In this document: one piece after another, positions 1-64,000 of the stretch
How positions within the stretch are numbered: the stretch's first letter is position 1
Layout of the letters: every line of letters starts with the position of its first letter
From: Streptomyces mobaraensis
GTDB lineage: Bacteria; Actinomycetota; Actinomycetes; Streptomycetales; Streptomycetaceae
Assembly (NCBI RefSeq): GCF_020099395.1
Contig: NZ_CP083590.1
Location: 7,130,001 to 7,194,000 of the forward strand
Direction: 5' to 3'
Length of the DNA stretch: 64,000 bases
The notes under the pieces: generated by a model
Database searches by the model: none
What the model saw: only the letters and a program-made list of their open reading frames with translations
Told to the model about the DNA's origin: nothing
Program-made: the position numbers and the translations under genes

Positions 1-458
1 ACCCGGCAGGGGGTCACGTCCAGCAAGTCGCAGGCGTTGAACCAGCCCGACGGCGACGACACCGTACGGTGCCGCGCCGGCCCCTCCAGTACCACCCGGT
101 GCTCGTCCAGGAACGGACTCACGGCGGGCAGGTTGTCGTCGTCCATGGACACGGCGCACGCACTGCCGTTCAGATACGACAGCAGATAGCCGATGTTGCG
201 CCGGTTGTCCGAGTCGTACGGCACGAGCCCCGGCACCCCGAGCTTCGCCAGCAGCCGGTCCTGCTCCGCCACGTCGGGGCTGACGATCGCGGCGCCGCGA
301 CCGCGGGCCCGGTCGCAGGCCGCGTGGAAGGCGGCGGGCGTCCGGCGGTCGGGGATGACGACGAGCCGGGCGCCGCCCTCCGCGAGGGTGTCGGCGTAGT
401 GCTCCAGGAACTCCCCGGAGCCGATGGTCGTGATGACGATGTCGATCGTTTCGGACAT
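1..458 (-). CDS. RGP/UAM-like (GT75) nucleotide-sugar mutase, partial at left edge
   Basis: The 3' end lies outside the window; about 152 N-terminal residues are visible. The protein starts MSETIDIVITTIGS and carries an acidic SMDDDN motif at residues 105-109, preceded by a hydrophobic GYLLSYL segment. This layout resembles plant reversibly glycosylated polypeptides (UDP-arabinopyranose mutases), where a DDD motif binds metal and nucleotide-sugar. From memory, MtdL of the A201A pathway is a bacterial relative that converts a GDP-6-deoxyhexose between pyranose and furanose forms. With a GDP-mannose dehydratase in the same operon, a GDP-sugar furanose mutase is the most economical role. It lies 20 bases after the MFS gene. 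A conventional glycosyltransferase cannot be excluded from the N-terminal half alone. Confidence 0.6.
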   Translation of the reverse strand, partial: MSETIDIVITTIGSGEFLEHYADTLAEGGARLVVIPDRRTPAAFHAACDRARGRGAAIVSPDVAEQDRLLAKLGVPGLVPYDSDNRRNIGYLLSYLNGSACAVSMDDDNLPAVSPFLDEHRVVLEGPARHRTVSSPSGWFNACDLLDVTPCR

Positions 459-478
459 GAGGTCACTCCGCAGTGTGG

Positions 479-1735
479 TCACTCCGTAGGGGGAATGTCC
501 CGCCAGAACCGCAGCCGGGAGGAGGCGGTGACGAGAGGGGCGCCGATCCAGAGGAGCATGACGACGGCCAGCCCGAGCCGCGGGCCGAACAGGCTGCCGA
601 GCGCACCGCCGACCAGCCCGCCGACGAAGAGCATGCCGCGGCTGACGAACCGGACGCAGGCCACCGTCCGCTGCAACAGGGCGGAAGGGGTGAGGAGTTG
701 GACGAGGGTGGCCTGGCCGACCGTGAACACGGCGTACCCGGCGTGGAACAGCAGCGCGCCGCACAGAAACAGGAACAACCCGGAGCCCGGCCGGGTCAGT
801 GGCAGCAGCAGCCCCGCCGGGGCGAACACCGCCGCGGGGATCCAGACCGCGCGGGCCGTGCCCAGCCGTCGCGCCACCCGGCCCGCGCCGAACGCCCCGA
901 TCAGCCCGCCGATGCCCACCGAGCCGATCAGCAGGCCCAGGGTGCCGGGGGCGACCCCCACGTCGTCGGCCAGGAAGAGGACGACCAGCGCCTCGTACGC
1001 GGCGAAGCAGCAGTTCCCCAGGGCGGAGCCCGCGATCGACGCGAGGATGACGGGCCGCCGCGCCACGAACCGGAACGCCTCGGCGAGTTCCGCCCCCAGG
1101 CCGGACGCGCGGGACGCCGCGCCCGGCGCCTCGATGTTCGCCCGCATCAGCAGGTTGCACGCCGCCGAGGCCGCGAAACCGCCCACGTTGAGCAGCGGGG
1201 CGCGCTCGGGCCCCAGCACCTGCACCGTGAACCCGGCCACCGCCGGGCCGAAGGCCAGCGACACCGCGCGCGCCATCTGCAGCCGGACGTTGCCGTGCAC
1301 GAGCCGGTCCTTGGGCAGCATCCGCGGCGGCATGGACAGGTACACGATCTCGTAGAACACCGTCGCGCAACTGACCAGCACATTGGAGAGGTACAGGTGC
1401 CACAGTGCCAGGTGCTCCGTCGCCGCGAGGACCGGCACCATGGTGACGATCACCGCGCGGCCGAGGTCGGCGAGCAGCAGCAGCGTCCGCGGGCGCAGCC
1501 GCGCGCCGTACACGCCGGCGGGCAGCGTCAGCACCAGCCACGGCAGATAGCCCGCCGCGGTGATCAGCCCGACCTCGCCGACCGTCGCCCCCAGCGTCCG
1601 GGCGGCGAGCAGCGGGAAGGCGACCACCGTCGCCATCCCGCAGAGCTGGCTGATACCGCTGCCGACCCACAACAGGCGGAAGTCCCGTTCGAGGGCGCGG
1701 GCGGGGGCGGTGGGCAACGTGGCGAGATCGGACAT
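479..1735 (-). CDS. MFS exporter (EntS/MFS_3-like)
   Basis: A 418-residue protein with about twelve hydrophobic segments, typical of the major facilitator superfamily, most like the enterobactin-exporter-type MFS_3 group. The start MSDLATLPTAPARAL was chosen because AGAAAGAGAG lies about 8 bases upstream; the open frame continues further upstream but only through arginine/proline-rich low-complexity codons. It is the last-but-one gene visible in the leftward biosynthetic operon, between a cyclitol-type dehydrogenase (723 bases away) and the mutase-like gene (20 bases). Context suggests proton-driven export of the cluster product, and therefore a contribution to self-resistance. The substrate cannot be read from sequence. 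Confidence 0.85.
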   Translation of the reverse strand: MSDLATLPTAPARALERDFRLLWVGSGISQLCGMATVVAFPLLAARTLGATVGEVGLITAAGYLPWLVLTLPAGVYGARLRPRTLLLLADLGRAVIVTMVPVLAATEHLALWHLYLSNVLVSCATVFYEIVYLSMPPRMLPKDRLVHGNVRLQMARAVSLAFGPAVAGFTVQVLGPERAPLLNVGGFAASAACNLLMRANIEAPGAASRASGLGAELAEAFRFVARRPVILASIAGSALGNCCFAAYEALVVLFLADDVGVAPGTLGLLIGSVGIGGLIGAFGAGRVARRLGTARAVWIPAAVFAPAGLLLPLTRPGSGLFLFLCGALLFHAGYAVFTVGQATLVQLLTPSALLQRTVACVRFVSRGMLFVGGLVGGALGSLFGPRLGLAVVMLLWIGAPLVTASSRLRFWRDIPPTE

Positions 1736-2458
1736 GGCAAACGCTCTCTTTCTGTCGGTGCGCCGCGGTTCCCCGGGGCGGGGTTCGTCCCGGTGCGCGC
1801 GGACGTGCAACTTCCGCGGACGCCGTGGCGGCGGACGCCCCGACGGCGTCCGGCCCACGGCACCGCCCGAGCGGCGGCGACCGGCCGCGCCGGGGCGGGT
1901 CCGGCGGCGGGTCCGGGGGCGGGTCCGTCGGCAGGTTCGGCGGTGACCTCCACGGCGGAGACGACGACGGCCCCCGCGGTGGGCCCGACGGCCGGCCGTC
2001 GCTTCCCCGGCCGGGCCCCATCCTGGCGGCGCGCACGGCACCCGCCATGACCCCCGGCCCCCTCGGCGCGTCCCGGGCGGCGGGCGTGCCGCGCCCGGCG
2101 GCTTGGGTTTCCGCGGTGGCTCGGGTGACTCCTGCGGCCCCGGGGGCTGCGGCGGTGTCAGCCACAGTGGTCTTGACGGCGGCCCCGGCGGCCCTGCCCG
2201 ACCGGACGGCGGTCCCGGCGATGCCGGCCGTCCCGAGGGTTCCAACGGTCGCGGTCGTGGTGGCGGATGCGGTCGTACTCATGGCCCCGCCGGCCCCGGC
2301 CCCGCCGGCCCCGGCCCCGCCGGCCCCGGCCCCGCCGGCCCCGGCCCCGCCGGCCCCGGCCCCGGGGCCAGCCCCGACCGCTGGGCGCACCCAGGCGGCC
2401 CCGGCCGTCCCGCACATCCCCCTCACCGCCCCGCGGCCCCTCACCGCCTCGCGTCCCC
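1736..2458. other. 723-base gene-free low-complexity gap inside the operon
   Basis: This is by far the largest gap in the leftward cluster. All frames are long and open because the sequence is extremely GC-rich, but every translation is Pro/Arg/Gly/Ala monotony with no ribosome-binding site or domain. I see no gene here. In the hygromycin A cluster, as I remember it, an inositol-1-phosphate synthase gene lies between the inositol dehydrogenase and the exporter genes, so a lost gene is possible. Confidence 0.55.
2284..2363. repeat. 15-base tandem repeat, five copies
   Basis: Unit gccccgccggccccg is repeated five times without change at 2284-2358, followed by a partial copy. It lies in the gene-free gap. 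The unit is a multiple of three and would encode Pro-Ala or Gly-Pro runs, but there is no supported gene. The array is prone to slippage and could form strong secondary structure in the operon transcript. Confidence 0.9.
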
Positions 2459-3451
2459 TCACGGCGCCACCGGAACCGATCCCCCCGCCACCGACCGCTC
2501 CGCGGCCAGCGCGCAGCGCAGGGCCGCGTGGGAGTCGCGCCAGCCGCCCGCCGCCGGGTCGGGCGGGCCGCCGGTCGCGGTGGTGAGGAAGGCGCGCAGC
2601 TGGGTGCGGTAGGCGGTGCCGAAGCGGTCCCAGTAGCCCTGGTGGCGGGGGGCCGGCGCGCCGCCCGCGCCGGGCTCGGACGCGCCCGTGGGACCCGCCT
2701 CCAGGTTGCCCCGCTCGCCCAGCAGTTCGGCCCGCACGTCGTAGCCCAGCGGCTGCCGGCGGCCGGCGGTGAGGACCGCGAGCGTGCCGTCGTCGAGCCG
2801 GAGCATGGCCGTGACCGTGTCGAAGTCGCCGAGGTCCGCCAGTTCGGGGCAGGCCAGCGCCGCGCCGTCGGCGGTCACCCGGACGACCGTCCGGCCGGTG
2901 AGCCAGCGGACCAGGTCGAAGTCGTGCAGCATCAGGTCGGTGAAGACCGAGCCGCTCTCGCGGAGGCGGGCGAGCGGGGGCGGGGCCATGTCGTGCGAGA
3001 CGAGCCGGAGCACGTGCGGCCGGCCCAGGTCGCCGGCGGCCACGCGGGCCCGCAGGCCCGCGAAGCCGGGGTCGAAGCGGCGCTGGAACCCCACCCACAG
3101 CGGCACGCCCCGCCGGTCGGCCGCCCGGCCCAGCGCCTCCGTCGTCGCCGGATCCACGGCCAGCGGCTTCTCGCACAGCGTCGGCACCCCCGCGCCGACC
3201 AGCTCCGCGACCAGTTCCGGATGGCTGGTGGTGGCCGCCGTCACCAATGCCGCGTCGCAGCCCCGGGACAGCAGGACCTCGGCCGAGTCCGCGACGGACC
3301 CGCGGGCCGCCTTCCGGGCCAGCGCCTCGGCGCGGTCCGGGACGACGTCCACGCACACCAGCCGGTGCGGCCCCAGCGCGGCCAGGTGCTCGGCGTACAG
3401 CGCGCCGATCCGCCCGCAGCCCAGCAGGCCGATCACCAGGCCCCCGCTCAT
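2459..3451 (-). CDS. Gfo/Idh/MocA dehydrogenase, inositol 2-dehydrogenase-like
   Basis: A 330-residue NAD(P)-dependent oxidoreductase. Residues 5-15 hold the Rossmann start IGLLGCGRIGAL, and CEKPLAVD near residue 90 is the EKP signature whose Lys takes part in catalysis. The dimerisation half follows, with FTDLMLHDFDLVRWL, the usual HDxD region. The family oxidises inositols and sugars. In this cluster it would oxidise a cyclitol to the ketone used by the class III aminotransferase, giving an aminocyclitol. It overlaps the glycosyltransferase by 4 bases (ATGA), so the two are translationally coupled. The substrate is inferred from context. Confidence 0.82.
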   Translation of the reverse strand: MSGGLVIGLLGCGRIGALYAEHLAALGPHRLVCVDVVPDRAEALARKAARGSVADSAEVLLSRGCDAALVTAATTSHPELVAELVGAGVPTLCEKPLAVDPATTEALGRAADRRGVPLWVGFQRRFDPGFAGLRARVAAGDLGRPHVLRLVSHDMAPPPLARLRESGSVFTDLMLHDFDLVRWLTGRTVVRVTADGAALACPELADLGDFDTVTAMLRLDDGTLAVLTAGRRQPLGYDVRAELLGERGNLEAGPTGASEPGAGGAPAPRHQGYWDRFGTAYRTQLRAFLTTATGGPPDPAAGGWRDSHAALRCALAAERSVAGGSVPVAP

Positions 3452-4737
3452 CGCCGTACCCCCGCGGCCGGCGCGACGGCGGACCGGACCAGGCCGACGA
3501 GGTCCGCCGACTCCCGGCGGGCGCGCAGCCGGGCGCCCCATGCGGCCGCCCGCTCGGTGTATCCGGGATCGGCGAGGACGTCCTCGATGCCCCGTCCGAT
3601 GTCGTCGGCCGGCACGTACGGGCCGTCGGCCGGGCCGGAGGTACGGTTCGTGAACGCGAGCCGCCCGTGGGGCAGCGTCGCGCTGGTCCGCAGCAGTACC
3701 CCCGCGCCGGTCGCCTCGGCCAACTGCCGCCCGTTCAGCTCCTGTTCGGACATGAACGGCATGACGACCGACGGCTTGCCGTGCAGCAGCGCGGCCAGCA
3801 CCGTCGCCGAACCGCCGTGGCTCACCACCACGTCCGCCCAGGCCAGCGGCGCGTCCAGGCCGGTGAAGCCCGCGACCACCGCGTTGTCCGGCACCACCAG
3901 GCCGCCCTGGAAGGCGAAGCCGCTCGACACGTACACGGTCCAGGGCCGGTCCGCGCAGGCGTCGAGGACGTTCTGGAGCGCCCGCCGGGCCACGTTGCCG
4001 CCGCTGCCGATGGTGACGTACACCCGCGGCCGGTCCGTGCGCGGCGGCTCCGGGGCGGCGCCGGCCGGGTTCCAGTACATCGGGCCGACGTAGTGCGGCG
4101 CGCCCCGGTGCGGCGGCCCGTCCAGGGGCTCCAGGCCGGGGTCGCTCGACACCAACGTGACGTCCCCCCACAGCAGATGCTCCGCCCGCGCCACCGGGCC
4201 CAGGCCGAGCTCGCGCGACACCTCGTCCCAGACGGGCAGACCGGCCGGATGCGGCAGCAGGTCGCGCGGCGCGACGGTCGACCACGGCATCCAGCCGTTC
4301 GCGCGCGGGGTGACGAAGTCCGCGTCGGCGAGCGAGACGACGGGCACGCCGGCCGCGCGGGCGGCGAGGGCGGCGGTGGGGTACATGTCGACGACGACCA
4401 CCGTCGGCCGGAACTCCCCGATCAGCCGGGCGTCCGCGGCCAGCCGCCGCCGGACGCGCTCGATCCGGTGGAACGTCGCCGCGACGGTGAACACCCGCTC
4501 CACGTCGGCGAACGGGAGGTACGGCGGCGTCGGGTGCCGGGCGGGCGGCCGGGGCGCGCCGGGCCCGGAGTCCAGCACGGGGAACCCGGCCTCCCGCACC
4601 ATCGCGGTGATGCCGCAGTCCGCGAACGCCACCTCGGCGCCCGCCGCGGCCAGTTCCGCCGCCAGGGCCAGGCACCGGCCGGTGTAGGCCGCGCCGCCGC
4701 CCCAGCCCCAGGGGAAGAACAGCACTCGTCCGGTCAC
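3448..4737 (-). CDS. MGT-family glycosyltransferase (GT1, GT-B fold)
   Basis: A 429-residue glycosyltransferase of the macrolide-glycosyltransferase type. The N-terminus MTGRVLFFPWGWGGGAAYTG is the acceptor-domain glycine loop. The C-terminal half contains YVTIGSGGN and the nucleotide-sugar motif ADVVVSHGGSATVLAALLHG with PSVVMPF, as in GT1/GT28 enzymes. In the cluster it probably attaches the deoxyhexose (perhaps the furanose) to the phenol of the aryl acid. It starts 34 bases after the ketoreductase and overlaps the next gene by 4 bases. Donor and acceptor are inferred only. Confidence 0.85.
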   Translation of the reverse strand: MTGRVLFFPWGWGGGAAYTGRCLALAAELAAAGAEVAFADCGITAMVREAGFPVLDSGPGAPRPPARHPTPPYLPFADVERVFTVAATFHRIERVRRRLAADARLIGEFRPTVVVVDMYPTAALAARAAGVPVVSLADADFVTPRANGWMPWSTVAPRDLLPHPAGLPVWDEVSRELGLGPVARAEHLLWGDVTLVSSDPGLEPLDGPPHRGAPHYVGPMYWNPAGAAPEPPRTDRPRVYVTIGSGGNVARRALQNVLDACADRPWTVYVSSGFAFQGGLVVPDNAVVAGFTGLDAPLAWADVVVSHGGSATVLAALLHGKPSVVMPFMSEQELNGRQLAEATGAGVLLRTSATLPHGRLAFTNRTSGPADGPYVPADDIGRGIEDVLADPGYTERAAAWGARLRARRESADLVGLVRSAVAPAAGVRR

Positions 4738-4771
4738 ATGTCCTCCTGTCCGTCGTTCACTTGATGCGGCG

Positions 4772-5512
4772 TCAGACCGTCATCCCGCCGTCCACCGCGA
4801 TCACCTGCCCGGTGACGTACGACGCGGCCGGGGAGCAGAGGAAGGCCACGACCGCGGCGACCTCCTCGGGCCGGGCCGGCCGGCCGAGCGGGGTGCGGCG
4901 TACGACGTCCTCACGCGCCCGCTCCGGCAGGGCGTCGTACGCGGGCGTCCCGGCGACCAGCCCGGGGGCCACGCAGTTGCAGGTGAGCCCGTACCGCCCG
5001 TACTCCCGGGCGACCGTCCACGCCAGCCCGTGCAGCCCCGACTTGCCCGCCGCGTACGCCGCCTGGCCCGGCCGCCCGCGCAGCCCGGCCACCGACGACA
5101 CCAGCACCACCCGCCCGCCGGGCCTCCGCAACATGGCCCGCACCCCGGCCCGCAGACAGCGGAACGCGCCGCCGAGGTTGACCGCCAGCTGCTCCTCCCA
5201 CTCCTCGTCCGGCACGTCGAGCAGCAGCCGGTCCCGGTGGATCCCGGAGTTGACGACGAGCACATCCAGCCGGCCGAACTCCGCCACGGCCGCGTCGACC
5301 ACCCGCGTCCCGCCGTCCGGGAGGGACAGATCGGCCGTCACCGCCACGGCGGACCCGCCCCCCGCCCGCAGCGCGTCGGCCGTGTCCGCCGCGGCCTTCG
5401 CGTCGCGGTGCGCGTGCACCGCGACCGCGTGGCCGGCGGCGGCCAGCGCCCGGGCGACGGCCCGGCCCAGGGGCCCGGAACCGCCGGTCACCAGGGCGGC
5501 CCGGCCGTTCAC
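4772..5512 (-). CDS. SDR ketoreductase (FabG-like)
   Basis: A 246-residue classical short-chain dehydrogenase. TGGSGPLG at residues 9-16 is the cofactor loop, NSG near 88-90 corresponds to NAG, and the catalytic set is Ser139/140, Tyr153 and Lys157 (SSVAGL then YAAGK). The GTG start at 5512 overlaps the stop of the preceding gene as GTGA, the arrangement seen repeatedly in this operon. It most likely reduces the beta-keto aryl-acyl-ACP formed after one round of extension. No dedicated dehydratase is visible in the window. Length and motifs are normal for FabG. Confidence 0.85.
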
Positions 5513-6544
5513 CGCGCCTCCGGGAGCGGGAAGCACGTGTCCGCGATGTGCGCGAACCGGGCGCGCAGCCGGTCCGCCGCCCCGGGGTCCGGGGTCCCTT
5601 CCCGCCCGCCCGCGGCGACCATCGCCTCCCGCAGCCGGTCCAGCGCGGCCAGCAGCGGGCGCCCCAGCGCCAGCACGCGCGGGTACACCGCCGGCGGATC
5701 CGGCTGCTCGTGCGCCGCGATCAGGGCGGTGCCGAGCCGCTTGGCCCGCAGCCGGGCGTCCAGCGCGGCGGTCCGCACCGCGGCCGCGGCGGGGGAGAGG
5801 CCGTCCGGCGGGCCCAGTGCCTGCGCGTAGAGGAACAACTGGGGCTGGAGGTCGCCCAGGACGAGCACGTGCAGCGCCCGGGCCGGCACCGGGTCGAGGC
5901 CGTGCGCGGCGAGCCCGTCGAGCTCGTCGAAGAGGACGCGCAGCGCCCGTGCCCCGGCGGACAGCAGCGCGGTGTCCCGGTCCAGCCGCCCGGCCAGGTA
6001 CTCCGCCGCGTCCCGCTCGTCCGGCGGGCCGGTGGGCGTCACCGTGCCCACCCAGGTGAACAGCGCCCGTAGCGCGGGCGTCAGCGTCCACCGCCGCCGG
6101 AAGCCGTCGGCCGGGTCGGCGTCGGTGTCCAGCACGGTGACGACGCCGTCGGCCGGGGACCAGCCGACCGCCAGCACGGCGTGGTCGTGGAAGTGGAAGC
6201 GGCCCTCGTAGACGTCGCCGGGCAGGTGGTAGCGGTCCGGCAGCACCATCACCGGCTCCCCGGCGGCCAGCCGCTCCAGCACGAACGGCACGTTGCGCGC
6301 ACCGTCGTCGAACGCCGTCCGGTACGTCACCCGGCAGCCGTCGAAGTCCTTGGCCAGGTCCCGGCCCACCGGGTCCAGCGGACCGTTGAGCGCCCGCGCG
6401 ACCGCCAGCGGGCCCAGGCCCCGGAACCGCAGCACCGCCTCGACGCAGCGGAGCACGCAGTTCAGCCCGTCCAGCGCGCGGTCCCCCCCAGCCCAGCGCC
6501 GCGCCAGGGTCGAACCGCGGCACGGCGGCGGCCGTGCCCGTCAC
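5509..6544 (-). CDS. BtrH-like acyltransferase, frameshifted near the N-terminus
   Basis: From residue [16 protein letters not shown] onward the frame is intact to the stop (about 315 residues from the first in-frame GTG). The N-terminal half fits the BtrH_N family: a Cys-containing start helix, a central loop with YHLPGDV, and [12 protein letters not shown], plus a C-terminal helical domain. BtrH transfers an acyl group from an ACP to an amine in butirosin biosynthesis. Here it could join the aryl acid from an ACP to the aminocyclitol. The only good start, GTG at 6544, overlaps the ACP stop (GTGA) but is one base out of frame; a seven-C tract at 6483-6489 separates the frames, and six C would give a continuous protein. 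This is either a sequencing error or an inactivating slip. Confidence 0.6.
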
Positions 6545-6831
6545 CGCGGCTCCCGCGCGGCGGCCCGGGCGCGGGCGACCAGGGTGTCGGCCAGGTGCCC
6601 CAGGTTGTCGAAGACCGTCCAGTCGGTCTCCTCCTCGCTGTAGGGCACGCCCCACGCGTCCTCGAAGCGGGAGAACACCACGATCAGATCGAGGGAGTCC
6701 ATCCCGATCTCGTCCAGGGTGGTGCTCTCGTCGAGCCGGTCGGGCAGGTGGGGGCGTTCCGCGAGGACGGTCGTGACGAGCTTCATCACGTCCTCGCGGT
6801 CGGGCAGCCGGGGGGTGGCGGCGTCGGTCAT
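6541..6831 (-). CDS. Acyl carrier protein 1
   Basis: A 96-residue acyl carrier protein. The phosphopantetheine site is Ser46 in the motif [10 protein letters not shown], followed by the usual acidic helix II. A ribosome-binding site GAAAGGGA precedes the ATG. It is the partner of the adjacent AMP ligase (47 bases upstream in the operon) and overlaps the BtrH-like gene by 4 bases, so the likely sequence is loading by the ligase and unloading by the acyltransferase. A second, divergent ACP lies earlier in the operon, which suggests separate starter/extender or loading/transfer roles. Confidence 0.92.
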
Positions 6832-6878
6832 CTTCGGTTCCCTTTCACCGGTGGAGGTGTCGTACGGGACGGACGGGG

Positions 6879-8249
6879 TCAGCCGCCGTCGTCCGTCAGG
6901 AGCGGGCCGCGGCGGATCTTCCCGCTGGGCGTTCTGGGCAGCGCGTCGACCCGGCGGATGACCGAGGGCACCTTCACAGGCGTCAGCAGCTCGCCGGCCC
7001 GGCGGCGCAGGGCCGCCGCGTCGAAGTCGCGGGCGTCGGCCTCGACGAACGCCCACACCTGCGTCCCGCCCGCCGGGCCCGGCCGTCCCACGACGGCGCA
7101 GTCGCCCACGCCGGGCAGGCCGCGCAGGACGGCCTCCACCTCGGTGGGCGAGACCTTGTTGCCCGCGACGTTGATGAGCGCGTCGGCGCGGCCGGTCAGC
7201 CGGAGCCCGCCGTCGGCGTCGAGCACGCCGAGGTCGCCCGTGGCGACCCAGCCGTCCGCGTCGGCGAGCGGCGTCGGGCGCCCTTGCCGCATGCGGACGG
7301 GGGAGAGGCCGGGGAAGCGCGCGGTCACCGGCCCCGGCCCGTCGGTGCCGGCCCGCAGGCCGACGCCGGGCAGCGGGCGGCCGACGCCCCCGCCGTCACC
7401 GGCCGGGCCGAGGGTCAGCTGGCCCAGCTCGGAGTTGCCGTAGTGGTCGAGGACGGGGACCCCGGCGTCGTGCCAGGGCGCGGCCGCGGCGGCCGGCAGG
7501 GCCTCGCCCGCGCTGACGCACCGCTTCCAGCGGCCCGCGCGCGGCACGCCGCCCCGCCCCCACCAGTCGAGGACGAGCGGGACCGTCTGCAGCACGCTCG
7601 GCCGGTGCCGCTCGGCCAGGGCGGCGGCCCGGGCCGGGGTCAGCGGGCCGGACGGCACCACCTGGCAGGCCCCCGCCGCCAGGACGGCGAGGGTGCCCGC
7701 CTCGATCGCGTAACTGTGGCCGAGCGGACTGGTGGTGAGCACGACGTCGTCGGCGTCCAGCCCCGACTCGGCGGCGAACACGGCCGAGTTGCGGAACGTG
7801 CCGGGCCACTCCCGGGAGATCACCTTCGGCCGGCCGCCGGTCCCCGAGCTGGCGACGGCGAACGCGGGTGAGCCCCCGGCGTCCCCGGTGTCCGTCCTCA
7901 GCCGCTCCACCCGCCCGTCGGTGACGAGCAGTTCGGCCCCGAAGTCGTCCAGCGCCGCCGCCCGCTCGGCGCCACCGGCGCGCTCTTGCAGCACCAGTAC
8001 GGCGGCCCCCAGCGACAGCGCGGCGGCGAAGTCGGCCACGGACTCCAGCAGGCAGGTGAGGACGACACCGACGGGCACGCCGGCGCCGATGCCGGCCTCC
8101 CCCAACTCCCGCATCCTGCCGCCGACGTCCCGCTCCAGCTCGGCGTAGGTGACCGACCGCCGCCGGTCCGCCAGGGCCGGGCGGTCTCCCCGGCCGGCGC
8201 GGCGGTGCCCGGCGAGGACGTCCAGCGGGGTGTCCGGTGCGTCGTCCAC
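6879..8249 (-). CDS. AMP-dependent aryl/acyl ligase
   Basis: A 456-residue adenylate-forming enzyme of the ANL superfamily. ASSGTGGRPK at 133-142 is the phosphate-binding A3 motif, HYGNSELGQ is the A5 region, TGDLGVLDADG is A7, RADALINVAGNKV is A8, and PSGKIRR contains the catalytic A10 Lys444. With a chorismate-lyase-like gene and a 4-hydroxybenzoate hydroxylase in the cluster, the likely substrate is 4-hydroxybenzoate or 3,4-dihydroxybenzoate, loaded on an ACP or CoA. The start is GTG, 2 bases after the ketosynthase-like stop. It is slightly short for the family, at the linker. Substrate choice is inferred from context. Confidence 0.85.
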   Translation of the reverse strand: MDDAPDTPLDVLAGHRRAGRGDRPALADRRRSVTYAELERDVGGRMRELGEAGIGAGVPVGVVLTCLLESVADFAAALSLGAAVLVLQERAGGAERAAALDDFGAELLVTDGRVERLRTDTGDAGGSPAFAVASSGTGGRPKVISREWPGTFRNSAVFAAESGLDADDVVLTTSPLGHSYAIEAGTLAVLAAGACQVVPSGPLTPARAAALAERHRPSVLQTVPLVLDWWGRGGVPRAGRWKRCVSAGEALPAAAAAPWHDAGVPVLDHYGNSELGQLTLGPAGDGGGVGRPLPGVGLRAGTDGPGPVTARFPGLSPVRMRQGRPTPLADADGWVATGDLGVLDADGGLRLTGRADALINVAGNKVSPTEVEAVLRGLPGVGDCAVVGRPGPAGGTQVWAFVEADARDFDAAALRRRAGELLTPVKVPSVIRRVDALPRTPSGKIRRGPLLTDDGG

Positions 8250-8251
8250 GG

Positions 8252-9466
8252 TCAGCCCTCCCGGTACACGGTGCAGCGGTATCCGTGCCGCCGGCCCGCG
8301 GCGGTCACGGTGAGGGCCGGCCCCGCGCCGGCCGGACCCTCGCCCGCGAGCGCGGCGACCAGCGCGACGAGCGGCGCGGTCGCCCGCACGTCCGCGGACA
8401 GGGCGCCGCCGGCCTGATCGCCCGCCCCGGCCGGGACGCCGGTTGCCGGGGCGCCTTCCGGCCGGCCGTGTCCCACCGGGCCATAGGCCGCCGGACCACC
8501 GCGTGCCGGGCCGTCACTCATCGGGCCGCGCGCTGTCCTGGCGCCCCTCGATGACCTGCTTCCGGCCGGATCGTCCGCTGTCAGGGCACGGCTCGCCTGT
8601 CCGTCCGGCGCCGGGGCGTTGGCCGGCCGGTCGCCCGCCGCCGGGTCGCCCGGTGCCGGTCGGCCCGTCGCGCTGCCGTGCGCTGTGAGGGTGCGGTCCG
8701 CCTCACAGTCCGCCGCCCGATCGGTCCCTGACCGGTCGTCCGCCGTCGGGCCGCCCGGCACCTGACCACCCGCCGGACCACCACCCGCCGCGACGCCGTC
8801 CGCCGCAGAGCCTTCTTCCGCCCACCCGGACCTCACCCCCACCCCCGAGCCCTCCCACCGGAACACCTCCACCGGTTCCAGCCGCCCCAGCACCCGTGCC
8901 CCCCGCGCCCCCGCCCCCGCCGCCGTCTCCAGGACGACGAAGACCGCCGCGCCCGCTACCGGCGCGCCGCCCCGGGCGCGCGCGGCGGCCGGGCTGAGGA
9001 GGTCGTAGGCGCCGCACAGGACCGGGGCGTCGTCCGCGAGCACGAGGCGGCGGCGGGCCGCCGCGAGGGCCTGGAGGCCAGCGCCCGGGCCTACGAGGGT
9101 GGCGGAGGGGCCGCGCAGGCCGTGGCGGAGGCAGATGAGTGACGTGACGCCGTGCGCGTTGAAGTAGACGAACGACTCGGGGGCCAGCGCGGACCGCGCG
9201 TCCGCGTCCAGGCGGGCGCGGATGGCCTCCGCGACGTGGCCCGAGCCGTAGAGGGAGCCGACGAAGCAGCCGGTAGCGGGCGGGAGTTCGCCTGCCAGGG
9301 CCAGCGCCCGGCCCGCCGTGGCGGCGATGCGCTCCGGGAGTTCGGCCGTCCATTTGTTCACGTCCCGGCGGCCCTCGGCGTCCGCCGCGTGAGCGCGCCA
9401 GAGCTCGGCGGTGTCGATGTCGTCCGCGAACGCGGCGGTGATCACGACATCGCTCGGGGACTCCAT
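8252..9466 (-). CDS. Truncated ketosynthase-like protein without active-site Cys
   Basis: A 404-residue protein. The first 200 residues follow the N-terminal ketosynthase fold: YFNAHGVTSLICLRHGLRGPS, then LVGPGAGLQALAAA where active enzymes have the nucleophilic Cys. Gly128 occupies that position, so it resembles chain-length-factor or KS_2-type non-catalytic partners. Residues about 215-345 are a Gly/Ala/Pro/Asp/Arg low-complexity insert with repeated GPAxxxP and TADDRxG patterns. A short C-terminal tail ends GYRCTVYREG. Its start codon overlaps the stop of the full-length ketosynthase (TGATG), which argues for a coupled heterodimer. Both catalytic His of the second KS half are missing, so it should be structural or length-determining. 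Confidence 0.7.
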   Translation of the reverse strand: MESPSDVVITAAFADDIDTAELWRAHAADAEGRRDVNKWTAELPERIAATAGRALALAGELPPATGCFVGSLYGSGHVAEAIRARLDADARSALAPESFVYFNAHGVTSLICLRHGLRGPSATLVGPGAGLQALAAARRRLVLADDAPVLCGAYDLLSPAAARARGGAPVAGAAVFVVLETAAGAGARGARVLGRLEPVEVFRWEGSGVGVRSGWAEEGSAADGVAAGGGPAGGQVPGGPTADDRSGTDRAADCEADRTLTAHGSATGRPAPGDPAAGDRPANAPAPDGQASRALTADDPAGSRSSRGARTARGPMSDGPARGGPAAYGPVGHGRPEGAPATGVPAGAGDQAGGALSADVRATAPLVALVAALAGEGPAGAGPALTVTAAGRRHGYRCTVYREG

Positions 9467-10596
9467 CACGGCCTCCGGAAGACGAGCGCGGTGTTCATCC
9501 CGCCCAGGCCGCATGACACGCTCAGCGCGGTCCGCAGATCCGGCACGGGCCGGGGGCGGTCCTCCAGGACCAGGTCGAGGTCGTCGAACGCCGGATCGAC
9601 GGGCGCCGCGCCCCATGTCGGGGTGACCGCGCGGTGGACCAGCGACAGCACGCACGTCACGGCCTCGACGGCACCCGCGCCGCCCTGGAGGTGCCAGAGC
9701 ACGCCCTTGACGCTGTTGACCGGAACCGAGGGCAGCCGGTCGCCGAACACCGCGCGCAGCGCGGCCACTTCCGCCGTGTCGCCACGCCGGGTGCCCGGCC
9801 CGTGGGCGTTGACGAAGTCCACGTCGCCGGGATCGATATGAGCGTCCGTCAGGGCCAGGCGGACGGCCAGTTCGATGCCGGCGGGGTCCGGGGCGGCGAG
9901 GTGGCCGGTGGCGTTGGTCAGGCCGCAGCCGGCCAGCACCGCCAGGACGGTCCCGGGCGCCGCCGCGTCCAGGGGCTGGAGCCGGAGCACGGCCGCGCCC
10001 TCGGAGAGGCCGATGCCCCGCCGCCGGGCGCTGAACGGCCGGCAGCCCTCCGGGCCCAGCGTCCGCAGCGAGTTGAGGCCCAGCAGGGCCAGGTCCGTCA
10101 CGGCGTCCGCGCCGCCCGCCACCGCCGCCGGGGCGTCCCCGGCGGCCACCATGTCCCGGGCCACGGCGACGGCCGCGGCGCCGGACGCCGAGGCGTTGGC
10201 GACGGTCACGGCCTCGCCGCCCAGCCCGGTCCGCTCCGCGCAGGCCGCCGCCAGGTCGCCGGGGAAGCGGCCCGGCAGGGGCGGGACCGCGCCCGGGTCC
10301 GTGGTGCCGAGGACGAGCGCGACGCGCCCGAGCCCGCCGGCGTCCAGCCCGTCGACGGCCTCCCGCACGGCGGCCCCGGCGAGGTCGAGGGCCCGCCACT
10401 CCCCGTCCCCGCCGACGGCCGACGGCACCCGGCCCGCCGCCCGCAGCGTCGCGCCGGCCACGTCGAACTCCGTGACGGGCGGCCGGTGCGCTCGCCCGCT
10501 GCCCAGCGCCTCCCACAGCGCCGGCACCCCGACGCCGCCGGGCCCGCACGAGCCCAGCCCGGTGACGGCGACCGGCCGCCGGCCCGCGCCGGTCAC
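9466..10596 (-). CDS. Beta-ketoacyl-ACP synthase with Cys-to-Ser nucleophile
   Basis: A 376-residue FabF-type ketosynthase. The alignable core NASASGAAAVAVARDMVAAG places Ser136 exactly where FabF has its catalytic Cys (TACTSG). His265 (FVNAHGPGTRRGD) and His302 (SVKGVLWHLQGGAGAVEA) are conserved. Codon tcg confirms serine. Ser-type ketosynthases exist (DpsC-like KASIII) and may acylate by another route or decarboxylate. Here the enzyme would extend an aryl-ACP once with (methyl)malonyl-ACP. The GTG start overlaps the ACP2 stop (GTGA). Length is slightly below the usual 410, with loss in surface loops rather than in the catalytic centre. Confidence 0.83.
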   Translation of the reverse strand: MTGAGRRPVAVTGLGSCGPGGVGVPALWEALGSGRAHRPPVTEFDVAGATLRAAGRVPSAVGGDGEWRALDLAGAAVREAVDGLDAGGLGRVALVLGTTDPGAVPPLPGRFPGDLAAACAERTGLGGEAVTVANASASGAAAVAVARDMVAAGDAPAAVAGGADAVTDLALLGLNSLRTLGPEGCRPFSARRRGIGLSEGAAVLRLQPLDAAAPGTVLAVLAGCGLTNATGHLAAPDPAGIELAVRLALTDAHIDPGDVDFVNAHGPGTRRGDTAEVAALRAVFGDRLPSVPVNSVKGVLWHLQGGAGAVEAVTCVLSLVHRAVTPTWGAAPVDPAFDDLDLVLEDRPRPVPDLRTALSVSCGLGGMNTALVFRRP

Positions 10597-10868
10597 CGCC
10601 GACCGCCCCGGCTGAGCGCCCGGGCCAGCGAGCCGAGGCTCGCCGACTCCAGGACGGTGTCGTCCGGCAGGGACACGCCCAACTCCTGTTCCAGTTCCCC
10701 GATCACCGAGATGAGGAGCACCGAGTCGACGCCCGCGGCCGCCAGCGGCTCGGTGTCGTCCAGCCACGGCAGGCCCGGCTCCTCGCCCAGCCGGCGCGCG
10801 AGCCCGGCCCGTACCCGCGCGAGCATCGCCTGCTGAACTTCGCCTGCCACCGCGTCGTCCGCCGTCAC
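10593..10868 (-). CDS. Acyl carrier protein 2
   Basis: A 91-residue acyl carrier protein. Ser49 in AAAGVDSVLLIS is the phosphopantetheine site (GVDS instead of GMDS in the other ACP). The GTG start overlaps the aminotransferase stop by 4 bases and its own stop overlaps the ketosynthase start, so it is translated in fixed ratio with the ketosynthase. The low identity to ACP1 suggests it carries the extender or the beta-keto intermediate rather than the starter. The fold prediction is secure; the division of labour is inferred. Confidence 0.9.
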   Translation of the reverse strand: MTADDAVAGEVQQAMLARVRAGLARRLGEEPGLPWLDDTEPLAAAGVDSVLLISVIGELEQELGVSLPDDTVLESASLGSLARALSRGGRR

Positions 10869-12181
10869 GCCGCCTCCGCCGCGACCCGGAACGCCTCGTC
10901 GCAGGCGGCCAGGGTGTGGTCGAGGTCCGCGTCCGTGGTGGCGGCGCAGACGAACCAGTGGTGGGTGGGGTGCAGCAGCACGCCCCGGCGGGTCGTCTCC
11001 GTGAAGAACGCGTCCTGGAGCACCCGGGACCGGCCGGGATCCGGGTGCTCGAAGGTCAGGAACGGCATCTGCGGCACCCCGCGCACCCGGGCCGGCACCC
11101 CGTGCCGCCGCGCCAGCCCGGCCAGCCCCTCCTGCAGCCGTGTCCCGAGCGTCCGCACCCGCTCCAGGAGCGTCCCGTCCGCCAGCCGGTCCATCGTCGC
11201 CAACGCGGCGGCCATCGCCACGGTGTTGGAGTAGAACGTGGACGAGATGTGCGTCCGGCCTACCATGGCCATCACGTCGGCCCGGCCCGTCAGCGCCGAC
11301 ACCGCCCAGCCGTTCGCCATCGCCTTGCTGAACGTCGCCAGGTCGGCCCGGACGCCGTACAGCTCCTGCGCCCCGCCGAGGGCCACCCGGAACCCGGACC
11401 GCATCTCGTCGAAGACCGCCAGCGCGCCGTGCTCGTGCGCGAGGTCGACGGCACCCTGGAGGAAACCCGGTGCGGGGGCGTCGAGTTCGAAGGGCATCAG
11501 CAGCAGGCAGGCCACCTCGCCGGGGTGGCGCCGGAAGGCCTCGCGCAGGCTGTCCAGGTCGTTGTACCGGAAGGTGTCGACCTGCGTCCGGACGGTGTCC
11601 GGGATGCCGCCCGGCCGCTGTGCCGCCCAGTCGTGCCACCCGTTGTAGCCCCAGCGCACGACCCGGTCCCGCCCGGTGAACGCGCGGGACAGGCGCACGG
11701 CCGCGCTGGTGGCGTCGGAGCCGGTCTTGAGCAGGAACACCCGTTCCGCGCCCGGGATCACCTGGACCAGCCGCTCGGCCAGCTCGATCTGTGTCCGCTT
11801 GCGGAGGGTGATCGAGAAACCTTCCTCGATCTCCCGGAGGGCGGCCTCGGTCACCGCCGGGTCGGCGTGGCCGAGGATGATCGTGCCGTAGGCGAGGATG
11901 TAGTCCAGGTACTCGTTGCCGTCGGCGTCCCAGACGCGGGCGCCCCGGGCCCGTTCGCCGTAGACGGGGTAGGCACCGTCGACCAGCCGGTCGCGTTCGA
12001 TGACGTAGTCCTTCTCCGACAGCGTCGCGTCCACGAGCCGGCCGCGGGCGAGCAGCTTCGCCGAGTTGTCGAGCCGGAGGGCTCCGGGCGGGTCCGCCGG
12101 GCCCGTTGAGGCCGTTGAACCTGTTGAGCTCGTTGAGTCCCTTGAGCCCGTTGAGTCCCTTGAGTTCGTCGGGTCGGTCAC
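10865..12181 (-). CDS. Class III aminotransferase (GSA-aminotransferase-like)
   Basis: A 438-residue PLP enzyme. LKTGSDATSAAVRLSRA near the phosphate-binding region, FDEMRSGFR (Asp binding PLP N1) and ATFSKAMANGW (Schiff-base Lys) identify the glutamate-1-semialdehyde-aminotransferase branch. The GTG at 12181 was chosen for its GGAGGGG ribosome-binding site 8 bases upstream. The first 30 residues are a Ser/Thr/Asp/Arg repeat tract unlike the family and encoded by a 9-base near-repeat. In this cluster a role in aminating a keto-cyclitol, after the Gfo/Idh dehydrogenase, fits best; amination of a keto-sugar is the alternative. Confidence 0.85.
   Translation of the reverse strand: MTDPTNSRDSTGSRDSTSSTGSTASTGPADPPGALRLDNSAKLLARGRLVDATLSEKDYVIERDRLVDGAYPVYGERARGARVWDADGNEYLDYILAYGTIILGHADPAVTEAALREIEEGFSITLRKRTQIELAERLVQVIPGAERVFLLKTGSDATSAAVRLSRAFTGRDRVVRWGYNGWHDWAAQRPGGIPDTVRTQVDTFRYNDLDSLREAFRRHPGEVACLLLMPFELDAPAPGFLQGAVDLAHEHGALAVFDEMRSGFRVALGGAQELYGVRADLATFSKAMANGWAVSALTGRADVMAMVGRTHISSTFYSNTVAMAAALATMDRLADGTLLERVRTLGTRLQEGLAGLARRHGVPARVRGVPQMPFLTFEHPDPGRSRVLQDAFFTETTRRGVLLHPTHHWFVCAATTDADLDHTLAACDEAFRVAAEAA
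12078..12170 (-). repeat. 9-base near-repeats encoding a Ser/Thr-rich N-terminal tail
   Basis: Variants of the 9-base pattern cccgttgag/tcccttgag recur about eight times over 12100-12170 (plus strand). They lie in frame in the aminotransferase N-terminus and encode repeated SRDST/STGST units. The aligned family begins only after them, so this tail appears to be a recent in-frame expansion. It is disordered by composition. Confidence 0.7.
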
Positions 12182-12339
12182 GGCGTGCTCCCCTCCGCGG
12201 CCGGTCGTCCGCTGTCCGTCCGGCCCGCTCGTCGTGTCGCCTGGTCCGTCGCCTGGTGCGTCGCTTGTGCCGCCGCGTCCGTCCGCCGCGTCCGTCGTGT
12301 CCGCCGGCCCGGCCGTGCTCACCGCCGGCCCCACCCCGC

Positions 12340-14079
12340 TCACCGGCGGCCCGGCCCGGGCCGGGCGCCGCGGACGAGCCGGCCGGGCAGCGCCCCCGTC
12401 GGCTCCCCGTCGCGGAACGTGATCTCGCCCGCGACGACCGTCGCCGCGTACCCGTCCGCCTTCTGGATCAGGCGCCCGCCGCCCGCCGGAAGGTCGTGGA
12501 CGAACTCCGGCGAGCGCAGCGCGAGCCGCTCGAAGTCGATGACGTTGAGGTCCGCCCGGTAGCCGGGCCGCAGCAGCCCGCGGTCCCGCAGCCCGTACAG
12601 CCGCGCGGGCTCCCATGTCTGCTTCCGGACGACGAACTCCAGTGGCAGCCGGTCCCCCCGGCTGCGGTCGCGCGCCCAGTGCGTGAGCATCGACGTGGGG
12701 GTGCTGGCGTCGCAGATGAGCCGGCAGTGCGCGCCGGCGTCGCTCAGGCCGAGGACGGCCTGGGGGTGGAGCAGCATCTCGCGGATCGGTTCGAGCGTGT
12801 ACTCGGCGTAGCCCAGCAGCGGCCGGAAGATCATGCCGCTGGTCTCCTCGGAGGTGAGGAAGTCGTAGATCAGGGCCTCGGGGTCGCGCCCGAGGCGGCG
12901 GGCGAGGGCGTCGAACGACCGGTCGGCGGCGGGCTCGTAGTCCGGCCCGGTCGCGTCCATCGGGAAGTGGCGCGCGTAGCCCTGGGGGAACAGCGCCGAG
13001 CGGGGGTCGGCGTTCTCCGGCGTCTCGCCGAGGACGCGTGCGCGCAGCGCCGGGTCGCGCATCGCCGCCCGGCGCTCGGGCGCGGGCAGGTGCGCGATCC
13101 GCTTGTAGGACGGGCGTTTATGGAACGGGTGGGTGGAGTCCAGGCTGATGACGACGCCGAACGGGCGCCCGGCCACCTGCGGGTGCAGGTCCGCGCCGTC
13201 CCGTACCGCGTCCTCCGCGATCTGGAGCAACTCCCGCCATCCGGCGGGGTTGTTGTCGTTCTGGAAGAGGCCGAACGTCACCGGCCGCCCGACCGCCGCC
13301 GACAGCCGTCGCATCCAGGTGATCTCGCCGAGCGGGTCGTCGACCTTCTCGCCGCCCGCGCCCAGCGGTACGAGCTGGAAGACGCCGGTGCCGGCCGCGC
13401 CGAGCACCCCGCCCAGGGCGAACAGCTCCTCCTCGGCGGCGAAGGTGCCGGGCACCGGGTCGCCGGTGATGGCGAGGTGGGTGAGGGTGCGGGAGGTGGA
13501 GAGGCCGAGGGCGCCGGCCTCGATCCCCTCGCGGGCGAGCGCGCACATCCGCCGCAGGTCGTCCTCGGTCGGCGGCTCGTTCGCGGCGCCCCGGTCGCCC
13601 ATCACGTACGCCCGCAGCGCGCCGTGCGGGACCTGCGCGGCGACGTCCAGGACGCGCGGGACGCGCTCCACCGCGTCGAGGTACTCGGGGAACGTCTCCC
13701 ACTGCCAGGTGATGCCCTCGGACAGCGAGGCGCCCGGGATGTCCTCGACGCCCTCCATCAGCCCGACGAGCCAGTCGTGCCGGTCCGGGCGGGCGGGCGC
13801 GAAGCCGACCCCGCAGTTGCCCATCACCACCGAGGTGACGCCGTGCCAGCAACTGGGCGTGAGCAGCGGGTCCCAGCTGACCTGCCCGTCGAAGTGGGTG
13901 TGGATGTCGACGAAGCCGGGGGTGACGATCCGGCCGCCGGCGTCGAGCTCCGTCCGGCCCCGGTCCGGCACCCGGCCGACCCGGGTGATCACACCCCCGT
14001 CGACGGCGACGTCGGCGCGGCGGGCGGGGATGCCGGATCCGTCGTACAGCGTGCCGTCGCGGACGATCAGGTCGTGCAT
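12340..14079 (-). CDS. Metal-dependent amidohydrolase (N-acyl-D-amino-acid deacylase-like)
   Basis: A 579-residue member of the amidohydrolase superfamily. [15 protein letters not shown] opens the small beta-domain, [13 protein letters not shown] carries the metal-binding HxH, a long TIM barrel follows, and [11 protein letters not shown] supplies the late metal/catalytic Asp. It resembles D-aminoacylases and the so-called amidohydrolase 3 group. In the hygromycin A pathway, from memory, a metallo-dependent hydrolase next to methyltransferase and aminotransferase genes is assigned to formation of the cyclitol methylene bridge; a deacylation step is the conventional alternative. The start has GAGGAGG about 10 bases upstream and overlaps the FkbM gene by 13 bases. 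A 158-base gap follows before the aminotransferase. Confidence 0.8.
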
Positions 14080-15011
14080 GGGGGGCCGGCCTCCTCGCGC
14101 GGTGCGAGCCGGTGGCCCGCGGGGGCGAACAGCAGGTTCTCGTACGCGTAGTGGTCCCGTGGCCGGTGCGGCACGGGGGTGCCGGCGCGCAGCTCCCACG
14201 GCGCGTAGCCGGCGGCCGTCAGGGTGTCGACGAGCGTGCGGCTGGGCGGCGCGCCCGCCACCTCCAGGTCGCCCACCTCCAGCGAGACGACGGGCCGCGG
14301 CCCGGTCAGCAGGCCGCGCATCCCGGCCAGGACGTGCGCCTCCGCGCTCTCCGCGTCGATCTTCACCAGGTCCGGGGCAAGCCCCTCGGCGCGGACGTAG
14401 TCGTCGAGGGCGACCGTCTCGGCGGTGAACGGGTCGGACGGGATCCGGGCCCGGACGGCCTCGGGGAGGCGGGCCTCGAACGCCGAGTTGTAGGCGCTGT
14501 AGCCGAGGCCGTGGTCGTAGAGGACCAGTTCGTCGTGGCGCGACCAGACCGCCGCCGGCACCACCCGGGCCTGCGGGAAGCGGCCGGCGTTCCGCCGCAG
14601 GACGGTGAGCGTGGACGGCGTCGGCTCGAAGGCCCGGACCGTCCCGCCGGGGCCGACCAGGGCGGCGGCGAGCACGGTGTAGTAGCCGATGTGCGCGCCG
14701 ACGTCGAGCACCGTCGCGCCGGGGCGCAGATGGGACAGGAGGAAGGCGGTGAGGTCGTAGTCGACGAAGCCGCGGCGGTGGAGGGCGACGGAGACCTCCT
14801 CGGGCAGCGCGATCGTCATCTCCTGGCCCCAGAAGGTGCGGGCGGCCGAGGGCCGCCCCTCGCCGCGGTGCCGCCGCCGGCGCAGCGCGCGGGTGCTGGG
14901 GTACGTCGTCCGGACCGGGTGGCGCAGGCGCTGTGCGAGCCCGCGGAGCCCGGTCGTGCGCGCGCGCCGGTCGAGGGCGGCCCGCCAGGCGGTCCGGTCG
15001 GTGGTGGTCAT
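14067..15011 (-). CDS. FkbM-family methyltransferase
   Basis: A 314-residue SAM-dependent methyltransferase. [18 protein letters not shown] (about 93-110) is motif [11 protein letters not shown] is the acidic motif II that holds SAM ribose, and LDDYV...[19 protein letters not shown] is the FkbM signature block. The family O-methylates sugars, cyclitols and hydroxyl groups of natural products. Within this operon a cyclitol or sugar hydroxyl is the likely target. It overlaps the GDP-mannose dehydratase by 4 bases and the amidohydrolase by 13 bases. An arginine-rich 60-residue N-terminal extension precedes the fold. Confidence 0.85.
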
Positions 15012-16096
15012 GGGCCTGGCCGCTCCAAGTCCTGGGCGTACGCGGGGGATTCGGGCCGTTCGTGGTGGTCCGGGGGTTCGGTCACCGGTATCGGCGTCCC
15101 GGGCTCGCGGCGGTCCGCGGCCAGCCCGGCCAGCTCGGCGTCCACCATGATCTGGGCGAGCCGGCGCACCGGCGTCCGCGCGGTCCAGCCGAACGCCCGG
15201 CGCGCCTTGCCCGCGTCACCGACCAGGGCGTCGACCTCCGTCGGGCGCAGGTACGCCTCGTCGTGGCGCACATGGCGGCGCCAGTCGAGGCCGACGTGGG
15301 AGAAGCAGTGCCCGGCGAACTCCCGCACGGTCGAGCCGACCCCGGTGGCCAGCACGTAGTCGTCCGGGCGGTCGAGTTGGAGCATCCGCCACATGCCCTC
15401 GACGTACTCGGGGGCGTACCCCCAGTCGCGGACGGCGTCGAGGTTGCCGAGGTAGAGGTGCTTCTCCAGGCCGGCCTTGATGCGGGCAGCGGCCCGGGCG
15501 ATCTTACGGGTCACGAAGGTCTCGCCGCGGCGGGGCGACTCGTGGTTGAAGAGGATGCCGTTGACGGCGAACAGCCCGTACGCCTCACGGTAGTTGCGGG
15601 TCATCCAGTAGCCGTAGAGCTTGGCGGCGGCGTACGGGCTGCGCGGCCGGAAGGCGGTCCGCTCGTCCTGTGGCGGCGGCGCGGCGCCGAAGATCTCGGA
15701 CGACGACGCCTGGTAGTAGCGGATGTCCCGGTCCCGGGAGGTCATGAGGACGGCCTCCAGCAGCCGGGTGGTGCCCATGCCGGTGATGTCGCCGGTGTTC
15801 TCCGGTTCGTCGAAGCTCACCCGGACGTGCGACTGGGCGGCCAGGTGGTACACCTCGTCGGGCCGGATCCGGCCGAGCAGCGTCACCAGGCGGCTGGCGT
15901 CGCGTACGTCGCCGTAGTGCAGGATCAGCCGCCGCCCGGCGTCGTGCGGGTCGCGGTAGATGTGGTCCAGGCGGCGGGTGTTGAAGGTCGAGCTGCGGCG
16001 GACGATGCCGTGGACCTCATAGCCCTTGTCCAGCAGCAGGTCGGCGAGGTACGAACCGTCCTGGCCGGTGATGCCGGTGATCAGCGCCCGCTTCAC
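15008..16096 (-). CDS. gmd: GDP-mannose 4,6-dehydratase
   Basis: A 362-residue extended [22 protein letters not shown] at 4-22 is the hallmark cofactor loop of Gmd; [35 protein letters not shown] and [10 protein letters not shown] (catalytic Tyr and Lys) follow, with [16 protein letters not shown] in the substrate half. It converts GDP-D-mannose to GDP-4-keto-6-deoxy-D-mannose, the precursor of GDP-fucose-type sugars. It therefore supplies the deoxyhexose for the glycosyltransferase and, by inference, for the mutase-like protein at the left edge. It is extended at the C-terminus by about 25 low-complexity residues and lies 58 bases after the chorismate-lyase-like gene. Confidence 0.95.
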
Positions 16097-16154
16097 GGCG
16101 TTCCCCCCGGGGCCTGCCGGCCGGGCGGCGTGCCGCGTCCGGCCGCCGGATCCG

Positions 16155-16691
16155 TCATGTCGCCGCTCCGTCCTGCTCCGGGGGTACGGGCTCCAGGGGC
16201 ACGTACCGGGGGTTGAACCGCTCGTGGACGTACACCCGTCCGGCGCCGCCGCACTCGATGACGTACTCCTTGCTGACGCACGCGGGTGCCGTCCCGCCCA
16301 GCGGCCAGACGCCGCGCGACACGGCGATCGGCTCCCGGGTCAGCGACAGGCCCATGGCCTTGAGGTAGGGGCCCAGTAACTCGTCGTCCGGCGGCACCAG
16401 TTGGCCGCACCGCCGGGCCGCGATCACGACGCGGTTGACGCTGATGACGTCCAGGGCCGGGGTGAGGATCCGCGACCGCCGGTCGACCACCAGGGCGTCG
16501 GGCGCGGCCCCCAGGACGTCGCACCCGATGTGCCGGACGCGGGCGGCGCGCACCTGCCGCTGGTGGTCGACGCGTACGCGCAGCCGTTCGCCGACGAGGG
16601 CGTCGAGCAGCACCGTCGTGGAGCCGTCCGCGCACACGAGCATCCTCGTCTGCGGTGGTGCCGAGGAGAATTCCCCGAGCCGTTCGGTCAT
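16155..16691 (-). CDS. Chorismate lyase-like protein (DUF98/UbiC fold)
   Basis: A 178-residue protein. [20 protein letters not shown] at 17-36 and the spaced Arg-rich strands match the DUF98/UbiC-like fold, in which chorismate is split to 4-hydroxybenzoate and pyruvate. [21 protein letters not shown] and the C-terminal [21 protein letters not shown] fit the same family. It is the first gene of the leftward operon and stands divergent from a 4-hydroxybenzoate hydroxylase, so the functional assignment (supply of 4-hydroxybenzoate) is strongly supported by its neighbour. The ATG has a GGTGGTGAG ribosome-binding site. A regulatory UTRA-type relative is the alternative, but no DNA-binding domain is present. 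Confidence 0.78.
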
Positions 16692-16699
16692 CTCACCAC

Positions 16700-16730
16700 C
16701 GCTTCATGACATACATATAAAAGACCGGAA
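16700..16730 (-). promoter_or_regulatory. Probable promoter of the biosynthetic operon
   Basis: A short AT-rich island (rare in this region) reads TATATGTATG on the minus strand at about 16710-16719, placing a candidate -10 about 15 bases before the expected transcript start and about 25 bases before the chorismate-lyase-like ATG. No clear -35 is seen, as is common for activator-dependent promoters. Because the next 16 kb of genes run the same way with overlaps, it may drive much of the cluster. Confidence 0.45.
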
Positions 16731-16981
16731 CCCGGGAATGCCGGCCGAAGAATGCATCTTCGGACAATCAGGTGCCAAGCAGGCTATGAGGCCGGGAAGC
16801 GGACGGTCAAGCGGCGCCCGATCGCGCAAACTTGTGCGGTCGCACGCCCCCGGGGCGACGGCGGTGCGGATTCGCTCCGGTCGCCCGGTCTTTCCCTGAG
16901 GCGTCCGCTTCTGCTTTCCTGGAAAGGGGGTTCGCGGTGCGCCGCGGGTCTCGTCGGGATGGCGGGGGAGAACCGACACCG

Positions 16982-17030
16982 TCGGGGCGCTGTCGGGGGT
17001 ATCGGGGGGATATCGAGGGGTTATCGAGGG
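16982..17030. promoter_or_regulatory. SARP-type direct heptamer array
   Basis: Five copies of TCGGGGN/TCGAGGG begin at 16982, 16993, 17002, 17013 and 17024, spaced 11, 9, 11 and 11 bases. Streptomyces antibiotic regulatory proteins bind TCGAGNN-type heptamers repeated every 11 bases. The array lies in the 460-base divergent region between the chorismate-lyase-like gene and pobA, nearer pobA. No SARP gene is in the window, so it should lie to the left or elsewhere. Confidence 0.65.
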
Positions 17031-17066
17031 GGAAGGAAACGTGCGCGGTCGTCTTGTGCGTTTTGC

Positions 17067-17076
17067 TGATTAATCA
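17067..17076. promoter_or_regulatory. AT-rich palindrome TGATTAATCA upstream of pobA
   Basis: A perfect 10-base palindrome about 75 bases before the pobA start, 37 bases after the SARP-like array. It could include the -10 of the pobA promoter or a repressor half-site. It stands out as the only AT-rich stretch on that side of the divergent region. Confidence 0.35.
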
Positions 17077-17151
17077 AGGTGGTAGGGGAAAGCGGTTCCG
17101 CGTACCACCGCTCGCGGAAAGCCACCCGGCCGGCACCGGAAAGGACGCCCC

Positions 17152-18354
17152 ATGCCCCCGGCCCTCACCCGGACCACCGTCGGCATCGTCGGCGCCGGCC
17201 CGGCCGGCCTCATGGCGTCCCACCTGCTGGCCCGGGCGGGCATCGACTCGGTGGTGGTCGACCACCGCACCCGGGCCGAGATCGGCGGCACCCAGCGGGC
17301 CGGCATCCTGGAGGCGGACAGCGCCCGCCTGCTCACCGACAGCGGCGTCTCCGACCGGGTGCGCCGCGAGGGCCGGCCGCACGCCGGGATCACCCTGCGC
17401 TTCGGCGGCGAGAGCCACCGCGTCGACTTCCGGGACCTCGTCGGCGAGAACGTATGGCTCTACCCGCAGACCGACGTGTTCGCCGACCTCGCCGCCGCCC
17501 GCGAACGCGACGGGGGAGACGTCCGCTACGGCGTGACCGGCACCCGCGTCACCGACCTCCCCACGGACCGCCCCGGCATCCTGTTCACCGACGCCGAGGG
17601 TGTGCCCCGCGAGGTGCGCTGCGCCGTCCTCGTCGGCGCGGACGGCTCGCGGGGAGTGTGCCGGCCCGCCGTCCCGGAGGCGGCGCGCACCCACTTCGTC
17701 CGCACGTACCCCTTCGCCTGGTTCGGCGTCCTCGTCCAGGCACCGCCCAGCGCCGGCGAACTCGTCTACACCCACTCCGCGCGCGGGTTCGCGCTCGTCA
17801 GCCGGCGCACGGAGTCCGTCCAGCGCCTCTACTTCCAGTGCGACCCGGACGAGGACCCCGCCGGCTGGCCGGACGACAGGATCTGGGCGGAACTCCAGGC
17901 GCGGGTGCGTGGCGCCGACGGGTTCGCCCTCGCCGAGGGGCCGGTGCTCGACCGCTCGGTGCTGCGTTTTCGCAGCTTCGTCTGCGAACCGCTGCGGTAC
18001 GGCAACCTGCTGCTCGCCGGCGACGCCGCGCACACCGTCCCGCCTACCGGCGCCAAGGGCCTCAACCTCGCCCTCTCCGACGCCCGCCTCCTCGCCGAGG
18101 CGGTGGAACGCGCCGTCGCCGCCCGCGACTTCCGGCACCTCGACGCCTACGGCCCCCGCGCCCTGCGCCGCACCTGGCGGGCCCAGCACTTCTCCTACTG
18201 GATGACGAACCTGCTGCACCGCCTCCCCGGCGCCACCGCCTTCGACGAACGCCGCCAACTCGGCGAACTCGCCGCCCTGGTAAGCTCCACGGCCGCGTCC
18301 ACACACCTCGCGGAGGGGTACACGGGGCGAGTGGTGCCCGCTCGGCGGCCATGA
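17152..18354 (+). CDS. pobA: 4-hydroxybenzoate 3-monooxygenase
   Basis: A 400-residue group A flavoprotein hydroxylase. GIVGAGPAGLMASHLLARAG at 10-29 binds FAD, RAGILE and the SARGFALVSRRT stretch are characteristic of p-hydroxybenzoate hydroxylase, and GDAAHTVPPTGAKGLNLA is the second FAD motif. It hydroxylates 4-hydroxybenzoate to 3,4-dihydroxybenzoate with NAD(P)H and O2. A ribosome-binding site GGAAAGGA precedes the ATG. It is divergent from the chorismate-lyase-like gene across a SARP-like array, which suggests it belongs to the cluster and sets the catechol pattern of the aryl unit, rather than serving catabolism. No protocatechuate-degradation genes are nearby. Confidence 0.93.
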   Translation: MPPALTRTTVGIVGAGPAGLMASHLLARAGIDSVVVDHRTRAEIGGTQRAGILEADSARLLTDSGVSDRVRREGRPHAGITLRFGGESHRVDFRDLVGENVWLYPQTDVFADLAAARERDGGDVRYGVTGTRVTDLPTDRPGILFTDAEGVPREVRCAVLVGADGSRGVCRPAVPEAARTHFVRTYPFAWFGVLVQAPPSAGELVYTHSARGFALVSRRTESVQRLYFQCDPDEDPAGWPDDRIWAELQARVRGADGFALAEGPVLDRSVLRFRSFVCEPLRYGNLLLAGDAAHTVPPTGAKGLNLALSDARLLAEAVERAVAARDFRHLDAYGPRALRRTWRAQHFSYWMTNLLHRLPGATAFDERRQLGELAALVSSTAASTHLAEGYTGRVVPARRP

Positions 18355-18429
18355 AAGCCCCGGCGACGCGGGAGCGGCCGGGCCCCCGCCGAACGCCGGA
18401 CGCGCGCACCCCCGTGAGACGATCAAGGG

Positions 18430-19053
18430 ATGAACCGGACACCGCGCACCCTCTCCCTGGCCGCGCTGCTGATCGTCTGCACGGCCGCGCCGCTCGCGTG
18501 CGCGCGGCCGGCCCCCGCGCCCACCGTCCGGGACGAGCCCGGAGGCCGGCCCGGCCCGCGCACCCCCTCCGCCGGGCCCTCGCGGAGCACCCCCGCCGTG
18601 CCGGGAGCGTCCGCCGCCGCATGCCCGCGCGACGGCCTGCGCGTCACGGCCGGGCCCGTCGACGCCGCCATGGGCTTGCGCAGCATGAGCGTACGGCTGG
18701 ACAACTGCGGCACCGCGCCCCGCACCCTCGAAGGCCGCCCGCGCCTGCGCGTCCTGGGGGAGAAGGGGGAGGCGCTGGACGTCGCCGTGCACGACGACCT
18801 CACGGCCGCCACCCGCCCGGGCGGGCCGGCCACCCCGGCCCGGCCGCTGACCCTGCGCCCCGGCGCGGCGGCGGTGGCCGTCGTCCTGTGGCGCAACACG
18901 TACGACGACACCCGCCGGCCCCCGCTGCTCGGCCGGCACCTGGAGGTGACCCCGGCCCCGGGCGTCCCCGCGCAGACGGTCGAACCGGAGGGCGGCCTGG
19001 ACCTCGGCAGCACGGGCAAGGTGGCGGTCGGCCCGTGGAAGCCGGCGGGCTGA
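18430..19053 (+). CDS. Secreted lipoprotein with DUF4232-like domain
   Basis: A 207-residue protein. The N-terminus has a positively charged end, a hydrophobic run LSLAALLIVCTAA and a lipobox-like APLAC with Cys24 as lipidation site. A Pro/Ala/Arg-rich linker to residue 60 is followed by a beta-rich domain (CPRDGLRVTAGPVDAAMGL, RLDNCGTAPRTLEG, AVVLWRNTYDD) of the DUF4232 type common in Streptomyces lipoproteins. Two further Cys may form a disulfide. Function unknown. It is transcribed alone and probably lies just outside the cluster. Confidence 0.75.
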   Translation: MNRTPRTLSLAALLIVCTAAPLACARPAPAPTVRDEPGGRPGPRTPSAGPSRSTPAVPGASAAACPRDGLRVTAGPVDAAMGLRSMSVRLDNCGTAPRTLEGRPRLRVLGEKGEALDVAVHDDLTAATRPGGPATPARPLTLRPGAAAVAVVLWRNTYDDTRRPPLLGRHLEVTPAPGVPAQTVEPEGGLDLGSTGKVAVGPWKPAG

Positions 19054-19332
19054 CGCTCCGGGGCCGACGGCGCGTACGGACGTCGAACGGCGGTTCCGGT
19101 GGGCGGGCGAGCGGCCCGGCGGCCGAACCACCGCACACACAGCGCCGGTTAAGCCCCTACGGGGAGCCGAACCCCCGGCCGGGCGCACGGCACCGCCCGG
19201 CACCCGGACGATTCCGCTCCGTCCGCGACCTTCCGCACTCCGTACGCCCCCGCATCCGGCCGGAGGCCCGGGGCACCCGCGCGGTACGCCACCGAAGGAC
19301 GGGCCCGGAAGGGCCGGAAGGAGGCCGGGATC

Positions 19333-19935
19333 ATGGCCGGGGAACGCGGACGACCACATCACCGGAAACACCGGACGATCGGGACGATCGGGCACCGGGG
19401 ACACGGGAAGACCACGCTGGCCGTCGCGGCCGGGAAGGCCGCGGCGAAGGCATACCGGCAGGACGCCGGCGCCGTGGAGCGGATCGTAGAGGCCGCGGGC
19501 AGCACCCGCGCCGCGCTCGCCCCGTACAGCACCCACAGCGCCTACGCCACACCCGGGTGCCACTACACCCACTTCGACACGGAGGCCCGCCACGTCGGCG
19601 ACCTGCTCGGCCACACGCCGCTGGACGGGGTCGTCCTCGTCGTCTCGGCCCTCGGTGCCGTGCCCCCGCAGGCCCGCGAACACCTGCGGCTCGCCCGGGG
19701 GGCCGGGGTGCGCCGGCTCGCGGTCTACCTCAACAAGTGCGACGCGCTCGCCGACCCCGAGGCGGCCGACGAGGCCGAGCGAGCGGTCCGCGCGTTCCTC
19801 CGCGAACAGGGGCTCGACGACGAACGGGTGCCCATCGTCCGCGGCTCCGCCCTCCAAGCCCTGGCCGGCGACCTGTTCTGGGAGGCGTCCGTCATCGAGC
19901 TGATGGAGACCCTGGACGCCCGCATGCACGTCTGA
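19333..19935 (+). CDS. Stand-alone EF-Tu domain-I-like GTPase with altered switches
   Basis: A 200-residue protein that aligns with EF-Tu domain I only. TIGTIGHRGHGKTTLA (15-30) is the P-loop, VLVVSALGAVPPQAREHLRLA the beta-strand/helix after G3, NKCD at 134-137 is G4 and VRGSALQALAGD is G5. Domains II and III are absent. The switch I RGITI motif is missing, and DCPGH becomes DTEAR at 82-86, so the catalytic His is Arg. GTP could still bind but hydrolysis should be impaired. A strong GGAAGGAGG site precedes the ATG, arguing that it is expressed. It sits 1 kb beyond a cluster that may make a ribosome inhibitor, so a protective role is an attractive but untested idea. Confidence 0.8.
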   Translation: MAGERGRPHHRKHRTIGTIGHRGHGKTTLAVAAGKAAAKAYRQDAGAVERIVEAAGSTRAALAPYSTHSAYATPGCHYTHFDTEARHVGDLLGHTPLDGVVLVVSALGAVPPQAREHLRLARGAGVRRLAVYLNKCDALADPEAADEAERAVRAFLREQGLDDERVPIVRGSALQALAGDLFWEASVIELMETLDARMHV

Positions 19936-19955
19936 CGCGACCGCGCCCGCGGCCG

Positions 19956-20447
19956 TCAGCCCGCGAAGCAGAAGACGCAGCCCTCCAGCAGGGGCAGCGA
20001 GCTCAGCACCCGGTGCCGTACGCACGAGGCCGTCGCCGCCTCGTCCGGCCCGGGGAAGGTGTACCCGTCGTCCCGGGCCGCGGCCGGGTCGAACGCCTCG
20101 ACCAACTCCCGGAACCGGCGCAGGTACTTCTCCGCGAACGGCGGGAAGTAGTTCAGCTCGTCCCAGCGGTGCCGCCGCAGCGCCAGGTCGGTGACCCGCA
20201 GCACGAAGTCCTTGGCCTCCGCCCGCTCCGGGCCGGTCCGCCCCCAGTCGAGGTCGGCCAGGTCGAAGCCGACGGCTCCCCGCCCCATCACGGACTGGTC
20301 CTGCCGGGCCAGCAGGGCGGCGAACCGGTAGTCCCACGGCCGTTCCGCCAGCGCGGACACCGCCAGCGTGAGCACGTCGACGAAGACCGCCGTGCCCCCG
20401 TTGCTGAGGTACAGGCCGTCGTCACCGGCGAAGAAGGTGTTGCCCAT
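19956..20447 (-). CDS. Conserved hypothetical protein
   Basis: A 163-residue soluble protein with no motif I recognise. It starts MGNTFFAGDDGLYLSNGGT, has a helical, aromatic middle (RHRWDELNYFPPFAEKYLRRF) and ends with two Cys in EGCVFCFAG, a CxxC at the extreme C-terminus that might bind a metal. It converges on the EF-Tu-like gene with 20 bases between stops. Coding evidence is the high GC3 bias and the uninterrupted frame. No function is proposed. Confidence 0.65.
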   Translation of the reverse strand: MGNTFFAGDDGLYLSNGGTAVFVDVLTLAVSALAERPWDYRFAALLARQDQSVMGRGAVGFDLADLDWGRTGPERAEAKDFVLRVTDLALRRHRWDELNYFPPFAEKYLRRFRELVEAFDPAAARDDGYTFPGPDEAATASCVRHRVLSSLPLLEGCVFCFAG

Positions 20448-20541
20448 CCCGTCACCCTACGACCGGCGCGCAGGGCGGGCCGCGCCGGGCGGCGGCCGTA
20501 ATCCGGCTGCGCCCGGGCGGCCGTACGGGCACGATGGCGGG

Positions 20542-21030
20542 ATGCCGGATCTGCTGTGGAACGACGTCAGGAACCTCTTCGACCCCGACCTGATGGGGGA
20601 GCTCCCGTACCTCACCGTGCCGGGCACCTCGGCCGAGGACTGGCAGGCGGTGTTCGACCTGGTCCGGTCGAGCGGGTGGGAGTGGGAGTTCCGGGTGGGC
20701 GGCGTCCCCGCGCCGCTGCCGCCCGCCGCCGACGTCCTGTCGCGCCCCCCGGACGCGGACTCGGCCGACCTGCACGTCCAGCCGGTTCCCGGCGTCACCG
20801 TGATCTTCTGGCTGATGTCCGCCGACGAGATCGACTTCGACGTCGACCTCCGGGAGCTCCAAGGGCAGTGGGGAGTCGACACCCTGTGCGCCTTCCTCCG
20901 CACCCTCGGCCGCCGGCTGGGCAAGCCGGTCGGCATGAGCGGCGGGGGCGACTACGCGAACCCGGTGCTGGGTTACGACCCGGCAGCCGACCGGGTGCGG
21001 GTGCTGGAAACCAGCCCGTCCGGCGATTGA
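20542..21030 (+). CDS. Conserved hypothetical protein
   Basis: A 162-residue acidic protein beginning MPDLLWNDVRNLFDPDLMG. It contains alternating strands and helices (VTVIFWLMSADEIDFDVD, LCAFLRTLGRRLGKPVGMSG) and no membrane segment. The ATG was chosen because codon bias and sequence character change there; the frame is open further upstream only into the divergent gene's start. It may be an immunity-type or cytosolic binding protein, but I do not recognise the family. It is divergent from the preceding gene by 95 bases. Confidence 0.65.
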   Translation: MPDLLWNDVRNLFDPDLMGELPYLTVPGTSAEDWQAVFDLVRSSGWEWEFRVGGVPAPLPPAADVLSRPPDADSADLHVQPVPGVTVIFWLMSADEIDFDVDLRELQGQWGVDTLCAFLRTLGRRLGKPVGMSGGGDYANPVLGYDPAADRVRVLETSPSGD

Positions 21031-21203
21031 GGACAAGCGGCGAAGCCGCTTTCACCGGGGTGCGGGCCCTCCCGAGGAAACGGTGAAATGGGGGTGCCCC
21101 CTCTGGGGGAGGGGCCGGGGCCACCCTCCGCCGCGCCGGCACCAGCTATACCGCCTCCGGAAATTCGCGCGCGCCGCGCGGGCCCTGCAACTACCGTGCG
21201 CCC

Positions 21204-21926
21204 ATGGTGAACTTCGTACTGGTCGCGGGCGCCCGGCTCGGCGCGTGGGCGTGGGACGACGTGGTGCCGCACCTCCGCGCGGCCGGGCACGGCGTCCATC
21301 CGCTGACGCTGTCCGGGCTGGCCGAGAAGCGCGGTGTGCCCGCCGGGCAGCGGACCCATGTCCGGGACATCGTGGACGCGGTCGAGCGGCGGGAGTTGCG
21401 CGACGTCGTCCTCGTCGGCCACAGCTACGCGGGCATCCCGGTCGGCCAGGCCGCCGGGCGGATCGGCGACCGGCTGCGGCGCGTCGTGTTCGTCGACGCC
21501 GAAGTACCGTCCGACGGCGCGTCGTTCGTCTCCGCCTGGCCCGACGGCGGGGCGGCGGTGACGGCGGAGATCGACGGGCACGGCGGCTTCTGGCCCGCCG
21601 TGCCCGCCGCCCACTACGCGGGGCACGGGCTCACCGAAGAGCAGATCGCCCGGATCGTGGCCGGAGCGACTCCGCACCCCGGCGCCACGCTCACCGAACC
21701 CGCCGTCCTGGCCCGGCCCCTCGACGAGCTGCCGGCGACGTACGTCCTCTGCCGCCTCGCCGGCGACGAACCGGGCGATGCCGTGCGGGGGTTGCTGACG
21801 GGGCCACTCTGGCGGCGGGCCGACCTCGACACCGGCCACTGGCCGATGTTCTCCCGGCCGCGCGAGCTGGCGGACGTGCTCCTCGACGCGGCGGGCCTCA
21901 ACGCACCAGCGGAGCGGCCCTGTTGA
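21204..21926 (+). CDS. Alpha/beta hydrolase
   Basis: A 240-residue alpha/beta hydrolase of the small esterase group. VLVGHSYAGIPVG near residue 75 is the nucleophile elbow (Ser in GHSYAG), an acid lies after VVFVDAE, and GHWPMFSRP supplies the catalytic His. No signal peptide is seen. The 3' end overlaps the convergent gene by 29 bases. Related proteins are annotated as salicylate-esterase-like hydrolases in plants and actinomycetes, but the substrate here is unknown. Confidence 0.82.
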   Translation: MVNFVLVAGARLGAWAWDDVVPHLRAAGHGVHPLTLSGLAEKRGVPAGQRTHVRDIVDAVERRELRDVVLVGHSYAGIPVGQAAGRIGDRLRRVVFVDAEVPSDGASFVSAWPDGGAAVTAEIDGHGGFWPAVPAAHYAGHGLTEEQIARIVAGATPHPGATLTEPAVLARPLDELPATYVLCRLAGDEPGDAVRGLLTGPLWRRADLDTGHWPMFSRPRELADVLLDAAGLNAPAERPC

Positions 21927-22365
21927 CGAACTCCTCTATGGCCCGCCTCGACCGGGCGTCGAGGGCGTCCCGGCCGCTCTGGTCCCGGGCGGTCGAGATC
22001 TCCCACGTGCTCGCGTAGGCGCGCTCGGCGGCGGCGTTCACCTCGGGGTCGTCGGTGAGGAGCCGGACCCGGTAGAGCGCCTGCCGGGCCGCCGTGCGGC
22101 GGCGGTGGGCCTCGTCCCGCGCCGCGACGTACGCCTCGGTGCCCGGGGCCTCCCGGCCGCTGTACCAGCGGTCCGCCTGGCCGTGCCGGTAGTCCTCCAT
22201 CGCCTCGGCGAACGCGCTGTAGGTCGTCATGCGCTCGCGCCGGAGCGCCTCGGACCGGGCGAACGACTCGCCGCGCTCCGACACCCGGCGCTGGAGGACA
22301 TGCGTGATCACCGAGCCGAGCAGCGTCCCCACGACCGCCACGGCACTCGTCCAGATCGCTTCCAT
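21898..22365 (-). CDS. Small membrane-anchored hypothetical protein
   Basis: A 155-residue protein. Residues 5-24 (WTSAVAVVGTLLGSVITHVL) form one N-terminal membrane segment; the rest is a long charged helical region (RERMTTYSAFAEAMEDYRH, AARDEAHRRRTAARQALYRVR) likely to be coiled coil in the cytoplasm. It is of the common Streptomyces type with a single anchor and helical bundle, function unknown. It overlaps the hydrolase gene tail-to-tail and lies just downstream of the LysR gene on the opposite side. Confidence 0.7.
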   Translation of the reverse strand: MEAIWTSAVAVVGTLLGSVITHVLQRRVSERGESFARSEALRRERMTTYSAFAEAMEDYRHGQADRWYSGREAPGTEAYVAARDEAHRRRTAARQALYRVRLLTDDPEVNAAAERAYASTWEISTARDQSGRDALDARSRRAIEEFVNRAAPLVR

Positions 22366-22410
22366 GGCGTCAGCTGATCACGTGAGGGGCCGGTGTGGCC
22401 ACGGGGACCT

Positions 22411-23319
22411 TCATGGCGGAGGAGCGTGGCCGGCGGTGCGGACGTGGTCGTGGGCGAGGCGGGTGAACGCGTGGGCGGCGGCGCTGTGGTACGCGGCCTC
22501 CCGGCGCAGCAGGGCGACCGTGCGGGAGGGGAGGGGCGGCCGTACGGCGACGGGGATCAGCCGCGGATCGTCCTCCGCGATGGCGTCCGGGAGCACGGTG
22601 GCCAGCCCGGTGCGCCGGACGATCTCGGTGAGCGCCTGGAGGGAGTTGGCCTCGACCGCGATGCGCGGGCTCACCCGGTGGAGCGCGAAGTAGGCGTCGA
22701 CATGCCCGCGCGTCGTGAAGTCGGCGCTGAGAAGGGCGAGTTCGACGCGGGCGAGCTCGTGCGGGGAGAGGGGAGGGGCGGCGGCCGGCCCGTCGGTCCG
22801 GGGGCCTGTGACGAGGCTCAGCGTCTCGGTGAAGAGCGGGGCCGCCGCGATGCCCGGCTGGTGCGGTCCGTCGAAGGCGATGCCCACGTCGAGGTCGTCG
22901 GCGAGCAGGGCCGCCTCCAGCTCGTCCTGGGCCATCTCCCGGAAGGTGAGGGTGATGCCCGGGTGGCGGGTGTGGAGCTCGGCGGTGAGGGGGCCGATGA
23001 GGTACGCGGTGAACGTCGGGGTCGCCGCCAGCCGCAGCCGCCCCTCGGACAGGTCCCGGACGTCCCGCACGGCCCGCTCGGCGGCGGCGAGATCGCGCAG
23101 CGCGCGCCGGGCGTGCCGGACGTAGACCTCCCCGGCGTCGGTCAGCCGGACGGCGCGGCCCGTGCGGTCCAGCAGCTGGGCGCCCACCGTCCGCTCCAGC
23201 TGCTTGATCTGCTGGGAGAGGGTCGGCTGGGAGATGTGCAGGTCTTCGGCGGCTCGGGTGAAGTTGCGGTGCTCGGCCACCGCGAGCAGATAGCGCAGGT
23301 GACGCAGTTCCAGGGCCAT
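22411..23319 (-). CDS. cynR: LysR-family regulator, CynR-like
   Basis: A 302-residue LysR-type regulator. MALELRHLRYLLAVAEHRNF opens the winged helix-turn-helix, and AAEDLHISQPTLSQQIKQLE is the recognition region; a periplasmic-binding-protein-like effector domain fills residues 90-300. It is divergent from carbonic anhydrase and cyanase genes, the same arrangement as the E. coli cyn operon, where CynR responds to cyanate. The start ATG at 23319 is followed upstream by an imperfect dyad in the 127-base divergent region. The regulatory assignment rests on context. Confidence 0.85.
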   Translation of the reverse strand: MALELRHLRYLLAVAEHRNFTRAAEDLHISQPTLSQQIKQLERTVGAQLLDRTGRAVRLTDAGEVYVRHARRALRDLAAAERAVRDVRDLSEGRLRLAATPTFTAYLIGPLTAELHTRHPGITLTFREMAQDELEAALLADDLDVGIAFDGPHQPGIAAAPLFTETLSLVTGPRTDGPAAAPPLSPHELARVELALLSADFTTRGHVDAYFALHRVSPRIAVEANSLQALTEIVRRTGLATVLPDAIAEDDPRLIPVAVRPPLPSRTVALLRREAAYHSAAAHAFTRLAHDHVRTAGHAPPP

Positions 23320-23328
23320 GGACCCCAC

Positions 23329-23345
23329 CATAGATGACATCAATG
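23329..23345. promoter_or_regulatory. LysR-type dyad upstream of cynR
   Basis: CATAGATG and CATCAATG flank a central A, an inverted repeat with seven of eight positions matching. It lies 10 bases upstream of the cynR start codon in the divergent region, the typical autoregulatory and activation position for a LysR protein. The ATAG/ATTG ends fit the T-N11-A style of LysR sites. Confidence 0.6.
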
Positions 23346-23446
23346 GGACACATGGGCAGCAGCTCTTGGACGCTATGGGTGCTGGTCGTGCAGGGTGAGG
23401 AACGTCAGCCCATCCCCGAGGCTGACCCCCACCGAAGGGAGCGATC

Positions 23447-24073
23447 ATGCACGACCTCGCCCGGGGCGTCGCCCGTTTCCGACGCGACGTCTTCCCGGCC
23501 AAGGCGCGCCTCTTCGCCCGGCTGGCCGGCCGCCACGCACCGGAAGTCCTGTTCATCGGCTGCTCCGACGCCCGGGTCCCGCCCGAGCTGATCACCCAGG
23601 GCGAGCCGGGCGAACTCTTCGTCGTCCGGACCGCGGGCAATATCGTCCCGGCGTACGCCCCCGGCGCGGACGGCGTGGCGGCGAGCATCGAGTACGCCGT
23701 CGGCGTGCTCGGCGTGGCCGAGGTCGTCGTCTGCGGACACTCGTACTGCGGGGCGATGACCGCGCTGGCGGAGGGCCGCGACCTGAGCGCCACCCCGGCC
23801 GTCGCGGACTGGCTGCGCCACGCGGACGCCGCCCGGGCGCGGGTCTCCGCCGAGGCGCCCGCGGCGGGGACCGTGGACGCCCTGGTGCGCGCCAACGTCC
23901 ACACGCAGCTGGCGAACCTGGCCACCCACCCGTGCGTCGCCGGAGCGCTGGCCCGGGGCGCGCTCACCCTGCGCGGCTGGGTCTTCGACATCGCGACCGG
24001 CACCGTCGAGGAACTGCCCGTGAACGGCTCCGCCACCGGATCCGTCCCCTCGCGCGCCACGCTGCCGGCCTGA
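23447..24073 (+). CDS. cynT: Beta-carbonic anhydrase (cyn operon)
   Basis: A 208-residue beta-class carbonic anhydrase. Zinc ligands are Cys39 (FIGCSDAR, with Asp41 and Arg43 as the dyad), His98 and Cys101 (CGHSYCGAM). In the cyanate pathway it returns CO2 to bicarbonate, the co-substrate of cyanase, so it prevents bicarbonate depletion. Cyanase follows after 135 bases, and the CynR-like gene is divergent. Ribosome-binding site GAAGGGAG precedes the ATG. Confidence 0.93.
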   Translation: MHDLARGVARFRRDVFPAKARLFARLAGRHAPEVLFIGCSDARVPPELITQGEPGELFVVRTAGNIVPAYAPGADGVAASIEYAVGVLGVAEVVVCGHSYCGAMTALAEGRDLSATPAVADWLRHADAARARVSAEAPAAGTVDALVRANVHTQLANLATHPCVAGALARGALTLRGWVFDIATGTVEELPVNGSATGSVPSRATLPA

Positions 24074-24208
24074 GCCCCGCCCCGGCCGCGCAGGCCCGGC
24101 TTCCGACGGCGAGCGCGGATCCTCCCACGTGATGAGCCCGCGCCCCATATCAAGCCCTGACACCCGGCCGCCGCACCCGCGGACCGGCACCCCTGAAAGG
24201 AACCGTCC

Positions 24209-24679
24209 ATGCAGCACGCCCAGTTCGACCCCACCGCCCGCCTGCGGCTCGCCGAAGCCGCCGTGGCGGCCAAGACCCGCCGCGATCTGACCTGGCAGCA
24301 GATAGCCGACGCCGCCGGCCTCTCGGTCGCCTTCGTCACCGCCGCCGTCCTCGGCCAGCACGCCCTGCCGGAGGAGTCCGCGCGGTCCGTCGCCGAGCTG
24401 CTCGGCCTGGACGAGGACGCGGTGACGCTGCTGCGGACCATCCCGACCCGCGGCTCCCTCGGCGCCGGCGTCCCGACCGACCCGACCATCTACCGCTTCT
24501 ACGAAATGCTCCAGGTCTACGGCACGACCCTCAAGGCCCTGATCCACGAGGAGTTCGGCGACGGCATCATCAGCGCCATCAACTTCCGGCTCGACGTGAA
24601 GAAGGTGGCCGACCCGGAGGGCGGGGAGCGCGCGGTCATCACGCTCGACGGCAAGTACCTGCCGACGAAGCCCTTCTGA
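24209..24679 (+). CDS. cynS: Cyanate hydratase (cyanase)
   Basis: A 156-residue cyanase. An N-terminal helix-turn-helix-like domain ([16 protein letters not shown]) is followed by the catalytic domain [15 protein letters not shown], giving Arg96 and Glu99, and [10 protein letters not shown] with Ser122; these match the E. coli numbering exactly. The enzyme converts cyanate and bicarbonate to CO2 and carbamate, which breaks down to ammonia and CO2. It ends KYLPTKPF, the usual family end. The last six codons and stop are then tandemly duplicated four more times downstream, without altering the protein. Confidence 0.97.
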
Positions 24680-24752
24680 CCCACGAAGCCCTTCTGACCC
24701 ACGAAGCCCTTCTGACCCACGAAGCCCTTCTGACCCACGAAGCCCTTCTGAC
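24665..24752 (+). repeat. 18-base tandem repeat of the cyanase stop region
   Basis: The unit acgaagcccttctgaccc, which contains the last codons Thr-Lys-Pro-Phe and the stop of cynS, occurs five times in a row (24665, 24683, 24701, 24719, 24737), followed by two decayed copies with gaggtccttc. Each copy keeps the same reading frame and stop, so readthrough would still end within 18 bases. It lies just before the hairpin terminator. Confidence 0.95.
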
Positions 24753-24805
24753 CTGCGAGGTCCTTCTGAACCCGAGGTCCTTCCGGCCCCTGGGCGCACG
24801 GGCTC

Positions 24806-24841
24806 GCGCTCACCGGTGGCACCGGTACCACCGGTGAGCGC
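24806..24841. terminator. Bidirectional hairpin terminator
   Basis: A perfect 14-base stem (left arm GCGCTCACCGGTGG) closes an 8-base loop. It sits between the convergent ends of cynS and the FMN reductase gene, so it can serve both strands. There is no T tract, as usual for high-GC actinomycetes. Confidence 0.8.
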
Positions 24842-24895
24842 GGGACGTCCGCCTCCCGTGCGGGGGCGGCGGCAGGTGCCGGGACGCGGCCGCCG

Positions 24896-25462
24896 TCAGT
24901 GGTCCCCGGCCGCGAAGAACGTCTTGGCGGAGGCCAGGACGGTGGTGTCGCGGTGGATGTCGCCGGGCCGGTTGCCGTGCCCGATCAGGGAACCGCCCCA
25001 GCGCATGCCCATGTACTCGGCGGACAGCCGCAGGGTGCCCAGCAAGGGGTCGGCCATCGTGTCGACGTCGTGACTCGTCGTCGTGACGGCCCACATCGTC
25101 TTGCCGCGCATTCGGTCCCGGAAGCGCAGCTCCCGCGTGTTGAGCCAGCCGCCCCAGTAGTCCAGGTAGAGCTTGGTGGAGGCGGACACGCTGTACCAGT
25201 ACAGCGGCGAGGCGATCACGAGGTCCGTCGCCTCGAACGTGGCGTCTAGCAGCACTCTTTCGTTGCCCGCCGGCTCGTCGCGGTCCCGCCCGGCATGGCG
25301 CAGGTCGTCGAACGCGGGCAGCGGGAGGTCGCCGAGCCGCAGCCACCGCTGGGTCACCCGCGGCGGCAACTGGTCGGCGGCGTGCCGGGCGAGCGCTTCG
25401 GTGTTCCCGCCGGTGCGGGAACTGCCGAGCAGGAAGAGGAAGCGCCGGTCGGCGTCGTTCAT
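24896..25462 (-). CDS. NAD(P)H-dependent FMN reductase / flavodoxin-like oxidoreductase
   Basis: A 188-residue flavodoxin-fold protein. RFLFLLGSSRTGGNTEALAR is the FMN-phosphate loop, and ASPLYWYSVSASTKLYLDYW (about 105-124) is the isoalloxazine/subunit-contact region typical of NADPH-dependent FMN and quinone reductases. The start MNDADRR has AGGGGGA upstream. It is divergent from a zinc-free quinone oxidoreductase with palindromic operators between, so the two enzymes probably form one electrophile- or quinone-responsive unit. Confidence 0.83.
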   Translation of the reverse strand: MNDADRRFLFLLGSSRTGGNTEALARHAADQLPPRVTQRWLRLGDLPLPAFDDLRHAGRDRDEPAGNERVLLDATFEATDLVIASPLYWYSVSASTKLYLDYWGGWLNTRELRFRDRMRGKTMWAVTTTSHDVDTMADPLLGTLRLSAEYMGMRWGGSLIGHGNRPGDIHRDTTVLASAKTFFAAGDH

Positions 25463-25599
25463 GGTGATGTATCCCCCTGGCCGTGTCGGTGACGTGCCGA
25501 AGGCCGTGGCGGTCACGGCCTTCCGTCGAGGGTCGCAACATCGCCGTCCGCGATCTCATTCCCGGTCGCGCCGATTGCCGGGTGTTCGATGGTGACCAT

Positions 25600-25633
25600 A
25601 CACTTCGAGTGTTCGTTTCGTGTTGAACACTCG
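25600..25633. promoter_or_regulatory. Overlapping palindromic operators between two quinone-reductase-type genes
   Basis: ACACT-TCG-AGTGT (25600-25612) is a perfect dyad, and CGAGTGTTC (25606-25614) pairs perfectly with GAACACTCG (25625-25633) across 10 bases. The two dyads share a half-site. They sit just before the start of the oxidoreductase gene, suiting a MarR/HxlR/TetR-type repressor controlling both directions. No regulator gene is adjacent. Confidence 0.7.
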
Positions 25634-25649
25634 ATGAGGGGTGGCTGCC

Positions 25650-26624
25650 ATGCGTGTTGTCCGGTTCGAGAAGTTCGGTGGCCCGGAGGTCTTGACGGAG
25701 ACCCGGGTCCCGGCCCCCCGGCCGGGCCCCGGGCAGGTAGCCATCGACGTCGCGTACGCCGGGGTGAACTTCGCCGACGTCAAGTCGCGGAGCGACGGCT
25801 ACCGCGTGCCCTCGCTGCCCTTCGTGCCGGGCCTCGAGGTGTCCGGGTGGATCCGGGCGGTCGGCGACGGCGTCACGGGACTGGACGCCGGCCGGCCGGT
25901 GGCGGCGTTCACCCCGGGCGGTGGCTACGCGGAGACCGTCGTCGTCGACGCCACGACGGTCTTCACCCTGCCGGACAGCATCGACCTGCGCACCGCCGCC
26001 ACCCTCCCCACCGTCCTGCCGACCGCGCACGCGCTCCTCCACGAGGCGGGCCGGCTGCGCGCGGGCGAGACCGTGCTCGTGCAGGGAGCGGCGGGCGGCG
26101 TCGGCACGGTGCTCGGCCAGCTGGCCGAGGCCGCGGGCGCGGGACGGGTGTTCGGCGTGGTGTCGGGGGCGGCGAAGGCCGAGTACGCGCTCGCCCACGG
26201 GTACGACGAGGTCTTCGTCGGGGACTTCGCGGACGAGGTGCGCGCCGCCACCGGCGGCCGGGGCGTGGACCTCGCGCTGGACCCCGTCGGCGGCGAGACG
26301 TTCCGGCGAAGCCTGGAGGCGCTCGCGCCCTTCGGCCGCCTCGTCTCCTACGGCAACGCGAGCGCGGCGGAACCGTGGCGGCTGGGGCAGCGGGAGCTGT
26401 TCCCCGGCGCGGTCTCCGTCGCGGGCTTCTCGCTCCTCACGCTCGTGGCGACCGAGCCGGAGGCCGTGCGCGCGCTCACGACGCGGGCCTTCCGCACGGT
26501 CGCCGAGGGGACCGTGCGCCTGCCCGTCACGGCGGAGTTCCCCCTCGCGGAGGCGGCGGACGCGCACCGGCTGATGGAGACGCGCACGACCACGGGCAAG
26601 CTGCTCCTGCGGGTGGCCGGCTGA
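25650..26624 (+). CDS. Quinone oxidoreductase (zinc-independent MDR family)
   Basis: A 324-residue medium-chain dehydrogenase/reductase. MRVVRFEKFGGPEVL and the GroES-like domain are followed by ETVLVQGAAGGVGTVLGQLA, the NADPH-binding AAGGVG motif; structural-zinc cysteines are lacking, as in quinone oxidoreductases. ATG 25650 was preferred over GTG 25641 because GAGGGG lies 8 bases upstream. It reduces quinones or enones with NADPH. Expression is probably controlled by the palindromes immediately upstream. Confidence 0.88.
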   Translation: MRVVRFEKFGGPEVLTETRVPAPRPGPGQVAIDVAYAGVNFADVKSRSDGYRVPSLPFVPGLEVSGWIRAVGDGVTGLDAGRPVAAFTPGGGYAETVVVDATTVFTLPDSIDLRTAATLPTVLPTAHALLHEAGRLRAGETVLVQGAAGGVGTVLGQLAEAAGAGRVFGVVSGAAKAEYALAHGYDEVFVGDFADEVRAATGGRGVDLALDPVGGETFRRSLEALAPFGRLVSYGNASAAEPWRLGQRELFPGAVSVAGFSLLTLVATEPEAVRALTTRAFRTVAEGTVRLPVTAEFPLAEAADAHRLMETRTTTGKLLLRVAG

Positions 26625-26822
26625 GTACGGGTCGGCCGACCGCCGGCCGGCTACCGGGCGATCACCGGGCGGCGCGAGCAAGCGGCGCGGCCCGGCCCGT
26701 GCACGCGTCCGCGCCGGCGGCCGGACCGCCGTCGTACCGCACGGCCGACCAGTCCCCCCGCCGCCGGGTGCCCGCGGCGGACGGCCGGCACCCCGCACCC
26801 GGCCGCCGCCGGGCGCGCGGCG

Positions 26823-27014
26823 TCACCTGCCCTTGTGCTGCTTCCGCTCCGCCGCGTGCCGGGCCTTCGCGACCGCGTCGTGGAGCTCGCCCTTGACCTT
26901 CTGGAGGTGGCCCTCGCTCTGGGTCCGGCGGTCGCCGGTCATCCGGCCCAGGGTCTCCTTCAGGCGGCCCTTCGTCTGATCGGCCTTGGCCTTCGTCCTG
27001 TCCTTGGCGCTCAT
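26823..27014 (-). CDS. CsbD-family stress protein
   Basis: A 63-residue, highly charged, Lys/Glu-rich protein: MSAKDRTKAKADQTKGRLKE, then TGDRRTQSEGHLQKVKGEL, the CsbD pattern. CsbD-like proteins are small hydrophilic proteins induced by general stress (SigB-type) and commonly lack defined activity. The start is clear and the length typical. It is a monocistronic gene between the oxidoreductase and a DUF3140 gene. Confidence 0.9.
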   Translation of the reverse strand: MSAKDRTKAKADQTKGRLKETLGRMTGDRRTQSEGHLQKVKGELHDAVAKARHAAERKQHKGR

Positions 27015-27132
27015 GTCGGCGCTGCCCTTCGCTTCGCTTGCAGGGGCTGGGAGGGCGGGCGGCGCCCGCTCCCCGGCTTCCAGTGTCGATCGCCGTGGCC
27101 CGGCGCGCACGCCGTGGCCGTGGCACGCGGGG

Positions 27133-27471
27133 TCAGGACGGTTTCAGCGGGTCGTGGCCGATGTTCATCAGGCCGTGCCGCCACTGTGTGCCGCCGGCCT
27201 CCGGTTCCCGGTCCGGGCTCCGCTGGGAGCGGACGACGTCGCAGACGCGCCGCATGACGCGGGCGTCGTCCTCGGTGAGGTCGGTGCGGCGCTTGGCCAG
27301 GATGTCGAGGACCTGCCGCCCGGCGGGCGGCCCGGCGCGGTCGGGGACCTCCTCGGCCCGTTCGCCGGCCCCCTGGACGTTCAGCCAGTCCTGGAGCTCG
27401 CGCGAGGTCATGTTCACCGCCGTGTGGAACTCGTCCCAGAGCTCGGTGCTCACGTTGCCGGACGCTGCCAC
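27133..27471 (-). CDS. DUF3140 protein
   Basis: A 112-residue protein with ELWDEFHTAVNMTSRELQDWL, the signature of DUF3140, a small actinobacterial family, followed by AKRRTDLTEDDARVMRRVCDVV. It is probably all-helical and cytosolic. The GTG start has an excellent GAGGAGG site. Function is not known; family members often occur near stress genes, as here next to CsbD. Confidence 0.85.
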   Translation of the reverse strand: MAASGNVSTELWDEFHTAVNMTSRELQDWLNVQGAGERAEEVPDRAGPPAGRQVLDILAKRRTDLTEDDARVMRRVCDVVRSQRSPDREPEAGGTQWRHGLMNIGHDPLKPS

Positions 27472-27562
27472 GGTGCCTCCTCATGGCCGGAAAATGCCGT
27501 CGGGGCACGCGTTGCCGATCGCCGGGCCGGTAAACGGGCCCGGACGCGACCGGGCGGGCGGC

Positions 27563-28012
27563 TCAGACCCCGGGCGCCGGGCGCACGGTGATCCCGTTCC
27601 GCTCCAGCAGCGCCGCCGTCACCCCGTCCCCTGGCACCAGCCCCCCGCCGAACGAGCCGTCGTACACCGCGCCCCGCCCGCACGACGGGCTGCGCGGCAT
27701 CAGCAGCGCCTCCGAGCACCCCGCCCGCCGCGCCGCCGCGAGGGCGCGCCGCGCCCCGGCCACGAATTCCGCCGTCACGTCCCGCCCGGTGTCCTCGACG
27801 ACGCGTGCCGTCCCGTCGAGCACGCCGTGCCCGTCACCGCCCACCAGCTCCGCGGGCCGCCGCGGCGTCGCGAGCCCGCCCGCGACCTCCGGGCAGAACG
27901 GGACCACCGCGCGTCCGGCCACCGCCTCCGCGACCTCCGACGACGCCTTGTCCCGCCCGTCGAACCGGCAGGGCACTCCCCGTAGACACGCGCTGACCAG
28001 GATCGCTTCCAT
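27563..28012 (-). CDS. DUF523 protein (TudS-like Fe-S desulfidase candidate)
   Basis: A 149-residue DUF523 protein. Conserved Cys occur in VSACLRGVPCRFDG, FCPEVAGGLATPRRPAE and LMPRSPSCGRG. In characterised relatives three Cys hold a [4Fe-4S] cluster that removes sulfur from thiouracil/thiouridine. All three blocks are present, so activity is plausible. It starts at ATG close to a divergent-free gap and is followed by the DUF3140 gene on the same strand. The substrate is inferred from the family. Confidence 0.83.
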   Translation of the reverse strand: MEAILVSACLRGVPCRFDGRDKASSEVAEAVAGRAVVPFCPEVAGGLATPRRPAELVGGDGHGVLDGTARVVEDTGRDVTAEFVAGARRALAAARRAGCSEALLMPRSPSCGRGAVYDGSFGGGLVPGDGVTAALLERNGITVRPAPGV

Positions 28013-28045
28013 GCCGCCAGGCTAACCGGCCGGCGGGCGCCCGCC

Positions 28046-28555
28046 TCAGGCCCCCACCGTGCCGTCGACGCCCTCGCGCAGGAGGTCCGCGTGGCCGTTG
28101 TGGCGGGCGTATTCGAGGAGGACGTGGACCATCGCCATGCGCAGCGAGACCCGCCGCCCCCACCGCGGCTGGAGGCCCGTCGTGTCGAGGGACGCCGCCG
28201 CGGCCTCGACGCGGCGGGAGCGGGCGACCTCGGCGTCCCACGCGGCGAAGGCCTCGGCGCGGGTCGAGCCGGACGCGTCGTACGCCGCCTGGAAGTCCAT
28301 GCGGTCGGACCAGAGGAGGGGCAGGGCGTTGTCCTCGAACACCCGGCGGAACCAGGTGCGTTCCACCTCGGCGAGGTGGCGGACCAGGCCGAGCAGGGTC
28401 AGCGTCGACGGCGGCATCGCACGGCGGCGCAGCTCCTCGTCGGTGAGCCCCTCGCACTTCCGGGCCAGGGTGGCGCGGTGGTAGTCGAGGTAGGCCCGCA
28501 GCGTCTCCCGCTCGCCGCCGGTGGTGGGAGGGGGAACGCGCTCGTCGGGGGTCAT
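28046..28555 (-). CDS. DinB-family protein (DUF664)
   Basis: A 169-residue four-helix protein of the DinB/DUF664 superfamily. TLLGLVRHLAEVERTWF and the C-terminal VHVLLEYARHNGHADLLRE give the three-His metal-binding pattern typical of the fold (His in RHLAEVE, and HNGHAD). Relatives include mycothiol-dependent transferases, but most are uncharacterised. It lies 33 bases upstream of the DUF523 gene on the same strand and may share its transcript. Confidence 0.85.
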   Translation of the reverse strand: MTPDERVPPPTTGGERETLRAYLDYHRATLARKCEGLTDEELRRRAMPPSTLTLLGLVRHLAEVERTWFRRVFEDNALPLLWSDRMDFQAAYDASGSTRAEAFAAWDAEVARSRRVEAAAASLDTTGLQPRWGRRVSLRMAMVHVLLEYARHNGHADLLREGVDGTVGA

Positions 28556-28721
28556 GTGTCGTACTCCTGTACGTTTTTGGTGGTGGGGCAGGTGTATCCC
28601 GGGGCGTCACCGCACACAAGTCGTCGACGCACACAAGTCCCGACGCCCCGGAACCGCCGGGCGGCCGGGTCGTTCTCAGGGCGCCATGTCGCCGCCACCG
28701 GTCCAGGGGGAACACCGAACC

Positions 28722-29294
28722 ATGTCCGACGACCACGGGTGCCGCGGCTGGTACCGCCTCGGCACCGAAGTGCTGTACCGCGGGCGGCACCTGACGCTCC
28801 ACCGCGACCGCGTCGTCCAGCCGGACGGCGCGGAGGGGACGTACGAACGCCTCACTCTGGCGGACGGCGCCCGGGTCGTCGCCGTCGACGACGACGGCTG
28901 GGTGGCCCTGGTCGAGGACGCCTTCGCACCGATCGGCCGGCGCCTGCTGCACATTCCGGGCGGGGCCGTCGCCGCGGGGGAGGACCCCGAGGCCGCGGCG
29001 GCGCGCGAGTGCGAGGAGGAGACGGGCCGGCGCCCCGGCGCACTCCGCCGGCTGGGCGTCGTCCACCCGCTCCCGTCCCGTACGTCGGCCGTCACCCACC
29101 TCTTCCTGGGCACCGACCTGCACCGGGGCACCCTCCGGCGGGATCCGACCGAGGCCGGCATGCGGGTGCGCTGGCTGCCGCTCGACGACGCCGTCCGCAT
29201 GGCCGCGAGCGGTGCCCTGACGGAGGCGGGGACGGTGATGGGGCTGCTCCTGGCGGCACGGCTGCTCCCGGTGACGCCCGCCGGCCGAGCGTGA
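28722..29294 (+). CDS. NUDIX hydrolase, ADP-ribose pyrophosphatase-like
   Basis: A 190-residue NUDIX protein. GAVAAGEDPEAAAARECEEE followed by TG at about 93-114 matches the GX5EX7REUXEEXGU box. The N-terminal strand VLYRGRHLTLHRDRV and the C-terminal layout resemble ADP-ribose pyrophosphatases. It would hydrolyse a nucleoside diphosphate linked to another moiety, in a Mg2+-dependent reaction. The ATG follows an AGGGGGA site. Divergent from the DinB gene. Confidence 0.85.
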   Translation: MSDDHGCRGWYRLGTEVLYRGRHLTLHRDRVVQPDGAEGTYERLTLADGARVVAVDDDGWVALVEDAFAPIGRRLLHIPGGAVAAGEDPEAAAARECEEETGRRPGALRRLGVVHPLPSRTSAVTHLFLGTDLHRGTLRRDPTEAGMRVRWLPLDDAVRMAASGALTEAGTVMGLLLAARLLPVTPAGRA

Positions 29295-29617
29295 GCTTCG
29301 TCTCGTCCGGCGGGGGTACGGGGAGCGGCGGGCCGGCCCCGGCGGCCACCCGGCCGTACGCGGCCCCGCACCGCGAACCCCCGTACGCCCGCCGCCCGAT
29401 GCGCCCCGCCGCGTGCCCGGCGGCGACCCGCCCCGCCCCGCGGCACACCCGGACCGCCCGGCCGGCCGCGGCCGGGGCCGGTGAGCGGCGACCGGCGGGC
29501 CGGCGCGATGATCTCCCCAGGCCGCGGCAGCCCGCCCGTCCCGTCCGCCGCGCGGCGCCGCCGCGCCCGTGACACCGGGATGCCGGGGCCCGGCCATGGA
29601 ACGAAAGGGAGTGGGAC
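29295..29617. other. 323-base intergenic region, nothing recognised
   Basis: Very GC-rich spacer between the NUDIX and epimerase genes. Frames are open on both strands but encode only Arg/Pro/Ala-rich sequence. No convincing promoter, hairpin or small gene was seen apart from the epimerase ribosome-binding site AAAGGGAG. Confidence 0.6.
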
Positions 29618-30628
29618 ATGTCGTACTGGCTCGTCGCGGGCGGCGCCGGATTCATCGGCGGACACGTCGTCAGGGCCATGCGCGAGGCGGGGGAGCGGGT
29701 CGTCGTGGTGGACGACCTGTCCACGGGGAGCCGGGACGCCGTCCCGGACGGCGTCCCCCTCATCGAGGCCGACATCCTCGACGCGGAGGCGCTCGCCGGG
29801 GTCTTCCGGCGGTTCCCGGTGGAGGGCGTGGTCAACCTCGTCGCCCGGACGCAGGTCGGCGAGTCCGTCGAACTGCCGCTGCTGCACTACCGCCAGAACG
29901 TGGAGGGTTTCCGGACGCTCCTCGCGGCCATGGACGACGCGGGGGTGCGCAAGCTCGTGTACTCCTCCAGCGCCTCCGTCTACGGCATGGTCGACGAGGA
30001 CCTGGTCACCGAGGCCACCCCCTGCGACCCGATCAGCCCCTACGGCCAGACCAAGCTGATCGGCGAGTGGCTGGCCGCCGCGGCGCACCGCGCCCACGGC
30101 GTCGACTTCGTCAACCTGCGGTACTTCAACGTGGCCGGGGCCGCGGAACCGCGGCTGGCCGACGAACGGGTGCTCAACCTGGTGCCCATGGTCTTCGAGA
30201 AGCTCACCGCGGGCCAGGCCCCGGTGATCTTCGGCGACGACTACCCGACCCCGGACGGCACCTGCGTCCGCGACTACATCCACGTCGCCGACATCGCCTC
30301 CGCCCACCTGGCCGCCACCCGCTTCCTGCGCGGCCGGCAGGGCGTGGCCCGCACGTTCAACGTCGGCCGCGGCGAAGGGCTCTCGGTGCGGGAGCTGATC
30401 TCCGTCATCGGTGAGGTCACCGGCCACGACACCGCCCCCGTCGTCACCGCCCGGCGGCCGGGCGACCCGGCGCGCGTGGTCGCCGACTCCTCGCCCATCG
30501 AGCGGGAGCTGGACTGGCGGGCCCGGCACACCGTCCGCGCCATGGTCGCCTCCGCCTGGGAGGGCTGGTGCCTCCGGCACCCGCACGCCCGGCGCGAGCG
30601 GGGGACGCGGGTCGCCCCCGGGGCGTGA
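29618..30628 (+). CDS. NAD-dependent nucleotide-sugar epimerase (GalE-like)
   Basis: A 336-residue extended SDR. LVAGGAGFIGGHVV binds NAD, SSSASVYG contains the catalytic Ser, YGQTKLIGE the Tyr-x3-Lys, and GTCVRDYIHVADIASAH is the UDP-hexose 4-epimerase signature. It most likely interconverts UDP-glucose/galactose or related sugars at C4. The epimerase is transcribed alone; another possibility is a dTDP/UDP-sugar epimerase serving polysaccharide synthesis. The C-terminal 30 residues are basic and not conserved. Confidence 0.85.
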   Translation: MSYWLVAGGAGFIGGHVVRAMREAGERVVVVDDLSTGSRDAVPDGVPLIEADILDAEALAGVFRRFPVEGVVNLVARTQVGESVELPLLHYRQNVEGFRTLLAAMDDAGVRKLVYSSSASVYGMVDEDLVTEATPCDPISPYGQTKLIGEWLAAAAHRAHGVDFVNLRYFNVAGAAEPRLADERVLNLVPMVFEKLTAGQAPVIFGDDYPTPDGTCVRDYIHVADIASAHLAATRFLRGRQGVARTFNVGRGEGLSVRELISVIGEVTGHDTAPVVTARRPGDPARVVADSSPIERELDWRARHTVRAMVASAWEGWCLRHPHARRERGTRVAPGA

Positions 30629-30778
30629 GCCCGCGGAGCCGGTGCCGCAGCCGGTGCTGACGTCTTAGTTGACGCCGTCCCGCCCGCCGCGAGCCGCCGG
30701 GGCCGTCCCGCCGCTTCCGGGCGGGGGGACGGCATTACCGGCGTCCGCCCGTCGCACCGGCCTGCCGCACGGGCACTC

Positions 30779-31843
30779 TCACACCGGCACGGCCTCCACG
30801 AGAGAGAACGTGCTCGGCGCCGGCAGCGGGCTCACGGACGTCACCGCGAACCCCGACGCCGCGCACAGGGCCGTGAAGTCCTCGGCCGTGCGCTCCCTGC
30901 CGCCCAGGCCGAGCATCATGGTGAGGTCGCTCAGATAGGGGCCGGGGTCCGTGTCGGCCCGGGCGGTCCCCGGTGCCGGCAGCACCGGCTCGACGACGAG
31001 CAGCCGGCCGTCGTCCGGTATCACCCGGCGTATCCCGTCGAGGATCGCCCCGCACCGCTCGTCGCTCCAGTCGTGCAGCACGCTCTTGAGCAGGTACAGG
31101 TCGCCGCCGGCCGGGGCGGAGACGAAGAAGTCGCCGGTCTCCAGGGAGCACCGGCCGGACAGGCCCGCCCGCTCCAGCCGGGGCGCGGCCTCCGCGAGCC
31201 CCTCCGCGGAGTCGTAGAGGACGCCGCGGAGCCCCGGGTGCCGGGCGAGGACGGCCGCCAGCAGCGTGCCGTCGCCCCCGCCCACGTCCACGAGGGTGCC
31301 GAAGCGCCCGAAGTCGTAGTGGCCGGGCAGGACCTCGGCGGTCGTCCGGGTGGCCTGGCTCATGGCCGTGTTGAAGTCGGCCGAGAGTGCCGGGTCCTTC
31401 CGGATGTGGGTGAAGTAGTCGTGGCCGTGCAGGGTGTCGAAGGTGGGCAGACCGGTCCGCAGCCCGTCGGCCAGGTGCTCCCAGGCGCGGACCATGGCCG
31501 GGTTGGCGTAGACGCGGAGGACGGCGGCCATGCTCTCCGGGTGGTCCTCGCGCAGCAGGGCGCCGGCCGGGGTGAGCCGGAAGACGCCCGGCCGGACCTC
31601 GTCGAGCAGGCCGAGCGGAACCGTCGCGCGCAGGGTCCGCAGGGTCGGGTCGGGCAGGGTGCCGCAGTGGGCGGCGAGCTCCTCGGCGGTGGCCTCCCCG
31701 TCGCCGAGCCGGTCGGCCACGCCCAGCCGCAGCACCGTGTCCAGCAGGATGGAGACCGCGTGACCCCACATCAGCCGCTGGAGGATCGCCTGCGGCGGGG
31801 GGCCGGCGAGGCCGCCGTTCGTCCGGTCCGGTTCCGTTGCCAT
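30779..31843 (-). CDS. SAM-dependent O-methyltransferase (plant-type, dimerisation domain)
   Basis: A 354-residue methyltransferase of the Methyltransf_2 family found in antibiotic pathways. The N-terminal helical dimerisation domain (ILLDTVLRLGVADRL) is followed by FGTLVDVGGGDGTLLAAVL, the SAM loop, and LLKSVLHDWSDERC, where the His/Asp pair acts as the catalytic base as in plant and anthracycline O-methyltransferases. Targets are usually phenols or sugar hydroxyls. It stands alone, 12 kb from the cluster, so a link to it is only a possibility. Convergent to the epimerase. Confidence 0.87.
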   Translation of the reverse strand: MATEPDRTNGGLAGPPPQAILQRLMWGHAVSILLDTVLRLGVADRLGDGEATAEELAAHCGTLPDPTLRTLRATVPLGLLDEVRPGVFRLTPAGALLREDHPESMAAVLRVYANPAMVRAWEHLADGLRTGLPTFDTLHGHDYFTHIRKDPALSADFNTAMSQATRTTAEVLPGHYDFGRFGTLVDVGGGDGTLLAAVLARHPGLRGVLYDSAEGLAEAAPRLERAGLSGRCSLETGDFFVSAPAGGDLYLLKSVLHDWSDERCGAILDGIRRVIPDDGRLLVVEPVLPAPGTARADTDPGPYLSDLTMMLGLGGRERTAEDFTALCAASGFAVTSVSPLPAPSTFSLVEAVPV

Positions 31844-32179
31844 CCCTGGTTCCCTTCGGCAGGCCGTCGGCGGCGGCTGTCCGGGGGGAGGCCGCGACGA
31901 CGGGGTGAACGGTGTACGCGTGGTCCGCGGCGCGGAGGCGAGGCAACCCTAGGTCGCGGTGATCGGTCCCGGCAATGGGGGAGGACGGGCGGGATCCGGC
32001 GCCCCGTACGGAGGAATCCGCCGCGCCGCCGACGGCCCGTCACGGCGCGCACGGCCGCCGCCCGGAACGTCCGCATCCCCGCTTCGCATAGGCTGACCCC
32101 GCCGGAATCTCCCGCTCGACGGGGACGCCGGGGCCCGGGCCGCGCACGGAACGGGCGGTGGTCGAAGTGAGGAGTGGAT
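31844..32179. other. Divergent intergenic region between methyltransferase and lepB genes
   Basis: A 336-base spacer that must contain both promoters. The methyltransferase ATG has AGGGAACC upstream (minus strand). I see no clear -10/-35 pairs; CATAGGCT near 32088 is the only moderately AT-containing candidate for the rightward promoter. Confidence 0.4.
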
Positions 32180-33091
32180 GTGGGGGACGTGGCGGTGGGC
32201 GCGCGTTCGGAGCGGGGCGGGCCGGAGGAGGAGCCCGTGGGGGCGGCCGGTGCGACCGAGCGGGCCGATCAGGCCGGGCAGGCCGAGCAGGCCGAGAAGT
32301 CGGGGAAGGCGAAGAAGAAGGCCGGACAGCAGCGGCCGTTCTGGAAGGAGCTGCCCCTCCTCGTCGTCGTCGCCCTGGTGCTGGCGCTGCTGATCAAGAC
32401 GTTCCTGGTGCAGGCGTTCTCCATCCCCTCGGACTCCATGCAGGACACCCTCCAGCGGGGCGACCGGGTGCTGGTCGACAAGCTGACCCCGTGGTTCGGG
32501 GCGGAGCCCGAGCGCGGCGAGGTCATCGTCTTCCACGACCCCGGCACCTGGCTGAGGGACGAGCCGACGCCGGAGCCCAACCTGGTGCAGAAGGCGCTGA
32601 GCTTCATCGGGCTGATGCCGTCGGCCAACGAGAAGGACCTGATCAAGCGGGTCATCGGGGTCGCCGGTGACACCGTGGAGTGCAAGGGGACCGGCCCCCT
32701 GAAGGTCAACGGCAAGCCGCTCCAGGAGCCGTACGTCTTTCCCGGGAACACGCCGTGCAGTCTGGGCGAGTGGGGCCAGTTCAAGATCACTGTGCCCAAG
32801 GACCGGCTCTGGGTGATGGGCGACCACCGGCAGAACTCCGCCGACTCCCGCTTCCACCAGGACGAGCCGGGCAACGGCTTCGTCCCCGTCGGCAACGTCG
32901 TCGGCCGGGCGATCGTCGTGGCCTGGCCGATCGACCGCTGGTCCACCCTGCCGGTGCCCGACACCTTCGACCAGAAGGGCATCGACAAGGCGGCCGCCAC
33001 GGCGCCCACCGCCGTGGCCTTCGTCGGCGCCGTACCGCTGGTGCTGCTGCGCCGGCGCGTGGCCGTCCGCCGCGCGGAGCGGCGCGGATAG
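32180..33091 (+). CDS. lepB: Signal peptidase I
   Basis: A 303-residue membrane-bound signal peptidase. A charged cytoplasmic N-terminus with KKKAGQQRPFWKELP leads into one membrane span (LLVVVALVLALLIKTFLV), then FSIPSDSMQDTLQRGD with the catalytic Ser, KRVIGVAGDTVEC with the catalytic Lys, and MGDHRQNSADSR, box E. A second hydrophobic segment near the C-terminus ends with an Arg-rich tail. It removes signal peptides from exported proteins. GTG at 32180 was chosen because AGGAG lies 5 bases before it; GTG 32174 is too close. Streptomycetes usually have several lep paralogues in tandem; this one is single. Confidence 0.93.
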   Translation: MGDVAVGARSERGGPEEEPVGAAGATERADQAGQAEQAEKSGKAKKKAGQQRPFWKELPLLVVVALVLALLIKTFLVQAFSIPSDSMQDTLQRGDRVLVDKLTPWFGAEPERGEVIVFHDPGTWLRDEPTPEPNLVQKALSFIGLMPSANEKDLIKRVIGVAGDTVECKGTGPLKVNGKPLQEPYVFPGNTPCSLGEWGQFKITVPKDRLWVMGDHRQNSADSRFHQDEPGNGFVPVGNVVGRAIVVAWPIDRWSTLPVPDTFDQKGIDKAAATAPTAVAFVGAVPLVLLRRRVAVRRAERRG

Positions 33092-33117
33092 CGGAGACGG
33101 GACGACACGACGCGGCA

Positions 33118-33162
33118 GGCGCCCGGCCGCCGGACCTTCCGGTCCGGCGGCCGGGCGCCTTT
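33118..33162 (+). terminator. Strong intrinsic terminator after lepB
   Basis: A perfect 19-base stem (left arm GGCGCCCGGCCGCCGGACC) with a TTCC tetraloop, followed by TTTCC. It lies 27 bases after the lepB stop and also before the end of the convergent ABC transporter gene. Confidence 0.92.
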
Positions 33163-33211
33163 CCGCCGTATGACGGTGTACGTCTTTCGCATGACGGTGT
33201 GTGGCGGGTCC

Positions 33212-35170
33212 TCAGCGGTCCTGTGAGAGCGCGTACAGCTCCTGGAAGAGGCCGCCGGCCGTCACCAGCCGGTCGAACGGCCCCTGTTCGGTGATCCGGC
33301 CGTGCTCCATCACCACGATGCGGTCCGCGATCCGGGTGTTGTCGAGGCGGTGGGTGACGACGATGGTGATGCGGTCCTTGGCCATGTCCTTGAGCGCCTG
33401 GAAGATCATGTGCTCGCCGCGGGCGTCGAGTTCGCTGGTCGGCTCGTCCAGGATGAGCACCGGGGGCCTGCGGTACAGGGCCCGGGCGCAGGCGATGCGC
33501 TGCCACTGGCCGCCCGAGAGGTTGACGCCGCCCCACAGCTCGCGGGCGAGCAGCATGTCGAGCCCCTCGGGGAACTCCTCGACGGTCGGGCGCAGTCCGA
33601 CCAGGTCGACGGTCTCCCAGACCCGGTCGTCGTCCCAGGTGAGGGGCTGGCCCAGGGTGATGTTCTCGCGGGCGGTGAGCGGCCAGTAGGCGAAGAACTG
33701 CGGGACGAGGCCGGTGCGGGCCCAGACCGTGTCCGGATCGGCGTTCGCCAGGTCGACGCCGTCCCAGGACACCGTCCCCTTGTCGGCGGTGAACAGTCCG
33801 GTCACCAGCCGCATCAGGGTGGACTTCCCGGAGCCGTTCTCGCCGACCACCGCGACGAGTTCGCCTCGGCGCAGCGTCAGGTCGAGGCCGTCGACGGCGG
33901 GCCGGGCCTTGTTCGGGTAGGAGTAGGTGACCTTCTCGAAGCGGATCGTCTCCGGGTGGGCGGGGGCCGTTTCCCGGCCGCGGTTGGGGGCGAGGGCGCG
34001 GGTGCGGTCGACGAACCGCTTCCAGTCGCCGAGGTAGAGGGTGGAGTGGAAGAGGCTGGTGCAGTAGTGCACGACGTTGGTGAGGTTGCCCAGGGCGGCG
34101 CGGACGGCGACGACGGCCGTGGCGGAGACGGCGAACGACACCCGGCCGGTGACGGTCAGCCACAGCAGCGTCGTCCAGGCCAGCGTCAGGCAGGCGCCGC
34201 CGGCGACCGCCGCGAGCAGGTTGACGCGCAGCCCCAGGCCGGCCGCCTCGACGATGCGCGCGTCGATGCGGTGGGAGACCGTCCGGTACCAGAACATCAG
34301 GTACTCGCGCATGCTGTTGGCCCGTACCTCGTCCGCCAGCCGCGGCGTGGTGACGTGCCAGCGCATCATCCCCTTGACGTTGCGGCGGGAGACATTGGCG
34401 TAGTGGGTGCGGTGCTCGATCTTCGCCTCGGCGACCGCGCCCGCCCCGGACGGCAGCACCGCCAGCACCAGCACCGGCAGCATCAGCGGGTGCAGGACGG
34501 TCAGTACCCCGCAGGCGGCGACGAGCCGGATGAGGGCGGACATGAACGCCTGCGCGTCGTGGAGCATCCGGTCGCAGCGGATCGCTCCCGTCTCGGCCGC
34601 CTCGTGCTCGTCGGCGAAGTCGGCGCGGTTGAGCGCGGCCAGTTCCACCGAGACGACCGCCTCGACGAGGGCGACGTCGGCGGCCGTCATCAGCCGGGGT
34701 TTGAGCCGGCTCACGGCCCAGGACGCCACTCCGTACGTGACGCGGGCGACGGCTGCGGCCACCGCCACGACGATCAGGGCCGGGAGGGCCTCGCGGATGC
34801 GGTCGGGCACCAGACCGCCGCCGAGCACGGGCGTCATGGCCCGCGCGGTCGCCGCGAGACCGACGGCCGCCGCCGTGCCGGAGAGCAGTTGGCAGCCCAC
34901 CAGGACCAGGACGTCCCGGCGGTCGACCTCCCAGGCCATACGGGCGATCTGGGCCAGCAGGGCGGGGATGCGGGAGCAGAGTTGGAGGAAGGACGCGGTC
35001 TCGAACGCGTTCCGCAGCCCGGCGTCGCGGCATCGCACTTCCTTCGGTTCGGGCAGGGGCGGGCGGGCTGGTGCGGTCGCCTCGGCCGTCCCGGTCGCCC
35101 TGTTCACCTCGGGCGTCTCAGGGTGGCCGGGCGGGGGCGCCGTCCGTTTGAGCTCGTGGTCGGTCGTCAC
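33212..35170 (-). CDS. ABC half-transporter (membrane plus ATPase)
   Basis: A 652-residue fused exporter-type ABC protein. Hydrophobic segments between about 75 and 370 form the transmembrane domain, and the ATPase follows: GENGSGKSTL (Walker A), LSGGQWQRIACARAL (signature), PPVLILDEPTSELD (Walker B) and VVTHRLDNTRIADRI (H loop). Start GTG 35170 was chosen for its GGAGGGA site; the upstream open frame lacks one. It resembles the ABC proteins next to lanthipeptide and other peptide genes, but no precursor gene is adjacent, so the substrate is unknown. Half-transporters act as dimers. Confidence 0.85.
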   Translation of the reverse strand: MTTDHELKRTAPPPGHPETPEVNRATGTAEATAPARPPLPEPKEVRCRDAGLRNAFETASFLQLCSRIPALLAQIARMAWEVDRRDVLVLVGCQLLSGTAAAVGLAATARAMTPVLGGGLVPDRIREALPALIVVAVAAAVARVTYGVASWAVSRLKPRLMTAADVALVEAVVSVELAALNRADFADEHEAAETGAIRCDRMLHDAQAFMSALIRLVAACGVLTVLHPLMLPVLVLAVLPSGAGAVAEAKIEHRTHYANVSRRNVKGMMRWHVTTPRLADEVRANSMREYLMFWYRTVSHRIDARIVEAAGLGLRVNLLAAVAGGACLTLAWTTLLWLTVTGRVSFAVSATAVVAVRAALGNLTNVVHYCTSLFHSTLYLGDWKRFVDRTRALAPNRGRETAPAHPETIRFEKVTYSYPNKARPAVDGLDLTLRRGELVAVVGENGSGKSTLMRLVTGLFTADKGTVSWDGVDLANADPDTVWARTGLVPQFFAYWPLTARENITLGQPLTWDDDRVWETVDLVGLRPTVEEFPEGLDMLLARELWGGVNLSGGQWQRIACARALYRRPPVLILDEPTSELDARGEHMIFQALKDMAKDRITIVVTHRLDNTRIADRIVVMEHGRITEQGPFDRLVTAGGLFQELYALSQDR

Positions 35171-35383
35171 GATTGGTGCTCCCTCCACTCGTTCGGGTGC
35201 CGTTTCCGGCGGTCCCGTGACCAACTGCGCCAAATGGGGGAAGGACACGGCGGCGCCCGAAAGCGGGCAAGCGCCGCGAAGTGCCTCAATGCGCCGTGAG
35301 TGGGCGGACCGTTGACGATGACGGTCGTTCTCCGGACTAACTCACACGAAAGGGTGAGGGAGTGGTTGCGTCCGCGACGCCAA

Positions 35384-35420
35384 GGGGCCCGGGGGCGCTG
35401 TCTACGCGTCCCCGGGCCCC
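35384..35420. terminator. Hairpin between ctaD and the ABC transporter gene
   Basis: A 14-base stem (left arm GGGGCCCGGGGGCG) with one G-U type mismatch closes a 9-base loop. It lies just past the ctaD stop on the minus strand and separates it from the downstream ABC gene. Confidence 0.75.
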
Positions 35421-35437
35421 GGTGGTGCGTGCGGCCG

Positions 35438-37156
35438 TCAGCCGGCCGACGTCACCGCCGGCTCGCGCTCCGCCGCCGTCCGCGCGTCACCCGACTCGAG
35501 GCCCGGTCGGTGCAGGTCGAGCGCCGGGGACTCGGAACGGATCTTCGGCAGGGACGGGAAGTTGTGCCGCGGCGGCGGGCAGGAGGTCGCCCACTCCAGC
35601 GACCGGCCCCAGCCCCACGGATCGTCGACCTCCACCTTCTCGCCGTACTTGGCGGTCTTCCAGACGTTGTAGAAGAACGGCAGGAACGACAGCCCGAGCA
35701 GGAACGAGCCGATGGTGGACAGGGTGTTGAGCGCCGTCCAGCCGTCCGCCGCCAGGTAGTCCGCGTACCGGCGGGGCATGCCCTCCGCGCCCAGCCAGTG
35801 CTGGACCAGGAACGTCAGGTGGAAGCCCACCGTGAGCGTCCAGAACGTGACCTTGCCCAGCCGCTCGTCCAGCATCTTGCCCGTGAACTTCGGCCACCAG
35901 AAGTGGAATCCGGCGAACATCGCGTAGACGACCGTGCCGAAGAGCGTGTAGTGGAAGTGCGCGACGACGAAGTACGAGTCGGAGGTGTGGAAGTCGAGCG
36001 GCGGGGCGGCCAGCAGCACACCCGTCAGACCGCCGAAGACGAAGGTCATCAGGAAGCCGGTGGCCCAGAGCATCGGCGTCTCGAAGGACAGTGAGCCCTT
36101 CCACATGGTGCCGATCCAGTTGAAGAACTTCACCCCGGTCGGGACCGCGATCAGGAAGGTCATGAAGGCGAAGAACGGCAGCAGCACCCCGCCCGTGACG
36201 TACATGTGGTGCGCCCAGACCGTCACCGAGAGGCCGGCGATGGAGATCGTCGCGGCGATCAGACCCCAGTAACCGAACATCGGCTTGCGGGAGAAGACCG
36301 GGATGACCTCGGAGACGATCCCGAAGAACGGCAGCGCCAGGACGTACACCTCGGGATGGCCGAAGAACCAGAACAGGTGCTGCCACAGCAGCGCCCCGCC
36401 GTTGGCCGGGTCGAAGATGTGCGAGCCGAACTTGCGGTCCATCTCCAGTGCGAACAGCGCGGCGGCCAGCACCGGGAACACCAGCAGGATGAGCAGCGCG
36501 GTGAGCAGGACGTTCCAGGTGAAGATCGGCATCCGGAACATCGTCATGCCGGGGGCGCGCATACAGATGATGGTGGTGATGAAGTTGACGGCGCCCAGGA
36601 TGCTGCCGAAGCCGGACAGCGCCACGCCCATGATCCACAGATCCGCGCCGAGGGTGGGGGAGTGCTGGGCGTCGGACAGCGGCGTGTAGGCGAACCAGCC
36701 GAAGTCGGCGGCCCCCTGCGGGGTGAGGAAGCCGGCGGCGGCCATCAGCGAACCGAAGAGGAACAGCCAGTACGACAGCATGTTCAGGCGCGGGAACGCC
36801 ACGTCGGGTGCGCCGATCTGCAACGGCATGATCCAGTTCGCGAAGCCGGTGAACAGCGGCATCGCGAACAGCAGCAGCATGATCGAGCCGTGCATCGTGA
36901 ACGCCTGGTTGAACTGCTCGTTCGACATGATCTGCGAGCCGGGACGGGCCAGTTCGGCGCGCATGAGCAGGGCGAGCACCCCGCCGACGATGAAGAAGAC
37001 GAAGGCCGAGACGAGGTAGAGGGTCCCGATCCGTTTGTGGTCGGTGGTCGTCAGCCACTCGACGGGTGAACTCCTCGGCCGGGAACCCGCGGCCGCCTCC
37101 CCGATGGGGCGTTCCGTCAGGGGTTTCCGCCCGCTCCGCACCTCGACGCCGTCCAC
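35438..37156 (-). CDS. ctaD: Cytochrome c oxidase subunit I
   Basis: A 572-residue haem-copper oxidase subunit I with about 12 membrane spans. [12 protein letters not shown] opens the family, [20 protein letters not shown] carries the CuB His and the cross-linked Tyr, and [19 protein letters not shown] contains the haem ligands. It is the catalytic subunit of an aa3 oxidase. Subunits II, III and the bc1 genes are not adjacent, so this is an orphan copy, as streptomycetes often keep besides the main ctaCDFE operon. GTG 37156 is the favoured start (GGAG about 11 bases upstream); GTG 37162 is possible. Upstream sits a palindrome shared with the devR region. Confidence 0.92.
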
Positions 37157-37295
37157 TGGCACACCTGCTCCGCATCTGCCGAAAGTTCTCCACGGACCGG
37201 AGGGCGCGCGGCGCGGGGGCCGCGGGCCCGTCCGGCCTCGTTCATGATCGGCGGCGGCCGGGGGCCGGGGCAGGGGCCGGGCGGGGCCCGGCGCA

Positions 37296-37309
37296 GGGCC
37301 GAACGGCCC
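37296..37309. promoter_or_regulatory. Palindrome GGGCCGAACGGCCC upstream of ctaD
   Basis: A 14-base palindrome (16 bases counting flanking A and T) with central AA, 140 bases before the ctaD start. The identical 14-mer recurs at 48416 in the devR/hypothetical divergent region. In the DevR/OsdR regulons GC-rich palindromes upstream of hypoxia genes are expected, but I could not confirm this consensus. Confidence 0.55.
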
Positions 37310-37356
37310 TCTTCGGGGGCGGTCTTGGCGAGGAGCGGCCTCACCCGGGAGCCCCC

Positions 37357-37446
37357 GGGAGTGACCAAGGCGTTCGCGGGAGTCACGAGGGCGCCTCCGG
37401 GAGTCACCGGGGCGCCCCTGGGACTGGGAGTCACCAGGGCGTTCGC
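37357..37446. repeat. 21-base imperfect tandem repeats
   Basis: Units starting GGGAGTCACCAGGGCG recur at 37357, 37378, 37399, 37420/37426 and less clearly at 37447. Copy one reads GGGAGTGACCAAGGCGTTCGC and later copies keep the GGGAGTCAC core. The array fills the intergenic region between ctaD and the VKOR gene. It has no ribosome-binding site or gene. Confidence 0.7.
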
Positions 37447-37471
37447 GGGGCGTCACCAGGCCGGGACGGCC

Positions 37472-38149
37472 TCACCAGGGAGCCCAGAACCGCTGCACCA
37501 CGAGCAGCGCGATCACCCCGTACCAGGCGGCGGGCACGGCCCAGTGGAACTCCAGCACCCCCAGCACCAGCCCGCACGGCGCCGGCAGGAACCGGTGCCG
37601 GAGGTTGTGCGCGGTCGTGTACCAGAACAGGGCGATCGTCACGGCCCACGCCAGACAGCACCACAGGCACAGCGCCCCGATCACGTAGAGCGCCTGGGAC
37701 ATCAGCCACATGCAGAACACCGCCCCGGCCAGCGTCCCCAGGTTCAGCCCCAGCCAGCACCAGCGCGGCAGCCGGGCGCCCGTCAGCAGGACGACGCCGA
37801 GCGCGACGACCACCGCGTAGGCGACCAGGCCGATCAGCGGGTTGGGGAAGCCGAACACCGACGCCTGGTCGCTCAGCATCACATTGGTGCACGAGACGAC
37901 GGCGTTGAGGCTGCACGCGGGCCGAAACCCGGGGTTCTCCGCCAGCCGGACCTTGTCGACGGTGATCTGGAAGGAGGCGAGCAGCCCCAGCGCCCCGGCG
38001 ACGACCAGCAGCCAGGCCAGGGCCCGGCCGGCCCCGGCGGCGTCCCGGGCGCCGCGGGCGTCGCGGGCGTCCCGTGCCTCCCTGGCGCCTCCGTCGGCGG
38101 GCCGGTCGGCGGGCCCGTCGGCTCGGCGGTCGAGCGCGGTCTCGGTCAT
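37472..38149 (-). CDS. Vitamin K epoxide reductase (VKOR) family protein
   Basis: A 225-residue membrane protein. After a repetitive charged N-terminus (about 40 residues of Ala/Arg/Asp), four or five spans follow, with CSLNAVVSCTNVM carrying the loop Cys pair and ALCLWCCLAW carrying the CxxC active site. Bacterial VKOR proteins reoxidise DsbA-like thiol oxidases using quinone, so it supports disulfide formation in secreted proteins. The ATG has an AGGAGGGA site. It is divergent from the DevS-like gene and lies downstream of nothing obvious; a DsbA partner is not visible here. Confidence 0.9.
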   Translation of the reverse strand: MTETALDRRADGPADRPADGGAREARDARDARGARDAAGAGRALAWLLVVAGALGLLASFQITVDKVRLAENPGFRPACSLNAVVSCTNVMLSDQASVFGFPNPLIGLVAYAVVVALGVVLLTGARLPRWCWLGLNLGTLAGAVFCMWLMSQALYVIGALCLWCCLAWAVTIALFWYTTAHNLRHRFLPAPCGLVLGVLEFHWAVPAAWYGVIALLVVQRFWAPW

Positions 38150-38365
38150 GGCTGTCCCTCCTGGTCCCTGGTCCCTGGGCACTCGGGCGCCCGTGCCGGC
38201 GGGACCCGCCCTCCCGGCGGGACGACGGGCCGCCGGGCAGGGCGGAGCGGGCCCGCCGCCGCGCCACTCGGCGGCGGACCCGTCGCCTCCATTGAACGGG
38301 CCCGCGGCGGCGGGGGACAGGGGCCGGTCGGCCCCACCGGAAGGCGCGGCGATACGGTGGACGGG

Positions 38366-38379
38366 GCCCTGAACAGGGC
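38366..38379. promoter_or_regulatory. Palindrome GCCCTGAACAGGGC upstream of devS
   Basis: A perfect 14-base dyad centred on AA, 82 bases before the sensor kinase start, in the 311-base divergent region shared with the VKOR gene. The arms differ from the ctaD/devR palindrome but the AA centre and 14-base size are the same. Confidence 0.45.
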
Positions 38380-38460
38380 TGATCGGCCGTCAGGGGCCGT
38401 ATCCGGACGTCCCGGCCGACGCGCGGTACCGGCGGGGGCCCGGAAGAGGCGAGGAGAGGC

Positions 38461-40212
38461 GTGGAGAACACCGGGTCGGCGGTACGGCTGCCGCAGCTCA
38501 GACTGGACGAACTGCTGGACGAGGTCCAGGCCCGGCTCGACGCCGCCCGCGGCACCCGCGACCGTGTGCACAAGCTGCTGGAGGCCGTCCTGTCGGTCGG
38601 CCGCGGCCTGGAGCTGGAACAGGTGCTGCGCGGCATCATCGACGCGGCCGTGGTGCTGGTCGACGCCCGCTACGGCGCCCTCGGCGTCATCGGGCCGGAC
38701 GGCCGGCGGCTGTCCCAGTTCCTCACCGTCGGGCTCACCGACGAGGAGATCGCGGCCATCGGCCCGTACCCCTGCGGCCACGGCATCCTGGGCGAGCTGA
38801 TCCGCCGCCCGGAACCGCTGCGGCTGCCGAAGATCGCCGACCACCCGGCCTCGTACGGCTTCCCGCCCGGCCACCCGCCGATGAACACCTTCCTCGGCGT
38901 GCCCATCCGGGTCCGCGACCACGTCTTCGGCAACCTCTACCTGACGGAGAAGCGCGGGGGAGCGGACTTCGAGGACGAGGACGAGGAGGTGCTGGCCACC
39001 CTCGCCGTCGCCGCCGGCATCGCCATCGAGAACGCCCGCCTGTACGAGGAGTCCACCCGGCGCGAACGGTGGCTGCGGGCCGGCGCCGAGGTGACGACCG
39101 CCCTGATGTCCGACCGGCCGCGCGCCGAGGTCACCGCCCGCATCACCGCGCTCGCCCGCGAGATCACCGGATCCGACCTCGCCGTGTTCTCCCTGCCGGA
39201 GCCCGGGGACGACGCGCTGACCGTCGAGGCGGCCACGGGAACGGGCGCCGACGGGCTCCGCCACCTGGTCCTGCCGCTCCAAGGCACCCTTAGCGGCACC
39301 GCGTTCACCGACGCGCGCCCCGCCCGGGGCCACGCCGAGGAGGTACCGGCGGGTCCGGCGGGCCCGGGGCCCGCCCTGGCCGTCCCCGTCACCTCCGGCG
39401 ACGACGTCGTCCACGGCGTGCTGCTGCTCGTCCGGGCCGCGGGCGCCGGCGACTTCGCCGAGTGGGAGGCCGAACCGCTGCTGGCCTTCGCCGGCCAGAC
39501 GGGTCTGGCCATGGAGCTGGCCGAACGCCGCGCGGACACCGCCCAGTTGGCCCTCCTGGAGGACCGCGACCGGATCGCCCGCGACCTCCACGACCTCGCC
39601 ATCCAGCGGCTGTTCGCCACCGGCATGACCCTGCAGAGCGCCGACCGCTTCATCGACCACCCCGAGGCCGCCGAACGCGTCCGCCGCGCCGTCGGCGACC
39701 TCGACGAGACCATAAAGATCATCCGCTCCACCATCTTCGGCCTCCGCTCCCGCGAGACCGCCCCCCAGCACGGCCTGCGCACCCGCGCCGTCCGCGCCGT
39801 CGCCGAGGCCGGCACCGCGCTCGGGTTCGCGCCCAGCCTGCGCATGGAGGGCCTGCTGGACACCCAGGTCCCCCGCGAGGCCGCCGACGACGCCGTCGCC
39901 GTCCTCGCCGAGGCCCTGGCCAACGTCGCCCGGCACGCGCAGGCCGGCGCGGTGGACGTCGCCGTCGTCAACGAGGGCGGGGCCCTCGTCCTGACCGTCG
40001 CGGACGACGGCATCGGCATGCCCCCCACCGCCACCCGCCGCAGCGGCCTCCGCAACCTCAGCGAACGCGCCGAACGCCACGGCGGCACCCTCACCCTGTC
40101 CACCCCACCGAGCGGCACCGGAACCCACCTGGAATGGCGCATCCCGCTGACCGGCGGCCGCTGCCCGATGGGCCACGGGACGCCGGACGGAGGAGGAGCC
40201 GCCGCCCGATAA
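38461..40212 (+). CDS. devS: DevS/DosT-like redox or oxygen sensor histidine kinase
   Basis: A 583-residue soluble kinase: GAF domain 1 (about 45-200), GAF domain 2 (about 220-365), HisKA_3 and HATPase_c. FPPGHPPMNTFLGVPI places His138 where mycobacterial DevS has its haem-binding His149 within FPPYHPPM. The phospho-acceptor lies in RDRIARDLHDLAIQRLF, and DDGIGMPPTATRRSGLRNL is the ATP-binding region. Such kinases respond to O2, NO and CO through haem and phosphorylate DevR-type regulators. The GTG start follows GAGGAGA. The likely partner is the regulator at 47.6-48.3 kb, separated by an RHS locus. Confidence 0.9.
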   Translation: MENTGSAVRLPQLRLDELLDEVQARLDAARGTRDRVHKLLEAVLSVGRGLELEQVLRGIIDAAVVLVDARYGALGVIGPDGRRLSQFLTVGLTDEEIAAIGPYPCGHGILGELIRRPEPLRLPKIADHPASYGFPPGHPPMNTFLGVPIRVRDHVFGNLYLTEKRGGADFEDEDEEVLATLAVAAGIAIENARLYEESTRRERWLRAGAEVTTALMSDRPRAEVTARITALAREITGSDLAVFSLPEPGDDALTVEAATGTGADGLRHLVLPLQGTLSGTAFTDARPARGHAEEVPAGPAGPGPALAVPVTSGDDVVHGVLLLVRAAGAGDFAEWEAEPLLAFAGQTGLAMELAERRADTAQLALLEDRDRIARDLHDLAIQRLFATGMTLQSADRFIDHPEAAERVRRAVGDLDETIKIIRSTIFGLRSRETAPQHGLRTRAVRAVAEAGTALGFAPSLRMEGLLDTQVPREAADDAVAVLAEALANVARHAQAGAVDVAVVNEGGALVLTVADDGIGMPPTATRRSGLRNLSERAERHGGTLTLSTPPSGTGTHLEWRIPLTGGRCPMGHGTPDGGGAAAR

Positions 40213-40251
40213 CCGCTTTCGTCCCCGCGCCACACCCCGCATCATGCGGTC

Positions 40252-40590
40252 GTGATCAGCATTCACCTGAAGTACGAGATCGACGCCGACAAGCTCGCCG
40301 ACTTCGAGGAGTACGGCCGCCGCTGGATCCGGCTCGTCAACCGCCTCGGCGGCACGCACCACGGCTACTTCCTGCCGAGCGAGGGCGACAGCGACATCGC
40401 GTACGCCCTCTTCTCCTTCCCCAGCATGGCCGCGTACGAGCGCTACCGCACGGACAGCACGACCGACCCGGATTGCCAAGCCGCCTTCGAACTGGCCCGC
40501 ACCACCCGCTGCATCAAGCGCTACGAACGCCGCTTCCTGCGCCCGCTCGACGCGGGGACGGAGGACGCTTCGGCGGAGACGTCCGCGTAA
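40252..40590 (+). CDS. NIPSNAP-family protein
   Basis: A 112-residue protein with the ferredoxin-like NIPSNAP/dimeric alpha-beta barrel pattern: ISIHLKYEIDADKLADFEEY, GTHHGYFLPSEGDSDIAYALF and AAYERYRTDSTTDPDC. These proteins are small, dimeric and mostly uncharacterised; some bind haem-like or aromatic ligands. The GTG start is 39 bases after the kinase stop, so it may be cotranscribed. No catalytic motif is defined. Confidence 0.88.
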   Translation: MISIHLKYEIDADKLADFEEYGRRWIRLVNRLGGTHHGYFLPSEGDSDIAYALFSFPSMAAYERYRTDSTTDPDCQAAFELARTTRCIKRYERRFLRPLDAGTEDASAETSA

Positions 40591-40635
40591 CGAACCGCCG
40601 CCCGACCCACCCCCCACCGGCGAGTCGACGGCCCA

Positions 40636-41133
40636 CTACGGAACATCGGCCAGATGCCCGGCCTCCCGGAGATACGGACACCGGCCCCCGATCAGCACCT
40701 CCGTCGCGGCGGCCAGCACCCGGGCCTGCCGCGCGGGGACGAGCGGGGCCCACTCGTCCGCGGTGAGCATGCGCCAGGCGTCGTGCTCGTCGGAGAGCCT
40801 CACCTTGACGCTCTCCGCGTCGACGAGCGGGCCCTTGAAGAGAGCGAAGACCTCGGGAATCCCCTCGGGGTGCACACCCCAGTCAACGGCCAGCAGTTCG
40901 GGGACGTCCGGCATGGTCAACCCCGTCTCCTCGAACGTCTCCCGCACGGCCGTCTGCCACAGATCCTCGCCGTCGTCGTGACCGCCCCCGGGCAGCTGCC
41001 ACGCGTCGCCCCACGAGGTGTGCAGCAGCATGATCCGCCTCTCGTCGTCGTGGACGAGGGAGGCGGCACACCCCAGGATGCGCGCCCGCTGTGCGAGCCA
41101 CTCGGCTCGGGGAAACTGCGGATGTCTGGTCAA
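40636..41133 (-). CDS. NUDIX hydrolase
   Basis: A 165-residue NUDIX protein. GGHDDGEDLWQTAVRETFEE followed by TGL (about 65-87) fits GX5EX7REUXEEXGU. The likely start is TTG at 41133, with GAAGG about 10 bases upstream; the upstream frame is open but low complexity. The family cleaves nucleoside diphosphate derivatives; the substrate cannot be told. It converges with the NIPSNAP gene and lies directly before the truncated RHS locus. Confidence 0.83.
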   Translation of the reverse strand: MTRHPQFPRAEWLAQRARILGCAASLVHDDERRIMLLHTSWGDAWQLPGGGHDDGEDLWQTAVRETFEETGLTMPDVPELLAVDWGVHPEGIPEVFALFKGPLVDAESVKVRLSDEHDAWRMLTADEWAPLVPARQARVLAAATEVLIGGRCPYLREAGHLADVP

Positions 41134-41291
41134 CTGCCCGCCTTCGCCACGACTTTCACGGACCACTGGCCCGTCAGCGTACTGTCGCCGGCCGGGCTGG
41201 CGGCGAGGGTTCAGCCTCTTGAGTGAACCGGCCGGTCGCGGGTGGTCACCCGCCTCCGTCCGGAGGGACGGCTCAAGTGCGCCTGTGATGC

Positions 41292-44200
41292 TTGACACAT
41301 CGGAGATTGATCTACGATCAGCTCGGCCGCCATGTCTCCTCCGAGGACCCGGACAAGGGCCCGGTGACCAGCACGTACGACGACCGCGGTCAGCTGATCA
41401 GCGTCACCAACTCCCGCAAGGCCAAGAACACGCTCTATTACGCCTACGACAACCTCGGCCGCAAGACCGAGCTCCGCGAGGGCTCGGCCAACGGCACGAA
41501 GCTGGCCGAGTGGACGTACGACACGGTCAACCGGGGCAAGGGCCAACCCGCCACCTCCACCCGCTTCGAGAACGGCAACGCCTACACCAACCGCATCGAC
41601 GAATACGACTCGCTGTACCGCGCCACGCGGTCACGAGTGGCGATCCCCTCCAACGAGGGCGCCCTGGCCGGGGAGTACTACTTCGGCACCACCTACAACC
41701 CTTCCGGCAGCGTCCAGGGCCTCATGCTCCCCAAGGCGGGCTCCCTGTCGGGCGACGGCGTCGTCTACAGCTACGACAAACTGCTGCGCCCCACGGAGGT
41801 CATCGGCTCGGGCGGGCTCAAGGCGAGCGTCACCAGCTACAGCCTCACGGGCAAGCCGCTCCAGGCGAAGGTGACCGGAGGCGGCAAGTTCACCCAGCTC
41901 ACCAACGGCTACGAGTGGGGCACACAGCGGCTGGCCACCACCCGTGTCGACCGCGAGAACGCGCCCGCCGCGGACAAGGCCGCCACGTACACGTATGACG
42001 AGACGGGCAACGTCCGCGCGGTCTCCGACGCCGTGTCCGGTGGCCTGGACACCCAGTGCTTCACCTACGACTACCTGCGGCGCGTCACGGACGAATGGAC
42101 CCAGCCCACACCGACCTGCTCCGGCACTCCGGACGGCAAGTCGATCGGCGGCCCGGCCCCGTACTGGAACTCCTACACCTACGACAAGACCGGCAACCGC
42201 CTCACGGAAACCCGCCACGACACCGGCGGCGACAGCGCCAAGGACACCAAGCGCACCTACTCCTACCCGCCGGCAGGCGGCCCGCAGCCGCACACGCTGA
42301 CGGCGGTGGACACGACCGAACCCACGGGAACGGCCAAGGACTCCTACGCCTACGACCCCATCGGCAACACCACGACCCGGACGATCGCCGGCGACAAGCA
42401 GACCCTGGACTGGGATGTTGAAGGGCACCTGGCGAAGGCCGTCCAGTTCCGGAACGACAAGGCCGCCGACAGCGCCTCCTACGTCTACGACGCGGACGGC
42501 CAGCGGTTGATCGGCCGCACGGACACGGAGACCACGCTCTACCTCGGCGCCACGGAGATCACCCTCGCCAAGGGCGCCAAGACACCGAAGGCCACCCGCT
42601 ACCTCGACCTGGGCAACGGGGTCCAGGCCGTCCAGAACGACGACGGCAGCGGCTCGTTCGTCGTCGGGGACCACGTGGGTACGGGCCAACTCGCCATCGA
42701 CGCGAAGGGAACTTCGGCGGCCCACCGACGCACCACTCCCTTCGGCAGCCCGCGCGGTGAACAGCCTAAGAACTGGCCGGGCACCAAGGGCTTCGTCGGC
42801 GGAACGAACGACACGACGACGGGCCTGACGCACCTGGGTGCCCGCGAATACGACCCCGGCATCGGCCGGTTCATCAGCGTCGACCCGGTAATGGACCTGG
42901 GCGACCCCCAGCAGAACCACGGCTACACCTACGCCCACAACAACCCGGCCACCCTGTCCGACCCTTCGGGCTTGCAGCCGGCGGACTGCATCCTCCTTCC
43001 GATCCAGTGCACGAGGAAGTCCGGCGGCAAGTGGGAGCAGCGTGGACGGGACGAGGACCCGTGGGGAGACGACGGCGGGGATGACGGCGGCGGTTACGGC
43101 GGCGGTGGCGATGAGTCGGGCGGATACGAATCACCGGCCAGCCGAGGAATGGAGGAGATCTACGCGGGCGTCGAGGTTCCCATCAACTGGAAGGACAAGA
43201 AGAAATTCCAGGAGACGCTCTACCAGGAGATCATCCGTTCCTGCATGGGCGAATCGATCAACTGCTGGAGCGACGCCATCAACCGGGGCGGCCCGGAGGC
43301 GGATACGGCGCTGAACCGAGTCCGGTACCTTGCGTACCTTTCCTGCACTGGTCTCAGTTGCCCCAGCAGCTTGGGATCTTGGAAAAAACGGCTTCCTGGC
43401 CGGAGCGGCGCTGTGGGGTATCCCCGGCGTGGAAGGCGAGTCGGGGCGTGGCTTGGGTGGCGGATCCCGGGCCGGCGGACGGGGCTCAGGAAAGGGTTCC
43501 TGCCTCCACAGCTTCACACCCGGGACCGAAGTCCTGCTTGAAGACGGCAGCAGCAAGCCCATTGAAGAGGTCAGGACAGGCGACATAGTCCTGGCGACAG
43601 ATCCGGATACGGGCAAGGAGACACCACGCGAGGTCGTCGCCACGTTCGACACCGAGCACGACAAGGACTTCACTGACCTGACGGTCGAAACAGAGCGGGG
43701 CCCGGCGAGCATCATCGCTACGGATACCCACCCGTTCTGGGAGGCTGTGGGCAAGAAGTGGGTCGATGCCGGTGAACTGCGCCCCGGTTCCTACCTTCTC
43801 ACCCCCAAGGGTGAAACGCTCCGGGTCAAGGGAACCCGACACTTCGTCAAGCGGCAGCGCACACATGACCTGACAGTCAGCGGCGTGCACGCGTACTATG
43901 TGTTGGCGGGTAAGGCTCCGGTACTCGTTCACAACAGCAACTGCTCTCTCTACACAGTGGGTGGGCCGAGGGTTCGCCCAGGGAAAGATATCGATGTGGA
44001 TGCAGCCGGCTTCGTGAATGGGCCTACTGCTGAGCAGTTGAAATCTTTGGACGTGCAGGGGCTCTCCACGTTTGATTCGGTAGCGAACGCAAGTCGTGTC
44101 GGACTGAAGGGGCAGCTTCGTACTCCTACGGGTCCACTTCCCGACGGGCTGGGTGTGATCGCCGACGGTAAAGGGGTCGGAGGCCCGCGCGCACTTGGTC

Positions 44201-44295
44201 ACCACACCATTTACCCAACGCGTCGCATGTCGTTTGATGAGTATGTGGACCTCATCAAAGGGATGAAATGGCAGAACATAGGGAAGAAGTTGTGA
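41292..44295 (+). pseudogene. RHS/YD-repeat polymorphic toxin, 5' truncated and frameshifted
   Basis: An in-frame TGA precedes LTHRRLIYDQLGRH, so the protein begins in mid YD repeat. Intact RHS proteins have over 1500 residues, with secretion regions that are missing here. YD repeats run to LGAREYDPGIGRFISVDPV, the RHS core end. A six-A tract at 43383-43388 then breaks the frame: five A would join GSW-KNGFLAGAALWG continuously. The downstream frame carries a Hint autocleavage domain (CLHSFTPGTEVLLEDGSS to HAYYVLAGKAPVLVHN), then a C-terminal toxin of about 115 residues ending GHHTIYPTRRMSFDEYVDLI. GC content falls in this last part. I do not recognise the toxin family. Secretion of this copy is unlikely. 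Confidence 0.85.
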
Positions 44296-44789
44296 GTCCA
44301 GAAAGAGATGCCCTGGGGATGGAGGAGTGGCGTGCTTTGGTAGCAGCCGAGCAAGAGGTTGCTCGATGTCGGGCCGAGGTGAACCAGCTGCCCTCGCGTG
44401 TGGACTTGCTGGCGAAGGCGCTTTCGAGCGGTTCGGCGTGGGATCGGTCTGCCGCCCTGGATTTCCTCCATCTCTTCCCTGAAGATGTTCCGAAGCTGCT
44501 CGGTCTCCTGATTGACGTTTCCATGTCGACCGGGTGGGTACTGCCGGCTTGCGAGACGATCCGGGCAGCTCGGCAAGAAATTGATCAATCGCAATTCGCG
44601 CGGGTGGCGCTAGAGTGTCTATCTGGCGGTGAAGTCGACGACTACCTCCGGCTGGCTGACGTGCTGGTCGAGGTTGAAGCGTGGGAGGCTCTGGGCGCCG
44701 TGATTGGTAAAGCTGCCGAGAGTGGCGATCCCGAAATTCGGGAAGTTTCTCGCAGTTTCGCCGAAAGTCATGGCGGTAAGTTGCCATGA
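44292..44789 (+). CDS. Candidate immunity protein for the RHS toxin
   Basis: A 165-residue, fully helical-looking protein beginning VSPERDALGMEEW, with ALSSGSAWDRSAALDFLHLF and AAESGDPEIREVSRSFAE, a HEAT-repeat-like periodicity. The GTG overlaps the toxin stop (GTGA) and has GGGAAG upstream, so translation is coupled to the toxin, which is the normal position for an immunity gene. An ATG at 44268 is an alternative but would overlap the toxin more. GC is lower than in neighbours, as in the toxin domain. It has no recognised family; binding to and inactivating the toxin is inferred from position. Confidence 0.72.
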   Translation: MSPERDALGMEEWRALVAAEQEVARCRAEVNQLPSRVDLLAKALSSGSAWDRSAALDFLHLFPEDVPKLLGLLIDVSMSTGWVLPACETIRAARQEIDQSQFARVALECLSGGEVDDYLRLADVLVEVEAWEALGAVIGKAAESGDPEIREVSRSFAESHGGKLP

Positions 44790-45243
44790 TTGGTGCGTAG
44801 CCCTCGGTGGTAAAAAGAGCCGAGCTTTGCGTTCTCAGGATTTCCGACCCGTTGGAATTCAGTTCTATTGCGACGGGTAAAGATCTGTGAATCCGAAGCT
44901 CCGTCACGTGCGTCCTGGCGGGGCTTCGGCACGGGGTGCCGGTGCAGCAGCGGACGAAGGCGACGCGGGATGACAGTTCGTCGCTGCCACAGCGTGATGC
45001 CTCGGCGTCTCCGGGTGCTGAGCGCCGCCTGCGCAGCTCCAGCAGGCGTTTAACAGTGCGTGTTCGCCTCAGCGTGGTCATCTCCGCAGAAGGCGAACCT
45101 GCGCTTGTCCAGGTCGGCGTGGTCGTTCTCTGAGGGGGTCCGGGGGCACATTTCCGGTGTCCTAAGAATCCGACGATCCAGGTGCCGCCCCGCACGGCGC
45201 CCGTCCCGTAGCGCCCAGCTCCGGGAAGTGGAACCGTGGGAGC
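44790..45243. other. 454-base non-coding region after the RHS locus
   Basis: Lower-GC sequence at its left and GC-rich at its right. Short frames exist but none has a ribosome-binding site or coherent codon bias. It holds the phosphoketolase promoter somewhere in its right third; no clear boxes were seen. It may contain degraded remnants from the RHS locus. Confidence 0.55.
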
Positions 45244-47643
45244 ATGCCGGAGCCCAAGCAGTCTCAGGAGCGCGCCGACGATGCGCGGCCTCCGTCCGAT
45301 GATGAGGTCGCCGCGCTGGACGCGCACTGGCGGGCCGCGAACTATCTGGCCGTCGGGCAGATCTATCTGATGGGGAACCCGCTGCTGGCGGAGCCGTTGC
45401 GGCCGCGGCACATCAAGCCGCGGCTGCTCGGGCACTGGGGGACCTCGCCCGGGCTGAACCTCGTGTACACCCACCTCAACCGGGTGATCAAGCGGCGGGG
45501 GATCGAGGCGCTCTGTGTGTGGGGGCCCGGGCACGGCGGGCCGGCCGTGGTGGCCAACTCGTGGCTGGAGGGGAGCTACAGCGAGACGTATCCCGACGTC
45601 ACCCGGGACGCGGACGGGATGGGGCGGCTGTTCCGGCAGTTCTCGTTTCCCGGCGGGGTGCCCAGTCATGTGGCGCCCGAGACGCCCGGATCGATTCATG
45701 AGGGCGGGGAGCTCGGGTACTCGCTCTCGCACGCCTACGGGGCCGCGTTCGACCGGCCCGAGCTGCTCATGGCCTGCGTCATCGGGGACGGGGAGGCCGA
45801 GACCGGGCCGTTGGCCGCGTCCTGGCATTCCAACAAGTTTCTCGATCCCGTTCGGGATGGTGCTGTACTGCCGATTCTGCATCTCAACGGGTACAAGATC
45901 GCTAATCCCACCGTCCTCGCCCGGCTGCCCGAGCACGAGCTCGACCGGTTGCTGCACGGGTACGGGTACCACGTCCTGCGCGTTGAGGGTGACGATCCGG
46001 CCGCCGTGCATCGGGCCATGGCCGTCGCCATGGACACCGCCTTGGATCATATTGCCGCCATTCGGCGTACCGCCCGGGAGGAAGGCATTGGCGACCGGCC
46101 CTCCTGGCCTGTCATCGTGCTGCGGACGCCCAAGGGGTGGACCGGGCCTGCTGAGGTCGACGGGCTGCCCGTCGAGGGCACCTGGCGGTCCCATCAGGTG
46201 CCGCTCTCCGGGGTCCGGGACGACCCCGAGCACCTGCGGCAGTTGGAGGCGTGGCTGCGGTCGTACCGGCCGGAGGAGCTGTTCGACGAGCGCGGACGCC
46301 CGCGTCCGGACGTGCTGGAGTGCGTGCCCGAGGGGGCGCGGCGGCTCGGCGCCACCCCGTACGCCAACGGCGGGCTGCTCCTCCGCGATCTGCCCGTCCC
46401 GCCCCTGGAGCGGCACGCCGTCGCCGTCGACCGGCCCGGCGCCGGGCGGCACGAGCCGACCGCCGTCCTCGGCGGGCTGCTCGCCGACGTCATGGCCGCG
46501 ACCGCCGACCGCCGGGACTTCCGCGTCGTCGGGCCCGATGAGACCGCTTCGAATCGGCTGCAGGCGGTCTACGGTGCCACCGGCAAGGCGTGGCAGGCCG
46601 CCACCGTTCCCACCGACGAGCATCTCGACCGGCACGGGCGCGTCATGGAGATCCTGTCCGAGCACACCTGCCAGGGGTGGCTGGAGGGGTACCTCCTCAC
46701 CGGGCGGCACGGGCTGTTCTCCTGTTACGAGGCGTTCGTGCACATCGTCGACTCGATGGTCAACCAGCACATCAAGTGGCTGCGGGTCTCCCGGCGGCTG
46801 CCCTGGCGGCGGCCGATCGCCTCCCTCAACTACCTGCTCACGTCGCACGTGTGGCGGCAGGACCACAACGGGTTCTCGCATCAGGATCCCGGCTTCGTCG
46901 ACCACGTCCTCAACAAGAGTCCGGAAGTCGTGCGGGTGTATCTGCCGCCCGACGCCAACACCCTGCTGTCCGTCGCCGACCACGCCCTGCGCAGCCGCGA
47001 CTACGTCAACGTCATCGTCGCGGGCAAACAGCCCTGCTTCGACTGGCTCACCCTCGACCAGGCCCGCGCCCACTGCGCGCGGGGCGCGGGCGTCTGGGAG
47101 TGGGCCGGCACCGAGGACGGGCGGCGGGAGCCGGACGTGGTGCTGGCGTGTGCCGGGGACGTGCCGACACAGGAGGTCCTCGCGGCGGCGAGCCTGCTCC
47201 GGCGGCACCTGCCCGACCTGGCCGTCCGCGTCGTCAACGTCGTCGACATCGCCCGGCTGATGCCGCACGGCGAGCACCCGCACGGCATGCCGGACCACGA
47301 GTTCGACGCCCTCTTCACCACCGACCGGCCCGTCGTCTTCGCGTACCACGGCTACCCGTGGCTCATCCACCGCCTCGCCTACCGGCGGACCGGCCACCCG
47401 AACTTCCACGTCCGCGGCTACAAGGAGTCCGGTACCACGACCACGCCCTTCGACATGGTCGTCAGCAACGACCTCGACCGCTACCGGCTCGTCATGGACG
47501 TCATCGACCGCGTCCCCGGGCTCGCCGTCCGCGCGGCCGCCGTGCGGCAGGCGATGGAGGACGTCCGGACCCGCCACCACGCCTGGATCCGCGAGCACGG
47601 CACGGACCTGCCCGAGGTGGAGGAGTGGAGCTGGGACGGGTGA
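45244..47643 (+). CDS. xfp: Phosphoketolase (xylulose-5-P/fructose-6-P)
   Basis: A 799-residue ThDP enzyme of full family length. [29 protein letters not shown] and [11 protein letters not shown] form the N-terminal ThDP/phosphate site, [20 protein letters not shown] is the ThDP-binding motif (GDGE), and [13 protein letters not shown] opens the pyrimidine domain. It splits xylulose-5-phosphate or fructose-6-phosphate with phosphate to acetyl-phosphate plus glyceraldehyde-3- or erythrose-4-phosphate. With DevS/DevR and pyruvate oxidase nearby it fits a low-oxygen carbon-shunt role. It is transcribed toward the DevR gene (convergent, 10 bases apart). Confidence 0.95.
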
Positions 47644-47653
47644 GCGCGGTGGC

Positions 47654-48334
47654 TCAGGCGCCCGCCCGGGCCGCCTCCGAGGCGATCACCGCCGCCTGGA
47701 TGCGGCGCTCCACGCCCAGCTTGGCGAGCAGCCGCGAAATGTGGTTCTTGACGGTCTTCTCGGAGAGGAAGAGCTGCCGGCCGATCTGCCGGTTGGTCAT
47801 GCCCTCGCCGATGAGCGCGAGGATGTCGCGCTCACGCGGCGACAGGCCCGCCAGCCGGTCGTCCTCCGGGTGGGCGCCCTCGTCGCCGCGCAGGCTGCTC
47901 ATCAGCCGGGCGGTGGTGGCCGGGTCGAGCATGGACTGCCCGGAGGCGACCGTGCGGATCGCCGCCACCAGGTCGGAGCCCTTGATCTGCTTGAGGACGT
48001 AGCCCGCCGCACCCGCCATGATGGCGTCCAGCAGGGCGTCGTCGTCGTCGAACGACGTGAGCATCAGGCAGGCCAGGTCCGGCATCCGCGACCGCAGTTC
48101 GCGGCAGACCGAGATGCCGTCGCCGTCGGGCAGCCGGACGTCCAGCACGGCGACGTCCGGGCGCAGCGCGGGGCCCCGGGCGAGGGCCTGGCCGATCGTG
48201 CCGGCCTCGCCGGCCACCGTGATGTCGTCCTCGGCGTCCAGCAGGTCCTGGATGCCCCGCCGGACGACTTCGTGGTCGTCCAGGAGGAACACCCGGATCG
48301 GCTTCTCCGGAGAGAAGACCCTTGCCTGTTCCAC
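47654..48334 (-). CDS. devR: NarL/DevR-type response regulator
   Basis: A 226-residue two-component regulator. [20 protein letters not shown] and the receiver Asp in [12 protein letters not shown] are followed by a LuxR-type helix-turn-helix [20 protein letters not shown] with the recognition helix after [20 protein letters not shown]. Layout and spacing match DevR/DosR. The GTG 48334 sits after GGAGGGG (close spacing), with GTG 48349 as an alternative. Its probable kinase is the DevS-like protein at 38.5 kb. It is divergent from two small genes across a region containing the palindrome shared with ctaD. Confidence 0.9.
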
Positions 48335-48415
48335 TGCCCCTCCTGTCACCGTCCGCGCCGGTCGTACCGGTCACGCTTCGTGTCGATCGTGGTCGATCGT
48401 ACGGGGTGGTGCCAT

Positions 48416-48429
48416 GGGCCGAACGGCCC
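48416..48429. promoter_or_regulatory. Palindrome GGGCCGAACGGCCC between devR and a small operon
   Basis: The same 14-mer found upstream of ctaD at 37296. It lies 82 bases from the devR start and 174 bases from the divergent gene. A second dyad, CCTCCG-TAAC-CGGAGG, follows at 48432-48447. It is a candidate target of the adjacent response regulator. Confidence 0.55.
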
Positions 48430-48602
48430 CACCTCCGTAACCGGAGGGTGTCCTCACAGCGCACGGGCCACCACCGTCCCGTCCTGCGGAGCCGAACGGG
48501 TGGTGTCCGCGTCACGGCTGTTCACGGCGCCCGAAGGCCCGGCGCACGCTGTGCCCACAGTGCTTCCTCCCGCGCACGGCGATTGCGGAAAGGCGGTGGA
48601 AC

Positions 48603-48881
48603 ATGGCCGGTCTGGAAGTCAAGAGCAGCGGGCTGCTGTTCCTCGGCAACGGTCAACAGAACAATTTCGCCTTCGACTTCGGCAAGGTCCCGCCCGGCAG
48701 CTCCTGGATCCGGCCCTGCGTGAACCACACGTCGTTCAGCGACCGGAACGCGCAGCTGGAGTACGTGTCCGAGTTCTCGTTCTGGGACTTCAACGACCCG
48801 ATCCCGCCGTTCTGGGGGGTAACCCTCCGGGCGACCGGGAACTCCGAGTTCATTTTCACCCTCGTCCTTGTGACCCCGTGA
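48603..48881 (+). CDS. Small beta-rich hypothetical protein
   Basis: A 92-residue protein starting MAGLEVKSSGLLFLGNGQQN. Strand-rich and aromatic throughout (NNFAFDFGK, YVSEFSFWDFNDPIPPFWGV, NSEFIFTLVLVTP), with no signal peptide and a single Cys. It looks like a small beta-sandwich or lectin-like subunit. I do not recognise the family. The stop overlaps the next gene start (GTGA), so the pair is coupled. It is divergent from devR and may be under its control. Confidence 0.7.
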   Translation: MAGLEVKSSGLLFLGNGQQNNFAFDFGKVPPGSSWIRPCVNHTSFSDRNAQLEYVSEFSFWDFNDPIPPFWGVTLRATGNSEFIFTLVLVTP

Positions 48882-49126
48882 CGGAAACGGACGGTTCGCT
48901 CATGCGCGTGCACGCGGTATTCGACGAGAACGGGGAGATCCTCGCCCTGGCGGAGATCGTGGAGGAGGGCGACGATCGCATCGGGGTCCGCCCGGTGCCC
49001 GGTGACGACCGCAAGATGGCGGAATTCACGGTGCCGGAGGAGTGCGTCGGGAAGCCTCTCGCTGCGCTGGCCGCCCGCTATCGGGTGGACGACGCGTCCG
49101 GCGGGGCCCGGCTGGCCCGGCGATAG
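48878..49126 (+). CDS. Small hypothetical protein coupled to the preceding gene
   Basis: An 82-residue acidic protein: VTETDGSLMRVHAVFDENGE, ILALAEIVEEGDDRIGVRPV, then KMAEFTVPEECVGKPLAALA. The GTG start overlaps the upstream stop; ATG 48902 is the alternative. It is compact, soluble and of unknown function, possibly a partner of the 92-residue protein. Confidence 0.65.
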   Translation: MTETDGSLMRVHAVFDENGEILALAEIVEEGDDRIGVRPVPGDDRKMAEFTVPEECVGKPLAALAARYRVDDASGGARLARR

Positions 49127-49535
49127 CGGTCGCCTGACGGCCCTGCGGCCTGACGGCCCTGCGGCCTGACGGCCCTGCGGCCTGACGGCCCGAAGACCCG
49201 GCGGTCCGGCGGTCCGAAGATCCGGCGGTCCGACAGCCTAACGACCCGGCGACCCGACGACCCGGCGACCCGACGACCCGGCGGTCCGGTGGCCGGGCGG
49301 TCCGACGTCCCGGCGACCCGGCGCCAGCGGTCGCCGTCGGCCGTCGGCAGGACATGGCCGGCGGCAGCGCACGGCCGTCGGCAACGGACGGCCGGCGGCA
49401 GCGAGCGTTCAGCGGCAGCGGACGGGGGGCAGGCGGCGGGGCGCGGACGCGAAGCGGTCGTGGACCGGCTCGTCCGGCGGGTGCGCACGGGCCGCCGGAC
49501 GGGTCACTGGGACGATGACGACAGGGCAGGAACCG
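49127..49535. repeat. Intergenic tandem-repeat region (16-base and 9-base units)
   Basis: From 49133, cctgacggccctgcgg is repeated four times (16-base unit, last copy diverged). It passes into cccggcggtccg and then into alternating cccggcgac/cccgacgac 9-base units up to about 49325. No gene fits, since the 16-base unit breaks every frame. The rest to 49535 is plain GC-rich spacer before the convergent ThDP enzyme gene. Confidence 0.85.
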
Positions 49536-51278
49536 TCAGGGCCGCGGGATGTTCCGCAGATTCGAGCGCGCCATCTGCACCATCCGCCCCACACCCCCGT
49601 CCAGCACCATCTTCCCCGCCGACAGAGCAAACCCGCTCACCATGTCCGCGCTGATCTTCGGCGGCATCGAGAGCGCGTTGGGATCGGTCACGATGTCCAC
49701 CAGCGCCGGACCCTTGTGCCGGAACGCGTCCCGCAGCGCGCCGCGCACGTGCTTGGGCTTTTCCACCCGCACCCCGTACGCCCCGGCCGCCGTCGCGAGG
49801 GCCGCGAAGTCCGGGTTGCGGTTGGCCGTGCCGTACGACGGCAGGCCGCCCACCATCATCTCCAGCTCCACCATGCCCAGCGACGAGTTGTTGAACAGCA
49901 CCACCTTCACCGGCAGCCCGTACTGCACCAGCGTCAGGAAGTCGCCCATCAGCATGGAGAACCCGCCGTCCCCGGACATCGACACCACCTGCCGGTCGGG
50001 GTCGAGGAACTGCGCCCCGATCGCCTGCGGCAGCGCGTTGGCCATCGAGCCGTGGGTGAACGAGCCGATGACACGCCGCCGGCCGTTGGGGGTGAGGTAG
50101 CGGGCGGCCCAGACGTTGTTCATGCCGGTGTCCACGGTGAACACCGCGTCGTCCGCCGCCTCCTCGTCCAGCACCGACGCCACGTACTCCGGGTGGATCG
50201 GCGTGTGCTTCTCCACCTTCCGCGTGTACGCCTTGACGACGCCCTCCAGGGCGTCCGCGTGCTTCTTGAGCATCTTGTCGAGGAACTTCCGGCCGCTCTT
50301 GACCTGCACCTTCGGTGTGAGGCAGCGCAGCGTCTCGCGGACGTCGCCCCACACCGCGAGGTCCAGCGCGGACCGCCGGCCCAGGTGCTCGGGCCGCACG
50401 TCCACCTGGGCGATCTTGACGTCGTCGGGCAGGAACGCGGTGTACGGGAAGTCGGTGCCCAGCAGGATCAGCAGGTCGCACTCGTGCGTGGCGTCGTAGG
50501 CGGCGCCGTAGCCGAGCAGGCCGCTCATGCCGACGTCGTACGGGTTGTCGTACTGGATCCACTCCTTGCCGCGCAGCGCGTGGCCGACGGGCGCCTTCAC
50601 CCGCTCGGCGAACCGCATCACCTCGTCGTGCGCCCCCGCCGTGCCGGCGCCGCAGAACAGCGTCACCTTGCCGGCCTCGTCGACCATCCGCGCCAGCGCG
50701 TCGATCTCCGCGTCCCCGGGACGCACCGACGGCCGGGTGGTGACCAGCGCGTGGTCCCCGGTGGGCGCGGCGGCCGGCTGGCCGGCGACGTCCCCCGGCA
50801 GCACGATGACGCCGACGCCGCCACGCCCGATCGCGTTCTGGATGCCGGTGCGCAGCACGCGCGGCATCTGCTGCGGGGTGGACACCAGCTCGCAGTAGTG
50901 ACTGCACTCCTGGAACAGCCGGTCCGGGTGGGTCTCCTGGAAGAAGCCGCTGCCGATCTCGCCGCTCGGGATGTGCGAGGCCAGCGCGAGCACGGGCGCC
51001 ATGGAACGGTGGGCGTCGTACAGGCCGTTGATCAGGTGCAGGTTCCCGGGGCCGCAGGAACCGGCGCAGGCCGCCAGCTTGCCGGTGAGCTGCGCCTCCG
51101 CGCCCGCGGCGAACGCGGCGGCCTCCTCGTGGCGGACGTGCACCCAGTCGATGGCCGCGTTGCGGCGCACCGCGTCCACGACCGGGTTGAGGCTGTCGCC
51201 GACGACTCCGTAGAGCCGGCGCACCCCGGCCCGCGCCAGGATGTCGACGAACTGCTCCGCCACCGTCTGCTTGGCCAT
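49536..51278 (-). CDS. poxB: Pyruvate oxidase / pyruvate dehydrogenase (quinone)-type ThDP enzyme
   Basis: A 580-residue ThDP/FAD enzyme of the acetolactate-synthase superfamily. VVGDSLNPVVDAVRR and HVRHEEAAAFAAGAEAQ (catalytic Glu) belong to the pyrimidine domain, DVKIAQVDVRPEHLGRR to the FAD-type central domain, and MSGDGGFSMLMGDFLTLVQY with NNSSLGMVELEMM to the pyrophosphate domain. It resembles PoxB, which converts pyruvate to acetate and CO2 while reducing membrane quinone. The ATG has GGAGGAG. With phosphoketolase and cytochrome oxidase nearby it suits overflow or microaerobic metabolism. Acetolactate synthase is less likely. Confidence 0.88.
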   Translation of the reverse strand: MAKQTVAEQFVDILARAGVRRLYGVVGDSLNPVVDAVRRNAAIDWVHVRHEEAAAFAAGAEAQLTGKLAACAGSCGPGNLHLINGLYDAHRSMAPVLALASHIPSGEIGSGFFQETHPDRLFQECSHYCELVSTPQQMPRVLRTGIQNAIGRGGVGVIVLPGDVAGQPAAAPTGDHALVTTRPSVRPGDAEIDALARMVDEAGKVTLFCGAGTAGAHDEVMRFAERVKAPVGHALRGKEWIQYDNPYDVGMSGLLGYGAAYDATHECDLLILLGTDFPYTAFLPDDVKIAQVDVRPEHLGRRSALDLAVWGDVRETLRCLTPKVQVKSGRKFLDKMLKKHADALEGVVKAYTRKVEKHTPIHPEYVASVLDEEAADDAVFTVDTGMNNVWAARYLTPNGRRRVIGSFTHGSMANALPQAIGAQFLDPDRQVVSMSGDGGFSMLMGDFLTLVQYGLPVKVVLFNNSSLGMVELEMMVGGLPSYGTANRNPDFAALATAAGAYGVRVEKPKHVRGALRDAFRHKGPALVDIVTDPNALSMPPKISADMVSGFALSAGKMVLDGGVGRMVQMARSNLRNIPRP

Positions 51279-51409
51279 GAGAACGCTCCTCCGTTCCGCC
51301 GTGTCGTACGCGACCGGCGCGTGGCCGGTCACTCGCGCCCCTGCCCCCATCCACCCACGGAACACCTGGTCATGCATCTTCGTGCGGGCCGGCCGCGCCC
51401 CGGGCCCGC

Positions 51410-52774
51410 TCAGTCCAGGCCGCGTGCCGCCCGGAAGCGGGCCAGGGCCTCGGCGAGGTCGACGAGCGGTTCCGGGTAGCGCAGCCGGGAGCGGACGGCG
51501 GCGGGCAGCTTCCACGGTTCGTGGACGGCGGGGCCGGGCACACCGGCCAGTTCCGGGACCCAGCGGCGGACGTAGTCGCCGCCGGGATCGAAGCGGCGGC
51601 CCTGCACGACCGGGTTGAGGACGCGGTTGGGGCGGGTGTCGGTGCCCGTGCCGGCCATCCACTGCCAGTTGAGCTGGTTGTTGGCCAGGTCGCCGTCGAC
51701 CAGGTGGTGGAGGAAGTGCCGGGCGCCCTCCCGCCAGTCGTGGTGGAGGGTCTTGGCGAGGAAGGAGGCGACGATCATCCGGGCCCGGTTGTGCGTCCAG
51801 CCTTCGTGGGCGAGTTGGCGCATCGCCGCGTCGACGACCGGGTAGCCGGTGTGCCCGGCCCGCCAGGCGTCGAACTCGCCGGCGTCCCGCCGCCAGCGGT
51901 CGTGGCGCGTCCGGTAGTCGGCGGAGGCGGCCCGGGGGCGGGCGGCCAGCACCTGGTGGTGGAAGTCCCGCCAGGCCAGCTGGCGGACGAACGCCTCGGC
52001 GCCCGGCGAGTCCCCGCGCGCCCGCGTCACCACCTCGAGCGGTGACAGGCAGCCGAAGTGGAGGTACGCGGAGAGGCGGGACGTGGCGTCGGCGGCCAGG
52101 TCGTCGTGGAGCTCGGCGTAACGGTCGACGCCGTCGCGCAGCCAGGCCGTCAGCCGCCGCCGGCCCTCGCGCTCGCCGCCCGCGGGCAGGCCGGGCGCCG
52201 CGCCGCCGGCCCCGAGGTCCGCGGCCGAGGGCACCGGCAGCCCGTCCACCTCGGGGACGTCGACGCGCCGGGGCGGGTCCACGACCGCCCGGGGCGGCTC
52301 CGCCGACCAGCGGCGGAAGTACGGCGTGAACACCGCGAAGTGGTCCTTCCCGGTGGGCGACACCTCGCCCGGCGCCACCACCGTGACGACCGCGTCGTGC
52401 ACGCGCAGCCGCCGCCCGTCCGCCTCCAGCGCGGCGCGCAGCCGCTCCTCGCGGCGGTGCGCGTAGCCGCTCACCCCGCCGGCGACGTGCACCTCCGCCG
52501 CGTCCGTCGCGGCGGCCACCCGGCAGGTCTCCTCGACCACGTCACCCCGGCGGACGACCAGCCGGCCGCCGCGCGCCCGCAGCCCCTCGTCGAGGTCGGC
52601 CAGGCAGCCGGCGAGGAACGCGGACCGGTTCGGCGCGGCGAAGCCGGCGGCGGCGACGCCGCTGTCGACGACGAACAGCGGGACGACGCGGTCGCCGGCG
52701 CGGAGGGCCGCCCGCAGCACGGGGTTGTCGTGCAGCCGCAGGTCGGAGGTGAACAGGGCGAGGGCGACGGGCAT
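51410..52774 (-). CDS. phr: Deoxyribodipyrimidine photolyase
   Basis: A 454-residue class I photolyase/cryptochrome. ALALFTSDLRLHDNPVLRAAL opens the antenna-binding alpha/beta domain, and the C-terminal FAD domain has RLSAYLHFGCLSP, RQLAWRDFHHQVL, TGYPVVDAAMRQL and NNQLNWQWMAGTG, the DNA- and FAD-contacting blocks. It repairs UV pyrimidine dimers using light. It reads convergently or alone; no regulatory partner is seen. The start ATG is internal-methionine free and well placed. Confidence 0.95.
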   Translation of the reverse strand: MPVALALFTSDLRLHDNPVLRAALRAGDRVVPLFVVDSGVAAAGFAAPNRSAFLAGCLADLDEGLRARGGRLVVRRGDVVEETCRVAAATDAAEVHVAGGVSGYAHRREERLRAALEADGRRLRVHDAVVTVVAPGEVSPTGKDHFAVFTPYFRRWSAEPPRAVVDPPRRVDVPEVDGLPVPSAADLGAGGAAPGLPAGGEREGRRRLTAWLRDGVDRYAELHDDLAADATSRLSAYLHFGCLSPLEVVTRARGDSPGAEAFVRQLAWRDFHHQVLAARPRAASADYRTRHDRWRRDAGEFDAWRAGHTGYPVVDAAMRQLAHEGWTHNRARMIVASFLAKTLHHDWREGARHFLHHLVDGDLANNQLNWQWMAGTGTDTRPNRVLNPVVQGRRFDPGGDYVRRWVPELAGVPGPAVHEPWKLPAAVRSRLRYPEPLVDLAEALARFRAARGLD

Positions 52775-52956
52775 GGCGCCAGGCTACGGCGCGTCCCGCG
52801 GCGGCCGGGGACGCGACAAGGCGCGGCGCGGGGGCCGTTCGGGTGAGCGGGCGGCCCCGGGCAGGGATGCCGGGCCGGGGCCTGGAACACCTGATCAGGA
52901 ACCCCACGCGCCCCGGGCGCGGCGGGGGAGGAGCGACCGCGACGAGAGAGGCCCGT

Positions 52957-53175
52957 ATGCCCGCCGACGAACTGCCCCGCTTCCTGGCGGCCCTGAGCCC
53001 CGCGAGCCGGAAGAAGGTCGAGAGCCAGCCGCCCGAACGGCAGGAGCAACTGGCCGCCGCCTGGGAGGCGGAACTCAGTGAGGACACCGACCTGGACACG
53101 CTGAGTGAGCTGTCACCCGCGGCGGCGGCGGACGAGGCGGCGGAACGGGTGGTGCGGGAGTTTTTCGAGGAGTGA
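52957..53175 (+). CDS. Small helical hypothetical protein
   Basis: A 72-residue acidic protein: MPADELPRFLAALSPASRKK, then PPERQEQLAAAWEAELSEDT and ADEAAERVVREFFEE. A GAGAGAGG site precedes the ATG. It is probably two amphipathic helices. No function is recognised. It is divergent from the photolyase gene and convergent with a membrane protein gene (19 bases). Confidence 0.6.
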   Translation: MPADELPRFLAALSPASRKKVESQPPERQEQLAAAWEAELSEDTDLDTLSELSPAAAADEAAERVVREFFEE

Positions 53176-53194
53176 CGTGAGGGCGGGGAGGGGG

Positions 53195-54112
53195 TCAGAG
53201 GCGGCGGCGGTCGGTCCCGTACTCCGGAAGCGCCCGGGAGGGCGTGCCGGACCCGGACCGGTCCCCGGCCTCCGACCGTGCCGCGGGCCCGGACCGGCCC
53301 CCTGCCTCCGACGGTGCCGCGGGCCCGGGCCGTTCCCCGGCCTCCGACCATGCCGCGGTCTCGGGCCGGCCCCCGGCCTCCGACCATCCCGCGGTCTCGG
53401 GCCGTCCCCCGCCCCCCGATCGGCCCTCCGGCGCCTTCCCACCCCCCGTCACTTCGGCACTCTCCAGCACCTGGTCGACCTCCTCCTCCACCGGCCCCCC
53501 GGCCGGCTGGTCGATCCCGAGGAGGAAAGCGGTCCGGGTGCCGTCCACTTGCAGGAGGGTCATCCGCAGCCGGGCGGGGCCGCCCTCCTCGGCGTCCACC
53601 CGCAGGGCCACGGTGTGGGCGGGATGCCCGTCCACCGAGGTCGGGCGGGACTCCTCGGGCGTGACGGGCCGGTCCGGGTAGAAGAACTCCGCGTTCGAAC
53701 GGGCGGACCGCTCGGCCCAGAGCCGCAGCCGGTCCTGGGGGATCGCGCTCGAACGGCCGGTCAGCACGACGGCCATGTGGTGGTCGTCCTGCTTCTTGCG
53801 GCCGATCGCCGTGGTGAAGGCGTCGATAAGCTCGTGCTTCGAGTCGCGCTCCCAGCCCTTGGGGATGGCGTAGGACAGCCCGGCCGCGCCGTCCGCCACC
53901 CGCGGCCGCCCGGCCAGCGGTGAGCCGTCCCCGTCCCGCGTCAACCACCAGGCCCCGGCGCCGCCGCCTCCCACCAGGACGGCCAGGGCGACACCCCCGG
54001 CGACCAGCCCACGCCGCCGCCGGCGCGGCGGTACGGGCGGCAAGGGCGGCGGGAAGGCGGGGAACGGCGGGGGAGCGGGGTACGACTGGGGTCCGGTGAG
54101 CGGCGTGGTCAT
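53195..54112 (-). CDS. Membrane-anchored extracytoplasmic protein with repeat tail
   Basis: A 305-residue protein. A Pro-rich cytoplasmic N-terminus (residues 1-30) with RRRRR precedes one membrane span (LVAGGVALAVLVGGGGAGAWWL). An extracytoplasmic domain of about 170 residues follows (AAGLSYAIPKGWERDSKHEL, RPTSVDGHPAHTVALRVDAE), of the serine-protease-inhibitor-like or PknB-associated lipoprotein style. The last 90 residues are five 12-residue repeats GRPETAxWSEAG. I do not recognise the domain firmly. Streptomyces has many such single-span proteins of unknown function. Confidence 0.72.
   Translation of the reverse strand: MTTPLTGPQSYPAPPPFPAFPPPLPPVPPRRRRRGLVAGGVALAVLVGGGGAGAWWLTRDGDGSPLAGRPRVADGAAGLSYAIPKGWERDSKHELIDAFTTAIGRKKQDDHHMAVVLTGRSSAIPQDRLRLWAERSARSNAEFFYPDRPVTPEESRPTSVDGHPAHTVALRVDAEEGGPARLRMTLLQVDGTRTAFLLGIDQPAGGPVEEEVDQVLESAEVTGGGKAPEGRSGGGGRPETAGWSEAGGRPETAAWSEAGERPGPAAPSEAGGRSGPAARSEAGDRSGSGTPSRALPEYGTDRRRL
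53244..53414. repeat. 36-base tandem repeats encoding a 12-residue tail
   Basis: Near-identical 36-base units recur four to five times inside the 3' end of the membrane protein gene. They encode GGRPxTAxWSEA-like units rich in Gly, Ser, Ala and Glu. Being a multiple of three, copy number can change without a frameshift. Confidence 0.85.
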
Positions 54113-54317
54113 ACCTCCAGCCTGCCGCCCGGCAGGCGGTCGGACCTGAGCGTTCGTACTCAGTATCGGTACTCAGGTGCTCGGTCCGCTGATGCGGGGC
54201 GGTCCGGTGTGCGCTCGGCTCGTGGCCGCCACGGTAGGCCCTTCCCCGTCTCCTCCTCGTCGGCCGGCCGACCGGGACGGGGTCTCGGCCGTGGAGGTGG
54301 ACCGGCTCCGGTCGTGT

Positions 54318-55247
54318 TCAGGACAGGTCCAGCACCGCCTTGCCGTGCAGGCGTCGTCCGGTCAGCAGGTCGATGGCGTCCGCCGCCCTGTCCCATGTGC
54401 CCCGCCAGGCGATCTGGGCGTCCAGTTCCCCGGACGCCACCAGGGCGGCCAGGAGGGTCAGGTCCTCGTCGAGTCCCGTGCACCGCAGGAGGAAGAAGCT
54501 GACCAGTGCCCGGTCGTGGGCTTCGGGGGCGCCGGAGAAGGCGCCGGGCGGGAAGGTGTCGGGGGCGAGCGCCGCGCGGCCCACGTTGACGAGGGTGCCG
54601 TGTTCGGCGAGCCGGGCGTAGCCCTCGACGAGGTGTCGTCCGCCGACCATGTCGACGATGCCGTGCACCGGTTCCATGAGGTCTTCCGGGCCGGTCACGA
54701 CCTCGTGTGCGCCGAGCGCCCGCAGGCCGTCGCCGTGCGCGCGGGGGTCGCCGGTGGACGCGATGACGTACGCGCCGCCGCGGCGGGCGAGTTGGACGGC
54801 GTACCGGCCCGTGCCGCCGGTCGCGCCGGTGACGAGGACGCGGCGGCCGAGGAGCGGGCCGAGGCGCCGGAGCGCGCGCAGGGCGGTGGCGCCGGCCACC
54901 GGGATCGTGCTGATCGCGCCGAGGTCCGCGCCCTCGGGCACGGTGCCGAGGCGGTCCGTGTCGACCGCGCGGAGTTCCGCCCAGGCCCCGTCCGCGCCCA
55001 GCGTGACGACGGGGGTGCCGGCCGCGGGGCCGGAGCCGTCGGCCGCCGCGCGTTCGACGATTCCCGCCGCGTCCCAGCCGAGCACGGCCCCGGCGGGCGC
55101 CTCCGCCAGGGCGTGATGGATCTCGCCGGAGTTGAGGGACGTCGCGACGGTGCGGACGAGCGCCTGGTGGGGCGCCGGTTCGGGTTCCGGCGCCTCGCCG
55201 AGGCGCAGACGGGCGGGGGCGGTGGGGTCGACGAGGAGTGCGCGCAT
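54318..55247 (-). CDS. Zinc-independent alcohol dehydrogenase/quinone reductase-like (MDR)
   Basis: A 309-residue MDR protein. MRALLVDPTAPARLRLGEAP opens the GroES-like fold, HALAEAPAGAVLGWDAAGIV is the usual cofactor-side loop, and GRRVLVTGATGGTGRYAVQL is the NADPH motif (TGATGG). No zinc Cys set is present. It reduces activated double bonds or quinones. It is divergent from a TetR gene with repeated AGTGGCATAA boxes between, so it is probably the gene this TetR represses. Confidence 0.85.
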   Translation of the reverse strand: MRALLVDPTAPARLRLGEAPEPEPAPHQALVRTVATSLNSGEIHHALAEAPAGAVLGWDAAGIVERAAADGSGPAAGTPVVTLGADGAWAELRAVDTDRLGTVPEGADLGAISTIPVAGATALRALRRLGPLLGRRVLVTGATGGTGRYAVQLARRGGAYVIASTGDPRAHGDGLRALGAHEVVTGPEDLMEPVHGIVDMVGGRHLVEGYARLAEHGTLVNVGRAALAPDTFPPGAFSGAPEAHDRALVSFFLLRCTGLDEDLTLLAALVASGELDAQIAWRGTWDRAADAIDLLTGRRLHGKAVLDLS

Positions 55248-55284
55248 GGCAGGGCAGCCCTTCCGGGAGTCGATTGTGCCTCTC

Positions 55285-55327
55285 AGTGGCATAAACCTAC
55301 AAGTGGCATAAGCGCCCGCGCTACACT
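55285..55327. promoter_or_regulatory. Direct repeats and -10 in the TetR/dehydrogenase divergent region
   Basis: AGTGGCATAA occurs at 55285 and 55302, 17 bases apart. TACACT at 55322-55327 suits a -10 element, placing transcription near the TetR ATG at 55335, so that message may be leaderless. The repeats are candidate TetR-family binding sites covering both promoters. Confidence 0.5.
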
Positions 55328-55334
55328 GAGAGCG

Positions 55335-55994
55335 ATGGCCGCCACCGACGCACCCACCCCGGAACGCCTGCCGCTGCGCGAGCGCAAGAAGCTGCGCACC
55401 CGTCAGGCGCTGACCGACACCGCCCTGGAGCTCTTCACGGAACGCGGTTTCGACGGCGCGACGCTGGACGAACTCTGCGACGCCGTCGAGGTGTCCAAGC
55501 GCACCTTCTTCCGCTACTTCTCCAGCAAGGAAGACGTGGCGATGGCACCGACCCAGGACCTGTGGGCCGCGTTCCTCGACGACCTGGAGACCCGCGAGCC
55601 GAGCGGCGGGACCGTTCTGGAGACGCTGCAGGCGTCGCTGTACGGCGCGTTGGAGCGGATGACCGCCGAGGGCTGGGCGCGAAGCATCCGCCTCAGCCGC
55701 CGACTGGCCGCCGAGACACCGTCCATGGACGCCCACGGCCTGCACTTCTGCGACCGCACCGTGCGCAGGGCGGCCGGAATCCTGACGCGTCGGCTGCGAA
55801 TCGACGACCCTCGGGACGACATCCGCCTCCGCCTCGCGCTCGACTTCTTCGTCGCCGCCCACCGGCACGCCCTGGAGGCGTGGGTGACCCTCCCCGGCGC
55901 CCCGGGCCGCGACGCCCTGGCGGCCGAACTGCGGCGCGTCTTCGAGGTCGTCCCGGGGGCATTGACCTTCTCGGCGGAGCCGAGGACCGCGTAG
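55335..55994 (+). CDS. TetR-family regulator
   Basis: A 219-residue TetR regulator. RERKKLRTRQALTDTALELF then FDGATLDELCDAVEVSKRTF and FRYFSSKEDV form the N-terminal helix-turn-helix with the characteristic FxYFxSK. The C-terminal half (helical, RLALDFFVAAHRHALEAW) is the ligand domain. It is divergent from the MDR dehydrogenase, its likely target, and resembles regulators of efflux or stress reductases. The message may be leaderless, since a -10-like TACACT lies 8 bases before the ATG. Confidence 0.9.
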   Translation: MAATDAPTPERLPLRERKKLRTRQALTDTALELFTERGFDGATLDELCDAVEVSKRTFFRYFSSKEDVAMAPTQDLWAAFLDDLETREPSGGTVLETLQASLYGALERMTAEGWARSIRLSRRLAAETPSMDAHGLHFCDRTVRRAAGILTRRLRIDDPRDDIRLRLALDFFVAAHRHALEAWVTLPGAPGRDALAAELRRVFEVVPGALTFSAEPRTA

Positions 55995-56058
55995 GCGGGT
56001 GGCCGGGGCCGGTCCGGGGGCGGTGGGGTCCGGTCCGAGCAGGGTCGGGGCGAGGCGG

Positions 56059-56856
56059 TCAGGACCGGAGGACCGCGAGGAAGTCGGCGATCGCCGCCGC
56101 GACGGCGTCGGGGCGCTCCACGGGGAGCAGGTGGCCGGCGTCGGGGACGGTGACGAGGGCCGCGTGCGGAATGTGCGGCAGCAGGAACTCCCGCAGCACG
56201 TCCGGTGGTTCCACCACGTCGTGCTCCGCGGTCAGCACGGTCACCGGAACCGCGATGCGGCGGGCGGCGGCCGTGATGTCCTCGGCGATGCCGTGCAGCG
56301 GCCACTCCCTCCGTGCCTCGGGTCCGGCGGCGACGCTGTCGCGCACCGCGGTGGCCCGCACCGGTTCGGGCAGCGGTGTGGCGGTCAGGACATGGTCGAG
56401 GGCGTGCCGTACCGCGGCGGGTGAGTCGTAGGCGTGGGACAGCCCCCGCCGGTACTCCTCGGTCACCGTGCCGGGCGGCTCGGGCGGCGCGGGCGCGACG
56501 AGTACCAGGCCGGCCAGACCGGCGGGCCCGCGGGCCGCGAGGAGTTGGCTCACCTTGGCCCCCATGGAGTGCCCCACGAGGACGAAGGGGCCCGGTACGC
56601 ACGCGGCGAGCACGCGGGCGAGGTCGTCGGCGAGCCGGCCGAGGCCGTAGGGACCGGGCAGCGACCGGGAGGTGCCCCAGCCGCGCTGGTCGTAGCGGAC
56701 CGTCGCCCGCCCGGACGGGAGCCGGGCGATCACACCGTTCCATGTGTCGGCGGAGCCGCCCCAGTAGTGGACGAACACCAGCGCCGGCCCGGTACGGCCT
56801 CCGACCCGTACGTCCAGGGTCCCGCCCGCCACCGCCACCGGCCTTGTCGTTTCCAT
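56059..56856 (-). CDS. Alpha/beta hydrolase
   Basis: A 265-residue alpha/beta hydrolase. LVFVHYWGGSADTWN opens the oxyanion region, VLVGHSMGAKVSQL is the nucleophile elbow (GHSMG, Ser near 96), VLTAEHDVVEPP carries the acid, and VPDAGHLLPVERP the His. ATG 56856 is preferred because GAGGTG lies 8 bases upstream. Relatives include haloperoxidase-like esterases and lactonases; the substrate is unknown. It is divergent from the AraC-like gene, which probably controls it. Confidence 0.85.
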   Translation of the reverse strand: METTRPVAVAGGTLDVRVGGRTGPALVFVHYWGGSADTWNGVIARLPSGRATVRYDQRGWGTSRSLPGPYGLGRLADDLARVLAACVPGPFVLVGHSMGAKVSQLLAARGPAGLAGLVLVAPAPPEPPGTVTEEYRRGLSHAYDSPAAVRHALDHVLTATPLPEPVRATAVRDSVAAGPEARREWPLHGIAEDITAAARRIAVPVTVLTAEHDVVEPPDVLREFLLPHIPHAALVTVPDAGHLLPVERPDAVAAAIADFLAVLRS

Positions 56857-56969
56857 CGTCATCACACCTCGAACACGTAACCTGCGTGGGTCCCGGCCCG
56901 GTTGCCGGGCACATGTCCGACCGTACGAGCGGCGGGATCCGCCGCCCGGAGGAAAGGAACACGGTCCTT

Positions 56970-57866
56970 GTGGAAAACGGACACCCGGCGGTGCGGCAGC
57001 TGCGCTACTCGCCCGCCGTCGGCTCGTCCCGCGGCGTGGAGGTCCTGGACTTCGCCGCGCTGCGGCGCATGGACGTCCGCCGCCGTCGCGTACTGCCTCA
57101 GCGCCCCGACTTCCACGTCCTCGCCCTGGTGGCCTCCGGCACCGGCAGCCACGAAGCGGACTTCGGCACCTACCGGTTGACGGAAGGCAGCGCCGTATGG
57201 ATACGGCCCGGCATGGTGCACCGCTGGAGCGACACCGACGCCTGCGACGGCCCGCTGATCCTCTTCCGGCCCGGTTTCCTCCCCGGCTTCACCGCGGCGG
57301 AGGCCGCCACGCCGGCGTGCTGGCACCTTGACCGACAGCGCCTGGAGCTCGCCCTGTTCGCGGCCGGGCACCTCGGTCGCGAGCACGACACGGCCGTGCG
57401 CGCACCGCACCTGGCGGCGTCTCCCGCGCTGCTCACCCACCTGTTGGCGGCACTGTTCCTGCGCGCGCTCCCCGACACGCTCGCCCGCACGGACGCGGCC
57501 GCGGCCGCGTCCGACCACCGCCGGTCCGCGGACGTGTTCCGCCGCTACCGGGCCGCCGTGGAGGAGCACTTCACCGACTGGCACCACGTGGCCGACTACG
57601 CCCGGGCGCTGGGCTACGACGTGCGCACCCTCACCCGGGCCACACGCGCCGCCACCGGCACGGGCGCCAAGGTCTTCCTCGACCAGCGCGTCCTGCTGGA
57701 GGCCAAGAGGCTGCTCGCGCACACCGACCTGCCGGTCGCCGGCTGCGCCCGGCGGCTCGGCTTCCGGGACGCCGCCGCCTTCACCACCTTCTTCCGGCGC
57801 CAGGCCGCCGTACCGCCGGCCGCCTGGCGTGCCGCCCACGGGGCAACCGGCGGCCTTGGGGCCTGA
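56970..57866 (+). CDS. AraC-family regulator
   Basis: A 298-residue AraC/XylS-type regulator. The first 150 residues form a cupin-like effector domain (RRRVLPQRPDFHVLALVAS, SAVWIRPGMVHRWSD), and the C-terminal two-helix-turn-helix unit contains YARALGYDVRTLTRATRAAT and LPVAGCARRLGFRDAAAFTT followed by FFRRQ. The GTG start follows GGAGGAAAGGA. It is divergent from the alpha/beta hydrolase (113 bases), an arrangement typical of regulator-target pairs. The ligand is unknown. Confidence 0.88.
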   Translation: MENGHPAVRQLRYSPAVGSSRGVEVLDFAALRRMDVRRRRVLPQRPDFHVLALVASGTGSHEADFGTYRLTEGSAVWIRPGMVHRWSDTDACDGPLILFRPGFLPGFTAAEAATPACWHLDRQRLELALFAAGHLGREHDTAVRAPHLAASPALLTHLLAALFLRALPDTLARTDAAAAASDHRRSADVFRRYRAAVEEHFTDWHHVADYARALGYDVRTLTRATRAATGTGAKVFLDQRVLLEAKRLLAHTDLPVAGCARRLGFRDAAAFTTFFRRQAAVPPAAWRAAHGATGGLGA

Positions 57867-58485
57867 GTTCCTCCGCGCGTGGTCCGGTCGCGGGCGACGC
57901 GGGAACCTCGTGGTGCCGTTCGGGGCGATGTCGCGTCGAGTTTCGGGTGCGAGGGGTCGCTTCACCGGTGCCGTCCCGGCGTCCTCGCCCTTATATGCGA
58001 CGGGAGCGGCTTCCACCCCCGTCCCACCGGCGGCCGGGTCACGCCCGGCCCTCGTACAGGTGAGACGGTCGCGTGGAGTGGACCGGGTCATCCCGACGGG
58101 GACGATGTGCCTGCCGGCGGACGCCCGGGGTTCTCTGCGGGACCCGGGTTCACTCCTTCGGTACGTCGGCGGAGGGTTTGAGGCAGCCCTCCGATCGACT
58201 GGCGGGTGACGCCGGGGCGGTACCGCACCGGCACGTCAGGTCGAACTCCATACACGTGTAAGGGATCGCTTTCGGCCTGCTCGTCGGATCATTTGACCGG
58301 CTTGCGCTGTGACCGTAAGAAACAGACCTGCCGCCGGACGGTCCCTGGCGACGGCACTGCCCGCCGCCCGGCTGCTCGCAGCCGCCGCGTTCCCGCCGTT
58401 GCCGGAAGGCGGTGGTCCGCGGCGCCCTGACGGGCTCGGGCCGGATCCCGCGGCGCCCCCGGCTCCTCCGGAAGGAACACGTCGA
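57867..58485. other. 619-base intergenic region
   Basis: Between the AraC-like gene and the glycine-rich protein gene. Frames are open on both strands but lack ribosome-binding sites and change character often. The only notable items are ACACGTGT at 58252-58259 and a GGAAGGAA ribosome-binding site just before 58486. I see no gene or clear promoter. Confidence 0.5.
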
Positions 58486-59586
58486 ATGAGCAGCCGAATG
58501 AGCAGCCGAAGGGAGACCCCAATGGACGGTCGGATGGATGGTCCGGTGGACGGTCGGACGGAGAGGAACACGCGGACGAAGCACCTGCGACTGCCCTCGG
58601 TGAGACGCCGTGCGGCATGGGGAGCCACTGCCGCGCTGGTCGTCGCCCACCTGCTGGCGGTCTCCCCGAGTCCCGATGCCGAGGCCGCCCCCTCCGAGCG
58701 GCAGAAGACCTTCGAGTCGTCCACGTCGTGGAAGCCCCCGGCGGGAGTGAGCAAGGCGACCGTCTACATCTGGGGCGCCGGCGGCACGGGTGGCGGGGGA
58801 GGGGCCGGTGGTGGCGGTGGCGGCGGCGAGGCCCCCGTGAAGGACGTCCTGGACCCCAACACCGGGGCCGACGGGCGCGACGGCGGCTCGGGCGGAGCGG
58901 GAGGGGCGGGCGGTGGCGGCGGTGCCGGCTCCTACCTGGCGTGCCACATCACACTGGACGCCTCCCACACCTACCAGGTGACCGTCGCCGGTGGCGGAAG
59001 CGGGGGCGAAGGCGGCCTCAAGGGCCAGGGCGGTGCGGCCGGTTCGGGTAAATCCGGTCAGGACGGGCAGAACGGCCGGTCGGGCCGCCCCGGCAACAAC
59101 GGCAATGAGGCCCGGCGCCGGACCGAGCTGTTCGACACGACGAAGGACGTGCAGGTGGCCAATGTCGACGCAGGGCCCGCCGGCCTCCGTGGGCTGGAAG
59201 GCACCGGCGGCGAGGGCGGCGGCAGGAGCGGTGGCCGGGCCCGCCACGGCAAGGCGGGTGCCGCCGGCGGGGCCACGCGCAAGGCGTGGCCGGGAAGGTG
59301 CCCCGGAGGCACGGTGGCGGAATCCCTCCAGGGCGGCGCCGGTCAGCACGGGACGAAGCAGTACTGGCCGGGGACCGGCGGCGAACCGGCCAAGACCGTG
59401 GGGCCCGGAGGAACGAAGCTGCCCCAGGGCGTCGGCGTCGGGGGCACCGGCGGTCGCGGAGGGCGCGGTGGGTCCTCGGGCGCGGGTGCGGTGCTGCACC
59501 ACTCCGCCGCCGACCCCGGGGGCAATGGCGGCGACGGGGTCCGGGGCGGGTCCGGCGGCAAGGGGTACATGATCGTCACCTGGTAG
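58486..59586 (+). CDS. Secreted glycine-rich protein
   Basis: A 366-residue protein. The N-terminus RRRAAWGATAALVVAHLLAV with AEAAPSE is a signal peptide, probably cleaved after Ala. The first mature domain, TSWKPPAGVSKATVYIWGAG, is the start of the glycine-rich domain found in phage-tail and adhesin-like proteins. The rest is dominated by GGxGG and GxxG tracts (over a third Gly) with islands such as ARRRTELFDTTKDVQVANVD. It probably forms extracellular, surface-sticky fibres. ATG 58486 has GGAAGGAA; ATG 58522 is a good alternative with AAGGGAGA. Confidence 0.78.
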   Translation: MSSRMSSRRETPMDGRMDGPVDGRTERNTRTKHLRLPSVRRRAAWGATAALVVAHLLAVSPSPDAEAAPSERQKTFESSTSWKPPAGVSKATVYIWGAGGTGGGGGAGGGGGGGEAPVKDVLDPNTGADGRDGGSGGAGGAGGGGGAGSYLACHITLDASHTYQVTVAGGGSGGEGGLKGQGGAAGSGKSGQDGQNGRSGRPGNNGNEARRRTELFDTTKDVQVANVDAGPAGLRGLEGTGGEGGGRSGGRARHGKAGAAGGATRKAWPGRCPGGTVAESLQGGAGQHGTKQYWPGTGGEPAKTVGPGGTKLPQGVGVGGTGGRGGRGGSSGAGAVLHHSAADPGGNGGDGVRGGSGGKGYMIVTW

Positions 59587-59712
59587 CCCGGGTGCGTCGG
59601 GTAGCCCGGGTGCGTCGGGCGTCGGGCGTCAGCGTCCGGATCCGCCGGGAGGAACGCGTCCTCCGGGAGAACCGGGTGCGGGCGGCGGTGGAAGCCGCCC
59701 GCACCCGGGGGA

Positions 59713-60147
59713 TCAGTAGGTGTTCGTGTAGATGGTGAGTCCCGTCCAGTCGCTGTCGTACTGCGTGGCCTTCACCCACTCGTCCTGGCTGCCGAGGTAG
59801 GTGCCGCCGTCGGCGCCGCAGCTGGAGTCGGTCCACTTCGCCAGGCGGGTGTAGTCGCGCCACCACCAGCCCACGAGGCTGGTCTCCTTGTGGGGCGTGG
59901 CCAGGCAGTAGGTGCGGGGCTGGCCCTTCTGGACCTGGCCGATGATCTTCACCGAGTTGACCCTGCCGGTGTAGTCCACTATGCGGATCTGCTGGCCGTT
60001 GGTGCCGGCGAGGGCCTGGCCGCCCGCGCCGAGCACCGCGGCCACGGCCAGGGCGCCGGAGGCCACGGCTGTGCCGAGGGTGCGCTTGCGCACGGTGGGG
60101 ACCGCGAGCGCGACCCTGTTCTTCATCCCCATGGGCTTCTCGGACAT
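59713..60147 (-). CDS. Small secreted protein with two Cys
   Basis: A 144-residue protein. VRKRTLGTAVASGALAVAAV with GGQALAG is a signal peptide; the mature part is about 98 residues, starting GTNGQQIRIVDY, with Cys in RTYCLATP and SSCGADGG (a probable disulfide) and Trp/Tyr-rich VGWWWRDYTRLAKW and WTGLTIYTNTY. It looks like a small compact exported enzyme inhibitor, lectin or cell-wall binder, but the family is unrecognised. GAGGAGAG precedes the ATG. It is convergent with the glycine-rich gene. Confidence 0.75.
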   Translation of the reverse strand: MSEKPMGMKNRVALAVPTVRKRTLGTAVASGALAVAAVLGAGGQALAGTNGQQIRIVDYTGRVNSVKIIGQVQKGQPRTYCLATPHKETSLVGWWWRDYTRLAKWTDSSCGADGGTYLGSQDEWVKATQYDSDWTGLTIYTNTY

Positions 60148-60804
60148 CGGTGGTCTCTCCTCGCAAGAAATGTCTGTGGCGCAAACCGGCCGCGCGGACG
60201 CGCTTCCCGGCGCTCCGGAACAACTGCCGTTTCGTTCCGGAACCTAACGCCGTGCTCCGGTCGTGCGGCAGTTCCGCCCTGCACGGTGACGCCGCTCTCC
60301 GGGTTGCGGGCTGCACAGTGAGCCGGGAGTGGTCTCCTGGTGCCGGTGTTCCGGAGGCGGCGTGGGTTTTGCGTGAGGGTGCCCGCGCCGCACCCGCGCC
60401 GGGCCGCGGCGGTCACAACGATCACGCTGGAGCGCTTCCCGATCACCACCCGATCAAGCTCCAATCGCCCACGGCATGACACGCAGTGGGTTTTCGACAA
60501 CGCCTGATCACAGCTGAGCGCTGCGGGCTTCCACTTCCTTCGCGTTCGAAAAGAGGCCGTCTGGGCGCGTGTTGGCGTGGGCGCCACAGAAGGACAGATG
60601 GCCCCTTGGTGACGGAGTGCAATGGGGCGGAGAGCAAAGATCTTGCATAAGAACGATAAGCGGATATAGCACTCTTTAGTGTTGAACTCGGCGATAGGCG
60701 CTAGTCAGCCTTGGCAACGCGAGCTGTCATATGACTGCCCTCCACGGAGGGGGTCGGATGATCCGGCCATCTGCTCGTCGCACCCACGACGGGAAGGCAG
60801 GAAC
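60148..60804. other. 657-base divergent region with a promoter for the protease gene
   Basis: It separates the small secreted protein from the protease. Unlike neighbouring spacers it holds an AT-richer block (60640-60700) with TTGCAT and TATAGC spaced 16 bases (60643 and 60665). No gene with coding bias is visible. The left half is GC-rich and featureless. Confidence 0.5.
60643..60670 (+). promoter_or_regulatory. Probable promoter upstream of the cysteine protease gene
   Basis: TTGCAT (60643-60648) and TATAGC (60665-60670) separated by 16 bases resemble a vegetative -35/-10 pair in the only AT-rich patch here. Transcription would start about 60677, giving a 128-base leader before the protease ATG. 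Confidence 0.45.
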
Positions 60805-61365
60805 ATGAGCAGACTCAAGCGCGCGACCACGGCGTCGGCTCTGGCACTGGCCGTGTCCGGGCTCCTCGGAACCGCCGCCACGGCGCACGCGGACGCCGCG
60901 TACGACGACATCACCATGCTCAAGCAGGAGAAGACCCAGTGGTGCTGGGTGGCCTCCGGCCTGACGATCGCCAAGTACCAGGGCTACGGCTCGACGCAGA
61001 CCGACTTCTGCACCCGCGCCAACCCGGCCTACGGCTGCAACAACCAGCCGGCCACGCTCGACGACATGGCCAGGGCCTGGGGCAGTCTCGGCATGTCCCA
61101 CACGGGCACCGGACTGAGCAGGGCGGCCACGTTCAGCGAGGTCCAGACCGAGGTCCGGGGCCCCCGGCCCGTCGGAGCACGCATCGGCTGGACCTCCGGC
61201 GGCGGGCACATGAACGTCGTCTACGGCTACGACACGTCGAACAACACCATCGGCGTGGGCGACCCCTGGCCGGACACGACCACCTACACGTGGTGGAACT
61301 ACAACGACTACGTGAGCAACAGCTCGTTCAAGTGGACCCACTCCCGCACCGGCATCTCAGGCTAG
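60805..61365 (+). CDS. Secreted papain-like cysteine protease (AvrRpt2/C39-like)
   Basis: A 186-residue exported protein. MSRLKRATTASALALAVSGL with ATAHADA is a signal peptide. The mature chain has TQWCWVASG with Cys47 as the nucleophile, GGGHMNVVYGY with His135, and IGVGDPWPD with Asp153, the papain-like catalytic order Cys-His-Asp found in AvrRpt2-type and bacteriocin-like peptidases. Two further Cys (FCTRANPAYGCNN) may bridge. Ribosome-binding site GGAAGGCAGGA. It precedes a membrane-anchored partner by 9 bases, so it may be displayed or regulated by it. Confidence 0.85.
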   Translation: MSRLKRATTASALALAVSGLLGTAATAHADAAYDDITMLKQEKTQWCWVASGLTIAKYQGYGSTQTDFCTRANPAYGCNNQPATLDDMARAWGSLGMSHTGTGLSRAATFSEVQTEVRGPRPVGARIGWTSGGGHMNVVYGYDTSNNTIGVGDPWPDTTTYTWWNYNDYVSNSSFKWTHSRTGISG

Positions 61366-61374
61366 GAGAGCGAC

Positions 61375-62232
61375 ATGTGCGACCAGAGAACGTCCACGAC
61401 GCGGCGGGCCGCCCGCTTCTCCCGCCTCCCCGTCATCCTGGCCCTCGGCGCGTCCGTCCTGCTGTCGGTGGGAGCCGGCCCGGCCGGCGCGGCCAAGGGC
61501 CCGGCCGACCTCCCCAACCTCCAGGCGGCCCTGGACACGCTGAAGTCGACCGCCACCCACGACGCGGTCTGCCGCTTCCTCAGCGCACCGGTGCCCAACG
61601 GCGCGTCCCCCGGCGCGGCGGTGACGCTCCCCGCCAAGGCCGACCCCTGTGAGGGCGTGCCGTCCTTCACCATCAAGGACCCGCTGGCCCTGAACGAGGT
61701 CGCACCGGCCTTCGTCGCGGGAACCGCCCAGCCCACCCTCGCCGACGCGGTCATGCTCGCCTACGCCGTCGCCGGCGTGACCACCTCGGCCGGCCGCACC
61801 GCCACCGTCCTGCTCGCCCCCACCGGCACCACCGGCTGGCACTTGGCCGCCGTCCGCGAAGGCGACACGGACGCCACCTACGCCGGCAAGGCCGACCTCG
61901 CGACGACGGTCTTCAGCGAGCCGCAGATCCACGGGTACTACCAGCTGAAGCTCACCACCGTCGAGCCGCTGAACGACGCGGCCCGGCAGGGGCTGGGCGG
62001 CCAGTCGTCGGTGTCGCTCGCCGACTACCAGAAGCTGGTCAAGGCCCGCTACGCCGACAAGCAGCCCGGCTCGGAGTACGACACCAAGGGCTTCTCCAGC
62101 GGCTTCGGCACCGGCCGCCCGCACTCCTCGACGTCCTCGACCCCGCTGATCGTCGGCGGATCGGGCGCCGCCCTCGCCCTCGCCGGCGGCGCCGTCGGCC
62201 TCCGCCGCCGCAAGCGCGCACGTCTCCGCTGA
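61375..62232 (+). CDS. Exported protein with C-terminal membrane anchor
   Basis: A 285-residue protein. RLPVILALGASVLLSVGAGP with AGAAKG is a signal peptide. The mature region has a helical first part (PNLQAALDTLKSTATHDAVC) and a beta-rich part (ATVLLAPTGTTGWHLAAVRE). The C-terminus is TPLIVGGSGAALALAGGAVG followed by LRRRKRARLR, a hydrophobic anchor with basic tail; no LPxTG sortase motif precedes it, so it is a membrane-anchored protein. It lies 9 bases after the protease and is probably cotranscribed. Function unknown; it could be a chaperone, inhibitor or docking protein for the protease. Confidence 0.75.
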   Translation: MCDQRTSTTRRAARFSRLPVILALGASVLLSVGAGPAGAAKGPADLPNLQAALDTLKSTATHDAVCRFLSAPVPNGASPGAAVTLPAKADPCEGVPSFTIKDPLALNEVAPAFVAGTAQPTLADAVMLAYAVAGVTTSAGRTATVLLAPTGTTGWHLAAVREGDTDATYAGKADLATTVFSEPQIHGYYQLKLTTVEPLNDAARQGLGGQSSVSLADYQKLVKARYADKQPGSEYDTKGFSSGFGTGRPHSSTSSTPLIVGGSGAALALAGGAVGLRRRKRARLR

Positions 62233-62379
62233 CGAGCGCGGACGACCCGTACGTCCCCTCCAGGCTCCGCCCCGGTCTTCCGGCCCCCTCCACGCCCGGA
62301 ACCGGGGCGGAGCCCTGCCCGGACGCGGCCCGGGGGTGCGGGAGGCGGACGGGTGCGGCGGGGCGTGCCCTCAGGGCGC

Positions 62380-63678
62380 TCAGGGCGTCGGCGCGACGTG
62401 GTCCGTGAACCACTCGCACGCCAGCTCGGCCACCGTGTCCAGGGCGCCCGGCTCCTCGAACAGGTGGGTGGCGCCGTCCACGACCACCAGCCGGTTCTCG
62501 CAGCGCAGCCGCGCCGCCGCCTGCCGGTTCAGATCCAGGACGGCCTGGTCCAGGCCGCCCACCAGGAACAGCGTCGGCGCCCGGACGGCCTCCAGGCGGT
62601 CCATGGCCAGGTCCGGCCGGCCGCCCCGGGACACCACGGCCGCCGGGCCCTCCCGGCCCTCCTCGGCCGCCGCCCACAAGGCCGCCGCCGCACCGGTGCT
62701 CGCGCCGAAGTAGCACAGCGGGACGGACTCACGGCGCATCCACTCCGTCACCTGCCCCAGCCGCCCGGCCAGCGGACCGATGTCGAAGACCTTCGCCCGG
62801 TCCTCCGCCTCCTCCGGCGTCAGCAGGTCGAACAGCAGCGTCCCCAGACCCGCCCGGTTCAGCACCCCGGCCACGGCACGGTTGCGCGGACTGTGCCGGC
62901 TGCTGCCGCTGCCGTGCGCGAACAGGACGACCGCCGGCGCGCCCGGCGGCATCGTCAGGTCGCCGTCCAGGGTGACCGTACGGTCGTCCACCGGCAGCTT
63001 CACCGGGGCCGGGCCGTGGATGTGCGCCCCGGTGTGGGGCGGCGCGGACGTGTCGTGCCGCAGCAGGGCCACGACCTCCTCGTCCTCCGTCTGCGAGAAG
63101 TCCCGGTACCACTCGCCCACCGCCGAGAACCCGGCCGGCGCGGACAGGTACACCAGCTCGTCCGCCTCGCCGCGCAGCGACTCCACCGCGTCCGGCGAGG
63201 TCACGGGTACGGCCAGGACCACCCGACGGGCACCCAGGGCCCGCGCCACCCGGCACGCCGCGACGGCCGTGGAACCGGTGGCGATCCCGTCGTCCACCAC
63301 CACCGCCGTCCGGCCCTCCAGCGGCACCCGCGGCCGCCCGCCGCGGAAACGGTCGGCCTGCTCCCGCAGGTGGCGCTCCTCGGCCCGCTGGACCTCCACC
63401 AGGTCGTCCTCGTCCACCCGCCCCATCCGCATGATGTCGTCGCGCACCACCCGCACGCCACCCTCGCCGAGCGCCCCGAAACCCAGCTCCCGGTGCGAGG
63501 GAACACCCAGCTTGCGCACCAGGATCACGTCCAGCGGCGCCCGCAGCGCCCGGGCCACCTGGTAGGCCACCGGCACACCGCCGCGCGGGAGGCCCAGCAC
63601 GACGGGATCGTCTCCGCGCAGGTGCTCCAGCCGCTCGGCCAGCCGCCGGCCCGCGTCCACTCGGTCGTCGAATCGCAT
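62380..63678 (-). CDS. Phosphoribosyltransferase fused to dienelactone-hydrolase-like domain
   Basis: A 432-residue two-domain protein. Residues 1-210 are a type I phosphoribosyltransferase fold, VILVRKLGVPSHRELGFGAL near 53-72 and AVVVDDGIATGSTAVAACRV as the PRPP loop. From about 225 an alpha/beta-hydrolase follows, VVLFAHGSGSSRHSP, FGASTGAAAALWAA (nucleophile Ser in GASTG) and DGATHLFEEPGAL with the His. Such fusions occur in actinobacteria and in dormancy regulons. The ATG has GGAGGTGG. The roles of the two domains together are not known. Two 20-base direct repeats lie upstream. Confidence 0.88.
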   Translation of the reverse strand: MRFDDRVDAGRRLAERLEHLRGDDPVVLGLPRGGVPVAYQVARALRAPLDVILVRKLGVPSHRELGFGALGEGGVRVVRDDIMRMGRVDEDDLVEVQRAEERHLREQADRFRGGRPRVPLEGRTAVVVDDGIATGSTAVAACRVARALGARRVVLAVPVTSPDAVESLRGEADELVYLSAPAGFSAVGEWYRDFSQTEDEEVVALLRHDTSAPPHTGAHIHGPAPVKLPVDDRTVTLDGDLTMPPGAPAVVLFAHGSGSSRHSPRNRAVAGVLNRAGLGTLLFDLLTPEEAEDRAKVFDIGPLAGRLGQVTEWMRRESVPLCYFGASTGAAAALWAAAEEGREGPAAVVSRGGRPDLAMDRLEAVRAPTLFLVGGLDQAVLDLNRQAAARLRCENRLVVVDGATHLFEEPGALDTVAELACEWFTDHVAPTP

Positions 63679-63710
63679 CGTCCACCTCCGGCAGCCGGAC
63701 GCGCCCGGCC

Positions 63711-63750
63711 GGCGGGAAAGGGGTCTCCCCGGCGGGTAAGGGGTCTCCCT
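63711..63750. repeat. Two 20-base direct repeats upstream of the PRTase-hydrolase gene
   Basis: GGCGGGAAAGGGGTCTCCCC (63711-63730) is followed immediately by GGCGGGTAAGGGGTCTCCCT (63731-63750); eighteen of twenty bases match. Each holds the near-palindrome GGGGTCTCCC. Located 33-72 bases before the start codon on the minus strand, they are candidate regulator sites. Confidence 0.75.
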
Positions 63751-63796
63751 TCCACTATGCGACCCCCGCCTGTGCGCACCAACCCGGCCGGGGCGC

Positions 63797-64000
63797 TCAC
63801 CCGCCGTCCGCCAGCGCCGCCCGGACGCGCTCCGCGACCCCCGCCGCCTCCTCCTCCGACGCGTACCGCGTACGCGGCCAGAAGAAGCCTCGGAGCCCGT
63901 CCTTCCGGTTGCGCGGCACGACGTGCACATGGAAGTGCGGCACCGACTGGCTCACCTTGTTGTTCGCCGCGACGAACGAACCGGCCGCGCCCATCCCGCG
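63797..64000 (-). CDS. HIT-family hydrolase, partial at right edge
   Basis: Sixty-seven C-terminal residues are visible; the gene begins outside the window. SQSVPHFHVHVVPRN contains the HxHxH histidine triad, whose central His is the nucleophile. HIT proteins hydrolyse nucleotide-monophosphate conjugates such as Ap4A or AMP-lysine. GFFWPRTRYASEEEAAGVAE follows with a short helical tail. The stop at 63797 is clear. Confidence 0.9.
   Translation of the reverse strand, partial: RGMGAAGSFVAANNKVSQSVPHFHVHVVPRNRKDGLRGFFWPRTRYASEEEAAGVAERVRAALADGG

Follow-up and report, generated by a model that had tools for sequence, protein, structure and literature searches.

Gene content and conservation of the locus

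The window, that is the whole 64,000-nucleotide stretch analysed here, carries within positions 1-18354 sixteen genes of the hygromycin A (hyg) type and part of a seventeenth, nearly contiguous on the minus strand, with the 4-hydroxybenzoate (pHB) hydroxylase gene alone on the plus strand (Table 1). This last gene forms the right boundary of the cluster, and the left boundary falls outside the window, near position -5621 (G000:C1:7124379). The first-pass annotation had described the cluster as incomplete at the left edge and indeed the RGP mutase gene is cut there, the left flank from the same genome completing the set to 22 genes with a kinase, an acyltransferase, a GDP-fucose-synthase-like epimerase, a MaoC dehydratase and an SDR. 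A phosphotransferase, a SARP regulator and an inositol-phosphate synthase had been expected on that side: the kinase is a candidate for the first, but the other two are not there. Profile searches recover the gene types listed in that annotation, except for the chorismate lyase label. The BtrH_N family gene did not figure in it.

Table 1. Features of the hyg-type locus within the window
Feature	Position	Strand	Evidence
RGP/GT75 GDP-fucose pyranose-furanose mutase (Hyg20/MtdL-like)	1..458, cut by window edge; full gene L006:18343-19458	-	PF03214
MFS exporter	479..1735	-	PF05977, PF07690
hyg18 (inositol-phosphate synthase) relic	1953..2072	-	tblastn match to S. hygroscopicus copy, residues 298-337 (E 6.5e-5)
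Gfo/Idh inositol dehydrogenase (Hyg17-like)	2459..3451	-	PF01408
Glycosyltransferase (EryCIII-like C-terminal domain), proposed fucofuranosyl transferase	3448..4737	-	PF06722
Ketoreductase (SDR)	4772..5512	-	PF13561
BtrH_N family gene, proposed amide synthase	5509..6543 (open frame called 5509-6456)	-	PF14399
Acyl carrier protein 2	6541..6831	-	PF00550
AMP-dependent aryl acid ligase	6879..8249	-	PF00501, PF13193
Chain-length-factor-like partner	8252..9466	-	Reciprocal best match in 10/10 regions; no Pfam match
Ketosynthase, Ser136 at catalytic Cys position	9466..10596	-	Alignment to P. aeruginosa FabF; family census
Acyl carrier protein 1	10593..10868	-	PF00550
Class III aminotransferase (Hyg8-like)	10865..12034	-	PF00202; 81-97% identity in 9 regions, 64% in G115
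Amidohydrolase-fold protein, proposed methylenedioxy cyclase (Hyg7-like)	12340..14079	-	PF07969; 83-96% identity in 8/10 regions
FkbM methyltransferase (Hyg6-like)	14067..15011	-	PF05050, TIGR01444; role per PMC10949010
GDP-mannose 4,6-dehydratase	15008..16096	-	PF16363, 438 bits; 78-97% identity in 8/10 regions
Putative chorismate lyase (4-hydroxybenzoate supply), weak label	16155..16691	-	Conserved in hyg loci
4-Hydroxybenzoate 3-monooxygenase	17152..18354	+	NF006091, 504.8 bits (cut-off 351); PDB pHBH matches

All 22 genes have reciprocal best matches in six of the ten comparison regions; three further regions, either cut or with one ACP uncalled, give 21, 20 and 17, the uncalled ACP being detected by tblastn, and the distant region G115 gives 10. 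S. hygroscopicus NBRC 13472 matches 20 of the genes, at 70-89% identity, and the gene order is the same up to the end of its contig; seven further long loci from named records are collinear as well. As the whole gene order is kept in other genomes, chance can be excluded. No extra gene was found inside the conserved order (genes beyond the edges were scanned in part), thus a new related product, an option raised in the first-pass annotation, is not needed.

Sugar and aminocyclitol genes

The GDP-fucofuranose route is complete, comprising the 4,6-dehydratase, a fucose synthase and the Hyg20-type mutase. In particular, the RGP mutase matches PDB entries 7yua and 7xpr with 487.8 bits and shares 16 of 17 named MtdL residues, counted with a numbering offset set to fit the DDD motif, the 7yua alignment numbering the residues alike. 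The kinase-like gene of the left flank, which matched no resistance model, is presumably the self-resistance phosphotransferase Hyg21.

The aminocyclitol set is also complete, with an inositol dehydrogenase, an aminotransferase, a methyltransferase and a cyclase that correspond to Hyg17, Hyg8, Hyg6 and Hyg7, whose roles are taken from PMC10949010, where the activity of Hyg17 was demonstrated. The Gfo/Idh gene scores 248.9 bits with the inositol 2-dehydrogenase model TIGR04380, under its cut-off of 355, and the amidohydrolase-fold protein has D-aminoacylase relatives in the PDB.

Four accessory genes, namely an intact hyg18, the HAD phosphatase (probably Hyg25), the class II DAHP synthase and the HTH regulator, are absent from the window cluster. 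The hyg18 relic covers residues that overlap those found in the gaps of genomes G051 and G397; a genome-wide synthase search at E 0.001 lists the relic in G397, not in the window genome or G051, so that the window copy is seen by tblastn of the gap alone, and in the part of a reversed-protein control that was examined no match was better than E ~0.1. Elsewhere, the genome encodes DAHP synthases and an inositol-phosphate synthase of housekeeping type (77%). Among nine other hyg regions, the synthase is intact in six and the HAD gene present in seven, neither being strictly defining. The window cluster thus differs from those of S. hygroscopicus and S. leeuwenhoekii in its decayed hyg18, in the missing phosphatase, DAHP synthase and regulator genes, and in a frame break in the BtrH-like gene.

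These losses, shared by the window clade, could be taken to mean that the product is a congener of hygromycin A, for instance one without the methylenedioxy bridge or with an altered sugar, as could the identity of single genes to other hyg loci, just 55-98%, and the description of a remote group that has 12 of the 29 hyg genes (PMC10949010). However, the genes lost seem to have served supply or regulation rather than tailoring, and none of the methyltransferase, cyclase, mutase and SDR genes is missing, identity being 71-96% in the hyg regions where they are seen, which makes a congener unlikely. The hygromycin A maker S. leeuwenhoekii is reported to possess a probable cluster that is almost fully syntenic with that of NRRL 2388, at 64-90% protein identity (PMC4487206). 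Streptomyces sp. 2AW reportedly yielded a compound that fits hygromycin A or its epimer, and it carries hyg2 to hyg27 at 78% nucleotide identity (PMC4853412). Divergence of this order therefore does not conflict with an identical product.

Starter acid and chain-building genes

The aryl polyketide set is complete, including the AMP ligase, two ACPs, the ketosynthase (KS) and chain-length-factor (CLF) pair, an acyltransferase, a ketoreductase, a dehydratase and the pHB hydroxylase. The pHB hydroxylase also matches FAD_binding_3, its score with the equivalog model TIGR02360 lying under that model's own cut-off, and it has reciprocal best matches in seven of ten regions (G115 gives none, and two regions are truncated at this point). 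For the putative chorismate lyase, a conserved gene is in place, but the name lacks profile support: neither this protein nor the eight orthologues scanned gave a Pfam or NCBIfam match confirming it, the best hit in a PDB sequence search was weak (2nwi, E 1.5 and 1.4), and the source records give the name to 3 of 19 homologues.

Two ketosynthase-like proteins had been proposed in the first-pass annotation; one is a ketosynthase by Pfam, whereas the other is CLF-like and, in the window copy, contains an Ala/Gly/Pro-rich insert. The former departs from the canonical KS-I/II Cys-His-His triad, as Ser136 replaces the Cys and both His are kept. Its predicted model (pLDDT 94.1) matches FabF and the ishigamide KS/CLF in fold and shares with them the two His and a Lys, but these enzymes have a nucleophilic Cys where the window KS has Ser. 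In a census of the best 120 of 270 homologues, from which two without a residue at this column were dropped (also from the tree), Ser occupies this position in each of the 55 closest listed relatives that have a residue at it, the A201A enzyme among them. No Ser-type ketosynthase was named among the literature matches listed, subscription papers being mostly outside their scope. In the left flank, the acyltransferase carries the extender motif AASH and the MaoC protein the motif DxNPxHxD, each in 10 of 10 rows.

The Ser-type KS and the GT75 mutase are both found in the A201A clusters (AtaPKS3 of Saccharothrix and MtdL of Marinactinospora), which make an aminonucleoside. A cluster of that type might therefore be considered, given the score of the mutase against the MtdL structures and the 53% identity of the KS to AtaPKS3. 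Nevertheless, aminocyclitol genes stand in the window where A201A has those for the aminonucleoside, an inositol dehydrogenase, a proposed methylenedioxy cyclase and a GDP-fucose-synthase-like epimerase are present, and the complete gene order is that of the hyg loci, which makes an A201A-type cluster extremely improbable. Of the two systems named in the first-pass annotation, A201A is the more distant, the KS being closer to those of S. leeuwenhoekii (78%) and S. hygroscopicus (80%).

A BtrH-like protein as candidate amide synthase

The BtrH-like protein had no match among solved structures by sequence. The predicted model of a homologue, P0001, contains a papain-like domain and a helical C-terminal part, as do CcbD/CtaG/BtrH-type enzymes, and its fold search returned AziU3, CtaG and CcbD. 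Across 18 homologues, C28, H120 and D138 (numbered as in P0001) do not vary, and these residues may form a catalytic triad, as judged from the alignment. The fold shared with these enzymes suggests that the BtrH-like protein is an amide synthase, although identity is only 8-18% and a shared fold shows no function. AziU3/U2, CtaG and CcbD belong to azinomycin, closthioamide and celesticetin biosynthesis, respectively, and AziU3, the nearest in fold, acts in the assembly of the azinomycin ring system rather than in forming an amide; the substrates in the window cluster would differ from theirs, being an acyl-ACP and an aminocyclitol. A literature search for CcbD, CtaG or BtrH with hygromycin A gave only unrelated work among the matches listed. 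In one relative the BtrH-like protein is named 'dehydratase'.

The window copy shows a frame break relative to homologues at a run of seven G (6483-6489), located before the Cys, which is either an assembly error or a real lesion. The first ATG, GTG or TTG of the open frame is the codon following the conserved Cys, and among 22 genes compared with G051 (matches above 60% identity counted) this is the only one that splits into two frames. The start codon and the Cys-bearing N-terminus are thus parted from the remaining amide synthase, and the cluster could be silent or broken; this is rather doubtful, as a seven-G run is a typical place of assembly error and the other genes have no such break.

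The chances appear about even that an ancient module is common to the clusters of hygromycin A and A201A and to several orphan clusters. In it, a Ser-for-Cys KS, a CLF-like partner also devoid of a conserved Cys, and two ACPs would perform one condensation, via a Ser oxoester or directly from ACP to ACP, and the acyl-ACP would then be passed to a papain-fold amide synthase misnamed dehydratase; in clusters of unknown product, a small kinase and a class III aminotransferase would accompany the module.

Predicted pathway and significance

Collectively, the ~24-kb locus from window position -5621 to 18354 is very probably a hygromycin A biosynthetic cluster, and the same reading in the first-pass annotation is supported by the collinearity with NBRC 13472 and seven long loci and by the MtdL-like residues of the RGP mutase. 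The likeliest compound is hygromycin A or a molecule very closely related to it, rather than one of the A201A type.

The sequence shows protein families, gene order and conserved residues, whereas each reaction in this strain, like the product, is inferred. Chorismate would be converted to 4-hydroxybenzoate, and after 3-hydroxylation the AMP ligase would activate the acid, which would then be loaded on an ACP; the KS/CLF pair would perform a single extension with methylmalonyl, and the ketoreductase and MaoC protein would reduce and dehydrate the product to a 2-methylcinnamoyl-ACP. In parallel, GDP-mannose would be converted to GDP-fucose and, by the RGP mutase, to GDP-fucofuranose, the sugar being attached by the glycosyltransferase and its C5'' perhaps oxidized by the SDR. 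Oxidation, transamination, O-methylation and cyclisation of myo-inositol would yield the methylenedioxy aminocyclitol, whose amine the BtrH_N family protein would couple to the acyl-ACP, while the kinase-like protein would protect the producer and the MFS protein export the compound.

The analysis predicts that a lineage adjoining S. mobaraensis makes hygromycin A, and no announcement of this was found among the literature matches listed (titles and abstract openings). The compound currently attracts attention because it acts selectively against the Lyme spirochete (PMC10949010). With the Ser-type KS and the proposed amide synthase, two unexplained steps of the family would become testable in vitro, and the module may provide a handle for finding relatives.

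Extent and gene order of the cluster

Gene calling combined with Pfam searches placed 22 genes of a hygromycin A-type (hyg) cluster between positions -5621 and 18354, where negative positions lie to the left of the window start, and the remainder of the RGP gene, a sugar mutase gene cut by the window edge, was found in L006, one of the two loci (L005 and L006) that represent the left flank. The window corresponds to G000:C1:7130001-7194000. All lie on the minus strand but for the right-edge hydroxylase, the small kinase, which we take to be Hyg21, and the left-end pair of MaoC and SDR genes. Numbering of Hyg6, 7, 8, 17, 18 and 25 follows the available text of PMC10949010, and that of Hyg20 the available text of PMC9937993.

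Features of the cluster and its surroundings (window positions unless a locus or contig is named)
Feature	Position	Strand	Remark
SDR	L006:13379-14194	+	mycofactocin-coupled SDR family, TIGR03971
MaoC dehydratase	L006:14252-15100	+
GDP-fucose-synthase-like epimerase	L006:15122-16117	-
Acyltransferase	L006:16114-17418	-
Kinase (small)	L006:17741-18292 (window -1259 to -708)	+
Gap	1736-2458		between inositol dehydrogenase and exporter
Inositol-phosphate synthase trace	1953-2072		residues 298-337, E 6.5e-5
Perfect 15-base tandem repeat	2283-2364
BtrH-like protein	5509-6543	-	PF14399
CLF-like partner	8252-9466	-
Ketosynthase	9466-10596	-
Hydroxylase	17152-18354	+
200-residue protein	19333-19935	+	adjoins cluster
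744-residue frame	41307-43541	+	weak RHS repeat match
Type I polyketide synthase module	L005:2903-7885	-	about 30 kb left of window
Housekeeping inositol-phosphate synthase	G000:C1:3740074-3741150		77% identical

Synteny was measured as reciprocal best matches of the 22 genes in ten comparison regions. All 22 were matched in G051, I05A-00742, S. melanogenes, G300, CBMA152 and Nocardia, the last with the hydroxylase at the opposite end of the cluster. TSRI0281 matched 21, the remaining ACP being detected by tblastn; S. hygroscopicus matched 20, on a contig that starts within the chorismate-lyase gene; NBRC 110028 matched 17 over the 20 kb compared, and its locus L015 extends the genes to chorismate lyase; G115 matched 10. 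Comparable divergence leaves the product unchanged elsewhere, since the available texts report 64-90% protein identity between S. leeuwenhoekii and NRRL 2388 (PMC4487206) and, for strain 2AW, 78% nucleotide identity and a product fitting hygromycin A or its epimer (PMC4853412).

Outside the cluster, the adjoining 200-residue protein has an EF-Tu-type GTP-binding domain (PF00009) as its sole Pfam match and reciprocal matches in two of the ten regions (G051 and I05A-00742). The polyketide synthase module reads KS-AT-KR-ACP plus a docking domain, and a 944 aa open frame adjoins it.

A serine-type ketosynthase

By phmmer, Ser136 of the ketosynthase aligns with the catalytic Cys of FabF, represented in the alignment by wild type and by mutants at that residue. 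Among the best 120 of 270 homologues, 118 have a residue at this column, which is Ser in the 55 nearest and Cys in the other 63, and the two catalytic His residues and the Lys are retained in all 120. The Ser type forms a single split with support 1.0, requiring one change (FastTree, 119 sequences), and takes in AtaPKS3 of the A201A producer and an S. leeuwenhoekii protein. The predicted structure (pLDDT 94.1) has FabF as its closest fold, and the ishigamide KS/CLF also ranks among the best fold matches. In the CLF-like partner, the corresponding motif, judged by eye, contains no conserved Cys. From the known product, we infer that the ketosynthase condenses despite Ser at the Cys position, for which the KAS-III enzyme DpsC is a precedent.

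The CLF-like protein also contains a long Ala/Gly/Pro-rich insert, a stretch of G+C-rich, low-complexity repeats in the DNA, that is absent or mostly absent in ten aligned relatives.

Sugar mutase

The RGP gene matched the MtdL structures with 487.8 bits. The available text of PMC9937993 describes MtdL and Hyg20 as enzymes that convert GDP-fucopyranose to GDP-fucofuranose and back. Of the 17 active-site residues named there for MtdL, 16 are identical in the window protein, Asn42 being the exception. The same 16 are found in three relatives compared.

Distribution of related clusters

An alignment built on the BtrH-like protein, the proposed amide synthase, served as query in a contig scan that returned nine loci: S. 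huiliensis (a 4-kb fragment), S. melanogenes, S. hygroscopicus NBRC 13472, Nocardia bovistercoris and five other Streptomyces strains. Within the genus, the gene occurs in 9 of 392 genomes, the window's own counted, with five close (at least 77%) and four distant (at most 43%) proteins. Kinases lie near the distant genes of G036 (L045), G064 (L047), G150 (L046) and G115 (L040, L041), as do aminotransferases with 57-65% identity to the window aminotransferase. Ketosynthase, CLF and AMP ligase are also nearby in three of these four, the first 20 of 44 kb being covered for the G150 contig, and the ketosynthase carries Ser in G036, G064 and G115. Distant hyg-related clusters were already known, since the available text of PMC10949010 records a second group with 12 of the 29 hyg genes.

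Genes lost in the window lineage

The nine other hyg regions contain an intact inositol-phosphate synthase (PF01658) in six, a HAD phosphatase (PF00702) in seven, a class II DAHP synthase (PF01474) in six and a regulator with helix-turn-helix matches in four, two regions ending before that place; families were assigned by testing one representative of each. All four were missing from the cluster regions of G051, I05A and the window itself. The gap of the window retains a trace of the synthase, and overlapping residues occur in the gaps of G051 (E 2.6e-6) and I05A (E 8.6e-10). The window gap also contains G+C-rich, low-complexity tandem repeats. Elsewhere, the window's genome encodes a housekeeping inositol-phosphate synthase and DAHP synthases. 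The genes lost seem to be those of precursor supply and regulation, and with the loss limited to these functions, the product would be expected to be unchanged.
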